DNA of 64,000 bases from Chytriomyces cf. hyalinus JEL632 (lineage: Eukaryota > Chytridiomycota > Chytridiomycetes > Chytridiales > Chytriomycetaceae): assembly GCA_025435555.1 (NCBI GenBank), contig JAIWWG010000105.1, forward strand, positions 32,768-96,767. The letters run 5' to 3'. Positions within the stretch are counted from its first letter, which is position 1. Every line of letters begins with the position of its first letter. The notes under the pieces were generated by a model that saw only the letters and a program-made list of their open reading frames with translations, did no database searches and was not told the DNA's origin. Made by a program: the position numbers and the translations under genes. Below, one piece after another: positions 1 to 64,000 of the stretch.

Positions 1-51
1 ACTGTGATGCATGAAGTAAAGTTCTTGTCTTTGGTTGTCTCAACCAAGATT

Positions 52-2140
52 TCATTCCGGAATCAACGCAAAACAATTTGAGTCCGCCCTTCTATCCCTC
101 ATCACGTTATCGCCTTGCTGTTCATCTCTAAAACCCACCATTTCGTCAACATCTACACCATGCATATGCAATACTTGAATGATAACTGCATCGATATCAA
201 ACTCTGCAGCCTGATACTTTTTCACCATCGAATTCACAATTTTAACTTTCCCAGCTTCCGCCGCCCTCACAATCACAAAATCAAACAGCGTTTTTCGCAG
301 TTTATCCAAAAACTGCGATTCATGCGGTGTTGTAGAATTTGCGCCTCATTGTCAGTTTAATATTCACAGCGACATCATACGATGCAAGCGCAGAATGCCT
401 GGTTGCAGCCGCTACCCCAGCACTCGTTCGAAACCGGCCCTCAAATTCGTCCACAACATGCATGGCCACAGCAAACCGTCGTGAACCAACAAGACTGCGG
501 ACAATCGCGTCATACACTTTTACTTCCACCTCGCGATCGACGTGGGCGCTGGTATATATGCCGTTGAGTAAGCGGCGTGCGTTGATTTGAAGTGAGGATG
601 GGTTGTCGTGTGAGACAAGATTCGAGCCGTCAGTGGAGTTTGCGTTGCGTTGTCTGGAAGAGAGGAGAGGAGACGGATCTGCATTCCAGCAACTGCGGAA
701 ATTGAGCTTGCATCCAAATGCATATCGTATTCAGTATTCTGGGACAGAGAAATAGAAATTAAGTCCGTGTGGCAACGTTTTGAAGCGGCGCGGATCATGT
801 TATTATAAAGCCGCGTATGAAGCGTGAAATCAAACGAATGAGCAGTGGGTATTGATGGGAGCGGGTAATATTTCAAAGCGCGTTGAAATAATTTGTATGC
901 AGCAAGTCCCGAGGATACGTTTGCTTCGGTTTTCACAGTTTCTGTTGGGGATGTTGTTTCTGGTGCTGATGATGATGGATCTTGTAAATATGTATGCTGA
1001 AGGGGAGTTGTAGGGAATCGAACGTCCCACTTGAAATTGAGCGGGTTTGCAAGATGATGTTTTTTGATTTTGCGGCATTCGGAATAGTTGAGTGGGACAG
1101 CAACGCCTTTCGTCAGCATGCGTAAATGAGATGAATGTAAACGTTCAATGGTGTTTTTTGTGAGGCTGAAAGAGACAGACGGGTATAATCCTGCAAAGCG
1201 CGAGCATCACAATGCCAAAGCAATTGGCAGATAATGCTTCAAAATCAAGAAAGGTCCGATAAAGTGGTATCGTTGATCAAAAGATGGCGCCTCTCAGGAT
1301 AATGGCACCATTGCAGCAACAGCATTTGAAGGCATACGAAGCTCTTTCGGGAAGAGTAAAACTTTAAGAGAGGGAGGAACAGATCGTGTCCATCTCTGGC
1401 CACAGCGATACGCATACAATAGGCAGCTGAGGAGGCTGTAGGTAAGTCCTCGTCTTTTGGATGAGCTCCACTCAACAATCCCGCGCGATGCCAGGCAGAC
1501 ACGAGTGTATCGCCGTGTAATTGGAATTTGCGCAGATTCAAGGTCACGCATCACGGAATAGATGCGATCTACTCCAACAAGCGGCGGGGACATCTAAGAC
1601 GCACACTCCATGAAAGTGGACACATGCCGCCTGAGGGAATTCTTTGCAAACAGAGCAAACCTGGAGTCTTCGCTCGGCCTCTGTTGTAGAGACCATCCCG
1701 TCACAAGGATGCGATATTCGAGGCGTTTTGATTGGGAGACCGGGTGCGATACATCCAACTCCCTTAATCCCTCTTCCTGCCGTTCCTTCAAGCTCATGTT
1801 GCTATGTTTTGCCAGGAAGTCAAGGCCAGATTTAGCCTGCACTGCAGCGGCTGAGAAAGCCTGCGTCTCGCTGCTGTGTCGTGGCGAGGGCACCATAAGC
1901 AGACCCATCCCAAGCCATAGGCGAGCCTATCCATGGGTCATAATTAGTTATCGACGAGCCATTGAAGAGTCACTCACCCACTGCCGCACTGTCCCTGCAG
2001 CCGAAGATGATCTTGGCACAGACTCGTCCCGCGAGCCATGGCTTGGCCTGCATGCGGCAACGAGTGTCACTTGAGGCCTCTCTTTCAGTAGTTGGTGCGC
2101 TGATCCGCATCGGACTTGGACTCGCGAAAAGAAGAATGAA
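52..2140 (-). CDS. PPR-like (probably mitochondrial) protein, frame disrupted
   Basis: Several minus-strand coding pieces in a row read like helical pentatricopeptide-type repeats, for example VDRIYSVMRDLESAQIPIT near 1520-1580, VYDAIVRSLVG and FAVAMHVVDEFEGRF near 430-520, and a C-terminal piece (LFDFVIVRAAEAGKVKIV) ending at the stop at 52. They do not lie in one frame. Some joins look like introns (a pyrimidine-rich stretch ending in CAG near 650 and another near 1160), but the changes near 1510 and 1594 lack a convincing intron. Either there are introns I cannot place, sequencing indels, or decay. The start is uncertain: an upstream ATG near 2108 begins a basic, serine/threonine-rich stretch that could be a mitochondrial leader. 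The gene would share a short divergent promoter with CDK20. The PPR assignment rests on repeat style only. Confidence 0.4.
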
Positions 2141-2187
2141 ATATTTGGACTGGAGCCAAGCAAAACACTTGTCACATAAAATTCCAA

Positions 2188-3595
2188 ATGGAGCGTTACA
2201 AGATCATGACCAAGATTGGCGAGGGCGCGCACGGCAGTAAGCGACCCGCTTAAACAACAACTGCCGCATCTTTACCTTGACCGTGACCCATCTTCCCAAA
2301 ACAGTCGTTCTCAAGGCCAAGTGCGTCGAGACTGGCACGACGGTGGCCCTCAAGAAGGTGCCGCTCAGACGCATCGAGGACGGCATCCCAACAACAATCT
2401 TGCGCGAAATAAAGGCACTGCAGACCATCGAGCACCGCAACGTGAGCTTACTCTGCCTTCAGTTCTGACAAGCTTGTTTTTAAAATGAATCTTGTTCAAG
2501 GTGGTCAAACTTCTCGAATTCTTCCCTTCTGGCGCCGGATTTGTGCTCGTGTTTGAATTCATGCTGAGTGACCTGGCAGAGGTGCATCAATCTCGCTTGA
2601 ATGTCGCACGTGTTTATCTCGAAGTAACAGGTCCTCAGAAACGCGTGCCGCCCTCTCACAGCAGCGCAAGTGAAGGCTTACATGGTCATGGTGCTCCAAG
2701 GCGTCGCATACTGCCATCAACTCAACATTATGCATCGCGATTTGAAGCCTGCGAATTTACTCATTTCTCCGACTGGGATTTTGAAGCTTGCTGATTTCGG
2801 CCTGGCGTAAGCTTCATTTTCGCGTGATGGATTCTGCTTTTTGTTTTTTGATGAATCTCTTGTTGGTAGTCGCGTTCACAATATTTCGGAAAACGGCCGG
2901 CCCTATTCGCACCAAGTCGCAACGAGGTAATCTCTTGGATGTGCCTCGGGATTGAAAGGAAGATTCTGAGACAATCGATCATGTCAAGCTCAGATGGTAC
3001 CGATCCCCAGAACTGTTGTTTGGAGCAAGAAAGTACGACTTCGGTGTGGACCTGTGGGCGATTGGATGCATCTTTGGGGAACTTTTGAACCATTCGCCTC
3101 TATTCCCGGGACAAAACGACATTGACCAACTTTATTGTGTTTTGAGCATCCTCGGAACCCCTTCATCCGAGCAATGGCCGGTAACTCGAAACTTGGCTCT
3201 AGAAATTCGACGAGAAATAACAAACAGTGGTTGATTCCTTTTCGCTGCAGGAAATGGATAGCCTGCCAGATTACAACAAAATTCAGTTCCCGCATCACAC
3301 GTCGGTTCCGTTTGAAAAGATATGCCCTGACGCATCTCCGAGTGCAATCGCACTGCTAAAAAGGTTTCTCGTGTATCCAAGCGATAAACGGATTCATGCC
3401 TCTGAGGTGCGTTTGTCTTCAAATTGAGACTATTTGATCTTGTTAACACTTTTTGGTTTTCAGGCATTGCTTGACCCGTACTTTTTCAGTAAACCTCTAC
3501 CAGCGCATCATTTGGAGCTCCCGATTCCTGAATGCCAATCCAGAGAGCAGTTTAATACGGATGCGCCGGTGGATTTGTCGCTGTTTCTGTCCTGA
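2188..3595 (+). CDS. CDK20: Cyclin-dependent kinase 20 (CCRK) homologue
   Basis: Eight exons (2188-2236, 2305-2441, 2501-2609, 2662-2806, 2870-2926, 2994-3180, 3251-3406, 3464-3595) give a 323-residue protein kinase in phase throughout. Visible motifs are the glycine loop GEGAHG, the VALKK lysine, [10 protein letters not shown] of the catalytic loop, DFGLA, and [22 protein letters not shown]20 hallmarks set it apart from other CDKs: [15 protein letters not shown] in the hinge region, SHQVATRWYR with no Thr-Tyr MAPK lip, and LPDYNKIQF. In animals and algae CDK20 controls ciliary or flagellar length, acting on an MAK/ICK-type kinase. Its presence fits a fungus with a flagellated zoospore, which is inference. 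The start ATG opens directly into the kinase fold ([13 protein letters not shown]), as in the family. Confidence 0.93.
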
Positions 3596-3774
3596 CAAAA
3601 TCATCAATCACTACATTGACGAGAGAGATCATCTGAAGTATTCGCGTATTATTCAGTGTTATTTATGAGCATTATAAAAACGGCGCATGCGTTGCCCTTT
3701 GGAGGTGAAAATCACACACGTTCTATAAATATAAAACTTAAAAAAGTTTAAAAAAACAAGACTCGAAACAACAA

Positions 3775-5066
3775 ATGGCAGCGGCAGCAGCAATCAACAT
3801 GTCCCTTGACGATATCGTGAGTAGCTTTTGCTTTTTATATGCCAGCCTGAGAGAGCGGGCCGAAGGTGCTGCTGGGAGTGGGACAGAAAGACCGACTGCC
3901 AAACAAATTCACTAACAATTCACTGTCGCCACCTCCAGATCACACACGACAAGGCACACCGCAAAGGCGGCGAAGTGGGCCCCGATGGACTCCCGAGAGT
4001 CGCCCGCCCAGAGCGCAACAACCAAAACAGCAGCAGAGACAATAACAACCGCAGAGGCGGCCGCGGCCGTGGCAGCAGTGGTCAAAGCGGGCACGCACGC
4101 GCGGCCCCATATGCTGCTGGCCCTGCCCGTGCTGCCGGACCAGGACCCCTTCGTCTTGACCAGACAAAGCTCAATGTGGGCAACCTCAGTCTCACCGTTA
4201 CCCAGCAGGACTTGAAAGAGCTGTTCGGAACCATCGGTGTGTGTTGATTCTTGTTATGCCATGCATTCCGACTCCATCCAATGCAAGTTCGTTCGGGGCT
4301 CGCGCCATTTTGGAGGGGATTTTATTCCCACGCAAAAAAACCCCGCCCCACAAAAGACCCTGCCACCATTGCCCACATACAACCGCACGCACTCCATCAT
4401 TACCACCCTGACGACTTCGCCCCGTGGATGCATTGCGCTACTTCAGCAAACAAATATGAACAAAAACGCTCAAAAATCTCCTTCCCTTCTCTTCTATATT
4501 GCATAACCTCCTCTAGGCCAAGTCAAGACTGTCATTCTCAACTTTGATCAAAACGGAAAATCCACGGGAAACGCAACCGTCATCTTCAAAAACTCGGCCG
4601 ATTCGCAGCGTGCAATTGCCGAATTCAACGGCAGACAGTTTGATGGACGTCCCATGCGTATTGAACTGATTGTCAGCGCTTCAAGTATTGCAAACTTGGC
4701 CTCTGCCGCTCCACAGGCTCGCTCTGTGCAGGGTATGCAGCGCGGAGGTCGTGATGGGGGCCGTGATGGTGGCCGTGGTGCCGGAAGAGGGTGCGAGGAC
4801 CTTTTTTCTTGATAACGTTAGCGATTCTACGGTCCTAACAGCGTTGAAAACATAATCCATTGTCTAGCCGGGGTGCCGGACGAGGTGGTCGAGGTGGTCG
4901 AGGTGATGCAGCCGGAAAAGGACCGAAAAAGACGCCTGAAGAACTTGCTGCTCAATTAGATGCGGAAATGGACAAGTACATGCAGGTCCGTACATTCTTC
5001 AATGTTGTGTAAACACCACCGCTTACCCACATTTCTTTCCAGGACGAGACCATGGGAGATGCCTGA
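3775..5066 (+). CDS. ALYREF: ALYREF/Yra1-type mRNA export adaptor
   Basis: Five exons (3775-3816, 3939-4236, 4517-4790, 4868-4985, 5043-5066) encode 251 residues. An N-terminal MSLDDI motif is the short conserved box at the start of REF proteins that touches the helicase UAP56. It is followed by an RG/N-rich linker, one RRM (from TKLNVGNLSLTVTQQDLKELF through VKTVILNFD and NATVIFKNSADSQRAI), a C-terminal RGG region (GGRDGGRDGGRGAGR), and a closing AAQLDAEMDKYM helix, the second conserved REF box. Such proteins link spliced mRNA to the export receptor in the nucleus. The 280-nt intron after the first RRM strand is the longest in the gene. The next gene is GMD on the same strand. Confidence 0.92.
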
Positions 5067-5247
5067 GCATGCGCCTGACTGTAAAAAAAAGGGAAAAAAT
5101 AGTGTTTTTTATTAAGCGTTTTTTCGTCTGCTTCTTGGTCTATTCTGCCTCTGGTGTTTTTCAATGAACATGTTTTTGAGGGGGCGTTTGTTTTGACAAA
5201 TTCAATCATCAAAACACAAGAAAAAAAAACTCTGTTTTTATCCCAGC

Positions 5248-6911
<1,664 letters not shown>

Positions 6912-7082
6912 GGATCCTGTATTTAAATACGTATTCTACAGCCACATTGGTTTTGTCGGTAATAAACAAACTGCAACTCATCCTGAAGATACGCATTGGA
7001 TAACATCCCACAAGTGTAATACCGCAACCAAGTCTCAAGAACAACAGTTTTATTTACACGCAAAACTACTCAGCACGCTGAA

Positions 7083-10000
7083 CTAATTCAAGCCCTCGCT
7101 CCTCAAATCTTGAATCAAGCTCGCACTCTAGAACGTTTCAGTCAGACCATGAAAAAATAAAAACGATACAAAGATCCTCACCTTGGCGGCAACCGAAGTT
7201 ATGCTGCAAGGTCGCCAAGACCACGAGCATTCGCTGGCAAAAGACTCAAAAAGCTTGCTTCGATCACGTAACACCTTCCGTGCATCGATCGTCTCAATCG
7301 AGTTCATGTGATGCCTTGCCTGCCGAATGCGCTTGTCGGCAACTTCTTTGCAATTCGTTTTGATTTTCTGGAATATTAAACCGTTGAGTGTAAACTAAAG
7401 GAAAATAGGGGTATTCAACACGGCCTATTACGTATTCAACAACGGCCATGTACTGTTGCATAAAATCATGCAGAGGATCAGCAGTTTCATTTTGGCTGCT
7501 GAAATTCCTGGCATGCTTGTTTGGTGCGAACGAATGAGTTTGACCTGCTTTCATATTTCTAAAGTTAGAACCTGATGAAACAGTTCACTTAAAAGCGCTC
7601 GAACCGATATCATCATTGGCCATATCCAACCGGCGTTTCATCAGCGCTTTTTTGATGGGGCTTCCCGATATTATCTCCTCTTGCGTCATTTGTGATGCAT
7701 ATGTTATTCCTCTGAAGCAGAAGGAATAGTGTGAGACAGTATTCCCCTCCAACATTTCTTGTGCTTAAATTACCCAGATGTTTTGGACTTTTTCTCTGTC
7801 GATCGTTTCCGCACAGTTTGTCCTTCGAAATCTTCTTCATGTTCGTATTCTTGAACAATCGTCGTATCATTCAAGTCTTCATCAACCGAGAAACTCATGC
7901 TTCGAGTTCGTTTGATTCCTTTGCTGGATGAATTCATTTCTTCGGGTTCCATGAACGTCGATGGCATGTTTGACTGTCGCGAGAATTTATAGAGTGGAGC
8001 TATTGGAGAGCCTAGATCGCAAGGCATATTGTGAGACTGTTTACTGGGCGATTCGGCCAGTCGTTCACTAATATCGTTCCACTTAAACTCGGAAGCGGTG
8101 AAGATTTCAGAATCGGGTCTTGATTGCCGGACAGATGAAAACTTTGGTTGCGCGTCGGGAGAGAAAAATCGTTTTTTGGCGCTTTCGACAGTCAAACCAA
8201 TTGAATCTGTGAGCGCAGATACATCCTTCTTCGAGTTAGATTTCTGTCTGGATGAGTCTGGTGCGAGAATCTGGTGTTTTGACAATGTTGGGGTGTTGAG
8301 GACTCGGGAACTTGAATGGTTATTGTCCATATCGAACTCCGTTTGATCATGAGAAATAAGATGGCTTTGCTTTGACAGAGTGTGAGTGTTGCGGACTCTG
8401 AAACTTGGGTGGTTACCCTTCGACCATTTGACCTTTTCGAACGCTTGATCCTCAGAAAGAACGCGACTTTTGCCCAGCTTGTTTTCAGATTCTCCGCTGT
8501 TTGAACCGCTTTCATCGTTTTCGGCTCCGGGAGACAGTGGAAATGGAGCCATTTCAAACGGTGGATCGTCATGGTCATTTTCAAAAGCATTCAAACCTTC
8601 GACTGGATCCGGATCTGCCAGTTTTGGTGCGATTTCAGCACTGGCTTTTGGCGGGGATACCCGCTTTGAAACTTCCGGCTGCTCATTAGATGTGTACTTA
8701 TTTTCACAGTCAAGATCCTTCAGAAATAACAATCTTAGTTGCACATTTTTCGTTCAAAAAACATTGACTCTTACTGTCAGCCAAGGAAGTTTCTTTTTTG
8801 CAGATGAATCTCTCTTTCTTTTGGACGCTGATGCGTGCACTTTCTTTACAGCTGACAGGGACGCAATGTCCTTCGTTTTGCGTCGAGGATGTGAAACGGA
8901 AGAAAACGCAGGCGAATCTCGGACGCTCCTTGAGGCCCGGCTTGAATGTACCTTCTGTGTCGAACGAATCGGATTGTTTTCTGTCAGCGATCGAGTTGTT
9001 TTTTTCGAGGAAGACTTGAGATATGATGTTTCAATTTCGTGCGATTTTTTGGACGTAGGCTCATCGGGAATAGCCCAGATGGAATCAAAATTGTCCGCGG
9101 GTATTCGAGGGTCCTTGGTTTGAGGCGGAATCGACGGCCGTGGTTGCATTCTGGACGGTGTGGATCCTTCATTCAGTGCTTCGGATTGCTTTAATGCTTT
9201 TGCAGAGACGTCGACGCTTTTGTGGAAAGTCGAAAAATGCGCTATGGGTGTAGGCAGGCTGGTATTATGGGGTGAAACAGGTTCTTTGCTTGATGGTGCT
9301 TTGTCGCCGGCCACAGCATCAGCGTTTTCGAAATCATCATCACTGTAGAGATCTCCATAGCATACGGAAGTTCGCTTCGACTTGGAAGCTGCAGCCGTAT
9401 CGTTGCTTGTTGATGTAGTCGTCTTCCCGCGCTTGGATTGACTTTCCGGTTTGTTAACGACGCTTGACACCGAATTGTTTGATCTTCGGTCGCACTCGGT
9501 TAATGGCGAATCAGGAGGACCGGTCACAGAGGCCGCTGTGGAACTACGCATCGACCTCGATCGAGTGAATCGGACTGAAGGTTCAGGTTCAGGTTCAGGC
9601 ACACTTTCCGCTTGAGTCTCCTCCAAATCTTTGGCTTTTGCAATTTTCGCTTTCTTTGGTGGCTTTAGAGCGACTGGTTTTTTCTTTGCGCGGGCAGATT
9701 TCGCTGGCTTCCCCTTCGGTACATCTGTGGATGACGGCTTTGGATCATGGGCAACATTCGGTAATGGTAGTGCCGTTTTTGGTTCAGCGTTCAGTTCAGG
9801 TTTTGAAGTCTCAGCAGCGTTCACGGGAAGTTGCCGTTCGGCAACTTTTTTCGCATCCGCCTTGGTAGCATTCAACTTTGAAACAACCGGTCGTTTTTCC
9901 ACTTTGGTAGCAGCAAGAGTACCCACAGATTTTTCGGTGTTCTCAACCTTCTGGACAACTTTGGATGGACTTGCAGGTCGCGCAACACTAGTCTGATGAC

Positions 10001-12245
10001 GATTCGATTCAGGTGGAGTAAGTTGATGGCTTTTAGATGGTGGATCAATGAGCTGTGAGGCTGGTGGTTTGACGAGTTCAGTTAATGGAGATGGAGGGAA
10101 TGTGTCCGAATCTTGGGTTTCTTGCTCAGCAAAACGCTGGTTTGCGGACTCCCTAGTGACCGCCTTTGGAGGACTTAGAGAAATGGAATTCTCTAATTTC
10201 GCAGCACGTGGAATGCATAAGCGAGTATGAAAAGAATGTTCAAGGAAAAAACGCTACCAAAGGCACCTTGTGAATAAACTTTAGAATTATGAGAAAACTC
10301 CCCATACGTCGGCCGATTAGACGGGCTTATTTGAGATGAACTGATGGAAAAGCCTGGGTTCTCGTAACGTTGGGGTTTCGCGTTTTTCTGCAAATATTGT
10401 TTTAAGTGGAATCCTGTCGCCCCACTGAAAAATGAAAAACGTACCACTCCTTTAACTGAGAAGATTTCCTCAATATCACTCGCTATCGAGTTGATGTGGT
10501 GTGTACAGTTGTTAAATGCCTCAGAAAATAGATAAAAAATGGAAAACAACGCACGCGCCGAACGAACAACATTTGAATCCCAAGTCAATACAATGCGATG
10601 TGGTGCTGCGCCTTTTCGAGCAGTAAAGCTGTTCGAAACCGCGAATGGAACGCTGAGAACTAATGTCAAAGCTGGAGGAAAATGTGAACAGTCAGTGACT
10701 TGAAGTGACAAAAAGGAACCCCGCGATAAAGAATTTGTTGATACTTGTATAGTTGACAGAGAAAGAGTTGATTTTTCTGTACTCTAAAACAACATCTTGG
10801 GCTCCCTGAAACAAAAGTTAGCCAAGCGCAAACTGGCCAAACAAACCGATAAATTCACTCACTTCATCAGCGAAAATCAAGCCTACAGAGTTTTCATTGA
10901 AATCAATCCAGAAGGTGGTCGTTTTCAATGCCTCCACCTGAATGTGACGTCATTAATATATTCCTTCTGTTCCACAACGTAAATGGCGCATACCTGGCCA
11001 ATTCTCTCCATAGCTGCGCCCGCATTGTACGCTATTGACGAAAATTTGAAGCTTTTGGGCCAGACAGCCCCAGCTTGATTTCGGCAATTGTATTTGAACA
11101 GAAAGTCTCGACACGACTGTAAATGAGCGAAATGTGTCAACACATTTGGCGAGAGGTCTCTGAATTAGTCGAAAAGAATGCATACATCGATGCTTCCAAG
11201 ATCAAGAATCTCTTTAGGTAATTCGTAACGCGCCATGAGAATATCTCGCGAATCTTTGAGAAGTCTGATGAATCGAAATTAAGATTGTAAGAAAGCATTC
11301 CTCAAGAATGGATTGGTAGTTGTTAACTTGATTATAATGTACAGTAGGCGGTACTGAAGTGCGGAATCTGAAATGCAAGTGTCAGTGAAAAGGCTAAATT
11401 GTTAAACGCATGATTCTTTACCTCCGCAGTGGATCCAGTAAATAATGAAGTTTGAACTGTGAAGAAAACCGGAACAAGTTCAGAATCAAGAAACCTTGAT
11501 CGAAAACTAAATCGAAAAGGCGCCAAACTAGTTCGGGTCAGAAGCCATCAATTTGCAGTTTTCGCTCTTTTTGAGAAGCGCAATTATGAGATCCAATGCC
11601 TGCGCCGGACAAGTTAAGGACATGAGTTGCCTTCTGGAATGCCCAAGAGATTTCAAGAGCACGAACCTTCACTTTCACATCAACATGCAAATCTTGTCGC
11701 AAAACGGAAATTGACAGGGGCGGCAAAAGCGCGGCAGCGGCGGCGCATTTCAAAGCCGTCGATGCGTCCAAAACAATTGATGCAAGTTCGTCCAGTGTAC
11801 TTTCGAGCAGATCGTCGGGGGCATCTTCATCACATGCGTCGATGAGTAAATAAGTAAGTAAAGATGCCTTAAGGAAGGAGACGCACATTCGCAAGCAGCA
11901 CTCGCGACGGCGAAAGCAGCCAAATGCGGATGTTTTGGGTTGTTTCGGATCCAGCTCGACACAGTGTCACTGAAGTCCGTCTGAGGTGACGGCCAGATTA
12001 GCAACGTAGGTATCCTCTTGGACAAAGGTTCTCACATTGTGGCTTACGCGCAGAGCCGCTGCAGACAATTGCTTGATTCTGTTTGATTTTCAGTTTAGAA
12101 TGACTGTTAAATGCGAGAGGATGGCGAGTGGATGCTGCACTCACGTTGCGGCGCCCAGCGCGCCCCTGGACGGTACTGACTGGTGCAGAAGAAGCGCCAC
12201 TCGAGCTGACAGCTGGTCCACGCTCTCTTCTGATGTGGTGGACAT
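7083..12245 (-). CDS. SYCP2-like chromosome-axis protein
   Basis: A long multi-exon minus-strand gene. The start is at 12245 (MSTTSEESVDQLSAR). The N-terminal exons are helical and armadillo-like (DDLLESTLDELASIVLDAS, ALDLIIALLKKSENC, QYRLLYIIIKLTTTNPFLR). Next, near 10860-11130, comes VWPKSFKFSSIAYN followed by FWIDFNENSVGLIFADEG, which matches the Spt16-middle-like domain of SYCP2. Two large low-complexity exons (9926-8754 and 8744-7770) are rich in Ser, Lys and Pro and look disordered. The C-terminus is a short charged helical segment (FQKIKTNCKEVADKRIRQA, then SLIQDLRSEGLN at the stop at 7083), as in the coiled-coil tail of SYCP2. Armadillo plus SLD plus linker plus coiled coil is the SYCP2/Red1-type meiotic axis architecture. 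About ten introns are inferred, not all with certain edges. Confidence 0.6.
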
Positions 12246-12350
12246 GCTTTTTCGTTTTCTCGTCTTTTTCTTTCGGACATTTCATTTCCCCGTTCAAAAA
12301 TGGCAGTTCCCAAGACCCTCTGGCACACAAGTTATTCAATGGTCAACTGT

Positions 12351-13082
12351 TCACTGTTCAATACATACATCGTAAAACATACGCTCCCTCCATGCATGCA
12401 GAAGTGACCGCATTCGCTGCAACTCCTCAGGCCGGAGACAGTACGCGCTCCACCACAGCGTCATCTCAAACTGCTCACTCGCATTGAGAAGAGGAACAAG
12501 GGCCTGCATGGAATCAACAACGGACGTGGCCCTCACTGCAAACTGCACACCGACTTCTTCCTCTACGCACCGGCCCGACACAACCTCGTGCATTGACTGC
12601 ACCATCTCCTGGGTATAAATTCCAGCTGAAGTGTCCAACCAAGCGATAAAACAACCTTTTCCGATGTACGAGTCAGTGCTAATTCCACAAAAGCGCCAGC
12701 ATCAAACACAGATGCACCACCGCCTGGCCCACGCACAACGTCAGCATTAATCCAGAGTCCCACTGGAAACTGCGTCTTTTCGACAGAGCGTGCGACTATA
12801 TCGAGCGATGTATCAAATGCGGACTGGCTTTTGAATTCAAGCTTCACAATGGTTTGCGTCTGATGGCTTTGGAATTCGGATCGGAGCAGTTGCTGCAAGA
12901 ACGAATCCAGAGTCAATGCGCTGTCGGTTTGAGGTGGGTGGCCCATGACGGCCTGTTGTTGGTTCTCGGAGTATATAATGTCGGCTTCGATCGCTGGCAT
13001 CCTTCAGAGTCTCGTCCAGAAGCAGCTGCTTGTTGATGGCGTGGCCCCACTTGTAGTCCGATGCAGGCTTCAGGCCTATCAT
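12351..13082 (-). CDS. FAM151/menorin-family protein, two frame breaks
   Basis: The translated pieces match the FAM151 (DUF2181) family from end to end: KWGHAINKQLLLDETLKD, AIEADIIYSENQQQAVMGHPP, VKLEFKSQSAFDTSLDIV, PVGLWINADVVRGPGG, VVLSLGWT, then YTQEMVQSMHEV. The histidine, acidic and WINADV positions resemble a GDPD-like barrel; the molecular function of the family is not known. The middle block (about 12990 to 12640) is in a different frame from the first and last blocks, which share one frame. No GT-AG intron fits either junction, and at the second break the family motif LSLGWT runs straight into the shift. The two shifts compensate each other. This is a pair of indels from assembly error or real decay. 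Called as one gene despite this. Confidence 0.75.
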
Positions 13083-13200
13083 TGCGTCTTGCCCAGTCCG
13101 TGTTTATTTAAAAGTCAGCACTCATGCAAGATGTCGTTTCTTCCAATCGAACTCAGAATTGTCAAAAGTGACAAACACACCAAAAAGACGAAACAACGCC

Positions 13201-14599
13201 ATGTCATCCAGCTTCAAGCAACACAGCGACTTTAAGCAGCTGAATGACGACGATATTCCCATCATTGCTGGATCGGATTCGGTGAAGGAGACCGCAATCG
13301 TTGTTACGGCGGAGCCACCTGCCGACTCGTTCGATGATGCACCCGGTCGCTTCTCCTGGAACCCGTACGACTGGTACCTTGATCTCAAGAAGGAGTACGA
13401 CGAGTTTACTTGGGAGATGGACGAGCGAAAGCGCGTCGTAAGTGTGCCTGTCGTTTGAACACTTGTCAAGTGCTCACTGCTGCGTAAACAGCTGTTGCGC
13501 GCTGTATTTGGAGAGGGACTTGTCACGTTCTTGTTCTTGTTCATTGTTGAAGCCACCGCCGTCAACAACGGCCGCCAAGAAAACCCCGAGAACTTGGTTC
13601 TCAGCGCCATTTCAACAGCTCTGTGTAGTGTTGCCCTCATCTACTCATTTGCCGATGTTTCCGGGGCCCACTTCAACCCAGCTGTCACGTTTGCTACGAT
13701 TGTGACTGGGAAAGTCAGTTTGAAGAAGGGTGAGTGCAAGTACTGCTGTACGATTGAGGGTAGCCACGCTAATTAAGCTCCCAGGACTCATGTTCATTGG
13801 AATCCAGCTCCTAGCTGCGATTCTGGCGAGCTCCTTCTTGATGATCGTGTTCCCACACCCGATGCAAGGGTCCTACCGCGACATCCCGTCCAGTGTGTTG
13901 GTCAACTTGAACCCCGGTGTTCCGCTTGTACATGGATTTTTTATGGAGGTCATCCTGACATTTGTTCTTGTCTACGTCATCTTCGCGACTGCGTTTGACA
14001 CCGGTACGCGTTGCTTGGGCGCCCCACTTTCATGAGTCTAATTAAGAGTATTCTTTAAGTGGACACCTCCAACAAGGTCAAAGTGGCTGGTGCAAGCAAG
14101 GACTCAGAGGCTGGAAAGAACCTGACTATTTATGTTTGTATTTTACTTTTGTACCGGCAGTCTGCTTACGATTTTCACCCTGACGCATACAGACAACCTC
14201 CGGAAACACCAAAGCTGGTTTCGCTCCCATTGCCATTGGCTTTACTCTAGGTGATCATAAAAACAATGAGAGTAGAGCAGCTGGGGTGACTGACATCCTT
14301 GTTTTCTTGCCTAACGATGCCATCAGGCTTCTTGTGTTTGATCGGAGGATCTGTCTCGGGTGGTGCCTTCAATCCTGCCCGTGTGTTTGGACCTGCAGTG
14401 TTAACGGGCAATTTTTCCAACAACTGGGTGTACTGGGTGGGCGACTTCTTGGGAGCGGCCCTTGCGGGATGGACGCAGTCACTCTTTGCGCACGAGGTTT
14501 GAAGTGAAATTAACCTTTGTTCCCGTTCTCTAAACCACTAGAACAACACAGGCAGTGCAGAACAGCCACGCTGTCGGCACCAAGAACAACGCCAAGTAG
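13201..14599 (+). CDS. Aquaporin (MIP family water/glycerol channel)
   Basis: Exons at 13201-13437, 13492-13729, 13785-14003, 14060-14133, 14193-14250 and 14327-14496 plus a short last exon. Six hydrophobic segments and both signature boxes are present: SGAHFNPAVT in the first half and GGAFNPARVFGPAV in the second, the latter with the Arg of the selectivity filter. The 80-residue N-terminal extension is polar and acidic (DDDIPIIAGSD), cytosolic by topology. Phe-Ser-Trp precedes the first helix (RAVFGEGLVTFLFLF). The last splice is ambiguous. An acceptor at 14541 gives a longer, arginine-rich tail, while one at 14560 gives a short tail NSHAVGTKNNAK ending at 14599; the second looks more natural. 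An orthodox aquaporin is more likely than an aquaglyceroporin because the second box lacks the usual Asp after NPAR. Confidence 0.92.
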
Positions 14600-14756
14600 A
14601 ATCAAAAAAGGAAAAACGCGCGTGTCATTTCATCAGTTTCTGATTTATTTGTACAGCTTCCTTCTCTGGAATCGAAATAAAGCGTTTTTGTTCCAACTTT
14701 ATTTATTTATCAAGATGTCTTTATTCGAGCAATAAATAAACCAAAAAAGGCTGATC

Positions 14757-17700
14757 ATGCTCCGAGCTGCCCGCACAGCAATTGTAAACACTGAAGCACA
14801 CGTCAACGCATGCGCTGAACTTTGCCCTCCTTAGACGCCGCGTCGTATTCTCTCACGGTCGAATTCATCAGCCACAACAACCGCAAGCAAATGGAAAGTC
14901 CCCCTGGACCCAGAATGGGCGGGGCTTGTTACAAAAGAACTGAAGGGCAAAGATGCTGAGGCAACCTTGGCTTGGAACACGGCCGAGGTGACATACACAA
15001 TTCATAGGGACTTCGACACTCGCTTCCCGGCAACACTCACTCAACCACAATCCCTGCTTCTCCTGTACAGGGATTCCCAGTCAAGCCGCTCTACACGAAA
15101 GCTGACTTGCCGGGTGCAGTTGCCGGCGATGTTGGCGAGATCCCGGGAAAGTTTCCATTCACCCGTGGACCGTATGCTTCCATGTACACAAACAGACCGG
15201 TTCGTCATTTTTGCATTTCTTGCGCGAGCGCGGTGTACTTATACCCATGTGTACCTGCATCCAGTGGACGATTCGACAAGTAAGCGTTTTTTTGGATTAA
15301 GGTGGCGCACCAACCCTCGCAACGGATTGGGATCGCGGTTTAGCTTGAGCGAATGTATCACGTCATCCATTGACATTCCTCCCACCCTTTTTGCTGCAAT
15401 CTCCAGTATGCTGGATTTTCCACTGTCGAAGAGTCAAACAAGTTTTACAGAAAGAACTTGGCAGCTGGTCAGCAGGGTCTCAGTGTCGCATTTGATCTGG
15501 CCACACACAGAGGGTACGTGCGAATTGCTTTTGGATTTGATCTACATGCATTACAGTGGACTCAATGCAATTTTCTTCGATTCAGTTATGATTCTGATCA
15601 CCCCCGTGTGGCTGGTGATGTTGGTATGGCTGGAGTGGCGATTGACACAGTAGAAGACATGAAGGTGATCAGAAGCAACTTTGAAAGTACACTCAATACT
15701 GACAATGCACGCGTCTCTGCAGATGCTGTTTGACGGGATCCCGCTCAACAAAATGTCCGTTTCCATGACAATGAACGGCGCAGTGTTGCCAATCTTGGCA
15801 ATGTACGTCGTTGCTGCGGAGGAGCAGGTTCGGCGAAATTCATTTCTTGTCAGAGTGACAGCATATTACTCACCCTCGATTTCCCTCGCAGGGAGCCAAA
15901 CAATCCGAACTTGCTGGGACCGTTCAAAACGATATTCTCAAAGAGTTTATGGTTCGAAATACATTCATCTACCCGCCTGCTCCATCCATGAAGTTGATTG
16001 GTGATATTTTCGAATACACCGCCAAGGTGAGTATTTCATGGTTGCGCTTCATAATCAGGATAACTTCATTCTTCATAATCTCAGAACATGCCGAAATACA
16101 ATTCCATCTCGATTTCTGGTTATCACATTCAAGAAGCTGGAGCCGACAACGCCTTAGGTGCGAATTGAAAATCCTCATCTGACCTTGTCCCAACAAATTC
16201 GCAACCAATTACAGAGCTCGCATTCACCATTGCTGACGGTCTCGAATATATTCGTACTGGAATGAGGGCAGGAATGACTGTGGACGAATTTGCGCCTCGG
16301 TTATCCTTCTTTTTCGGAATCGGAATGAACTTTTACATGGAAATCGCAAAGCTGCGTGCTGCTCGTCGTCTCTGGGCCGTCTTGATTAAGCAAAAGTTTT
16401 CTCCAAAGTCGCAAAAGAGTTTGCTGCTTAGAACGCATTGTCAAACGTCCGGATGGTCTTTGACGGAGCAGGTGAGTGAAAGCACGCATACTTTCGTCAT
16501 CATGCGGCGGCCGCTGAATCTTGTATCATTCCATCAGGACCCTTACAACAACGTGATTCGTACCACGGTCGAAGCCATGGCAGCAACCCTTGGCGGAACT
16601 CAATCTCTCCACACAAACGCTTTGGATGAAGCGATTGGTCTTCCCACCGAATTTTCCGCTCGTATCGCACGTAACACGCAATTGATTTTGCAAGAAGAGG
16701 CCTTTATCCCGAAAGTGGCGGACCCATGGGGCGGAAGTTACATGATGGAAGCTCTTACGAATGAATTGTATGATTCGGCGCTCAAGATTATTGATGAAGT
16801 GGAGGCAATGGGTGGCATGGCGAAAGCTGTGGACTCTGGAATGCCTAAACTGAAGATTGAAGAAAGTGCTGCGAAAAGGCAGGCTCGTATTGATTCAGGG
16901 AAAGGTGCGAAATTCAATTCATTGTTTGTGATTTTCCCCTCACGTACTGAATCGGCTTGCAGAGGTTATTGTGGGAGTGAACAAGTACAGACTGAAGGAA
17001 GAAGAAAAGATTGACGTGCTTGCTATCGATAACACGAGTGTGAGGGAACAACAGGTCTGTCTTTAAAGTTGATGTATTTTTTGGAAGCACTAAGATTGAT
17101 ATTTTTTCTACTTGCCTCCATAGGTTGCCAAAATTCAGGCGCTGAAAGCTTCTCGTGATGAAAAAGTGGCCCAAAAATGTTTGGATGCTTTGACACATTG
17201 CGCGGAACACAGTGACGGAAACCTTCTGGCTCTTGCCATCGATGTAAGTGTTGACACTTAAATCATATGCGTAGCCCTGGCTCATAAGATTTGCCAATCT
17301 CTCAGGCATCAAGAGCTCGTTGCACTGTTGGAGAAATCTCTGACGCCCTCGAGAAAATCTGGGGCCGCCACAACCCAACAATCCGTGTCGTGAGTGGAGC
17401 ATACAAATCCGAATACGGAGACACGGACGAAATCCTCGAAACGCTCAGAGTTGTGAACGAGTTTGCATCTAAGGCTGGTCGTCGCCCACGTATCCTTGTC
17501 GCTAAAATGGGTCAAGACGGTCACGACCGTGGAGCCAAAGTGATTGCATCTGGATTCGCTGATCTTGGTTTCGATGTGGATATTGGGCCATTGTTCCAGA
17601 CCCCTGCTGAGGTGGCCAGACAGGCTGTGGATGCAGATGTGCATGTTGTTGGAATTTCATCGCAGGCTGCTGGACACAAGACTCTTGTGCCGCAGTTGGT

Positions 17701-17881
17701 TGCTGAGTTGAAGAAAGTGGGTGCAGAAGACAAGTTGGTGGTTGTGGGGGGTGTAATTCCAGCACAGGATTACGACTTTTTGTATCAAGCGGGTGTGAGC
17801 TGCATTTTTGGACCAGGGACAAAGATTCCTCTGGCTGCTCGTGAGGTTGTGAGCAAAATTAATATTCCGGAAGCGAAGTAG
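14757..17881 (+). CDS. MMUT: Methylmalonyl-CoA mutase, mitochondrial, B12-dependent
   Basis: Fourteen exons sum to 744 residues, the normal length for the single-chain mutase. The first exon (14757-14783) and the start of the second encode a basic serine-rich leader ([18 protein letters not shown]), typical of mitochondrial import. The catalytic barrel shows [34 protein letters not shown] and [18 protein letters not shown]. The C-terminal cobalamin domain has [13 protein letters not shown], with the histidine that coordinates cobalt, then [15 protein letters not shown] and [14 protein letters not shown]. It interconverts methylmalonyl-CoA and succinyl-CoA in propionate breakdown. Exon 4 (15265-15279) is only 15 nt and encodes the conserved WTIRQ. 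Most Dikarya lack this enzyme. Its presence implies cobalamin uptake and an epimerase elsewhere in the genome. Confidence 0.96.
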
Positions 17882-18099
17882 TTTGTGGAATAAAAGGTGT
17901 CTTTTTCATGCAATTTTGAATGAGAAGTTCTGCCTTGTTTGGGACGAGCCAGCATTCAAATGTTGCTTTCTGTTGCTTGATGCCTGGTATTTCTACCTGT
18001 CACATACATCTCTCGCTTACTCAAGGCAGGTTTGAGCGTTGGAGGGAGTGGATGCAACCACTGCTGAGGTGATTTGCAATGCGCAGTTTTGCATGTTTC

Positions 18100-18153
18100 A
18101 CATTTTTCAGTCCCAAAATCGCAGTATTGCAAAAGCGGGAGAGGGTATAAATA
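18100..18153 (+). promoter_or_regulatory. U6 promoter: upstream element and TATA box
   Basis: TATAAAT at 18146-18152 lies about 25-30 bp before the presumed U6 start, the layout of a Pol III type 3 promoter. A block at 18100-18124 (ACATTTTTCAGTCCC then AAAATCGCAG) is shared by all three U6 copies, while sequence further upstream diverges. It is therefore a candidate proximal sequence element. The function is inferred from position and conservation between copies. Confidence 0.55.
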
Positions 18154-18176
18154 GCGACCAAAAACTCTTCAGAAAT

Positions 18177-18217
18177 CGTCCGCCCAACTCCTTGTGGGTT
18201 GCGGCGTGACACATATG

Positions 18218-18248
<31 letters not shown>

Positions 18249-18311
18249 GGCTCCCTGTGCAAGGATGACACGCTTAACTTGAGTGGATGCCGCTTCGGCG
18301 GTTAAATTTTT
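18177..18311 (+). ncRNA. U6: U6 spliceosomal snRNA, copy 1
   Basis: The invariant U6 core is present: AAAATTGGAACGATACAGAG, then AAGATTAGCATGG with the AGC triad, and CAAGGATGACACGC, which pairs with U4 and forms the internal stem-loop. The 5' stem is CCAACTCC/GGGTTG. The 3' part is unusual: a CCGC-TTCG-GCGG hairpin precedes the run of six T at 18307-18312 that should end Pol III transcription. The exact 5' end is estimated from the TATA box and the 5' stem. An upstream TATA and intact core make this the copy most likely to be active, together with the copy at 30.3 kb. Confidence 0.93.
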
Positions 18312-18928
18312 TGATGTCTTTTCTTGTCAGTGTGGAGTGTGGGAGTGAGTCGTTGGGTAATGGAGATTCCCTTATCGTATGGAAGACATGGAACCCACCC
18401 TTTGATGACTGCTTCCCAGAGCGGATACAGCTGTTGCTGACAGCAAGGATGCTGACCAATTCATATGTGTGTTGCCATGCCTCATTCAAAACAAAAAGGA
18501 ATCGATGGAATCCATCCCACTTGAGAATGAAATCTGCGCACTGAACAAGTGGACCTGTCTTGTAACACGGCGTGTTGTGGAAGGGCAGAGAGGTGCTCGC
18601 CTTTTACCGTCGTTTTCAACGTCTGCAATCGCTAAGCGAGAGGCCCCACTCGAGTACAAAGCCATGCCAACTGTCTGTTTGCTCTTTGCAAAGACGGAAA
18701 TAGAAAGCCTCTCAGGGAACGAACTGAATAAAAGTGGGTATTCTTGACTGGTGCTTCGCAAAGATGGATACAGCGCACACTCCAGAAGTCTCCGGCGGTA
18801 CGCACATAGGGGCGGCGTTGTGCGAAGAAGAAGCAATGACAGCGCAGGTTGTGACGCAAGAGAACGGGGAGTTGTTTTTTCTGATAGTGTCATTTTTACC
18901 AGCTGGCATAAAAAAAAAGGGCGGAATA
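18312..18928. other. Intergenic; left part duplicated downstream of the 43.8-kb U6 copy
   Basis: From the T run to about 18480 the sequence is closely similar to 43909-44080 (for example TTTCTTGTCAGTGTGGAGTG and CCCAGAGCGGATACAGCTGT), so the duplicated unit runs at least 170 bp past U6. From about 18480 to the next start codon I see no supported gene; open frames there have no recognisable features. Confidence 0.6.
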
Positions 18929-21038
18929 ATGGACGCAGGCAGCAACTGCAAAAACGACCTAGCTGTTCAGTACATTGCTCTGCTGGAAGCTAGAATGCAT
19001 GTAGCGGACAAGCTAGCCGAGGCATACACCGATCTTCGGAGCATCACCCAACGGACGGAAGCCGCTAACGCCGAGGTGAACACGCTGGCCCAGGAATCGC
19101 TACTGTTGAAATCACAACTGGAGTCACACAATTCGGCCATTGCAAAATGCCAACTCCTGTCTGAGGCAAATCAGCAGCTTCAAATGGAAGTGGCGGATCT
19201 GAGGGCTAGAGGGGCAACAGCTTTCATCACGCATGGTGAGTCATCTCAAAATACCCCAGCTCTGATAGCTAGTGTCCTGCTATGTCTACAGCATCTCATC
19301 ACGAGCTTGTGTTGCTACGTTGTTGTGGTTGTTTGCAGGCCAACGATCAACCAATCTCGTCTCACAAAATCATCATAATGGAAGTGAAACAAGTAGCACC
19401 CATCGAGACACCGCTGATCAAACCATCACTGACAAGCGAGGCCTCAAGCGATTGCAGCCATACGATTCTATGTTATTCGAAGCAACGGCACCGAGTATGC
19501 ATGCGGACGGACACTTTCTTCACACACACAGCAAGAGCACCGTTTCCAACAGTTCTTTTGCCAGCGACTCCGCAGTATCAGCAGATGTACAGTTGCATGT
19601 TCTCGCATCCGAAGACGGTGAGGTGAAGTGCCGCTACTGCCTCAGCCCATTCTCGAGCCCGCATCAAAGCGACTGGATCCAGCATATTGCCAGCTGCGAA
19701 TCGACACCGGAGGCTGTCAGACACGCTCTTTCATCAGCCGATGCGTATTCATTTCTTGAGGGTGGTGCTGACGTGGTTGGTGCTGAGAAGTTGTCCCCTT
19801 CTATTGACGATCATGTCACCAAAAAAGGAATCGGACGCAATCGAATCGTTTCTTGCAACTATTGCTCAGCTCCCATCAAATCCGACTCCAAAAGAGAATG
19901 GGAGAAGCACATGTTCGCAAAGTGTCCCAGTGTTCCCTCAGGTGTCCGGGAAATCTACCTTCCCTTCTCAGAACCGACTCAGATGAACTGGACCCCGCTA
20001 TCACACAACTACGACGCATACCCCTTGAAACAAAGCGCGGAAAATTCTTCACCCTCTCTGACGACTGCTGACCAATCATACGGCGATCACTCTCCTTTGT
20101 ATTTTCCAACGGAGCCTATCCCATACCTTCCTGACGGAACACCAAACACGCTTCGTTTTCGGGCATGGATGGATATCATTCGATACCAGCGACCGCGACA
20201 TAAAATTGTGAATGCAAGTGGTTTGAAAATGACGAGCTTCAAGAAAATGAATCAGTTTCCTGAGGTGAAGACTAACTTATACCGACGTTTTACTGCTTCG
20301 ACCATGCCATTTTATATTCATGCTGCCTCTATTGCTATTCCGCCGTCACCTTTGAATTAGGTTCGGCTGATCGCAGAGACGAGCTCCAGCAAAAGCACGC
20401 TCGGATGCTACGCGGTCCCTGAATATCTGCAGCAAGCGTTTCTTGATCACTTTGACGGCGACAACAAAACGGGTCGTCCCTCAAAAGGAGATGGGAGAAG
20501 AGGTCCCCGTGGCCATTTACAAGAACTCACCCCGTCAACCGTCTTTACCCAAAGGGACTCTTTCAATGGTGAAAACTCGGGATTAAGACGCAATTCCTCT
20601 GTCGAAGGATCGATATTCAAGGCTGCCGCGTACCGAGGAAGCGGGTCAGGGAAAAAATACATCAGGTACGCCAAGTTACACTCAACTTATCATTTCATTT
20701 AGCAACTGCTAATAATACAACTACTACTTACACCATCACCACCATCCCCACCAATTCTGCCACTCCCCATGCTACCACTATCAAATCAATCACACAGCGT
20801 TATCCGCGAAATCATGCCATCCTTCCCAATGCTTCCGGACGATTCTCGAAAAGCAGTCAAACGAGGTGTGCGCCTATTTCTGGAAGCTGAGCTGCAGGAC
20901 AAATTCGCCGATTACGTAATTGTAAAAGGAGGGGGCACCATGTACATGATTCCCGATGATTTGATGGATGCATTTAAAGAGTGGGCGTATGAAGAGCTTA
21001 CGCGTTGCTTTCCGGATGAGTTGATTGTGAGAGTATAG
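18929..21038 (+). CDS. Coiled-coil, two-zinc-knuckle protein, copy 1 (unknown family)
   Basis: Exons 18929-19235, 19339-20264, 20361-20665 and 20798-21038 encode 592 residues. There is an N-terminal coiled coil over about residues 10-95 and a serine-rich linker. Then come two C2HC clusters, CRYC...WIQHIASC near residues 200-223 and CNYC...WEKHMFAKC about 60 residues later, each CxxC then H then C with a tryptophan before the histidine, as in BED-like fingers. After a variable stretch follows the block FPTEPIPYLPDGTPNTLRF/RAWMDIIRYQRP. The C-terminal domain is REIMPSFPMLPDDSRKAVKR plus VIVKGGGTMYMIPDDLMDAF. I recognise no named family. DNA or RNA binding is inferred from the clusters. A paralogue with identical exon phases lies at 39601-41693. 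Upstream is U6; downstream are an LTR-like element and tRNA-Pro. Confidence 0.8.
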
Positions 21039-21292
21039 CATAAAAAAAATACGTAAATAAAAAACAGTGCAAACCACAGTTTTGTTGACGAGAGTGGTAA
21101 TTTTTGCCTGTTTGATTTTGGCGGAAGTTCGCGGCAATCCCTCAACTTGTCAGATTTCATTGTCTTGAGATTAAAGCTCGAAGAATTCTGCCAGAGGCAA
21201 GGGGGGCGTCGCAACATGTTGAAATGCGTTGGTTTGGGACGAAAAGAGTTATCTTTAAACAAGGTTATAAATAATGCTAAAACTGGGGACTT

Positions 21293-21501
21293 TGTGACGT
21301 AAAGAACCTTGATTCCAGAACCTTCCCTTTTTCTGACTTCCCCAATTCCTACGTGTCAATTCTCTTATCATTTATTTCCATCTATTTCTTCAATATTCCA
21401 AACTCTCAATATAAAAGCGACCTTCCACTGATCACAATAAAGCAGCCTATCCTGATCTGATATTCTTTGACCTCTCCGGAATCTGAGCCCATTCCGTAAC
21501 A
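21293..21501 (+). mobile_element. Solo LTR-like element upstream of tRNA-Pro copy 1
   Basis: A 209-bp sequence begins TGTGACGT and ends CCGTAACA, giving imperfect terminal inverted repeats (TGTGAC/GTAACA). It contains ATATAAAAGCGACC and, about 25 bp on, AATAAAG, a promoter and poly(A) layout expected in an LTR. It is flanked by a perfect 5-bp direct repeat, GACTT, at 21288-21292 and 21502-21506. Only CGC separates the right repeat from the first base of the tRNA gene. Layout and ends resemble the minus-strand LTR at 61808-61999. Confidence 0.7.
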
Positions 21502-21509
21502 GACTTCGC

Positions 21510-21581
21510 GGCCTTATGGTCTAGTAGTATGATTCCTGCTTTGGGTGCAGGAGGTCCGGGGTTCAATTCCCCGTGAGGCCC
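21510..21581 (+). tRNA. tRNA-Pro: tRNA-Pro(UGG), copy 1
   Basis: This is a 72-nt cloverleaf. The acceptor GGCCTTA pairs with TGAGGCC, followed by discriminator C. The anticodon stem CCTGC/GCAGG encloses loop TTTGGGT with anticodon TGG. The T arm contains GGGGTTCAATTCCCC. There is no intron. The internal A and B boxes are intact, so Pol III expression does not depend on upstream sequence. The second copy at 42237 differs in the T loop (TTCAAAT). Confidence 0.95.
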
Positions 21582-21810
21582 ACATTTTCCCCCGAAACGA
21601 TAGTATTTTTCGATTTCCTCTGAAGTACCTCTGAAGATATTCGCTCATGAATCGCGCTTGCTGGCTCTGACAGAAATGTTTCTTTTCGAAAAGCGGGTGA
21701 AGTGGTCTGCCTTCACATGAAGTAGACGTGTATCCATCCACTGGTGGTCGAAACAGAGAATATTAAATTGCCAATGCTGGTTTTTTATATTATTTGATTT
21801 TTCCCTTTCA

Positions 21811-24511
21811 TCATTTCCGCTTGTGCTGCTGCCTCTTGTTTTCCCAATACATTTTAACTCTGTCACTTTCCTTCTTTTGCTGGCGAATGACTTTCCTGCG
21901 CACATTTTCATCAATACCCACTGCCTCCCAACCCCACCAATTATCTGAGCCCGACCATTTGGACTGCAGCATTTGCTTCACTTCATCCATGGCGTTTTGT
22001 GGTACTGGCGGTGGGCATAGCTCTTTCAAACGCTTGGCTGGGACCATGTCACCGTCCTGCGCGAGATCTCGTACACGGTCTACAAGGTTTGAGATATGTG
22101 TGAATGCGATGGGAGGCAGGTAGGTGGGGTCTTGTCGGAATATAGTGGAGGCTTCTAAAACTTCTAATGCAGATTCAACTTGATTTGTCCTGAGCAGGGG
22201 GTGTTCCACGATTTCAGTACTTTATCAGGAGAAGACGGATGTCATAACTACAAACCTTGCATGCCCTTTGATCATTGAAACAAAACCATCCCTCAACGCG
22301 TTTTTCCCGCGACCTTCCCGGACGCGTTTGGCTTCTTTTTCGCCCGCAGTTAACTTTCCATGTATAGCACTTTCAAGCATTTTTGTTTCCTGAAGTTGAT
22401 CCCAGGCCAGATATTCCGTCCATATTTGTGGGCCTCGTTCAACCATCAGCTTTTTATCTTTTGTCACGAGTTCGAGTGCAAGTTTGTAGGTATTTGCGGT
22501 TTTGGGTACTGGATTTGACAGACTCGTGTTCACGTTGATGAGTTTTGTTGTCGGTGTTGTTGTTGCACCCTCTCCAGGTGTGCTTTCATTTTTGCTCGCG
22601 TTTGCAATGGATGGATCCGACACATACATTTGATCATAGATTTTCATGGCCGTGGCAGCAGTGACAATGTTTCCCGGTACAGCACAAAAGACTCCCAAAT
22701 ACGCGTCCACAAGCTTACTTGATACCAGCTCGGGCCGTGTTTCAATCAGATCTCCCCAAATTCGTGATGCATCGGCAATGATGGCATATGGAGTTTTATC
22801 CGTGTTTCCGAGATGCAAATGCGACAAGGCGTGGTTCGCGGGGATCGGTTCAACAAAAATGGGGGATTCGCGCAGGGCTTGAGCTTCTTCTCTGATTGCA
22901 ATTTCGGATGCAGTTTCGATCATATCTAGACTCTCCAGATCTGCTTCAGGTGTTTCTGCTTCAGTTGTTTCGTTTGTAGGTTCGAGTTGTGGCGCAGGCA
23001 GAGACTCCTTCCGGATACGCCGTTGTAATCGTATGCAGAAACTTAGGGCCTCCAGCACACCTCGATGAATTGTTTCATCCAATTGAATTGATGAATCGCC
23101 GGTAGAAACTTTGTAAATCATCCAATTCCTGTTTACACATTGAATGTGTTTGTCAGTTTTCGACTCAATCTTGCCCAAAGCGTCCATCTTACCAAATAGA
23201 CCGCAATCTCGCAATATTGCCATTCTCGCCACAAGATCGAATCAACACTTTGCACGCGACGTTATTCACTTCCCATCCTGCATCCACCATTTGGTCAACA
23301 ATCGCCCACATTTCTTCGTGATAATCTGGCCGACTTCCCAATGCTTTCAAAAGAGCCGTGTAAGTGACTTCAGTCGCGACAAGGCCCGCGTCGTGCATTT
23401 CTTGAAATAAATCTAATGCTCGTTCTGCTTGCATATCGAGGGAACATGCATGAATCATTAAGCTGTAGCACGTTGAATCCGGGCTGCAGATTTCTCCGCG
23501 CATAAAGTCGAATGTTCGCCATGCGCGTTTAAGATCGTTGTTTTCCAAGCATCCTTTGATGAGCGATGTAAATATCTGAACGTTTGGATTGACGCCTGGA
23601 TGAAATCTGACCGTCAGATTGTTTGGAAACGATTTCTGCTTGTTTTCCTTTACCTTTCGTCTTCATTCCTTCATACACTGCGAATGCGCCCTTCAGATTT
23701 TTCGCATTGATACACGCTTTTATGAGAATGCTGTAAGAAGCAATGTCCGGTTGAAGGTTGGTATCTGTGCGATTTGTTTCTTGTTGACTGCCGAGATTCG
23801 ACGCCTCTGTTTCAACACACCAAAAACGTCAGCAGATTCAAGCGAAATAAAAGACGAGGTACCGTGGTTAAAGTATTTCGCGAATAGCCCCGCCGTGGCT
23901 TTATAGTCCCCTTTCGCAGCATACGCATCCATCAGAGCATTCACAGCTATGCAGTCAGGCTCCAACCCTTCTTCCGCAATCATATCAAACGCAGCTTGCG
24001 CCTCTTCGGTCCTCCCTAGTAATGCATTCATGCGAATAACTCGAGTAACGTCTTCGATGCGTACTTTGTCTTCTGCGAGATTGGAAACTGGTCTCGGCAA
24101 TCTCATCGCAGCACTTCCATTCGTGACAGGCGCAAACTGAGCAATAAAGTCTCCGACCACCTTTAATGCTACCCTAGATCCAGCGCTTCCCGATGCAATA
24201 CGTTTCTGCATGCGCAAACCGGGGTTTCCAGAGTCGCTCAGCAGTCGATGCAGGTCGTTTACCTGGCTTGATGATAGCCCAGATTGCGATTGAGAGTCCT
24301 TCCCGCTCATGAGTTCATCCACTACTGCCGTATTGTTTCGATTCCGCTTTGTCTCTGTGGGCGACTTTCGAGACTCTTTCAGCTGGCCGCGGAACTCTTT
24401 AAAGCTCGGGATTTTGAGATCCCGCACAAGTGATGGGTCCACACCGTAGCTACGAGCCTGCTGTGTGTGGACTGTCTGCCGCACCAGATGTACAATGCGG
24501 AGCAGATGCAT
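21811..24511 (-). CDS. Pentatricopeptide-repeat protein, mitochondrial
   Basis: A multi-exon minus-strand gene with stop at 21811. The ATG at 24511 opens a basic, acid-free leader (MHLLRIVHLVRQTVHTQQAR), a likely mitochondrial presequence; another ATG lies 17 codons upstream. Clear 35-residue repeats follow: VTRVIRMNALLGRTEEAQAA, PDCIAVNALMDAYAAKGDY, IASYSILIKACINAKNLKGA, VQIFTSLIKGCLENNDLKRA, STCYSLMIHACSLDMQAERA and VTYTALLKALGSRPDY. The C-terminal third is acidic and then basic, without repeats. PPR proteins bind organellar RNA one base per repeat; the RNA partner cannot be told from sequence. A motif TATTTATCGAC sits just before the start codon, as in the TFIIE-beta promoter. Confidence 0.85.
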
Positions 24512-24619
24512 GAGTCGATAAATATTACTTCGGTTTTTTTCAAAAAAGAAAGAAAGGCCCACTTGAGCGACTTTATTTTCAGCTCGTCTCCCACTTTCTC
24601 ACTCGCAACAACGCATGCA

Positions 24620-26303
24620 TCACTGCGATAGGAAGGTCTTCACGTCAAACTCCTTCTGGTTGGCTCCCTTGACAATCATCCCCTTCTCTGTTGCAATTGC
24701 GCTGATCAACTCAGCGGGAGTAACCTGAAGGAAAGGTATTGAGTCGCGCTTCGAGGTTAAATGGTCCCTTTTACTTGGCACTCACATCAAACGATGGGTT
24801 CCACACATCAATTCCCTTTGCAGCAATGTGCACAGTCGTTGTTGTCACTTCCTCGCCGTCATGCTCCTTCAAGTTGCCTTCGTCTTCGACCACTTGTCCA
24901 CGGATCTGAACAACCTCAATCCCTGGGCGTTGCTCCTTTTTTGGATCAAGTAATACACGTCAATATTACGGAGTCTTGGATAAAGGTTGTGGTGCATTAC
25001 AATTGGAATTTCAGCTCCAGATTTCAGGTTCAAGTCAATGGAAGTTGATGGCGCCGCAACAATGAATGGGACGCCGTGATACTTGGCAGCGATTGCCAGC
25101 TGGTATGTGCCGATCTTGTTGGCGGTGTCTCCGTTCGCAGTCACACTGGGCAATGATTGTTTCGTGCATCAGACGACACCAACGCGATCACTATGAAAAA
25201 CTCACCGGTCGGCACCAACAACAATAGCAGCAATATCTTTTTGCGCGAGCAAAGCGCTGACCATGGAGTCTGTTACGAGGGTTCCTGGGATTCCTTCAAA
25301 CACCAATTCATATGCTGTCAAACGCCCTCCTTGATTGTAAGGTCTGGTTTCCGTGCTAGTTAAGATAATAAAACCTTCAGTAACCTCCATGACTTAGCCG
25401 CAGAAGCATCAAGTTTTACCAGAAGCAACGGTCCAAGACCCCTTTCGAAAACAAATCCCTCACAATTCCCAACGCCGTTCCATGCCCAGCCGTGGCCAAA
25501 CTTCCCGTATTGCAGTGGGTCAACACACGCAACTTCTCGCCGCTCGATGATTTGCGGGATTTGATGATGTAATCTGCGCCAAAAGATCCAATTTGCTTGT
25601 TGTCCCACACGTCTCTCGCAAGCATGGCTTCGGCCTCGTGGAGGTACGCGTTGGCAACGGAGTCGGCGGTTGCGCCTGGAGCTAAGGCCGCCTTTGCGAC
25701 GAGTACGTCGAGACGGCCAGCGGCTTCGAACAAGTTGACAGCTGTTGGCCGGCTTGTGTAATTTTTTCAAGATTCTGTCTCCCCCAAAACCCGTTCACAA
25801 CAACAAGAACAACACTCACGATTCGCGAAGATGGGCAAGTGACTGATGAATGAACTTGGCAACTGCCTCGGCCGATTTGAAAGAAGCTGCCGTGTGTTTT
25901 GCATTCAACTCCACGCACAGGGCCAGGGCGGCAACGATGGCAATGGCGGGTGCTGTGATCAACGTTTAAAGTGCCATGGGTAAGATGCTGGGTGTCGCAT
26001 TCGCAGATTGTTGTCTGTTTGGCTTCTTGGGAATTCATTCGATAACGAACCTCCGCGCACTTTCATTGTGCGAATTACGTCGAAGCCATCCTGGACATTG
26101 TTGACGCTCTCGTAGACAGTCTCGAAGGGGAGAAGAAGCTGGTTGATGATACGCAGGGATCCTGTTGGTTGTTGGAGGTTGGTCAGACAGCGCGATCGCA
26201 TCCATCAGCCGATGCAGCTTCCAGTCATGCATGCCCTGTAGTAAAAGAGACACAAACCACGGGTGTAGTCGATGGCCTTGAGCGTCTTTTGCTGGCTGCT
26301 CAT
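24620..26303 (-). CDS. MRI1: Methylthioribose-1-phosphate isomerase
   Basis: Reads [16 protein letters not shown], then after an intron [20 protein letters not shown] and [18 protein letters not shown], all family hallmarks. The catalytic region has [20 protein letters not shown], with the active-site cysteine, and [10 protein letters not shown] with the catalytic aspartate, followed by [15 protein letters not shown] and [12 protein letters not shown]. The C-terminus is [20 protein letters not shown] and the stop is at 24620. It isomerises 5-methylthioribose-1-phosphate to methylthioribulose-1-phosphate in methionine salvage and is cytosolic. At least five introns are present, and all inferred junctions keep the family sequence in phase. 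It is divergent from CWF19L2, with 91 bp between the start codons. Confidence 0.94.
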
Positions 26304-26394
26304 GTTTTTAAACGAGTTTAATTGTGCACAATAATTCCAGGTTGTGCTCACTTGATAAAGGTGAATAATTCACAGAATATTTCAACAAATAATC

Positions 26395-28834
26395 ATGGGC
26401 AAAGAGAAGGACAAGAAGCACAAGAAGCACAAGAAGGAGAAGAAAAAGAAGCAGAGCAACGACAGCGACAGCGACGACAAAAGCGAATTTCCGCGTGCGA
26501 AAGCGACTGTGAACGCGGCTGTCGAGGATGAATGGGAGGAAGCACCGGCACCTGCCATCGAACCCCCTCCACCACCACCAGTAGCCGCAGCAGCTCCATC
26601 TCATGGCTGGATGTCCGTCCCGGAGTCCGCAGATCCCTTTGCCGATATCGGACTCACCATCAAGCGCACAGTTTCAGCAAAAGCAGCAGCGAAAGAAGAG
26701 GACCAAAAGCGAAGAGACGTAAGTTTGCCGTCTCAGAAGGGAAACCATTCTAATACCATCCGCATCCTTTTCCCTTGTTTTCGAAAACTTATTAAAAATA
26801 CCAAAAAGGACATCCGCAAAGAACGCGAACTCAACAAATCCTTTTTCGATCCCAACTTTTCCGCGCCAACCTCTTCCGCAGCTGCATTCGCCGAAACTCT
26901 ACCCCCCAAGAAGGAAACACAAGTCGTGTTCGGCGACTCGAAATCCAACTGGCGCATGATGCGCTTAAAGCGCTTGCAGGAACAAGCTTCTGATGATTCA
27001 TGCGATATTCAGGAACTTGCTATGGAGCGATGGGGGTCTTTGGAGGAGTTGAATCAGTTGCTGGAGGAGAGAGAGTTTCTTGACAAGCGGAGCGGAAAGC
27101 GTATCGAGAAATCGGGGCGGGGGACAGATGCTCCAGGCGGTTCATCGCGTGTGGAGAAATATGGGTCGGGTTTCCGTAAACCAGTTGTCGCGGATGATTA
27201 TGTCGATGAGTTTGGCAGGGAGAGACGCGACGATAAGAAGAAAGATGAGCGGAGCAGTGCCCACAAACATCATTCACGGTCCAACTTAAGTGCTGCATCA
27301 AGCACATCTCGAACTGTTCCTTCAGCGGCAACGGGGGGCGTGATGTCAAGCCAGCGAGCGGCATTTGATTCAAACAAACCCGTTCTCACAATGGACGAAC
27401 TCAACAAACTTAATGCTCGCATTTTGAAAAACAGTTTAATGGGCAAAGAAGACAAGGATTTGGTGGAAAAGTTTGAAACGGAAAGGGCAAAATACGAGGC
27501 TCATTCAGCAAACAACTCTGATTCGAAGCAGGTTTGTTTTACAGATTCCATCATTTCAAGACTGTTTTCTCATCCTCTTCAAAGGATGAAACTGTGATTG
27601 TTCCTACAATCGACAGTCGAGGCCAGCTTCAAGACATTGGCTCAGATGGCGCAGCCGTTCGCTTGCCTCCTGGGAATTCGAAACGAAAGCGCGAGGACCT
27701 ATCAGTATGTCGCACGAGTTGTAGTACCCCTTCCGAATCTCATGATACTTTTGAAACTGCGCAGGCTACACACGACTCTGATGGTCAGCGCGTAAAGTAC
27801 GCAGGTGAAACAGAAAAGGAAGTATCCATCAACGATCTGCTTCTGCAGGAAAAAATGAAATCTGGCGCAGATTATGACCTTGAAGTTGCGAACCGTATTA
27901 CGCGAGATGTAACGTATCGAGAAGACTTGGACTACATGGACGAAAAAGCAGACGATCTTGCCAAAAAGACGCAAGTCTCGGATTATTCAAAACGGCAAAA
28001 CGCGATTCATGGTAACTGCGGAAAAGAATACAACTCTCTCAGAAAGATTGACACGCTCTCCTCTTCAAAACAGATTACAAAAAAGCCAATGCTGCCCTTG
28101 AAAAATGTCTTCACTGCCCTCAAGAATCAACCGGCGTCCCCAAATCAGCCGTCATTGCCTCTGGAGCGCGCACTTACATCTGCCTCCCCACAAGCATCGA
28201 AATGGTCCCATTCCACTGCCAAATTGTTCCTCTCGCACACACACTCACAACACTCGAACTCGACGACGATGATTGGACAGAAATCCGCAATTTCATGAAA
28301 TGTCTGATTCAAATGAATTGGGAACGCGATCATGGATGCATATTTACGGAGCAGGTTGTCAACTTCAAGTGGCATAAACATACAGTGATTGAATGTGTGC
28401 CAGTGCCGCTTGGGAAGTTTGAGGACGCGCCTGCTTATTTCAAGGAAGCCATGATGGCATCGGAGGAAGAATGGTCGCAGCATAAAAAAATGATTGATAC
28501 CAGTAAGAACGGGTTTCGACGCAGGATGGTCAAGAATCTGCCTTACTTTCATGTCTGGTTTGAACCAAATAAGGGATGTGGGCACGTGATTGAAGATAGC
28601 CAGGAGTGGCCAGACTGGTTTGGCAGGGTGAGTTGATATGTCTCTTTTTTCTACCACTTGTCCAAACTGAGTTCATTTCCAATATGCATGCAGGAAGTTT
28701 TGGCGAGCATGATGGAGTTGAGTCCCGATCGGTGGCGAAAACCAAGGCGCGCGCAACTGGACGACGTGGAGCGACGAAGGGTTGGATTTATACGCGCTTT
28801 TGATAAATTTGATTGGACGAAAGGGCTGGGTTGA
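26395..28834 (+). CDS. CWF19L2: CWF19-like protein 2, spliceosome-associated
   Basis: Five exons (26395-26718, 26809-27531, 27585-28011, 28074-28627, 28694-28834) give 722 residues. The N-terminus is a lysine/histidine-rich tract. The middle is charged and disordered with RKERELNKSFFDPNF and EEREFLDKRSGK. The C-terminal CwfJ domains show EKCLHCPQE, GARTYICLP, CQIVPLAHTLTTLELDDDDW, EIRNFMKCLIQMNWERD, HTVIECVPVP, APAYFKEAMMASEEEWSQH, MVKNLPYFHVWF and GCGHVIED. The HIT-like histidines are present. Cwf19 proteins act in late spliceosome turnover with the debranching enzyme, in the nucleus. It is divergent from MRI1. Confidence 0.94.
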
Positions 28835-28936
28835 AAAGTGTATGTATAAATACAGCATCTTCTGAATATTTAGTTAATGCTCATGGTGTTGAGGTGAATC
28901 GATTGCGTGTTGTTCGTGGAGAAAGAGCGGCATTTA

Positions 28937-30025
28937 TTACTGCAACGAGGAGGACAGCAGACTTCGAGTACTTTCAAGCAGAGTTTTGAGTTCTCCCTCC
29001 TTCGCAGGGCCATGCGCACTCCAACGCACGGATCCACTTGCGTCCACCAAATGCACCCACCCAAGCAGTCTGTTCCCCATCCCAATTCTGTTTCTCTCTG
29101 AGGAAATGTCTCCCGTGTGAATCAAATAGTTGCCATGCATTTGAACAGGAACTTTTCGCCGAATCCAAGGCGTGAATAACGTCAAAGCCCATTTCTTTGC
29201 CCAGTCTTCTTCGACGTTGAGTTGAACGATTCCAACGGCCGGGTTATTGGAGAATTCTGTTTGGAAGGGTTGCAGATACGATTTGATGTGTGGTTCGCCC
29301 ATGGCAGTGAATGCGAACGTGACCAGCGATGCTCTTTTGCCTTTGATGAGAGTGTGGATATCTGTTTCAACCCCGCTCAGGGATTTTCCAGGGATATTTG
29401 GGACCAGCGGTGAGGTCTGGTGGTCCAATGCACATCAGGATATCAACGAAGCAACTGTTATAAACTCGACTACTCACCTGGCTCGGAGTCATTGCCTCCT
29501 TGGCAGTCCACAGCTTGTCTCCCTTTCGAGCAATCTCTTTCAAATCGTCAAACTGTCCCTTTGCACCAAACTCCTTCAACAGCGCCTGCCTCTCAAGCTC
29601 ATTCTTTTCCGAATCAAGGACTCCTGACAAGCCCGAACGCATGCGCATGGCAACGGGTCCCAACTTCGTCTTGAGTCCGGCGGCCTTACGTTCAAATTCG
29701 ACACGTTCGAGTTCTTTGATGCGTGCGTCTAGCTTTGCTTCGTACTTGAAGACGGGGTGCGCTGTTGGGGCAGTAGGGTTTTTTCTGTGACACAGCATGT
29801 ATGAGCAACTGAATACAAAACAAGCATCCACACTAGAAACAACTCTCACCGCATCTCTTCGATTGCTTCAGCTTCTCTCACCAGCTTTGTCTGGAAGCGC
29901 TGAAGAAGGGACAAGTTCCTGCTCTCGGGCGGAGGAGGGGGAGTGGGCGGCATCAGTGGCTTTGGGTCATCAGGTTTGGTGCTGAAGCGGCGTGCGCACG
30001 CGGATGAGAGCCGGGGTCGGATCAT
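28937..30025 (-). CDS. ATP10: ATP synthase assembly factor ATP10
   Basis: Three exons on minus. The start at 30025 gives MIRPRLSSACARRFSTKPDD, an arginine- and serine-rich mitochondrial presequence, followed by a proline run. The middle exon is charged and helical (KNPTAPTAHPVFKYEAKLDA). The last exon carries the Atp10 core: FPNIPGKSLSG, ASLVTFAFTAMGEPHIKSYL, VGIVQLNVEEDWAKKWAL, NRLLGWVHLVDASGSVRWSA and GPAKEGELKTLLE. Atp10 is an inner-membrane chaperone for subunit 6 of the F0 sector. The core has the thioredoxin-like style of the family. A CA microsatellite and U6 copy 2 lie just upstream. Confidence 0.9.
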
Positions 30026-30085
30026 GTGCTGTTCTGTTGGATTTTAAATAAATCATGGACGTGGACCATAAAAGAGAAGTTAATG

Positions 30086-30109
30086 ACACACGCACACATA
30101 CATACATAA

Positions 30110-30157
<48 letters not shown>

Positions 30158-30162
30158 ACACA
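30086..30162. repeat. (CA)n microsatellite
   Basis: An almost pure CA tract, with CATA interruptions at both edges, covers about 75 bp between the ATP10 start and U6 copy 2. Length could vary between strains. Confidence 0.95.
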
Positions 30163-30271
30163 TGGCTCGGAGCGAGCCCACAATAAGCCGTTACGGCGGG
30201 TGGGTATCCGCTATGGTAAACAGTCAACCAAGGGTGAAGTCCAACAACATCCCATCAACAGACAGACATCC

Positions 30272-30334
30272 AAAAATTTAACCGCCGAAGCGGCATCCAC
30301 TCAAGTTAAGCGTGTCATCCTTGCACAGGGAGCC

Positions 30335-30365
<31 letters not shown>

Positions 30366-30405
30366 CATATGTGTCACGCCGCAACCCACAAGGAGTTGGG
30401 CGGAC
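30272..30405 (-). ncRNA. U6: U6 spliceosomal snRNA, copy 2
   Basis: Read on the minus strand this is identical to copy 1 through the whole RNA as far as I can compare, including the ACGATACAGAG box, AGC triad, CAAGGATGACACGC and the 3' CCGC-TTCG-GCGG hairpin. Five T residues (30272-30276) follow. Similarity to copy 1 stops a few bases after the T run, so this duplicated unit is shorter on its 3' side than the one shared by copies 1 and 3. Confidence 0.92.
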
Positions 30406-30430
30406 GATTTCTGAAGAGTTTTTGGTCGCT

Positions 30431-30483
30431 ATTTATACCCTCTCCCGCTTTTGCAATACTGCGATTTTGGGACTGAAAAATGT
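30431..30483 (-). promoter_or_regulatory. U6 copy 2 promoter
   Basis: On minus, TATAAAT (30431-30437) sits at the same distance from U6 as in copy 1. The shared upstream block ACATTTTTCAGTCCC plus AAAATCGCAG ends at 30483. Beyond it the sequence is unrelated to the other copies. Confidence 0.55.
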
Positions 30484-30976
30484 GCCAGTTTGACTCAGCA
30501 TTGGATGCGCAGCCCATCTGTGCGCATCCATTGACCACAATTGCTCCTGTGGACGCGTTAGAGATCATGCCATACTCTGACATGAAATGAATACGTAGAC
30601 AGCAGGAGTGAGGTCTGCGGCATTAGGAATTATATCTGCTTGCTTAAGCCGCAGCACCAACGACATTGTGGGCCAAGCATGAACCTGATTGGCACGGCAA
30701 GAATCCAAGACAAGTATTAGCCATCAGGTGTTGTCCGGTTGACGGAAAATGAAGCGGGAGTCTTCTGTACCAGTAAGCCCCAACTATGACAAGAGTACTC
30801 AGAACTTGGTTCGGATCCCTCCAGCTGAAAAACACAATCCATGCCTTAATGCAAGCTCTGTTTCATCAGTGCAAGTTTATTCTGCAACCGTTACTCGCCC
30901 TCACACAACAAAAAGGGAGCTATCCCAAAGTGGACAGCCCAATTAATTACATTCCCCACATTTGATCAGTCGTTGT
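30484..30976. other. Intergenic, no feature found
   Basis: Between the U6 copy 2 promoter and the p23 stop codon I find no coherent reading frame, RNA or repeat. It presumably includes the p23 3' UTR. Confidence 0.5.
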
Positions 30977-32153
30977 TTAGCTGGCAGGTGCCGATGGAGC
31001 TTCCTCAAGCTCTGGCATGTCTTCACCATCGTCACTGTCGGCTGCGTCGTCCCCGGCTCCACCAAACTTGCTAAAGTCCATGCCGCCGGCACCTCCACCC
31101 ATCTGCGCCATCAGGGCTTGCATGTCCATTCCTCCCATACCTAATTGGATCGAGATGGGAGGGTAGGGTAAAATGAGTCAGTGAATCGAAGTTGTAAGTT
31201 GAACATAAAGCAGCGTTTGTAAGACAGAGGGTTATGCGGTGGTTGAATAGAGGAATCATTGGAGGTGGGATGTGGAAGTTTGTTCGAACCTCCCATACCT
31301 CCCATACCTCCCATGCCTCCCATCATGTCTGCCATTCCTCCCATGCCGCCCATACCTGGCATACCACCCATACCTGGCATACCGCCGCCGCCCATTCCAG
31401 AGAACTGTGGTCAACGACGATTAAGAATAAAATACCCTTGTTAAGTTTCGCGCAGCCAAGAAACGAGAAGCAGAAAATCAACGCTCACGTTGCTCATGTC
31501 CATGTCGTTAGCAGGGGCATCAACTTCATCTTCCTCATCTTCGTCCTTCCATCTGCTGAAGTCAGTCTTGAGAAAGTGGGGCTTTCCAGCGGACGCTTTC
31601 AGCAAACGTGGCCAGTATGCTTCACCCTTCTCCTTCTTGGCAATGACAAAAATGAGAGCGCGAGAATTCAGATTCTGTCTGGAAGCCTGAAAAATGTAGC
31701 AAAGCGATGGTTTTGTTTTTTAGGTTTCGAGTTCCTTGTCATGGACACAAAAAAAAAAGCGGAAATCAGCAAAGGGTTACCTCTGGGTCCACTTCCTTAA
31801 GGAAGTCGAGTGTCACAGAAAACTGCTTTCCACTGCTTGCGCTAAGGCCGACAAACTTGAGCTGGTCTTTTGTGAGGGTGATTTCAGGGTTGGCAACGTC
31901 GGGTGCATTGATTGTGATGTACAGCTCGTCAGGGCGCTGTGCCCAGAGGACTTCGGGTGCGATTGTTGTGGTAGCGCTGTTTGTATGCGTGGGAAGTGTT
32001 GGATGTGAGTGTGGGTGTGTGCGGTGCTGATGCTTGGCCATGATATCCTCTGCGGAAGAGCACTCTTCCACACGCGACGTCCTTCACGCTGCGATGCATA
32101 GAAAATGCTGTTTGGGGTGGTGTATGGGTGAGTGAGGCGTACCTGGACATCAT
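30977..32153 (-). CDS. SBA1: Hsp90 co-chaperone p23/Sba1
   Basis: A CS-domain protein on minus. The first exon is very short, MMSS (ATG codons at 32153 and 32150), with donor GTACGC. After an intron of about 150 nt it joins ATTTIAPEVLWAQRPDELYI, the p23 signature. NPEITLTKDQLKFVGLS and GKQFSVTLDFLKEVDPE continue the beta-sandwich. Next comes YWPRLLKASAGKPHFLKTDF with SRWKDEDEEDE, the conserved tail that binds closed Hsp90. The C-terminus is a long GMGG repeat and an acidic end (DDAADSDDGEDMPELEE). Reading from the ATG at 32041 without the intron would give a histidine-rich leader, which is less like the family. It stabilises ATP-bound Hsp90 in the cytosol. Confidence 0.92.
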
Positions 32154-32340
32154 GGCTTTCTGGTCGGTTTTATTTTTTGGTGAACGCTTTTCACGATTTC
32201 TTTGCACAGACAACGTTCTCAACCCTTCTTCGACATTCCATCTTGCGGCCCACTTCCCCATATTGCGACACCGCTTCGTTTTTATTTTTGCTATCTGGCA
32301 GGGTGAGTATTTCGTGCCATGCGATGTTTTCTGGTTTTTA

Positions 32341-33459
32341 TTATTTGAATGCGAGGCTGAGATCCACTCCCTCCAAATGCGTGTTTGTGATTTTGGCCTT
32401 CCTCCCTCGCGACTTTCCTTTTGTTTTGGTTTTCTGCAACAGTTGAAGTGCGCACGAGCCATCAGCAAAACGATGGAAGTGGTATTGTCACTTACCGTTG
32501 CTGTGGGTTTCCCGGAAGCCATTTCCGTAACGGATAATCCAGCTAAATTTGTGGATAGATAATCGGTCAGAGACGGTCGCTATTAAAGCAAGAATGCGAA
32601 TAAAGCGAAACCTTGTGCAAGAACTCTTGACACTTCATCGTCATTTGGAACAGTGACTTTATCCCAGTATGCTTTAAATTCCGTTGATGACGGGTATTTC
32701 CTGGGAACAGCTGGTAGCCATTGCGTTTAACCATGAAGCGAAATGAGTTGGTGAATGAGACGCGCGCTTCGAAAAGAAATCAAGGTTTCTTGTCAAACCA
32801 TCCTGCAAACTGTTGAAATAGACCGTTTTGGGCGTTCCATCTTTCGTCCGTAACACGAGAATCTGACCTTCCGCCTCAAGTTCCTGCGCAATTCAAGTTG
32901 CATTCAAGTTGCATTGCGAGAAATGATGAGCTCGGGACCTCAACCACCACACACAAAAAATAACAAGCAAATGAGAAGGGCACCTTGATGGCATCAATCA
33001 CGCCAGAATAGCCGGCTTTCACAGCTTTCACGTCCAAACCGCCCACCTGGACATTTGCTTTGAGTAAATCCAGCAGCTCCGTCTTTGACCGAATCGCAAA
33101 ATCATGCTGATGACAACAAGGGGATATAGAGGCGAGTCAGCAATGATTATCAATGGTTCGTCGATGGTTGGTTGATGATCGGGTGATGGATGGAGTTGGC
33201 GCATTCGAGAGTCCTGGTGCGGCCACACCCAGTATAAAATAGACACTCTGCTTACCTTGTACCACATTGTTTCCGCCTTTTCGTCGTAGCAGATCTTTGC
33301 GCAGTCCTTCCACAGCTTGATAAAGTCGGCTGACGAGAGAATGTCCGTGTTGAGCTTCGCAGATACGTCGCTGAATTTGACCTGGCCCTCTGTTGCCTTC
33401 AAATGCGAGAGCATCGAGGTGAGCAGCACCTGCATGCGCGCCTTGTTGCTGCCGCTCAT
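32341..33459 (-). CDS. TFA2: Transcription factor IIE, beta subunit
   Basis: The minus-strand exons read MSGSNKARMQVLLTSMLSHL at the start (33459). Then come TDILSSADFIKLWKDCAKIC and HDFAIRSKTELLDLLKANVQ with GGLDVKAVKAGYSGVIDAIK, which form the tandem winged helices of TFIIE-beta. ELEAEGQILVLRTKDGTPKT follows, then EFKAYWDKVTVPNDDEV, AGLSVTEMASGKP and the closing RGRKAKITNTHLEGVDL, the family's basic tail. TFIIE recruits and regulates TFIIH at Pol II promoters. The conserved tail lies in a separate last exon ending at 32341. It is divergent from FIP1 with 74 bp between starts. Confidence 0.9.
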
Positions 33460-33533
33460 GCTTTAGCTTTGAATTCGGCTGGTTATGTTTACAAGTCGAT
33501 AAATATTTAGTTGCGAAGTCGATAAATACCGGC
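33460..33533. promoter_or_regulatory. Divergent promoter TFIIE-beta/FIP1 with tandem GTCGATAAATA
   Basis: The 74 bp between the two start codons hold two direct copies of AAGTCGATAAATA about 22 bp apart, with little else of note. The same motif, inverted, lies immediately before the PPR gene start near 24512-24525, and a related TTCGATAAATTG lies before YIF1. It looks like a core promoter element; function is inferred. Confidence 0.45.
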
Positions 33534-35820
33534 ATGGACGACAACGATCTCCTCAACGCAAGCAATGAGAACGATGCCGACGAGGGCGAGTACGAGGAGG
33601 ACTCTGATGATGTGAGGCGGAAACTGCTCGCTTACTTCTGCGAAATAAAAGCACCGTGTTTACTCGTCCTCTCACCGTATCTCCAAAAACGGACCTGTCC
33701 CACATCTCGCGCATTGATTTCAGGACATTGAGATTGTCATGGATGCTGCGGTAGAGGCACCCAAGTGAGTGCGATGCCGCTACTCGAACCCCAACCCAAC
33801 ACTTAACAACAACTCGCAATGTACAGAGCCGCACCAATCTCGATTAAGCCTATGGGTAAATTTCCCTTACTCTCTCTATTCACCTGTTATCGCACTAGAA
33901 CAAACCCGATTCTGTCACCGAAAAAGGCGCTTCGGACCCATCCGCGACCACACAGCAATCCTCCACAACCGCCGCCGCCGCCACAGCAGCAGCATCGGGA
34001 GTGCCCACCAAAGCTGGAGCAATCGACATTAACCTCGTCGGTCAAATTGAAGGGAAGGATTTGTTTGACCTTGATTTGGATGGAGTCGAAGACAAGCCGT
34101 GGCGGAAACCTGGAGCGGACATCACAGATTATTTCAACTTTGGGTTCAACGAAGTCAGTTGGCGCGCGTACTGCAACAAGCAAAAAAGCATGCGTGAAGA
34201 GGCTCTGATGCAGAAACGGATTCATGTAACTTTTGGATTGTCTCTTCAGAATTCGACCGTTCGTCAACCGGTATTGTCTTTCTTTTGGAAACAGGTCATT
34301 GAGGACATGGGTAGTGATCAGCAGTTTTTTGGGGGCATGATGGGCATGCAGCAGCAAAAATACCAACGCATGCCACAGCAACAGCAGTTCAATCCTATGC
34401 AAATGCATATGATGCAGCAACAGCAACGAGGGATGGGTAGTGGCATCGCTCCCCCGCCAGGAATGGGAGGAGGACCCATGGGAATGGGCATGGGTATGGG
34501 CATGCCTCCACCTCAGATTTTACCCCCAGGAATGGGTCCACCACCGCCAGGAATGGGCGTTTCGGGACCACCTGGTATGGGCCCGCCTCCGATGGCTGGA
34601 ATGGGTGCACCGCCAGGCATGATTCCCCCACCGGGTGGGTTGGGACCTCCTCCTGGAGGCGCAGATTTGAATTCGTTTGGAAAACGGCCGCGAGGTTTAG
34701 ATGACTCAAATGTTAAAGTGATTGCGGGAGATGAACCCCCAGGAATGGACACGGGGTAAGCAGTTTGATGAAGTCTGATTTTTTTGTGTTCCGAACACCA
34801 TTTTTACCTGCCCACTTGTATTAGGCGAATGGATTCGGGAGGACCGAGGAATGACGGCAGATTCCAACCAAATGACTTTGGTGGCCCGAGTAAGACGCAC
34901 TCATCCTTTTCTTATTTTCCATTTGCTTGGAGACTCATCACCGGTGGTATTTCGGAACAGTGGGTCCTCCAGGTGGAGGCGGATTTCAAAATCAGGTACG
35001 CATTTCCTTCCATTCCAAAAAAGGGAAAAGCAAAAAGACGCGTTGTTCTCACTTTAAACGCTGACTTCTCTCCAATTTTTTTGAAGGGATTCCAGCAGCA
35101 AAGTATGTTTCGACAACAACCACAACAGCGAGGGATGCCGCCAATGCGCGGACGTGGAATGCCCCCTGGCGGTGGTGGAATGTACCAAGGCGATCGGTAT
35201 TAGTTCAACCTTTTTGCGATCCCATCTTTATGCGCTTGCTCAAATGCAAACATCATCCGTCATCTTTTCAAGGGGATTTTACGGTGCAGGTGGTGCCGGT
35301 TAGTTTTAAATTTTTTGTTCAGATCAAGGTCACCCATAAATTGACGAGCGCGTCATGCTTTGCAGATCATGGAGATGGTATTCCTTTAGGTGGACCCAGG
35401 CCATCCCATGCGTCCCCTCCGCAGGGTGGATTTCGTGGTGGACATCAAGGAGGAGGAGGTCGTGGGAATGATGGTTTTTATGATCGAGGAGGCGGCGCAG
35501 GTGGAGTTGGCGGACGAGACGACCGGTACTTTGATGTAAGATGCTTTGCTACTTTCTTTATTTCCCGGCTTCGAATAACCCTCCTTGTCACTTATTTTTT
35601 ATTTTCACAGGATAAGAGGGGAGGTCCAGCGGACGGGCGCTGGCAGGATGATCGGGGGCAGTGGGATCGTGATCGCGATGATGGCGCTGGTGGTGCTGGC
35701 GGTGGTGCGGGCCGATGGGAAGATCAAGGGAGAGGCGGTGGTGGTTGGGGTGGGCCAGGCGGCGGACCCAGAGGAGACCCGCGCAACAAAAGAATGGATG
35801 ACAAGCGGCGCTATGATTGA
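33534..35820 (+). CDS. FIP1: Pre-mRNA 3'-end processing factor FIP1
   Basis: The acidic N-terminus ([20 protein letters not shown], 33534-33611) and the short exon 33723-33763 ([13 protein letters not shown]) precede the diagnostic Fip1 motif in the exon starting near 33900: [19 protein letters not shown] followed by [20 protein letters not shown]. Next come a long Q/M/G/P-rich stretch with repeated PGMG units, and RGG-type exons ending with [14 protein letters not shown]. Fip1 tethers poly(A) polymerase to the cleavage/polyadenylation complex and binds U-rich RNA through such arginine-rich tails. One small exon (33827-33855) leaves the wrong phase for the next exon when joined with GT-AG rules, so the structure between 33763 and 33900 is unsettled. 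Confidence 0.88.
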
Positions 35821-36132
35821 GATGCATCAAAAGCGATGCGGCGGGTGAATAAAATCACACGTGCATAAGATCCAGTTTTTGAATAAATTCAAAGTTTGAA
35901 GGGGAAAAAACAGACACTTTTGATGCAGGCGGACAGTGGAGACAGGGACACCAAGGACACAAGAACGGGATTAGCAGCATGGAGGACTGGTGGAAGGAGC
36001 GGGAGGGACGCAGAGAAGCGCATCGCGAAGGAGGGCACGGGCATGAAGACGAACGGGCTGGATAGGGACAAGAGGACCGGGATGGCCGAAGGGGAAACGG
36101 ACACCATTGAGCAGACTCTGTCGCTAGAATGC

Positions 36133-39100
36133 ATGACTCCGCCGTGTCTTTTCAGATCGGGAAACTCGCTTGACTTTAGCCAGTCTGAATCATGGACACA
36201 ACTTGGGCACCACGCAACAGCCTCGCACCCTTCGAAATCAATTGCATTCGTTCTTTATCAGCGAATTCTGATGCGAGTTCTATCGAGTGGGAATGAGAGT
36301 TCGGATGCACTGTTTTCTCTTCTTTCCACAAGTCCGAGTTCGGTGGCTGATTCGCGGCTCAATTTATTCTTCGACAATTTGCTGTTCATCAACCACGCCG
36401 ACCCAGTTGCTCAAGTTCTGCATTCGATAGTGCATCCAGACTCTATTGCATCCATTGCGGCATCAAAGGCTTCAGCCGCACTCTCGGACCAGCTCGCCCA
36501 CCTGACTATCCGAGTCTTATTTTTGTCACATATCTCTCACTCCAACAACGGACTCGCAACTATCCTTGCCTTCACACAGCAAACTGCGTTTGTCTCCTCG
36601 CGCGGATTACTCTTCAAACCCACTTTGTGTGCTCATTTACCAAACATTGTATCACATGTCGTGAGGAACTGTGTTCGAAACAATCATCTGCCCGTGTATG
36701 TACGTTTGGAAGCTCTGAAACTTGCGCATGCTTGCCTGGATCTTGCAAACAAAATCAAAAACACTGTTTATGATGTGAATATCGCTGGGGTGCTTGTGGC
36801 ATCATCCAAACGCCGCTTATCGCCAACATGTGCCGGAAGCGAAGCTGTACAGAAAAAGGGACCTATTTATTCACTCAGTCAAGCGGTTGTGCGTGCTTAC
36901 GTTTGTGCGAAACTGGGTATCAAAGCGGGAGAGCATCGGACGTCTCCGCAAATTGCCCAATCGGCATCAGACTCCCAGCTATTTGTTGCTCTTTCAAGGC
37001 TTTCGGAACTGAGTTTTTCAATATTGAAGGATTTGATGTCCATGGTCACGTTCGATAGTCCAAGCCTGGATCCGTACCTCCACCATGCGAAAATCGTGGA
37101 AAGACGGCCGCTTGATACCGAAGCAGCAGTGACTGTCACAGAGGAAAAGGTTTTTGTTTTGCCACGCTTTTCTCAGAAACTCTCACAAACTTTGGACGTG
37201 ATTCTGAATGCGGGCGAGCAAGATTGCGGCAACTACTCTGAATATATCGAAGCACTCGCGAATCTGATGCCACCGAGGCCATTCAATTCAGAGAACGAAT
37301 GGATTATCTGCCAATACTGGACTCAAGAGCTTGAAATTGTGAAACCAAAGGTTATTTCTCTATTTCGAATTCTCGGCGCGGGGGGATCTTCAGCAGATCG
37401 GACACTCTCTGCAGTCACGAATTCTTTTTTGGAATCTATTTTATGTCTGACACAAGGGTCGCAGTTTTGTCGGGAGCTTGTTGAAGCCATAGTTGATGAG
37501 GCCCTTCGCTGCATCGATGGTCGCGATTTATTTATGGGACGAGCAGATGTTTTGAGAGGTCGCCTGGAAATCATTTGCTCGCTTTTTGACGGTTGCGGCG
37601 ATTTTGGAGCATCAGTTGCGACTCGGATATTGTCAGCAATGAGGGCGTCCTTGAATCAAAACAGCCCAGGCCTGGACGCTGTTCGGCAGTACTTTCGTTT
37701 CGCTCGCTCAGTCATTAGGTGAGCAAAACACTCTGGCGCATTCCCATGTTGTGAAATTGAACCTGATTTGGGTTTCACTCAACAGGTTTTGTTTGCAGGG
37801 TTCAACTCCGACCGATGCAAACTTGATCCGAGAGATTAGCGGCATTTTCGACGACACTTTAAAGGACTCGCAGCTATTCAGCCTGGACTTCGATTTGGAT
37901 CTCGCCTTTCTTTTGCCTTGTATTACGTCAAGTGGCGCCTATCGCCCAACTCCGTCAGTTTTAACTTGGTTACGTGACGCGCTTTCTTCAGCTACTATAA
38001 ATCTTTTCAAGCAATCAGAGTCGCACGCGGATGTTGAAGAGCGGATGCGAATGGTAGCGAAGCTGGTGTTGGTTGTGTTTGGAGCTGGAGCCGTACAAGA
38101 GCTGAGAAACGACTTGCAAACTGTGCGTGTTCAATTGGAAAACTCAGATTTTATGGATGGACTTGGTCTCGCGAATGAAGGAGCTAGATTGAGGGATATG
38201 GTGGAGCTGTTAAAGAACCTTCGTGGTGACACGGTCATTTGTGGTTCCCAGGTCTATGCGGGTACGTTTTTATACCTTCCAAAAATTTGCCTTGGCTGAT
38301 CAAAAGAGTATGTTTCGAAACAGCTGTCACTCCTGTTTTTGATATGCATGATAAGAGCGGCAAGGATTCTCAAGCTTTCAAACAACCGCAAGCGCCGCCG
38401 TCACCACCATCTGAGACGTTTATACGGGAAACCATCGCAATGCTACAAATGCCAGCTATACAATCAAACAGCCGCACACATGCATCTGGAGTCTCCGATA
38501 CCAAAGACCCTCCCGTTGTCGTCTTCAAACAATACGAGAAAAATTCCTTCCGGGCAATGAGCGCAGCAATACCCATCCCTTCGAACTCATATTCGCAAGA
38601 TGTTGGATTAATATTTCAAGGGGCAACGCCAGGAATGCATGCGAGCGCGGCAACGGCAATGTCTCGAACCCTGTCAAACACGTCGCGTGCGCCGTCTGTT
38701 CACGTGGACACATTCTTGAGCCACGGGCCAGACGCGTACCAGCAACAGTCGGTCAACATGCATGCGGCGGCGGCTGCTGCTGCGGCACAGGCTCAAGCTC
38801 AGGCGCAGGCGGTGGCACAGTCCTCTGCTGCAGCCAGTGCTTTGCATCGACAGCAGTTTCTGCAGCAGCAACAGCAACAACAGCAACAACAACAAGCCCA
38901 GTTTTCAATGCTGCAGCAGCAACATCATTTGCATCAGCAGCGGACAATGATGTCCCGGAGCGTCGCTGGCAACACTGTTGAAACCGCGAGACTTCCAAGC
39001 CCTTACCAGCAGGTTTCGCCACTCATGAACACGTTCCAAGGATACTCACCGGTACTCGGACGGAACATGGTCGGAAGTGTACACCCTTCTGTTCAGCAGT

Positions 39101-39309
39101 ATGACTACCAAAACACAATTGCTATGCAAGGCTTTCAAGCAGCAGATCGGAGCTTCTCTCAAAGCAGTCAGCCATTGCATCCGACTGGCTATACGAACGA
39201 TGGAATGATGGTTGGACTTCACGCAGCTATTCCGATGCAGGTGCAACAGCAACCACAGCTGTATAGAATGCAATATGATGCTCGATTTTATTCGGGCGAA
39301 GAGCAATGA
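36133..39309 (+). CDS. Large helical, Q-rich protein of unknown function
   Basis: Three exons (36133-37718, 37786-38261, 38324-39309) read in phase to 1015 residues. The frame is open back to 35896, but that part (Asp/Arg/Gly-rich) looks non-coding. Residues 1-690 are mostly alpha-helical, like HEAT-type repeats (LNLFFDNLLFINHADPVAQV, LEALKLAHACLDLANKIKN, GRLEIICSLFDGCGDFG). The last third is disordered, with alanine runs, a Q tract of about 13 residues encoded near 38863-38900, and many Met/Gln. This resembles large Mediator or CCR4-NOT scaffold subunits in style, but no family motif is recognised and I do not assign one. The true start may be spliced from upstream. Confidence 0.7.
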
Positions 39310-39600
39310 GCGGTTTTACTTTTCTATTTTCAGTATTCCTCAGAGGCTCGCTTGGATCATTTTTCAGGGGTCCAGCATTTGCAATAAAAAAAAAGGGGTA
39401 TGATTCTAGGGCGTGAAGAAAGGGGCAATCCAACGATCACAACAAACATCGCACCTTCGCGCAGCAGCCCCGCCTGAGAGATATTTACGGAAGAAACGGC
39501 TCTGCCAGCGTTAAAGTTCTTGAACACGTCTGCCTGACTCCAATGAAAGGCATGGGTCGGGGCTGTGTTTTCAGAGTAAAAAGATCACGCAAAAAAATAA

Positions 39601-41693
39601 ATGGACAGTCCCACCAAAGCGGTCCACGACATTGCCACTCAGTACATTGCCGCACTGGAGGATAAGCTTGAAACCAATGCTAAGCTCAGGGCGGCGTACG
39701 TGATCTTCCGGCGTACCGAGGAAAAGTGACACGCAGCAAAAACAGAAGTAGAGGCTTTATCCAGCGAAGCACTACTGCTTAAACAAAGGCTGGAGGCACG
39801 ACAGACAGGCATTGGGCAATTAGAGCTATTAGAGCATCAAAACAAGGCCTTGACGGAGGAGCTGGCGGCCCTCCGCGCCAAAAGTGCAGCTGGCGTTGTG
39901 AACAGGGGTAAGTGCCGTCAAGGAAAACACCCCTGTAATACCTCTGCTCATGCTGTAACCCGCTATTAAAAAGTGTTGATGCTTTTCTAACACTGCAACC
40001 ATCTGTCTGCGCAGGTGAACCGGCCGGGTTGGGGTCTGTTAATGGCTCAGCGCAAAATATTCGTGCTGGAAGTGAAAGTGGCAGTACTAAGCGAGACACC
40101 CCGGACCACGCTCTCACCGGAAAGAAAAGTTCCAAGCGCTTTAAACAGGATGACTTCACTTCTTTAGCGGCGCCATCAATCAGTCCCAGTGGTGGCAAAC
40201 CCGCCTTAGCACTGTCCCACATGAGCGACCCAGCAGTGTCCGCCGACGTCAAAACTCATGTCATCAAATCATCCACCAATGAGGAAGAAGTACAGTGTCG
40301 CTACTGCCTCGGGCCCATCCCTCGCAGACATCAAAGCAGATGGATTCAGCACATTGTCAACTGCGATGCCGCTCCAGACACGGCCAAACGCGTGCTCTCC
40401 TCACCCCATGCATACACCTTGATTGAGGGCCGTGGAACTCCGTCGGTTATCATCGACGAACATGTCACGAAGCAGGGCTCAGGACGAACCCGGACCGTAC
40501 ACTGCAACTATTGCAGCGTTATCATCAACTCTGAAAAGCGAAAAGATTGGGAGAGACACATGTACTCCAAGTGTGCTCGTATCCCCTTATCTGTCAAACA
40601 AGCTTTTGAGAACGCAAAGGTGGCCCACACAACGAAAACCGCGACCACACCCAGCGTTGTCAACGATACAAAAACACCTGAAGTGACGCGCTCAAGAACC
40701 GCGTCCAGCGAAGGCGCGATAAAACCTTTGGTTTTGAAGCTTCCTCCACCGCCAAAATCATCAACTCCCGTCAGCATGTCCCCTCCCAAGTTTGACGATG
40801 ACTTGGCAGAACCCTTGCAATATCCCACTGAGCCGCCCGAATTCTTACCAGACGGAACTCGCAATACGCTGCGCTTCCGTGCCTGGGTTGACATTATCCG
40901 ATACCAGCGTCCAAACCACGTTGTTGTGAATGCAAGCCGGCTTAAACTGACCACCTTTAAAAGAAACTACAAGTTTCCAGTGGTTGGTGTTGTTTTTCAC
41001 TTTTGTTCTGATTTCGTATTCTGAAAGTCTTTCAAAACTCACAGGTTCGCCTCATGCCAGAAACGGGCTTCAGCAAATTTTCGAGTGGCTGCTTTGCGAT
41101 CCCCGAACACATGCACAAAGTATTCCTCTCCCACTTTGATGAGGAGCCCTCCGGCAAGAAACCAATTGCAGATGTCTCGCCGCCGATAAAAATGTCCAAC
41201 GAGGTTGAAAGCACTGTCAGCAATGATCATAAAGCACGAAATGAAGTCAGGCCGGAATCTCCTCTCGGCCGTGACCCCATCGCGAGTGACAGCTTGGATT
41301 CATCGTTAAAACTCAATGGCTCGAATCTGCACAGCGAAAAGAAACCCGTCTCATCAAAGAATATCAACGGAACCCGTTACGTCAAGTATGCCTCGTTTTG
41401 TTACTCTCTTTCTTTTTCTCCACCGTTCTAGCTCTCACACTTTGAATCTCAGCGTCATCCGAGAAATAATGCCAGACTTTCCAACTATCCCCGCCGACTC
41501 TCGAAAAGCAGTCAAGAGAGGTGTTCGACTATTTCTCGAAGCCGAGCTAAAGGATAAATTTTCCGACTGCGTGATTGTGAAGGGCGGAGGAACCATGTAC
41601 ATGATCCCAGATGAGCTGATGGACGCGTTCAAGGATTGGGCTTTTGAAGAACTGTCGAGATGTTTTCCAGAAAAGGCAGTCATGCGACCATGA
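39601..41693 (+). pseudogene. Two-zinc-knuckle protein, copy 2, with in-frame stop in first exon
   Basis: This is a paralogue of 18929-21038 with the same four-exon plan (39601-39907, 40015-40982, 41045-41385, 41453-41693) and the same intron phases. The coiled-coil start (MDSPTKAVHDIATQYIAALE) is followed at codon 43 by TGA (39727-39729), where copy 1 reads through. No intron of sensible size removes it. Downstream, everything is well kept: CRYC...WIQHIVNC, CNYC...WERHMYSKC, FPTEPPEFLPDGT-like and AWVDIIRYQRP blocks, and the C-terminal domain (DSRKAVKRGVRLFLEAEL, VIVKGGGTMYMIPDELMDAF). So it is either a very recent nonsense mutation, a sequencing error, or a gene with an alternative start. 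Conservation of the rest suggests recent function. Confidence 0.7.
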
Positions 41694-41939
41694 CGATGGT
41701 TTTAGGATGTTTGCAGTTTCGCATTGCATTGAAATAATGAACCAATAAAGAAAATGTTGTACAGGACTGACTGGGACAGCTGGGACTGTTACGCTACCTG
41801 AACGAAGCAGAAAGAAATGCATTGGATATCTGGAGGCAGCTGGCGCTTCTCCTGGACCAGCTATCAAAATAAAATAGTCCCCTGTTTACAGCGTGGTTGA
41901 AGAAAATTGCAATATAGATACATCAAATTGTAGAAGTCT

Positions 41940-42228
41940 TGTTACGTAATCTACTGGATTACGTTGACGTACTTCAAAGAATGCGCAGCAAAAAGTCCTC
42001 ATCAACTAAATTTCCCACGTTTCAGAAACCCGCTCGTTATTTTGAACCAATTCCAACACACCAAAAATACCATTTTCCAACTGTTTCACTTTGTGATTAG
42101 TTACCAGGAACTCCAGTCTCTCCACAACTCATTTACTACTCTCTATCTCTCTCCTGCACGAAAGCAGTCCAAGTCCAGCCTCTGAATAGTCAAGAAGTCA
42201 GTTGCACGAGTCGACCTATTTTCTAATA
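41940..42228 (+). mobile_element. Solo LTR-like element upstream of tRNA-Pro copy 2
   Basis: A 289-bp sequence begins TGTTACGTAATC and ends CTAATA. It is flanked by a perfect 5-bp direct repeat, AGTCT (six if AAGTCT is counted), at 41935-41939 and 42229-42233. Again just CGC separates the right repeat from the tRNA. The 3' part (GTCCA..TC..AGCCT..GAATAGTCAA) resembles 61195-61490, so it belongs to a second, longer LTR family than the one next to tRNA-Pro copy 1. The terminal inverted repeat is weak; the target duplication is the main support. Confidence 0.6.
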
Positions 42229-42236
42229 AGTCTCGC

Positions 42237-42308
42237 GGCCTTATGGTCTAGTAGTATGATTCCTGCTTTGGGTGCAGGAGGTCCGGGGTTCAAATCCCCG
42301 TGAGGCCC
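42237..42308 (+). tRNA. tRNA-Pro: tRNA-Pro(UGG), copy 2
   Basis: Identical to copy 1 except in the T loop (GGTTCAAATCC instead of GGTTCAATTCC). The acceptor, D, anticodon and T stems are all intact and the anticodon is TGG. It lies 544 bp downstream of the second zinc-knuckle gene, just as copy 1 lies 472 bp downstream of the first. Confidence 0.95.
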
Positions 42309-43249
42309 ACCTTTTCGTCTTTTGTCACTCCTTACAGAGATTAATGCCTGTCTGCTGTCGTACAAATGAGTCTCAATTAGGTGGACCTGCCGCGCAAGAA
42401 TGCCTGCAATGACTGAACTCCGAGTGGTGCCAATGTTCAGTATTTGGTGCCGAAGCGGACGGCGAATGGCACTCGAGCCCTATTCATAAATATTGATTTT
42501 TTTGAATTTCTGCGCAATATACTGGTTCATCGAGTGTTCAGACGCGTCAGCCGAGGTCCTTGCTTGAGTCTTGGCGATGGGTACATTTCACAAAGACAAG
42601 TACAGAACTCGGTGAATTTTATAGCGATAGAGCTTGACACCGTTGAAACCACGTCGCGTGGGGGTGTTGAAATGGCGTTGATACTTGGGGAGGCCAATCT
42701 GTTGACATATGTGATCGCGCATTTTGCGTTTCGAGACTTTTCGGACAGCTGTCGCAAAATTCGCAAAACAGATGGCATCTTCGTGTCAGTGATAAACTCG
42801 TTGCTGCACGCGCATTTTGAATCTACTTTGGTTTGAAGTACTGCCGTCAAACACAGCCTAAAAAACCCGCTAGAGATGAATGAGCAGCACAAATTCAATT
42901 CTTCAGCCTTTCTTAACTGAAGTTGAAGCAATTGCGCATTTCATCAAGCAGTTCACCTGTCACGCACTTCTCCAACAGGCTGACTGTTGTTTGGATTTAT
43001 TCTCATGGATACCGAATCCTGAGCTTGACAGGCCAAATATTTGATGCTCTCGGGGTCCTTCGGACATTCGCGCGCTGTGGTTTTCGTTTCGTTTCTTGTG
43101 TTCTTGTGTTTATTGCAGGTGCATTCTCCAGGTTCATTCGTCAATTGCCCACAAAAAAATTGTGGAATTTTTCGAATCCGACAAAAATGAATTACCAGTA
43201 AGTTGAATCATTCAACTGAAGTCGGCCGACAAAGGACGGCATCCTACAC

Positions 43250-43252
<3 letters not shown>
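42309..43252. other. Intergenic, one weak cyclin-like reading frame on minus
   Basis: On the minus strand, 42931-42527 reads a 134-codon frame with LRILRQLSEKSRNAKCAITY, VNRLAS and SSIAIKFTE, loosely like the cyclin box of Pho80-type cyclins (a YxxRL followed by small-residue helix and AxKF). An opposite-strand frame of similar length overlaps it. No neighbouring exon could be attached, so it may be a remnant or chance. Nothing else is recognisable here. Confidence 0.2.

Positions 43253-43321
<69 letters not shown>
43253..43321. repeat. (CT)n microsatellite
   Basis: A 69-bp pure TC/CT tract. Just after it, a short CGGCATCCTACAC unit, also present before the tract, is repeated twice, then a second small CT run (43363-43376). 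Confidence 0.97.
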
Positions 43322-43324
<3 letters not shown>

Positions 43325-43720
43325 GCATCCTACACCATCGCGGCATCCTACACTCATCCTCATCTCTCTCTCTCTCCCATCATTCATCTCACTCTCAAGC
43401 GGATGAGGTTTTTGTCTACTTCTTCTTTTCCCTTGGTACAATTTTGATGAGGCGTTTTCATGAAGACTGCCCTGAGGCTCAACCCTGCTTGTATAGGTGG
43501 TGGACAACAAGATGGGCTGAGGATCCAATGGGAAGAAGGCGCGCCTGCTGCATTATCAGGGAGACGCGGAAGGTCCAGGCAAACATCTGCGATATTCTGA
43601 GGAGTCAACAACGATCATCAACTATTGGAATATCCTTGCAGCAGCTTTGGGTGTTTCTATACAGGCCGAGTGTTGGAGAGAGTGACCGAGGAGAGAACCC
43701 AGCCATTGCACAGGTTGACT
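43322..43720. other. Intergenic, no feature found
   Basis: An open frame runs on plus from about 43444 into the U6 pseudogene, but its translation has no family features and it overlaps the duplicated U6 segment, so I do not call it. Confidence 0.4.
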
Positions 43721-43773
43721 GCGCAACATTTTTCAGTCCTAAAATCGCAGGCGACCAAAAACTCTTCAGAAAT

Positions 43774-43908
43774 CGTCCGCCCAACTCCTTGTGGGTTGCG
43801 GCGTGACACATATGAAAATTGCAACGATACAGAGAAGATTAGCAAGGCTCCCTGCGCAAGGATGACACGCTTAACTTGAGTGGATGCTGCTTCGGCGGTT
43901 AAATTTTT
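43774..43908 (+). pseudogene. U6 snRNA pseudogene (copy 3), TATA box deleted
   Basis: Homologous to copy 1 over the whole RNA and about 170 bp past it. Relative to copy 1, 29 bp corresponding to 18125-18153 are missing upstream, so the shared upstream block (about 43726-43750) is joined directly to GCGACC and the TATAAAT box is gone. Within the RNA, GGAACG has become GCAACG, AGCATGG has become AGCAAGG, and GATGCCGC has become GATGCTGC, which breaks the 3' hairpin. One further change (TGTGCAAGG to TGCGCAAGG) matches the general U6 consensus. It is probably not transcribed. Confidence 0.8.
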
Positions 43909-44080
43909 TGATGTCTTTTCTTGTCAGTGTGGAGTGTGGGAGTGAGATGTTGGGTAATGGAGAGTCCCTTATCGCATGGAAGACATGGAACCCACCCTAT
44001 GATGACTGCTTCCCAGAGCGGATACAGCTGTTGCCGACAGCAAGGATGCTGACCAATTCATGTGTGTGTTGGCAATGCCG
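43909..44080 (+). repeat. Duplicated flank of U6 copy 1
   Basis: Closely similar to 18312-18480 with scattered substitutions, ending near CTGACCAATTCATGTGTGTG. It shows that copies 1 and 3 come from a DNA-level duplication, not retroposition of the RNA. The following 270 bp to YIF1 hold nothing I can identify. Confidence 0.7.
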
Positions 44081-44351
44081 CATTTAACGGGATCCATGGA
44101 TTGGTTCAAGAGCGTCCTCTGCGAGAGAACAAGCAATGCAACTGTGTGCTTGGGTCCACTTTGCAAACATTGAAAGAGAACAGTCTTCATCACCCTGACC
44201 CTTCATCCCGTTTGCCAAGACTTTAGTGCCCGTTCCAAGTTGTGGACATCGTACAGCCAGTCTGTCCCATCATCAACATACAGTGCGGGAATGCATCAAA
44301 TTCGTCAGTTTGCGTGTTTATTTGACCGACTGCTGCTTTTTTATGTATCCG

Positions 44352-46019
44352 TCAAATGTAAAACAATGAAAACGACGTTAACGCTTGAATTCCCACAAAG
44401 ATAAACAGCAAATAGATCCTTTGCTGCCTCTGCGACGCCACCAAAGTGGATGTGGATGATTCTGGCAAGACGAGATACTTCATACTCCGGAGCTGAGAGA
44501 GGGAGGGAGGGGAGGAGTTTAACAAACTATAGAAGGACGAAAACAGAAAGCACTCAACTGTGAAGAAACTGTATGATATAATCAGGTATGCCAGGACCGG
44601 GTAAACCAGTGCAGGGATGGGGAACAAGAGGTTCAAAACCAGCGCAAACAAAACCCTGTTAAACAATAAAATCAGTATCGACAATTGCTATGCGAGACTT
44701 AACAGAAAAGAGCACGCACGGAACAAACTTGTAGCCACAATATGCAATCAAATCCAGGAATAAAACATCGCTGAGCACGTTCAGGAGGTAACAGCACAGT
44801 TTAAACACAAGAACTTCGAATGCAATAATCACAAGCGCAGTGGAAGACGTCATTCCCAGTACTTCGGGTTCAAACCTGTTGTTGGAAGCAAGTCATCAGT
44901 CATGGCGGCGTTCGAATGAAACGGAGCAGCAACTCACTTCTTCCTGACATTCAGAATGATGCCAACCATGAGAACATATGTGACAAAGGACATGATCGGA
45001 ATGTACAAATCGGGCGCATTTAAATCCTCGCGGGGTGGCTTGAATCCTTCCATTTGGCCGCTATGCTCGCTTCGCACAACCAACCGCGTCCACGACTTTT
45101 GCCGAAATGAAAATAAAAGAACGCGCAACTTGTTGAGAACATACGAGTTTGAAACGTTGAAGTAATATTTCAGTTTTGGAATGTTGACGATCTTGCCCAA
45201 CTGCAAAATAAAAGACTCGGGTTAACGGATATGCGAATGAGGCGAAAATCGCGCTATGCTTACATTTTGATTGACGATAGATTGGCCTTCTTTCAAGGCC
45301 ACAGAACCAAGTTGCATCCCCAACTGTCCTGCCGCGCTCTTTTGAAAGTCCTCAAACTGCTGCTGCCCAAATACCGGAGGCTGTGCGAATGAGCCTTGCT
45401 GAGGCTGCCCCGCGAAGCCGCCTTGTTGCAGAACCGGAGTAGCATTAAACGCTGCTGCGGGTTGCATGCCCTGACCCACTTGACTCCCTCCATAATTGAA
45501 TCCAGCATTTGCGTTCATATTTAGATTCGCATTCATGCTTGGGTTTACACCGAATCCAGGGCCACTTTGGCCGTAACCTGCGTTGACGTTTTGGAATTGG
45601 GGTTGTTGTTGGTTGAATGGGTTTCCGTAATTTTGGTTCCCAGTAGCGGCATGTGCATTAAATGATGATCCTCCGCTTGAATTGGTGCGCATCTGAGGTG
45701 GGATCGAGCCCGTGTTGCTTCTGCGCTGGGGACCGGTGGCCATGCTTGGCGGTTGTTGGGCGTAGTTGAAGTTGCTCGGGCTTCGCTGCTGTCCAGGTCC
45801 CATTTGAGGGTATCCTTGGTTGGGAGGGCCTTGTTGATGATGGGTTCCTTGCTGTTGGTGTGCTCCTTGCTGAGGATACGCAGCTTGTGGGCTCTGTTGG
45901 TGCTGCGCACTTCCGCCGCTCGCGTTACTCCGCCGCGTTGGCCCGGTCCCCATTCCAGGCGGAGCGTTGGGGTTGAAGTTGCTGAACGGGTTGTTGGGCG
46001 TTGGTGGTTGCCACGACAT
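44352..46019 (-). CDS. YIF1: YIF1, Golgi/COPII vesicle protein
   Basis: The first exon (from 46019, MSWQPPTPNNPFSNFNPNAP) is a long Q/N/G-rich, disordered cytosolic region, longer than in animals. After the first intron come LGKIVNIPKLKYYFNVSNSY, then PREDLNAPDLYIPIMSFVTY, the most conserved YIF1 stretch, and helices VLMVGIILNVRKK. Further exons give RFEPEVLGMTSSTALVIIAF, DLIAYCGYKFVP and VLFALVLNLLFPIPALVYPV. The final segment ends in a hydrophobic helix (IYLLFIFVGIQALTSFSLFY) at 44352. Five membrane segments are visible, as expected. YIF1 pairs with YIP1 and acts with Rab GTPases in ER-to-Golgi traffic. Confidence 0.93.
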
Positions 46020-46243
46020 TGGTTCGATAAATTGTAAATATTTTATTGAAAAGTGAAATGAAGATATCCAAAACGAAAGACTTGCGCACTTGAACGCATT
46101 CTTCAAACATTCGCTTTTCTTTCCCTATTTTTATAAAGAAACACTCGCGTCAGCAACCGTGACTGAACTCAGCAGCAACGACCCCCTCACACCCATCACG
46201 CGCAACCCCCTCCGTAAAAATCAAAAAGCAAAGTGCGTGAAAT

Positions 46244-48510
46244 TTACATTTTGGGAGTGTTGTGCGGAGCCCACTTGTATCCGTCGTCACGAACAAAGCC
46301 AAGGTTCTTGACAAAGTCGGATGCACGAGCTGGTCCTCGGCTGCCGTACTGGTACAAGTCGGGCTGGATTTTCTCTCCTTCAATCTTGTGCAAGAGGGGG
46401 GTAAAGATTTTCCATGCGGCCTCAAGCTGTTGAATGCAGAAATAATTTAAATGCGGTCAGGAGAAGATACAGTCAAGCAACAACAAGTCTGGTTACCTCA
46501 TCATCGCGAACAAAGTTGGATTTATCACCCTTCAGGCAAGCCAAAATCAAGGACTCGTACGCGTCGGGAATCTTGGCATTCTGGTACCTCTTTTCGTAAC
46601 TCAAGTCTAGTTCGGTAGTGTGAGTTTCGGTCGACAAGCCAGGTTCTTTGTTTTCAAACTACGAGATGAGCGAAACAGTTTAACTTTCTGGTTCGGCAGT
46701 TATTTAATGACAACGAACCTTCATGTAGACAGCTTCCTTCGGTTGCAAGCGGATAACAAGTTCATTACGAACAGTGTTTGGATAGATGTTTCCTGGCACG
46801 TTGTTAAATTGAATGCGAATATCGACTTTGCTTTCGTCAAGAGCTTAAATTCGCGGAAAGGGCATTATCAGTATGCAAATCCAATGCCGAACACGGACAA
46901 AAAAAGAATCACCTTTGCCGCACTTGAGAATGAACGGAACACCCTCCCAGCGTGCATTGTTGACTCGGAATACAGCAGCAGCGTATGTTGGCGTCACAGA
47001 GCCTGTCCGATTGTTTTTTTAGATAAAAAATTTATCCGGGGAACGTTGGCCCAGATATTTACTCACCGTGAGGAACGGTTGGATCGTCCAAGTACCCGGG
47101 CTCTTTCTTGTCGGCGCTCGCCGTGTATTGTCCAAGGACCGTGTCATCCAACTTGAGCGGCTTAATTGCGCGCAGGACTTTGACTTTTTCGTTTCGGATA
47201 TCTTCAGCCTCCAGAGACACAGGTCGCTCCATCGCAATGATTGTCAGCACTTGAAGCAGGTGGTTTTGCATGATCTATCAGGCGAGTGATAAAAGGTCGG
47301 CATCGAAACACGGCAGCAGAAGTAAAAGTATTTGAGTGCTCACGTCACGAATGATTCCAAAGTCGTCAAAGTATCCACCGCGACCATCAGTTCCAAACTT
47401 CTCCTTAAACGTGATTTGAACGTTGTTGATGTGCGTGCGGTCCCAGATGGCGCCAAAGAACACGTTCGCAAAGCGGAGAACCATCAATGACTTGACCATC
47501 TCTTTTCCAAGGTAGTGGTCAATGCGGTAAATCTGGAAAAGTCAGATCGAGAGGGGTTTGAAAATGATAATGAGTGGTGCACAGAAACGAAACTGAAGGA
47601 AGCATGGGGATGAAATAACTCACCTCCTCTTCTTTCCAGTTGGCCGCCAGAGCCTTACCCAGCTGAATGCAGGACTCCAAATCTTTTCCAAACGGCTTCT
47701 CAACCACCAACCGATTGCTGCCACCCTCCACATACACATTCTCCCTCAACCCAGCACTTGCCGGAATAAACACACTAGGTGGCAGAGCCATGTAAAACAC
47801 TCTCGTCCTTTTCGCCTCTGCAAAGACTCCAGGCCCCTCTGGCGCATTCGCAACAGTCGATTCCTCCAATCCAACGATAAAGTAATGCAGCTGCTGGAAC
47901 GACTTGGCGTCATCGTACTTTCCGCTCACATACGTGCATACTTTCAAGAATGCTTCGAGTTTCTCGGGTTGGTCGGTTTTGATCTTGGAGCTGACGCGGG
48001 ATTGGAAGTCGGCAAGAGCGATGGCGCTGCGGGCGTATCCAACAATCTGAACGTTCTGTGGCAGGTAGTTGTTTGCATAGAGGCCGAACAGGGCTGGGTA
48101 CGTTTTTTTGAAAGCAAGGTCGCCTGGTTTTATTTTTGGGGGTGGTCTTTCATGAGTCTTTTTGATCCAAGACATGATGGCAACATTGGGAGGTGCAGCA
48201 ATTTTTGATTCGCTTGTAGCGCTGGTTTTCGCATAAGCAGCGTCGTTGGCAACGAGCTCGAGTTGACGCGCCGATTGAAGCTGAAAAAACCCCGATCGAC
48301 CACGATCCCAACGCGCAAAGATACACAGAAGGGATACAAAGACGGGATAAGAATGGGTGCAGACAGTGTCTTACCTGAGGCGCCGAGAACTGAGAGACGA
48401 TGGAGAAGAAGAGATAAGAGTGAGAACACGAGCAGAGAAGCGGCATAAACGGGCCGCAGACTGTTGAGAGGCAGTCACTCACCGACGATGGTGGTTGTTT
48501 CGACAGGCAT
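46244..48510 (-). CDS. ZWF1: Glucose-6-phosphate 1-dehydrogenase
   Basis: A multi-exon minus-strand gene starting [10 protein letters not shown] at 48510. The NADP-binding GASGDLA motif is split over three exons; the middle one is only 15 nt (48375-48389, encoding LGAS with partial codons at each side). Then come [37 protein letters not shown] with the active-site region, [35 protein letters not shown] and [20 protein letters not shown]. The C-terminus has [20 protein letters not shown] and WAPHNTPKM. It catalyses the first, NADPH-making step of the pentose phosphate pathway in the cytosol. The length is as for other eukaryotic enzymes. Confidence 0.95.
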
Positions 48511-48772
48511 TGGATGGTTGGGATGGTTGGAGTGCAGGAGCGGGTTCTGGATTTTACAGCAAGTTGTTGTTATCGCGAACAAAAGCCACAATGCGAAATG
48601 CATTCCCCCAAAGATTTCAAATGAAAATGACATGCGTGAATAATTACACAATCAGAACAACACTTTATTCCGTGTTTTAATGTATGTGTGACTGCGCGTT
48701 AGTACCACTTGTTTGACCCCGCCGGTGCCGCTCGCGTTGCTGCGCGTGTCGGGATTATGCTCCGCTTCCCTG

Positions 48773-50189
48773 TCATTCCAAACGTGGACACAATGTCCTA
48801 TGGGCAAAGGTCACTGCATCAGCTGTCTGTTGAAGTGTTGAACCGGGTCTCTTACATTGTACATTTCATGCGTCAGTTCGATAATGTGCTGCTTCTGTTG
48901 CTTCTTTGGCTGCTCCTCCTCCTCCTCTTCTGGATTATCCTTGGTCATATTTACTATAAAAATGGCAGAGTCAGTTCACACATAGGATCACATCATCGCA
49001 CAATAGTCGAACCTAGCATAGGCTGGCCGTCTTCATCTATATCGATCGCAACTGAGCCATCGCGAACCAAAAAGCTTATGTAAAAGATATTTTCGACACT
49101 GTTGAGAAGATATAGCAGGGAAATTAAACATCGCGGCATTTCGGCACAAAAAGAACGCGGCAGGGGGTACCTTTGACCAAAGGAATCTGGATTTATCGCA
49201 AATTCGAAAAAGTTTTTGGACCCGAGTTTCTTTAAAATCTTGTGAATAGTTTGGACGCTCTTTGCTGTCTCGTTCTCTTGCTTTTCAATATCGTCTTGTT
49301 GGAGCTGCAAAAAACTGCGTTAAAATCAAGGGGAGACATACACAATTCGCAAAACAGATGCAAAATCTCACCTGTTGCGGCTTTAACAATGTGCTCGAGT
49401 CCTTATTAATTCGCGCCACATTCCGCTTCCCTTCCTTCCTCGCTTTCGGTTCCGCCGCCAGCGGCCCATACAAAAAGTCTAACGAAGGTGCCCTGAATCC
49501 ACACGTTGCAACTAACCCGGCCAACTGGCTCCACTCCAAATCTCTCCGCTGCTCATCCTCTTCATCCGCAACGGCCTGTCTGCCAAGTTGAATCTGTTTC
49601 ACATCCAGTTTTCGTTTGACGCGGTGTAGAAAGTCTTTGACATCGAGAGAGCGGCCAGAAAGACGCATATTGTTGACTTTGATGACGCTGAGTTTCGCAA
49701 CGGACGTTAATACTTTTGAATCGAGGTATGCTTCTTGCGATGTTTCGACTGATGTTGCACTTGGTAAGATGGAGTTATGACTTTTGGGTCAACTGGGGAA
49801 ACGCACCTTGTTCAAACAGTCTGTTTGTCTTGCTCAGTGTTTCTCTCAGTGCATCGGAACTCTGCTTGACCCATTCGCTCTTGTTCTCTAAGTTAATTTA
49901 AGTAAGTGATTGAGTCAGCCATGCAGCCAGTCAAGGTCAAACCAAAGCAAAAATACGCACCATTCAACTCTGCCTGCACTGCGCGATACTCTCGTCTCAA
50001 CTTTCTTCTGTTTTCGAGCGTAAGGGCTTGATCCTCTTCATCCTCTTCTTCTTCATCCTCCTCCTCTTCTTGTTCTTGTCCTTGATCATCTGCGCTCTCC
50101 TTCATCTGTTCTTCCTCGTCCTGGTCGTAGTCGCTTTCGGGCTCGTCTTCCTGCTGTCGTTGCCGCTGCCGGACCTTTGCTTCAGACAT
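48773..50189 (-). CDS. NSE4: SMC5-SMC6 complex kleisin NSE4
   Basis: It starts at 50189 with an acidic, Gln/Glu-rich N-terminus, then NRRKLRREYRAVQAELN, the conserved first helix. NRLFEQVRFPSYNSILPSAT, AYLDSKVLTSVAKLSVIKV and DVKDFLHRVKRKLDV follow. Next come DLEWSQLAGLVATCGFRAPS and FLYGPLAAEPKARK, and in the C-terminal winged-helix domain SVENIFYISFLVRDGSVAID. These are in the order expected for Nse4, the bridge between the SMC5 and SMC6 heads in DNA repair. The last exons are less certain: after HEMYN a GT-AG intron followed by a short exon ending at 48773 is preferred, and reading straight through would stop about 50 bp earlier. Confidence 0.87.
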
Positions 50190-50336
50190 GGTAATTTTTT
50201 TTATCTGCGGACACAAACACACAACCACCACTTCCAAGCAAAAAACTCCTTCGAAAATACAAAAAATAGATAGGAAGACAACAGAAAACACACGCGACAG
50301 TAAATATGCGTAAAACAAAAATGTAGGGTGCCTAAC

Positions 50337-53273
50337 TTAGTAAGGAGAATTGACAATCGAACTTCGGCTCTTGAGCATCTTTGCAGGCGTCTGTAGCGTT
50401 GATTTGGAAATCATGTGCACATTCTCGGGTAGTGCCACAATAATGTTGCGATCTGCGACAAGGACATGGAGTTTTAAGTTTTTTTGGATGTATGAGAAGG
50501 ACTGACTGTTGATTTACCTTCTCCAAACTTGAAGTTGTCAGCAACAACATCGCTTCTGTACTGCTTGATGGTATAGTCGTTGAGCTTTCCGATTTTGGCT
50601 TTCTTGAAGTTCCACGTAATCACACTTTTGTGAAGGAAAGAGCTACCATGAGTTCCAAGTGAACGGCTCACGTAAAACAAAAAATATGAACTACTCACAA
50701 AGGTCCAGTTGAAGTGACAATTGACGTTTCCTCGAACCCATCTCCTCCCAAACTCGTATTAAACTTGGCCGGTGTGAATGCAACGGATCCACCCATCCAA
50801 GCAACGTGCTCAGGCCGCAGCTGCAACCGCTTCGGGACGGGTTTTTGAGCACCCAAACTCTTGTTGAAACCACTGAACGCGGCACCTTTTGCAGCATCAT
50901 TTGCCTCGGTTCCAACAAGGAGCAAGTAATTTTTGCACGTCGCAATCACCCATTTTCCGCTCTCGGTGGTATCGATTCCAAGAATCGGGTCACCAAGACC
51001 AGGCAAGTGAGTTTTGGCGCGCATACTGAGTTTATCGTACAGCCGAATGTCTCCTTTAGAACTTCCGACCGCTAGTTTTCCGCTTCCTGTGGTTGTTGCG
51101 CATTGGAATTTGCCAACATTTGAGACGTAGGATTTGCTTTCGCTGCGGACGAGCTTGTCTGCGAGACGGGGGTCGATACGGAAGATGGAGTTGTTGTTGA
51201 TTCCCACAAGTGTCCGGCTAGGTGTCATGGAACTGTTTTTGGCTATCGTGCGATTTAATTACGTCAATGAAAGCATATGAAACAAAAGAGGGACGTGATA
51301 CACACCTTCGGGGATGATTTCGGTCACTGGTGTCACAACATCAATCTTCCACTCTTCAACCACCTTTCCGACATTCAAGTCCATTTTGTACACGATGTGA
51401 TTCTCATTCGGCCGCATCAGAAGCATGCTTTGATCCTGGTCATGTAACAGCACTCTGGATGGAGTAAACGACTTCTTGTCCGTGAGCGACTGAACATTGT
51501 TGATGACAGTGCTGTACTCAAGCGAGTCTTGGTCAGGGTGCCCCAACACTCCAATAGCAGATCCGCGTACAAAATATGATCGATCCTTGTGCCCGACAGT
51601 CAAACTCGTAATCTTTGCATTTTTGTCTCCCGGCGCGTTTCCCATATCCGTATCACCTTGGCGTCCATTATCCTCTTCCTCAGAATCGCTATAATCGCTT
51701 TTTTGATCTTCGTTATCGTCCTCGCTTTCCTCGGCATCCTGCATCTCAACGTCCTCCTGGTATGCATTCACAAGGAACCCTCGGTCCTCCTCCTTCAGTT
51801 TTTGAAATTCGCTGCGGTTCAAGGCTTCGTACATGCATGCACCGTACGCGTTGCGGAAGGCTGATTCGTCAGAGGCACCGCCGCGGAATTTGACACACCA
51901 CGGGTACACATCGTCTTGTCCTTCTTGGCGCCATAACCAGACGAAACAGCAGTCATGTGCGTTGAATTGGCCATTCATGTCGCTTGTTAAGGGTTGTGAC
52001 ATGAAAGGGCCAGTTGCGTCAGTCAGGACGAGGAGGTATTCGAAGCGCGATGTGCGGACACATTGGACGACAATGTTTTCGCGAATCATACTGAACTGAA
52101 AAAACGATAATGCGCGCATCAAATGAGGGTCGGTGAGTGCATTTTGGGAGAAAATTTAACAATTAGTTGCGCACCTGCGAGAAGCGGCTGTCGTAGACAA
52201 ACAAGTCTCCAGGGACTTGTACGAGGGTCTCACTCGTTTCAGGAACAGAAACAGGCGCATTGATGGGAAGTGGCGTTGTGCCCATGCTCATGGGCTCTGG
52301 AAACTGACGCGGAGTTTTCAAAACATCCTCTTCGTTCTTTGCAGAACCAAGACGACTCTTTCCCTTTTGTTCTCCAGCAAATACAGATGATTTCGCTGTT
52401 GGAGTTGTGGGTTCCCTGAATGGAGCTTTCCCTGACGAGACACTCTTGGCTTTTCCATCCGGCGTCGAGACTGACGTAACAAGACCCCCAGGCACAGAAA
52501 TGCCGTCACCTTCCGCGGCCAAAAGTGCAGCAGTCTTCTTTTTCGAAGCAGTGTTTGGATTCGAAGCGCCGGCTGCAGCATTTTTCTTGGCGGCGCTCTC
52601 GATGCTGGCCTCTGCACTGGCCTGAATGAATCGCACATATGCCTCCATCTCCTTGTCCGAAACTTGCTCGTGAGAGCGTCTGTTTCTGCGTTCAAACATG
52701 CATGCGTAGACCATGGATTCGAATGTGTTGATCATGGCTGGACGGGTAACGTCCGTGTCGATGATGTACTCGTACGAGACGGAGCAAGCTTGTTTGACAG
52801 TGTCAGAGAGTGTTTAAGATGGATGAAACAAAGTTGATAAAATACCTGGAGTGGAGGCGATGGGATCCGTCCAATGAAACGACGCCTCCGAGGGCATGAT
52901 GAACAGAATAGCTTCGTCAATGAGAAATGCAAATTCGTCGTCGTCGTCGTCGGCACCGCTTCCGAGCGAGTCCCCTTCATCTTCTCCTTCTTCAAAGATG
53001 CGCGTGGAGACCAACTAAGAGAAAGGAAAGTGAGCAGACTGAGATGAAGCAAAATGCAACAAATCAACAAATAGTTACCTGGCAGTTGTACTGCACATCG
53101 GTCCTTCTGATTGTGAGTGCCGCATTTGCAAAGAGCATCTGTGTTGCCTCGTCGGTGCGGGTGGCCGAGACACGGCGAGTGATGCGGTGCAGTGATCCGC
53201 CTTCCAGCTGAAGAAGGGCTGCGTCGCCGCTGCTGCCCCAAAGGGCTGTGCCGAGAGACTTGAGCAGGAACAT
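50337..53273 (-). CDS. VID27: VID27 family protein
   Basis: The start at 53273 gives MFLLKSLGTALWGSSGDAAL. PH-like and acidic segments follow (DDDDDEFAFLIDEAILFIMP), then YEYIIDTDVTRPAMINTFES, a low-complexity linker with GKSRLGSAKNEED, and the large C-terminal beta-propeller. In the propeller are HDCCFVWLWRQEGQDDVYPW, KDRSYFVRGSAIGVLG, MLLMRPNENHIVYKMDLNVG, NNNSIFRIDPRLADKLV, QCATTTGSGKLAVGSSKGDI, HLPGLGDPILGIDTTESGKW and TIKQYRSDVVADNFKFG. The gene ends with DRNIIVALPENVHMIS near 50380. VID27 is named for vacuolar import and degradation of gluconeogenic enzymes in yeast; its biochemical role is unclear. The domain order and length (about 800 residues) agree with the fungal family. Confidence 0.92.
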
Positions 53274-53546
53274 GTGAAGTTTAAAACGTGATTTTTTGTT
53301 GAAAAAAAGAGTTCTGGACAAGAACAATAAGTGTCCGATTGAATCCTTGAATTTTAACTCGTGTCCAGAATATGTCAACTCTCTCATACTTTACTCCCAT
53401 CTCTACCTCATCTCAAAAGGGCGGGCTTGAATTGACGACCCGCCAAAATTGTTTTCGAATCTGTGCCAAAAGCAAGGGCCTCCAAAAACAAAAAACTCAG
53501 CTTCAAAACAGCACCAACACCACCTTCAACAACAACCAACGCGTTT

Positions 53547-54628
53547 ATGCACACCCTGGCCATTCCATTAGCTGTCCAACTACTTGCCGCTGCCGCTACA
53601 CACGCTCAAGACACGAGTATAACACGACTTCATGGAATGCTCACTTGGACCCTTTCCTCAAAACAAGTCATCCTTTTTTCCACAGATAACATTTTCATTC
53701 CGTTCAACATTGCAACTGGCGCTGTCGTCTCAGCCACAAGCGCATCCACCACTGGCGCATGCTTCCCGAACCGCTGCGCCGCTTCGAATGTCATTAGTCT
53801 GACAACCAACACCACTGGGCAGTGGGTCTCGAGCCCTGGCGTATGCAATCCCACGCGTAGTGAAACACTTAGTCTGGATTGGAGCCAAAACTTTGGTGTC
53901 CAGTTCATTACCGAGGTGCGCTATCACTTTGGCGCATTGTCGGGTGAGTGTTGCTTGCACCCTGAATATTTTACCGTGAAATCTGTCTTTTGACGTGTTC
54001 TCTGAACAGCTTCAAACGCAAACTTGGTTGTGTACGACACGCAGCCCATGAACATCAACAACCCCACTGCTGTGACTTACACGGATACGGATGAATGGAT
54101 CGTGTATGTGTTTGAAGTACCCGTCACTGCCACCAGTCTCTCGTTTACCTGGTCTGGCCTCTCGAGCCCAGACGGCAACGTGTCTTGTGCTGTGGGAGTG
54201 CGCGACATTGAAGTGTGGACAGGTTCGAATCCTTGAGACAAAATTTTGAATCCACTGACTTTACGCAAAACACAGGACCCTCCCCAAACGGGCTCTCGGG
54301 AGTCACACGCCCACGTGCGAGCCTGTTTGCAGGCGCAATTGTCGGAATCGTGCTTGGAACGCTGCTCGCATCGTCACTGCTTTTTCTGGGCGTGTTTGTG
54401 CTGTTCCAGCGCAGAAAGAATTTGATGGCACGCATGACGCGTGGGTACGAGCTTGGACGCTTTGGCGGCGAGCGTTTGCGTGATGATGGTGACGCGGTGC
54501 ATCAGACGGGGTTTGATGTGTTGGGAGCAAAGATGCATTCGGCGAGGACGAGGAACTTTTTGGCAGCGAATGTTGATGCAGCGAATGCTTCTTCTGCTGC
54601 GTCTTCTTCTTCTACAAGGGCTGTTTGA
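53547..54628 (+). CDS. Secreted-type single-pass membrane protein, unknown
   Basis: Exons 53547-53943, 54010-54222 and 54276-54628 give 320 residues. There is a signal peptide (MHTLAIPLAVQLLAAAATHA, then QD). The extracellular part is beta-rich with several cysteines and sequons (TTNTTGQW, GNVSC). A single helix ASLFAGAIVGIVLGTLLASS with LLFLGVFVLF is followed by a basic stop-transfer RRK and a cytosolic tail ending in Ala/Ser. The signal peptide decides the start; an upstream in-frame start would add about 28 lysine-rich residues that would hide it. No family recognised. A role as a cell-surface receptor or adhesin is possible but not shown. Confidence 0.75.
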
Positions 54629-54846
54629 CAAATGTCTGGACTGCTTTATTAGACGCGTATTTATTTTAAAATGTATGTGAAGTGGATTGGTGCAAAATAA
54701 AACTGACAAGTCAGGAGCCAGTTTATGAGATACGGCCAACATAGAAACGCGTGAGCGTTAAGAAAGAAAAGAGCCATCCATCCAATAAAAAACGCATCCA
54801 GCACACGGACGCAATGAAAATACATACACAAGAACTCAGCCCCCTT

Positions 54847-56550
54847 CTACAGCAGAAGTCCCTCCAACACCAACGAAGCAACAAGCTCTACCACAACCCC
54901 TGCATCCATCCCCGTGACCCCGCTGACTACCGCTTTGAACGGATTCACTTGCACCTCCAACACTTCAGGCAGCGCGTCCAAAATGTCTTCGATAAACGCC
55001 ACCCGCACAACATTTCCACCTTCAGTGAATGCAAACACTTTCAAGTCGCATACTTGCACGACAGTGGCACCGTCGCCAAAATCACCGCCAGTCAAGCCGC
55101 TCAATGTTCCCACCATCAAACCCTTCATGAATCCTTTCGCGGATCCAACAACACCTTTTAACAGTCCGCGCCCACCCAGCCCCTTTGGAAGGAGTGCTGG
55201 AGTAATTTCCAGATTGAGGTCCACAATTTTACTGACACCAACGGGACTTGTTTGGGTGGCATCCACGTGTTCAGCAGTCATTGCACCAACAATAAGAGGC
55301 CCAATACACCCACTCGCGGCATACTCGCCATTCACTTTGACATCAAATTCAACGCGATGCAGCTGCACATGCAAACTTGGCGGATGTGAAAACGTGGCGC
55401 GAATTCCGCTCTTGAGAACTCCTGTTGCCGTTGTTGTTGTTGGTAACCGTTCTACGCGTGGGTCTGGAAGCATGCCGTCGACTCCACTGGGGCGAATGTA
55501 GGGTGTTTGTTGTTGGATGGCTGCTGCTGCTGCTCGTTGTTTGGATGCGTTGACGGCGTTTTGGTACAAGTTGAGTGGGCCGATGGAAACTGGGGGTATG
55601 ATTTCAGATTCGGATCTGGATTCGGTTAAAGGTTTCGAAGAAGCAGTGGTTATGGGTGGCAGGGCATTATACGCACGCACAGCGTCTGGAATGTGGATTT
55701 TTTCAGGGACAATCACTGGTGGAGGAATTAATGACACTGGAGAATCCAGTTGTTGATGTTGTTGCTGCAGTTGAAGTTCTTTTTTGGCGGCAATGTCGTT
55801 GCGTATTTTGTCGACCAGAAGCGCGCCGTTGATTTGAGTTTTGAGTGGAATATTTTTCCAAATGAGGATCCCCATGACGTGAATGGAAACTGTGAGGGAC
55901 ACTGAGAGCATGAGGCCATCCATAAGATTTTCTGACTGTTTTTTTTTTTTTTTTTACCGATGAAGGGGTTAAATTCACCGCAACAAGTCATAAATTGCGA
56001 AGAATACGGGATGGTGTACCTTTGCTTGAGCGGCAATTGCGCGAATGAATTTCCTGAAAGACAAGTTGTTGGCTGAATGGGAGTGGAATTGGACAAGCAT
56101 GTGCTCCTGATTGATTGACAAATGCTTTTGCCCGCCGTTGAAGGTAATTGGATCTGACAGATTCACAGCTACGACTGTCGCCCCGTTCCAAGCGACTTCC
56201 ACGGGCCCTTGCGCTGTACCCGATGCCACAAACGAGGCTGGCAGTGGCAGCGGATAGGGCAGCGGCAGCTCCAGCAGCATCGACACTGCAACAGCGTATG
56301 CAGTGTTGGCGTTGGAGCGGGTTGATGTTGAGGATGGCCCTGGAGTCGCAGTGCGGGCAAACTCCAGCACACGGAGACGGTGGATAGTCGGCTCAGTCTC
56401 CCGGCCCTTCTCTGCGCCCACTTTGGCGCCCGCAGCTGCAAAGACGTGGGCAATGACGCTGGGCGCCATTAGATGCGCAAGAAGCAGTGCCAGCACAGTC
56501 GCAACAGCCACATAAATCATGTCTCTTTTCAACGTTGAAATTGATGTCAA
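54847..56550 (-). CDS. Membrane-anchored protein of unknown function
   Basis: Two exons on minus, joined by an intron whose acceptor follows a run of 18 A (AAAACAG). The N-terminus has a hydrophobic segment MIYVAVATVLALLLAHLMA; the ATG at 56520 or the one at 56550 (MTSISTLKRDM) could start it. Exon 1 ends FIRAIAAQAK and exon 2 continues SENLMDGLMLSVSLTVSIHV, a second hydrophobic stretch. The rest has a Q/P-rich linker and a domain with LHRVEFDVKVNGEYAASGCI, GLLKGVVGSAKGFMKGLMVG and VFAFTEGGNVVRVAFIEDIL, which looks like a lipid-binding or LEA-2-type beta-sandwich, but I cannot name it. The stop is 8 bp or less from the neighbouring PPAT gene's end-to-start spacing on the same strand, so untranslated regions must overlap. 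Confidence 0.7.
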
Positions 56551-56557
56551 ACGTTAT

Positions 56558-57630
56558 TCAAACAGCTTTGCCCTTCTGCTTTGCGATCCATTCCCTCAAA
56601 TAACTGCTGGATATCTTGTCTGCGAAGTTGTTTGATCCACCAACACCTGGCGCAACAGTTGCAGCAGCAGCTGAGTTCACTATAACCCCAATGACACACA
56701 TATCCAGCAGCGGCAACCCATTCTCTGCCCTCAGCGCATTCACAGCCACACACCCAGCCTCAGTGTCGCCGCTCGCAACAATTGCATCCATTTCAGCTTC
56801 ATTATGAGTCGGTCCAAAGTCATCCAGAATCCCTTCAACGCGATAATGCACGCACGGTTTAAACACTTTCAAGAATGATCCCACGGCGCAAAGACGCGTT
56901 TCGAGTGACTCCATTTGTTCAAAATACGCTTTTTTCGCAAGTCTTTGCGGCGTGTTTGCAAAGTCTGCAGTCAATCATAATGAGTCGCGCTGTGTAAGAA
57001 TGTCTCAATGGAACGGGTTAATACCGTATACGCCGCAAATGAGCTCTCCTTTGCGAGCCATGCTGCTGTTGAGAGCAGAATCAGATGGCCGTGATGCAAG
57101 TGATCGAACGTTCCTCCAAGCACAACTGTCTTGCACTCCCGCAGCGAGTCGGCCACAATGGGAATGTACTTGAAGCTGGGTGTGCTTGATGATTGCGGGA
57201 GGGCAGTGTTGTTGGTGGTCAGTGGCGTGATTGAGAACGGATCCAGACCGAGTTCGATTCGGATATTGTTGAATGCATCTGTTTCACCGACTTCATCGCT
57301 GACTATGGTATACACGGTTGCTTCTGTTTGTGAGATGCTCGATACAACAGCACGCACATCCGACACATCTGCGATAAGCACGCGTACTTGCAGAAGCGGG
57401 TTCGCCTGTGTATGCGCATGTGCCGCAGAGTACACATGCGAAAGGAGCCCATGCATCATTGCCGTGTCTCCCAAAGACGCAGTGGCCGGGTCAATTGACG
57501 CTGTCTTTGGGTGAGTTACAACCACATAGAAATGGCTCAGTCCATGCTGGGATCCAGCGCTTGCCACGAGACGCAACTGAGAGGCATCCGTGCTGCTAAT
57601 ACTGACAAACCCGTATTTCACGTGTTCCAT
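56558..57630 (-). CDS. CAB4: Phosphopantetheine adenylyltransferase (CoA synthesis)
   Basis: It starts at 57630 (MEHVKYGFVSISSTDASQLR). The nucleotidyltransferase signature KTVVLGGTFDHLHHGHLILL is plain, with the HxGH-type histidines that bind ATP. In the last exon are DFANTPQRLAKKAYFEQMES, LETRLCAVGSFLKVFKP, MDAIVASGDTEAGCVAVN and the ending KISSSYLREWIAKQKGKA, where ISSSxLR is a hallmark. It makes dephospho-CoA from 4'-phosphopantetheine. This is the monofunctional fungal type, with no DPCK domain. Around 56955-57050, where family members read a short LxxGVTD strand, there is a GT-AG intron candidate but the frame cannot be closed cleanly, so a one-base error or a missed mini-exon is likely there. 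Confidence 0.87.
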
Positions 57631-57667
57631 GTTGCTTCTGTATTTATTTGCGCACTCATAAACTTAT
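57631..57667. promoter_or_regulatory. 37-bp divergent promoter PPAT/FERRY3
   Basis: Only 37 bp separate the two divergent start codons, so both promoters must overlap each other and the first codons of the genes. The gap is AT-rich (TATTTATTTGCGC). Confidence 0.5.
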
Positions 57668-60644
57668 ATGCAAGCAAGCATCACCGTCAACATTGAACGC
57701 ACCGGCCCTGCCAGCGGGTCTCAATCGCTCCTGGCGCGTGCATGTGCATCTCTAGCACTGGCAGATTCAGTTGCCGAGGAGGAGAACGACGCCATGAACA
57801 AACGTGGGTACTGACAACCCGCACCTCAACTCACACTCACAGCTCAACTGACTGTCTCAAAACAATGCCAGTCCTATCTCAGGCACTCGCAAAAGCACCC
57901 ACAAAACCAAACCTGCTGATAGAACGGTTCACTCATAAACCCGCTGTCCAGGACAGCTTTGCAAGCGCGTATCAGCACGTGTCGCGCACTGTCCTCTTTG
58001 ACACATTGATGGATCTCGAACATTCGTATTGTATGGCAGTTCGCGCATGCATGTCTGAGACAGCGTTTTTGAGGGAGAGGGAGGGCAGCTCCGATTTGGC
58101 AATGTTTGACGCAACGAGGGACTCGATCCTGACCTCCTTGCGAGCAGAACAGAGGGCAGAGTACAGGGATTTTGTGACAAAGGTATTTTTAGCGTCTGAT
58201 TTGCGCGTTTTTGTTGTCAGTAACTTCACCACGTCTCCTTTGTGATGACACCCAAGGTACACAACGAACTACTCGCCCACACAGACGTGCCTTTCGGAAA
58301 GGGATCAGTCCAAATCAAGCAGCTTAATTCCGAATCCTCATCAAAACACGCCAGCAGCGAAGATGCAACCATTTCATTAACCGAACACCGTGCAAACGCG
58401 ACTGCAATCGCATCTTCACTCTCAAAATTGAACCAAGAATCCGATTCAGTTTTAGAAGGTGCGCTTGGAAAGTTGAAACGGTCTCCTTCGAAAAGTTTGA
58501 TGCGGGTTGGCAGCGTCGAAGCCGTGATTGCGTCATCAGCCTCGACTTCACCTGCTTTCGTGTCCGGCGCAACGACGCCGAAACTTGCGCATGAAGTATC
58601 GGCATCGACTGTTGATATTTCGGTGTCTGCGGATTCTGGATCAAATGATGTAAGCTGAGATGTTTTCAATTCCGCCAGCAACTGTTTTGGTTCAACTGTT
58701 GTTCCACCAGCCGGAGTTGGATATCATGGTATCTGAAATCAAAGAAATGGGATTTACGCAAGACCAAGCTAAAGCCGCATTGGAACTTGAGAAGCGAAAC
58801 TTGGTAAACATTTCCGAGCCCTCAACAGAATTGCGACCCTGAATTTCTGTCGCATCCGCAAAAAAAAACCAATCAGGAACGTGCACTCAATCTTCTCCTC
58901 GAAAATCCATCGAGGGTAGAAAAACAAATTCGAGATTCTGCCACTCGGTCCATGCTCTTTCCAGATGGCATTAATTCAAAAACGCGCAAACCTGCAAAAC
59001 CGTCACGCTCAATTTCAAGCGGTTCCTTGGCCGAAATAAGTCGTTCAAGTCCAGGCGGTTTGGACTCGGCCGCGAATCCTGCGCGCAGAGTTCAGTCCAA
59101 CCCATGGAGCAACCAATCATCTCAACACCAGCATCCATCCAATCCGTCACCACTCTCAATGAAGAAAACAGGAGTCACTGCATCGACGGCATCTATGGAA
59201 GAAGTAAATGCGAAACGACAGCAACAAGGTCAAACTTCTGCTACTGCCGCCACAACGTTTTCCCCATTTGCTTTCATACAGCAACAACAAGCGAAAATAT
59301 CTGCGGACTTGGCTGCATTGACTGGTGCAACAGTCAAACCGGGAAATTCTGACCCTGCGCATGCTGCCTCAGGCGTCACTCCAAACCAACAACTCAATGA
59401 TTTTCAAAAAGGATTCACAAACTTTTTGGGAAAAGCAATGGAAGCGCTTCATATTGAGACAATGTGAGCCATTCAATAATTTTTCATTACTGTCTCCTCA
59501 CCTCACTGATTGCCTTTCGGGTTAAAGGCAAAGCACCGAAACGGATCTGCCAGATAAAAGCTACACCGAACGATCCGAATCCTTCACGGCCTACTTTGGA
59601 ACTCAAGTTCGAACCATGTATACGATCCGACTTTCCATTGTTCCTTCTCTGAGCGACGCAGTGTTGAGAGCCGACAATTCGGCCCAAGAGCAAATTTTAA
59701 GAGCCCAAACGGCAGCGAGCTTGTACTCAAACAATCTCAGCGGTTGTGTGCTACTTTTGAGTCCGTCTCAGGTGGAGGGTTATGCAAATGGGACGACTGT
59801 GAATCAAGGTGAGAGTACTTTTTGGTGTTAAGCTTGTTCCTGACAACGATTGCAGCATTCATATCACGATGCAGGGAAGCGACAGAATTTCATTTCGAAG
59901 ACTTTGAAATCCAGTGGAAGAAAGCGATGGATAAGTGCCCGTTGGATGACTTTGGAAACCCAGTTTTGAAAGAAGGTTGCTTTTTTGTCCTCTTTTTTTT
60001 GCGAGCTGAAGAAACCTCGAAACACAGGCGATTTTTTTATTACACGACACTCGAATCTGCCCCAAATACATGTTCTGTTCCATTTGATTGTTCGTGATGA
60101 CGGTTGGTTTTAACTTCTGTGGCAATCATTCAATGTTAATATGGATGTTGTTTTCGCTACACTGGCAGAGCTGTCTTCAGTCTCACCCGTCATGGTGGGC
60201 TACCGAAATATTCTTAAACTGGCTCACATGCGAGACATCAATCACCTCTTTGTGCCCATCCTTCTTCAAACCGAACGTACCCACAATCAAACAAGATCAA
60301 ACGCATCAAGCGCAACCCATTCTCCAACCCGCAGCATCTCTGACCAAATAGACGGTCGCACACCACTCATTTCAACATTTGAAAACACCGCCGCACTCGC
60401 AAAGCAATCCGAAGCCGTCTTGAAGAGCACAAAAGGGCTCATTATGGAACAAACGCGAAGCATAAAACACAGTGGAGACAGTCGTGGTGTGGATACGCGA
60501 AGTCGGTCGATTCAGTTTGTTGTGCCGTTGGATTCATGTGTGAGTTCTGCCGCGGCGGGTGGTGTGGAGATGGGGAGTGCAGTTGTGGAGGAGGGGTTTC
60601 AGGTTATTTGTGGAAAGATTTCGGATGTGTTTCGGACAGTGTGA
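57668..60644 (+). CDS. FERRY3: FERRY complex subunit 3 / C12orf4 homologue
   Basis: Nine exons (57668-57807, 57843-58182, 58257-58649, 58711-58803, 58877-59463, 59528-59808, 59856-59975, 60028-60102, 60169-60644) sum to 834 residues in phase. The C-terminal half matches the DUF2362/C12orf4 family: CREATEFHFEDFEIQWKKAM, GDFFITRHSNL, IHVLFHLIV, VMVGYRNILKLAHMRDINHL and IQFVVPLDS. Upstream lie a UBA-like segment (EIKEMGFTQDQAKAALELEK then ALNLLLENP) and disordered Ser/Gln-rich linkers. In animals FERRY is a five-subunit Rab5 effector linking mRNAs to early endosomes. Finding a subunit in a fungus is notable; whether other subunits exist cannot be seen here. Confidence 0.83.
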
Positions 60645-61194
60645 TTTTTGGTTGTTTGTTCAATTGTATGTTTGACCTGAGTGCAGGAAATGGGCGAAAT
60701 AAAAAATGACTCGTTGCATCCCACAACGGTCTTCAAGAATTGTTATTCTTTTAAAAGCTGTACCATGGGACAAGAATGCTCAAAAGTATCTTGTGGAATC
60801 ACGCGTTTTATTCACTCCAAGCTGTGTTGTGCTGCGCAAAATGCGTTCTTTTTTGTCCCAAAATCGGGAACTGAGGGGAGCACGCAGTCTGAACTTTGGA
60901 GAAGCGGGACGAAGCGGGACGCACCCTCGGAGAAGGCCGAGGGATTGTGTGATTCAGCTCACTGCCCGGCGCCCAACCCCCATATTTTTTTTTCTTGCTG
61001 CTGTCCTTGTTTTGGGCGTTTGGGGGTCACTGCGCTTCAACCAGAAACTTGACGGGACGTGTCTTTTTCGACTTCACCCTGTTGAATGTCAGGGACTCTA
61101 ATGTCCAGTGATGTTTTGTTTCCAAATGCCTAGGATAGTCGTTTCAGCGCAAACAAACTTGGTGTCAGTTAATGTAACAAAAAATTGGAAACAT
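60645..61194. other. Intergenic, no supported gene
   Basis: A 131-codon frame on plus (60706-61101) contains one hydrophobic run (IFFFLAAVLVLGVWG), but its codon pattern and arginine-rich content look like chance. On minus, KSKKTRPVKFLVEA near 61030-61080 is a short basic frame without context. I call neither. Confidence 0.4.
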
Positions 61195-61490
61195 TGTTGC
61201 GTACTCTCTCCGATTCCGTCACGTACTTCAAGTTCCACAGCCTCGGTTCCCATGTTACACTCAAACACCTAAAAATAACTTCCACGTCAATTTCTAATCA
61301 TTGTTCCACGCTCAATGGCACGTTTCTTCGTTTCTTTGTTTTGAATTGCCAACGGCTATTTAAGCCACTGTTCTTAAAAGAAATAAACTCCGTCTGTCCA
61401 TAATCTCCTTGTAACTCTCCTGCTCATCGAAGTCCAACTCAAGCCTGAATAGTCAAAAAGCCAATTGAATCAGTTAACTTATCTTTTTCG
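61195..61490 (+). mobile_element. LTR-like sequence, related to 41940-42228
   Basis: It begins TGTTGCGTAC and shares with 41940-42228 the phrase ACGTACTTCAA near the start and a GTCCAACTC/AAGCCTGAATAGTCAA block near the end. It contains TATTTAAG and AATAAAC at LTR-like spacing. The right edge and target duplication are not clear. Confidence 0.4.
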
Positions 61491-61807
61491 AAAGAATGTT
61501 GCGGAAATAGTCAGGAGCTCGATTGCAGCTTCAAGACTAAGAGAGTTTAGAGAGTTATTGAGAGACTGAAGTTAATTGAATCAAGAGCCGGTTTAAATAG
61601 CCTTTGTGGCAAATGTAAGAAAGACAACAGTGGCACTTGAAAGACACGAAATAGCAATAACGGGGGCACCTTTGATGAAAGGAGTGGTGTCTGGGAAGTG
61701 TTAGAGTGTTTGGAATTGCCTTTTAGTGATTTTTGTGTCTGTGGGATGAATCGGAGCTGTAAATCTTGAAGTACATGATTTAATTAAATAGATTACGTTG
61801 CAATGTC
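61491..61807. other. Intergenic between LTR-like sequences
   Basis: AT-rich, with several GAGAGTTTAGAGAG-like purine stretches. No gene found. Confidence 0.4.
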
Positions 61808-61999
61808 TGTTACGGAAATAAAGCAATGTTGGTTGATAGATGATCTTTATTGGTAGAAGGACACTGGCTTTTATACTGCTGTGGTGAGGGTGATTTGAAC
61901 TTTGTTGTTTTCGAGAAGTTTCTATCTCCGGAATTTTGAAGGAAAAATTAAAGTCAAGTAAAATGGACACAATGGAGGAACTGGCGTTATTACGCAACA
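61808..61999 (-). mobile_element. 3' LTR of a Ty3/gypsy-type element
   Basis: On minus, a 192-bp sequence starts TGTTGCGTAATAAC and ends TTTCCGTAACA (inverted ends TGTTGC/GTAACA). It contains GTATAAAAGCC and CCAATAAAG in LTR order. Directly upstream of it (62000-62115, minus) is a short coding end, APSLETDIQHTPELRQRLKK, ending near LLEAGVA with two stops, as at the end of a pol polyprotein. Its ends and internal order match the LTR-like element at 21293-21501. Confidence 0.6.
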
Positions 62000-62115
62000 C
62001 CCGCCTCCAAGAGCGTACGCGATGAGAAAGGTCGTTGCTTGGGTTCATGTACGTCTTTCTTGAGTCTTTGGCGTAGCTCTGGAGTGTGTTGAATATCAGT
62101 CTCAAGTGATGGAGC

Positions 62116-62931
62116 ACTGTTTACTTCAATAAAGGTTAAGTCTCCCTGATTCATCTCTTATTCTCTACTGCAGATAAAGAAGAGTCATGCACCTCACCAT
62201 TCCACCAACCTCAATACATATGGGCATGAATTATGACATTGAGTAGGGTAAACGTCTAGTAGATACTATAACAAGGAATGAATACACGAATACACATGTT
62301 CTATGAAGGGTGCGGACTTGTAGATGATGATAGCTTATTTCACTACATGACTTCAACTATTCTTGCTCTGATCAAGCATAAAGATGGTTGAAAGTAATTG
62401 TCTGGAATATATATGATGCTGGCCTAGTTGTTTAGGTTCGCGACTACAGACCAACAGGTCCCTGGTTCAACCCACACTGCTGCCAGTTTCATGCAGCTAT
62501 CTTCTGATCTTTATAGAGAAATAAGCAGAAGAAGAAGAAATAGAAATCAACCTTGGAAAAGTATTCTATTACTACTTTTGTATGACTAATATGTCAAGCC
62601 AGTCAAGCAATTAATCAATAACCTTACCCAGTGTGGGGATATTAATTATGATTGACAAGCCTTAACTGTCAGCCAGTAATGAATTGTCAGCACTGACTCA
62701 CTTTTTCAGCAATTTCAAACTGCAAAATGAAAAATGGATGATTTCACATCAAATCTCATTTGTAGAACTGAAATGACAAATGAAATGGAAAAAAGGGTGG
62801 CTCAAAAGTGAAACTGAAGAAAGCCCAATGAGATTTTGCAGGAGCCAAAAATGTATATAAGGAGAGCTGTTTTGTTGTGTTGTGATTCACCTTAAGATAA
62901 TAAATCCTATCAAAGCCCAAAACCCAAATCC
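62116..62931. other. AT-rich spacer inside the retroelement remnant
   Basis: About 800 bp lie between the chromodomain end and the pol C-terminal fragment. It has no coding frame of note and holds a tRNA-like sequence near 62410-62485. It may be a later insertion into the element. Confidence 0.35.
62405..62490 (+). repeat. tRNA-derived sequence, possible SINE head
   Basis: TGGCCTAGTTGTTTAGG resembles an A box and GGTTCAACCC a B box, 33 bp apart. CTGGC...GCCAG could form the acceptor stem. The anticodon arm is poor, so it is not a working tRNA. A short GAAGAAGAAG tract follows about 35 bp further on. Confidence 0.35.
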
Positions 62932-64000
62932 TCACAGAGTGGCATCTAACCAACAGTTGAAAATGGGGCTATGATCCTTCCATTTTATTAGGACCTGAGT
63001 TTTTCCTTGAAGTTTCCGCGCCGCGAGCACCGATTCGATGGTTCGTAAATCTGGCGGGAGCGACTGCAGCGGGTGAGGTTTCGCTGAGTCCCAGTAATAC
63101 ATTTTTAATTTCTCAGGGTGGAAGACCTTGTGGATATTCCATTCATCAGGAATCTTGAGTCGACACAGCGGAACATCGCCGATCAGCTCTGTGATCTCGT
63201 GAGGTCCAGAGTAGCAGTCCGACAATTTCGCGATCGGTCGGTCTTCAAGAATCTTGGGCCGAAAATCGCGCAACGATAGCAGGACAAGATCTCCGACCTG
63301 GAAAGGCGATTCTAGGCGTCGTCGATTGGCAGCAGATGCGTAACGGTCTTGGGAGTCGCGAATTCTGTCGCATGTGGCTTGGTGAGTGGCTTGTAAATCT
63401 CTCAGCGTGAGCGGATCATATGGTGTTAATCCAACATCAATGAATGAATGCAGGGTGTCGCCCGTATTCCAGATAGTATGGAGTGTAGCCAGTGGTGGAG
63501 CTCACAGTGTCATTTATACCGAATTCAACCTTGGGTAAGTGCTCATCCCAGTCGTCTTGCCAGTAATTAACTTCGGAACGTAGGGCAGAGAGTACCCAGT
63601 CGTTCTTTTGCTCGGTTTGCCCGTCGGCTTGGGGATGGTAAGCTGTTGTCATGGCCAATTCTATCTTGAGAGACTGACACAAAGAATTCCAGAAGGTTGA
63701 CGTGAACTTTGAGTCTCGGTCACTGATGAATCGTCGAGGGAGTCCGTGGTGTTTGAATACATCGTTGAAAAAGATGTTTGCAATGTCCTTGGCGGTGGAG
63801 GTGTCATGGCAGGGAAAAAGTCGGGTGCGTTTGGTGAAGGAGTCAACAATGACCATGAGTGCAGTGTGTCCAGACTTGGTTTGTGGGAGTTTGGTAATAA
63901 AATCCATTGAGATGGTGTGCCAAGGGTGTGGTGGGATTGCGTGAGGCTGGAGCAATCCATACGGGAGTCGTCATGCAATCTTGTGCCGTTGGCACGCGTC
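62932..64000 (-). pseudogene. Decayed Ty3/gypsy pol: integrase, GPY/F and chromodomain
   Basis: Minus-strand remnant running off the right edge. Integrase pieces are CQRHKIA, PYGLLQPHAIPPHPWHTI, SMDFITKLPQTKSGH, FISDRDSKFTSTFWNSL and AYHPQADGQTEQKN, with all three catalytic acids (Asp, Asp, Glu) present. Next come a GPY/F-like module (DCYSGPHEITELIGD, NIHKVFHPEKLKMY) and a truncated chromodomain (IESVLAARKLQGKTQVLIKW then KDHSPIF). Breaks: a TGA at 63971-63973 just before PYGLLQP, and a one-base frame change near 63437-63445, after which the reading continues in another frame (LTPYDPLTLRDLQATHQAT). This is a chromovirus-type LTR retrotransposon of fungi, no longer intact. Confidence 0.88.

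Follow-up and report, generated by a model that had tools for sequence, protein, structure and literature searches.

LTR retrotransposons inserted a few base pairs before tRNA genes in the chytrid Chytriomyces cf. hyalinus JEL632

Why do two dissimilar LTRs end at exactly the same short distance before two tRNA genes? The question arises from a stretch of 64,000 nucleotides of the Chytriomyces cf. hyalinus JEL632 genome (the window), in which ARAGORN recognises two tRNAs, both tRNA-Pro(UGG). A preliminary description had proposed that an LTR-like sequence with its own 5-bp target duplication precedes each gene, and that the duplication is followed by CGC and then by the first tRNA base. Reading of the sequence confirms the LTRs and duplications to the base, and the arrangement of duplication, spacer and tRNA is exact at both sites (Table 1).

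Table 1. Features of the window that bear on LTR insertion, in order of position.
Feature	Positions	Strand	Basis
Target duplication GACTT, distal copy, site 1	21288..21292	+	sequence reading
Solo LTR, family LTR1, 209 bp, TGTGACG...CGTAACA (TG...CA), tRNA sense	21293..21501	+	
Target duplication GACTT, tRNA-side copy, site 1	21502..21506	+	
Spacer CGC, 3 bp, duplication to tRNA, site 1	21507..21509	+	
tRNA-Pro(UGG) gene, site 1	21510..21581	+	ARAGORN
Target duplication AGTCT, distal copy, site 2	41935..41939	+	sequence reading
Solo LTR, family LTR2, 289 bp, TGTTACG...CTAATA, tRNA sense	41940..42228	+	
Target duplication AGTCT, tRNA-side copy, site 2	42229..42233	+	
Spacer CGC, 3 bp, site 2	42234..42236	+	
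tRNA-Pro(UGG) gene, site 2	42237..42308	+	ARAGORN
Decayed LTR2-type LTR, outer member of third stack	61195..61491	+	BLAST 74% over 74 bp; ends by eye
LTR of fifth family	61497..61802	-	inspection
3' LTR of LTR4 element running off contig end	61808..61999	-	99% identity to LTR4
850-bp TG...CA repeat, 5-bp duplication GAGTG, inside LTR4 element	62087..62936	+	ends by inspection
Integrase fragments, same LTR4 element	62938..64000	-	own-genome integrase search, C8:95705-96767

The LTR at site 1 is 99.5-100% identical to the LTRs of two-LTR elements at C188:251960-256878, which has Ty3/Gypsy domains inside, and at C59:43706-49120. The LTR at site 2 ends in TA instead of CA, and an own-genome search with LTR2 returned 45 matching pieces, the window copy counted. 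BLAST finds short, chance-level matches only between the two LTRs, which are unalignable past their tips. Moreover, the paralogous tRNA-Pro loci L001 and L011 on contig C241 have homologous flanks on both sides and carry no LTR. Because of these paralogues and the unalignable LTRs, we read the two sites as separate insertions rather than as a shared inherited one, in line with the preliminary description. That one ancestral insertion was copied along with a duplicated block of gene and tRNA has almost no chance of being right: the flanks are indeed duplicated (20795-21016 and 41450-41671, 77%), but the LTRs, the differing duplications and the LTR-free paralogues contradict it. Pfam searches of seven further open reading frames in the window found nothing.

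The preliminary description had expected LTR ends to peak sharply at a constant, short distance from the tRNA start, as against LTRs at random positions. Such a peak is present in the sampled genome, where LTR placement is not random. In a sample chosen by tRNA (55 loci, including both window sites), sequence common to another locus stops 0-9 nt upstream of the tRNA at 16 loci, two of which are the window sites; it ends at least 15 nt away at 16 loci and is absent at 23. On the 3' side, a boundary lies within 9 nt at 9 of the 55, and every one of these boundaries also occurs at another locus with the same isotype. When coordinates alone were compared (147 LTR hits against 88 tRNAs), 17 LTRs lay no more than 60 bp from the 5' end of a tRNA, 16 of them at 7-11 nt, and no LTR came that close to a 3' end. 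By the excess of B boxes, the whole genome has roughly 540 tRNA genes. A further sample, chosen by LTR, took in 91 of the 147 LTRs, nearly all picked regardless of tRNAs, with 146 flanks between them. These flanks contain 25 tRNA genes, of 13 isotypes, where approximately 0.27 would be expected, and the 5' end of the tRNA points toward the element in all 25; two of these cases (window site 1 and one on C223) were not blind. For the remaining 66 of these LTRs, no tRNA was called within 130 bp of a tested flank; many such cases reflect stacking, the outer end of an element with two LTRs, a tRNA-like repeat or a missed tRNA. The association of LTRs with the 5' side of tRNA genes is far above chance.

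The 3-bp spacing noted earlier holds for both window genes but does not generalise: genome-wide, the duplication ends 2-5 bp, mostly 3-4, before the tRNA, whose start is uncertain by 1 bp. There are also at least five loci (L003, L045, L051, C64 and C190) with LTR-like sequence ending 26-36 bp from the tRNA, some of it decayed or cut short. Insertions occur in both orientations relative to the tRNA (22 sense and 15 antisense, n=37). A de novo scan for duplications and TG...CA ends near 56 tRNAs, since superseded, gave 11 hits, which fell at 10 loci; the offset was 2-5 in 8 of the hits, with a control rate of 0.4% per position. At least two of the 8 (L014 and L022) had a correct offset but an incorrect far end, and the scan missed elements of more than 700 bp.

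Identical 5-bp duplications flank 24 of 27 two-LTR elements (23 by script, and one on C187 with the element end shifted by 1). A recognised tRNA lies 2-5 bp away in 18 of the 24. One more is second in a stack on a tRNA-adjacent element, three lie in one tRNA-like repeat, one is at a tRNA-like sequence with A and B boxes, and one is at a B-box-only site (C173:259735), where Rfam recognises no tRNA. The LTR pairs on C59 and C112 are without matching duplications, the duplication at C188:256883 matches at 4 of 5 positions, and 3 of 14 solo LTRs have no matching duplication. As the duplicated 5-mers vary from site to site, they reveal no cut motif. Within stacks, the same 5-mer recurs: ATGTG three times at a tRNA-Arg (C188:617865-623658) and TCAAC three times at a tRNA-Val (C224), while CTTCG, GTTTC, ATGTC, AGGAT and GCTCA each flank both ends of an element that abuts another LTR. 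The commonest LTR-LTR junction is 5 bp long (5 of the 14 with both ends complete). We propose that the gene sets the distance, so that stacked insertions reuse the same 5-mer. LTR1-4 matched at none of six loci of U6, which Pol III transcribes and which might be a target too, an observation that counts against Pol III docking; a search of the genome reported no 5S genes.

A third stack lies at the right edge of the window. Its fifth-family LTR has a tail in common, by eye, with the LTR following LTR1 at C59; the 5 bp ATGTC (61803-61807) separate it from the next LTR, and its opposite flank is not ATGTC. The 850-bp repeat within this stack has at least 37 near-complete copies in the genome and includes a stretch with A and B boxes (approximately 62420-62473) that is tRNA-like by inspection; Rfam recognises no tRNA in the repeat. 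At other loci, this stretch is a target of the same retrotransposons, with six insertions that precede the first base, as defined by the A box, by 3, 3, 3, 3, 4 and 5 bp, the one at C59 fitting at one end only. No direct repeat was found inside the repeat (62060-62960 searched), and it could therefore be a solo LTR. It resembles Helenus, short elements with tRNA-like sequence in their LTRs (excerpts of PMC10886601), in its terminal dinucleotides, 5-bp duplication and A/B-box-like sequence, but has no two LTRs around a short interior.

It might be supposed that insertion is widespread and that, in a compact genome, elements persist just upstream of tRNA genes only. It has indeed been argued that gene-dense genomes lose harmful insertions (excerpts of PMC5006619). 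However, selection yields neither a 2-5 bp window nor reuse of the same 5 bp, and it leaves unexplained both the one-sidedness in the LTR-chosen sample and the matching insertion point in a mobile repeat of many copies, so we find this explanation hardly credible. Somewhat less remote, though still improbable, is an integrase that reads a DNA motif of tRNA genes rather than a protein complex. Downstream of the examined targets, at a constant distance, there is indeed sequence like an A box, a B box or both, and in a variant of this idea a DNA-binding domain may read the B box 50 bp away. Against it stand the variation of the duplicated 5-mers, the use of 13 isotypes, and the offset kept in stacks after an older LTR has replaced the upstream DNA.

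At least five LTR families are present, the fifth set by eye. In one element (L081, in three pieces), the Pfam order is Retrotrans_gag; protease, RVT_1 and RT_RNaseH_2; and integrase. Its protease region matches gag-asp_proteas (just below the cut-off) and RVP_2, and its integrase region matches Integrase_H2C2, rve (just below the cut-off) and SH3_Tf2-1. Integrase matches occur inside many elements in the own-genome search; the domain order was read in one copy, which is a Ty3/Gypsy LTR retrotransposon. The corresponding traits are present: TG...CA LTRs, a tRNA primer site, a polypurine tract (by eye) and 5-bp duplications. The primer site matches the 3' end of tRNA-Met; the primer of Ty3 is the initiator tRNA. 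The closest solved structure is the Ty3 integrase (7q5b), a fold match that gives weak support, a hint, because the AlphaFold model is poor (pLDDT 59.6, pTM 0.34). After the integrase SH3, PF00385 scores 16.7-18.8 bits against a cut-off of 25.1 in all four integrases tested, and the putative chromodomain forms beta-beta-beta-helix in the low-confidence model. At what we take to be the cage positions, by analogy with HP1, we read R, W and H by eye instead of Y, W and Y/F, i.e., two of three are changed. This seems to be a decayed chromodomain, as in Ty3, with the cage apparently lost.

Published systems offer close parallels. The preliminary description had held that the site is closer to the tRNA than that of Ty3, which it placed about 16-19 bp upstream. 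The comparison is correct, as Ty3 inserts approximately 12-15 bp before the mature tRNA (excerpts of PMC5006619), but such closeness is not unprecedented, since Tj1 inserts at 5-11 bp (excerpts of PMC4600332). The chytrid elements resemble Ty3 of Saccharomyces cerevisiae in Ty3/Gypsy order, 5-bp duplications, a narrow site upstream of tRNA genes, the use of both orientations (excerpts of PMC5911963) and perhaps in the cage, since the chromodomain of Ty3 has no aromatic cage (excerpts of PMC8632968) and theirs seems to lack it. They differ from it in their chytrid host, in the coexistence of several families and in a distance of mostly 7-10 bp between the tRNA and the LTR end that faces it. With Tj1 of Schizosaccharomyces japonicus they share the Ty3/Gypsy type and about the same distance to the mature tRNA, whereas Tj1 primes itself and made its Pol III insertions in one orientation (excerpts of PMC4600332); the chytrid elements have a tRNA-Met primer site and both orientations. 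Tyl3, Ylt1 and Tyl6 of Yarrowia and Beta/Tca8 of Candida, likened here by description, also belong to Ty3/Gypsy and lie a few bp ahead of tRNA genes (PMC5911963, from its Table 1). DGLT-A and Skipper-2 of Dictyostelium are also tRNA-targeting Ty3/Gypsy elements, the latter with a diverged chromodomain (excerpts of PMC5006619 and PMC5911963). DGLT-A, unlike the chytrid elements, inserts at 13-33 bp.

We therefore favor, with a probability of roughly 0.9, the reading that the solo LTRs of the window come from Ty3/Gypsy elements whose integrase docks on the Pol III initiation complex, as for Ty3 and Tj1. Docking on a Pol III factor is a well supported inference: nearly the same offset recurs before tRNA genes of 13 isotypes, before A-box-like sequence in a repeat other than a tRNA gene, and at sites where an older element has taken the place of the upstream DNA. 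Reverse transcription would probably be primed by tRNA-Met. We infer that TFIIIC would position TFIIIB from the internal A and B boxes, and that the C-terminal SH3 and decayed chromodomain of the integrase would most likely dock on TFIIIB (TBP-Brf1). Placement of TFIIIB would fix the cut, whatever the local sequence; the duplicated 5 bp stop 2-5 bp short of the mature tRNA, at about the Pol III start. At an occupied site, a new element would slip between the tRNA and the earlier element, copying the same 5 bp, and the youngest member of a stack would adjoin the tRNA.

The alternative that deserves most attention keeps the Pol III machinery but replaces TFIIIB with another component as the dock, either TFIIIC by itself or, as with Ty1, Pol III. 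Insertion positions do not by themselves identify the partner, and the B-box-only target would suit TFIIIC. However, so narrow a window close to the start site resembles that of Ty3, while Ty1, which uses Pol III subunits, spreads over approximately 1 kb (excerpts of PMC5911963), and the integrase has a Ty3-type SH3 and a chromodomain seemingly without a cage. We accordingly regard another partner as unlikely. Beyond docking on TFIIIB, we offer a doubtful, wider conjecture: Ty3-type docking (an SH3 and a cage-less chromodomain on TBP-Brf1) might be shared by descent between Ascomycota and Chytridiomycota, and so be very old in fungi, and a Pol III promoter on the mobile repeat might act as a decoy landing pad, drawing insertions away from real tRNA genes.

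One review documents LTR elements that target Pol III genes in ascomycete yeasts and in social amoebae (excerpts of PMC5911963), and our literature search found no chytrid case of tRNA-targeting LTR retrotransposons. The targeting known from yeasts (Ty3) is also found in a distant fungal lineage, that of Chytriomyces cf. hyalinus JEL632. With several families phased to the same few bp, this genome provides dozens of independent insertions as a natural data set, and its stacks should record the order of insertion. The repeat that resembles a Pol III promoter but is no tRNA gene separates recognition of the promoter from that of tRNA sequence. Finally, integrases with a decayed chromodomain provide another lineage in which to test whether losing histone binding goes with gaining TFIIIB docking, as has been proposed.

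At each of the window's two tRNA-Pro(UGG) genes, the preliminary description noted an LTR-like sequence with its own 5-bp duplication, followed by CGC and then the tRNA, and this observation stands. At site 1, a solo LTR (a single LTR without element interior) of 209 bp from family LTR1 lies between GACTT repeats; at site 2, a solo LTR2 of 289 bp lies between AGTCT repeats. Because a gene-plus-tRNA block is duplicated in the window, shared ancestry of the two insertions needed testing. In a BLAST comparison, the two LTRs share nothing beyond short matches of the kind expected by chance. Once the LTRs are taken out, both sites can be aligned across the insertion point with paralogous loci that lack the LTR: site 2 with one on contig C241 (identity at 563 of 639 aligned bases), site 1 with another (387 of 456, many gaps). 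A single inherited insertion is thus ruled out by the differing families and the LTR-free paralogues, and the claim of separate events holds: judged by these alignments, the LTRs are two insertions, from different families. A protein search for the paralogous genes directly upstream of the tRNAs, with one window gene as query, found four relatives, all in Chytriomyces.

Coordinates of features in the window
Feature	Position	Strand	Remark
tRNA-Pro(UGG), site 1	21510-21581		
tRNA-Pro(UGG), site 2	42237-42308		
Gene upstream of site 1	20795-21016		Paralogue of next row, directly upstream of tRNA-Pro; function not assigned
Gene upstream of site 2	41450-41671		Paralogue of preceding row, directly upstream of tRNA-Pro; function not assigned
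U6 snRNA	18198-18312	+	
U6 snRNA	30272-30385	-	
U6 snRNA	43795-43909	+	
Simple repeat	43227-43400		CT-rich
850-bp repeat	62087-62936		TG...CA ends, 5-bp duplication; nested in LTR4 element

The host belongs to the chytrid fungi and not to the yeasts; its genome spans 37.8 Mb in 242 contigs. Insertion position was assessed in three samples of this genome. Sample (a) comprised 55 tRNA loci chosen on tRNA similarity alone: 25 from a tRNA-Pro search and 30 of the 63 that Rfam matched; the 63 were those scored among 1,887 first-look candidates. In 32 loci, upstream sequence is common to another of the 55; the tRNA and the nearest such stretch are 0-9 nt apart in 16 (two being the window sites), 10-14 nt apart in none, and 15 nt or more apart in 16. 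On the 3' side, 26 of the 55 have common sequence, with a boundary within 9 nt in nine; each of these recurs at a locus of identical isotype, a pattern that gene duplications would give. In sample (b), the coordinates of 147 LTR matches from four families (LTR1-LTR4) were compared with those of 88 tRNAs. Within 60 bp of the 5' ends of the tRNAs there are 17 LTRs, at 7 (two), 8 (three), 9 (six), 10 (four), 11 (one) and 36 nt (one); over the same distance from the 3' ends of the 88 there are none of the 147.

Sample (c) was chosen by LTR, and comprised 146 flanks (18,952 bp) from 91 of the 147. These contain 25 tRNAs of 13 isotypes, all with the 5' end towards the element, versus about 0.27 expected if there are about 540 tRNA genes (801 B-box matches minus 261 in the control); random LTR placement is not what is seen. 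The gap is 6-16 nt in 23 of the 25, and six of the seven gaps above 10 nt become 8-10 nt once the alignment reaches the LTR end. The choice was not blind for two of these tRNAs (site 1 and a locus on C223, where the tRNA was known beforehand), and for five elements with a known tRNA side the far end alone was taken, which lowers the tRNA count. With tRNA-chosen loci added, 37 of 37 tRNAs face the element with their 5' end (175 flanks, 106 LTRs). All LTR counts are lower bounds, since the match lists consist of scored candidates. Two observations count against tRNA targeting: 66 of the 91 LTRs have no tRNA in the flanks tested, many of them being far ends or stack members, and at five or more loci LTR-like sequence stops 26-36 bp from the tRNA.

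Same-family LTR pairs of 4.3-7.5 kb number 29. Ends were examined in 26 of these (C172:44596, C224:133461 and C64:26716 were left out) and in one element whose 5' LTR was read from the locus. Identical 5-bp duplications bound 24 of these 27, e.g., AGGAT on each side on C187. At C188:256883 four of five bases are alike, because a later insertion landed one base over; in the C59 and C112 pairs the flanking 5-mers differ. The C112 pair (LTR3; 259390-266640, loci L131 and L132) has a primer site after its right LTR, as in a putative tandem LTR-element-LTR-element array. Including solo LTRs (11 of 14), matching duplications occur in 35 of 41 cases. The targets of the 24 are a tRNA gene called by ARAGORN or Rfam in 18 (C169 by Rfam only), the second position in a stack in one, an 850-bp repeat in three and, by eye, a tRNA-like sequence (C70) and a site with only the B box in place (C173:259735). 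The 5-mers vary between sites. They lie 2-5 bp from the mature tRNA, 3-4 bp in most, with ARAGORN and Rfam starts 1 bp apart in some. The predicted sharp peak near the tRNA start is present in the sampled genome, but is not confined to 3 bp.

Successive insertions form stacks. At a tRNA-Arg gene on C188, ATGTG occurs three times, once between two oppositely oriented LTR3 insertions and once on the outer side of each. At a tRNA-Val gene on C224, LTR3, LTR4 and LTR2 elements follow in succession; TCAAC is present next to the tRNA and at the following two junctions, and absent from the far side of LTR2. Similar pairs occur on C65, C23, C173, C187 and C213; on C166 and at C188:251960 the second cut is apparently one base off. 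The commonest LTR-LTR junction is exactly 5 bp (five of the 14 in which both ends are complete). If the site is measured from the gene, each insertion would copy the same 5 bp, as in these stacks; since the site remains usable once the upstream DNA is LTR, the signal lies in the gene. A new element would enter at this site, between the tRNA and the earlier element; by this geometry, the element next to the tRNA would be the youngest.

The 850-bp repeat has at least 37 near-complete genome copies, the window's included (40 of 177 candidates scored). It contains A-box-like and B-box sequences, and Rfam calls no tRNA in it. Six elements, from four families, have inserted into it at a single point, 3 (C73), 5 (C236), 4 (C219), 3 (C59, where the left end alone fits), 3 (C172) and 3 bp (C200) before position 1, the base placed by taking the A box to begin at position 8. 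This argues that what is recognised is a Pol III promoter, a putative one in this repeat, and not the sequence of a tRNA. The repeat is possibly a solo LTR or an element like Helenus, the short fungal elements with tRNA-like LTRs already described (PMC10886601).

Other Pol III genes were also considered. None of six U6 loci has a match to LTR1-LTR4, which also counts against the reading. A TATA-like sequence lies upstream of these genes, which may make poor or harmful targets. The six U6 genes reported genome-wide are all on C8 (the window's contig) and C241, alternating with tRNA-Pro genes within duplicated blocks that have been rearranged. The Rfam 5S model found no 5S rRNA gene among 47 candidates scored from the whole genome, perhaps because so few were scored or because the assembly lacks the genes.

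The interior was read in one two-LTR element, L081 (family LTR1), which encodes gag, protease, RT, RNase H and integrase domains in Ty3/Gypsy order. The sequence TGGTAGCATCGG, beginning two bases past its 5' LTR, is complementary to the 3' end of a sequence of which the genome contains seven exact copies; the two checked are both tRNA-Met genes, probably of the initiator type. The best solved-chain match of the integrase is Ty3 integrase (7q5b, E 1.2e-44). Scoring of 92 of 125 candidates yields at least 98 integrase matches genome-wide, with identities of 51-100%; many are fragments. Foldseek also returns 7q5b first, which is only a hint given the poor predicted model. After the SH3 domain, all four integrases tested have a chromodomain match under the Pfam cut-off, whose cage positions read R, W and H in one alignment by eye. 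In Ty3, according to PMC8632968, SH3 touches TBP and a chromodomain without the cage touches Brf1. SH3 followed by a cage-altered chromodomain-like stretch resembles this arrangement, and would make a close, putative parallel to the TBP/Brf1 contact.

The proposal that integrases of this fungus dock on a Pol III factor is supported by the narrow 5' peak, the 5-mers repeated in stacks and the split A/B-box repeat. Ty3/Gypsy cases in a review and its Table 1 (PMC5911963) include Ty3, Ty3p, Tj1, Beta/Tca8, Tyl3, Ylt1, Tyl6, DGLT-A and Skipper-2; the word chytrid is absent from the review. We found no chytrid case among the papers listed in searches of open-access literature, a scope that excludes most subscription papers and all preprints. 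This is Ty3/Tj1-style targeting, of a known kind, here in Chytridiomycota, for which the genome provides unusually rich natural evidence.
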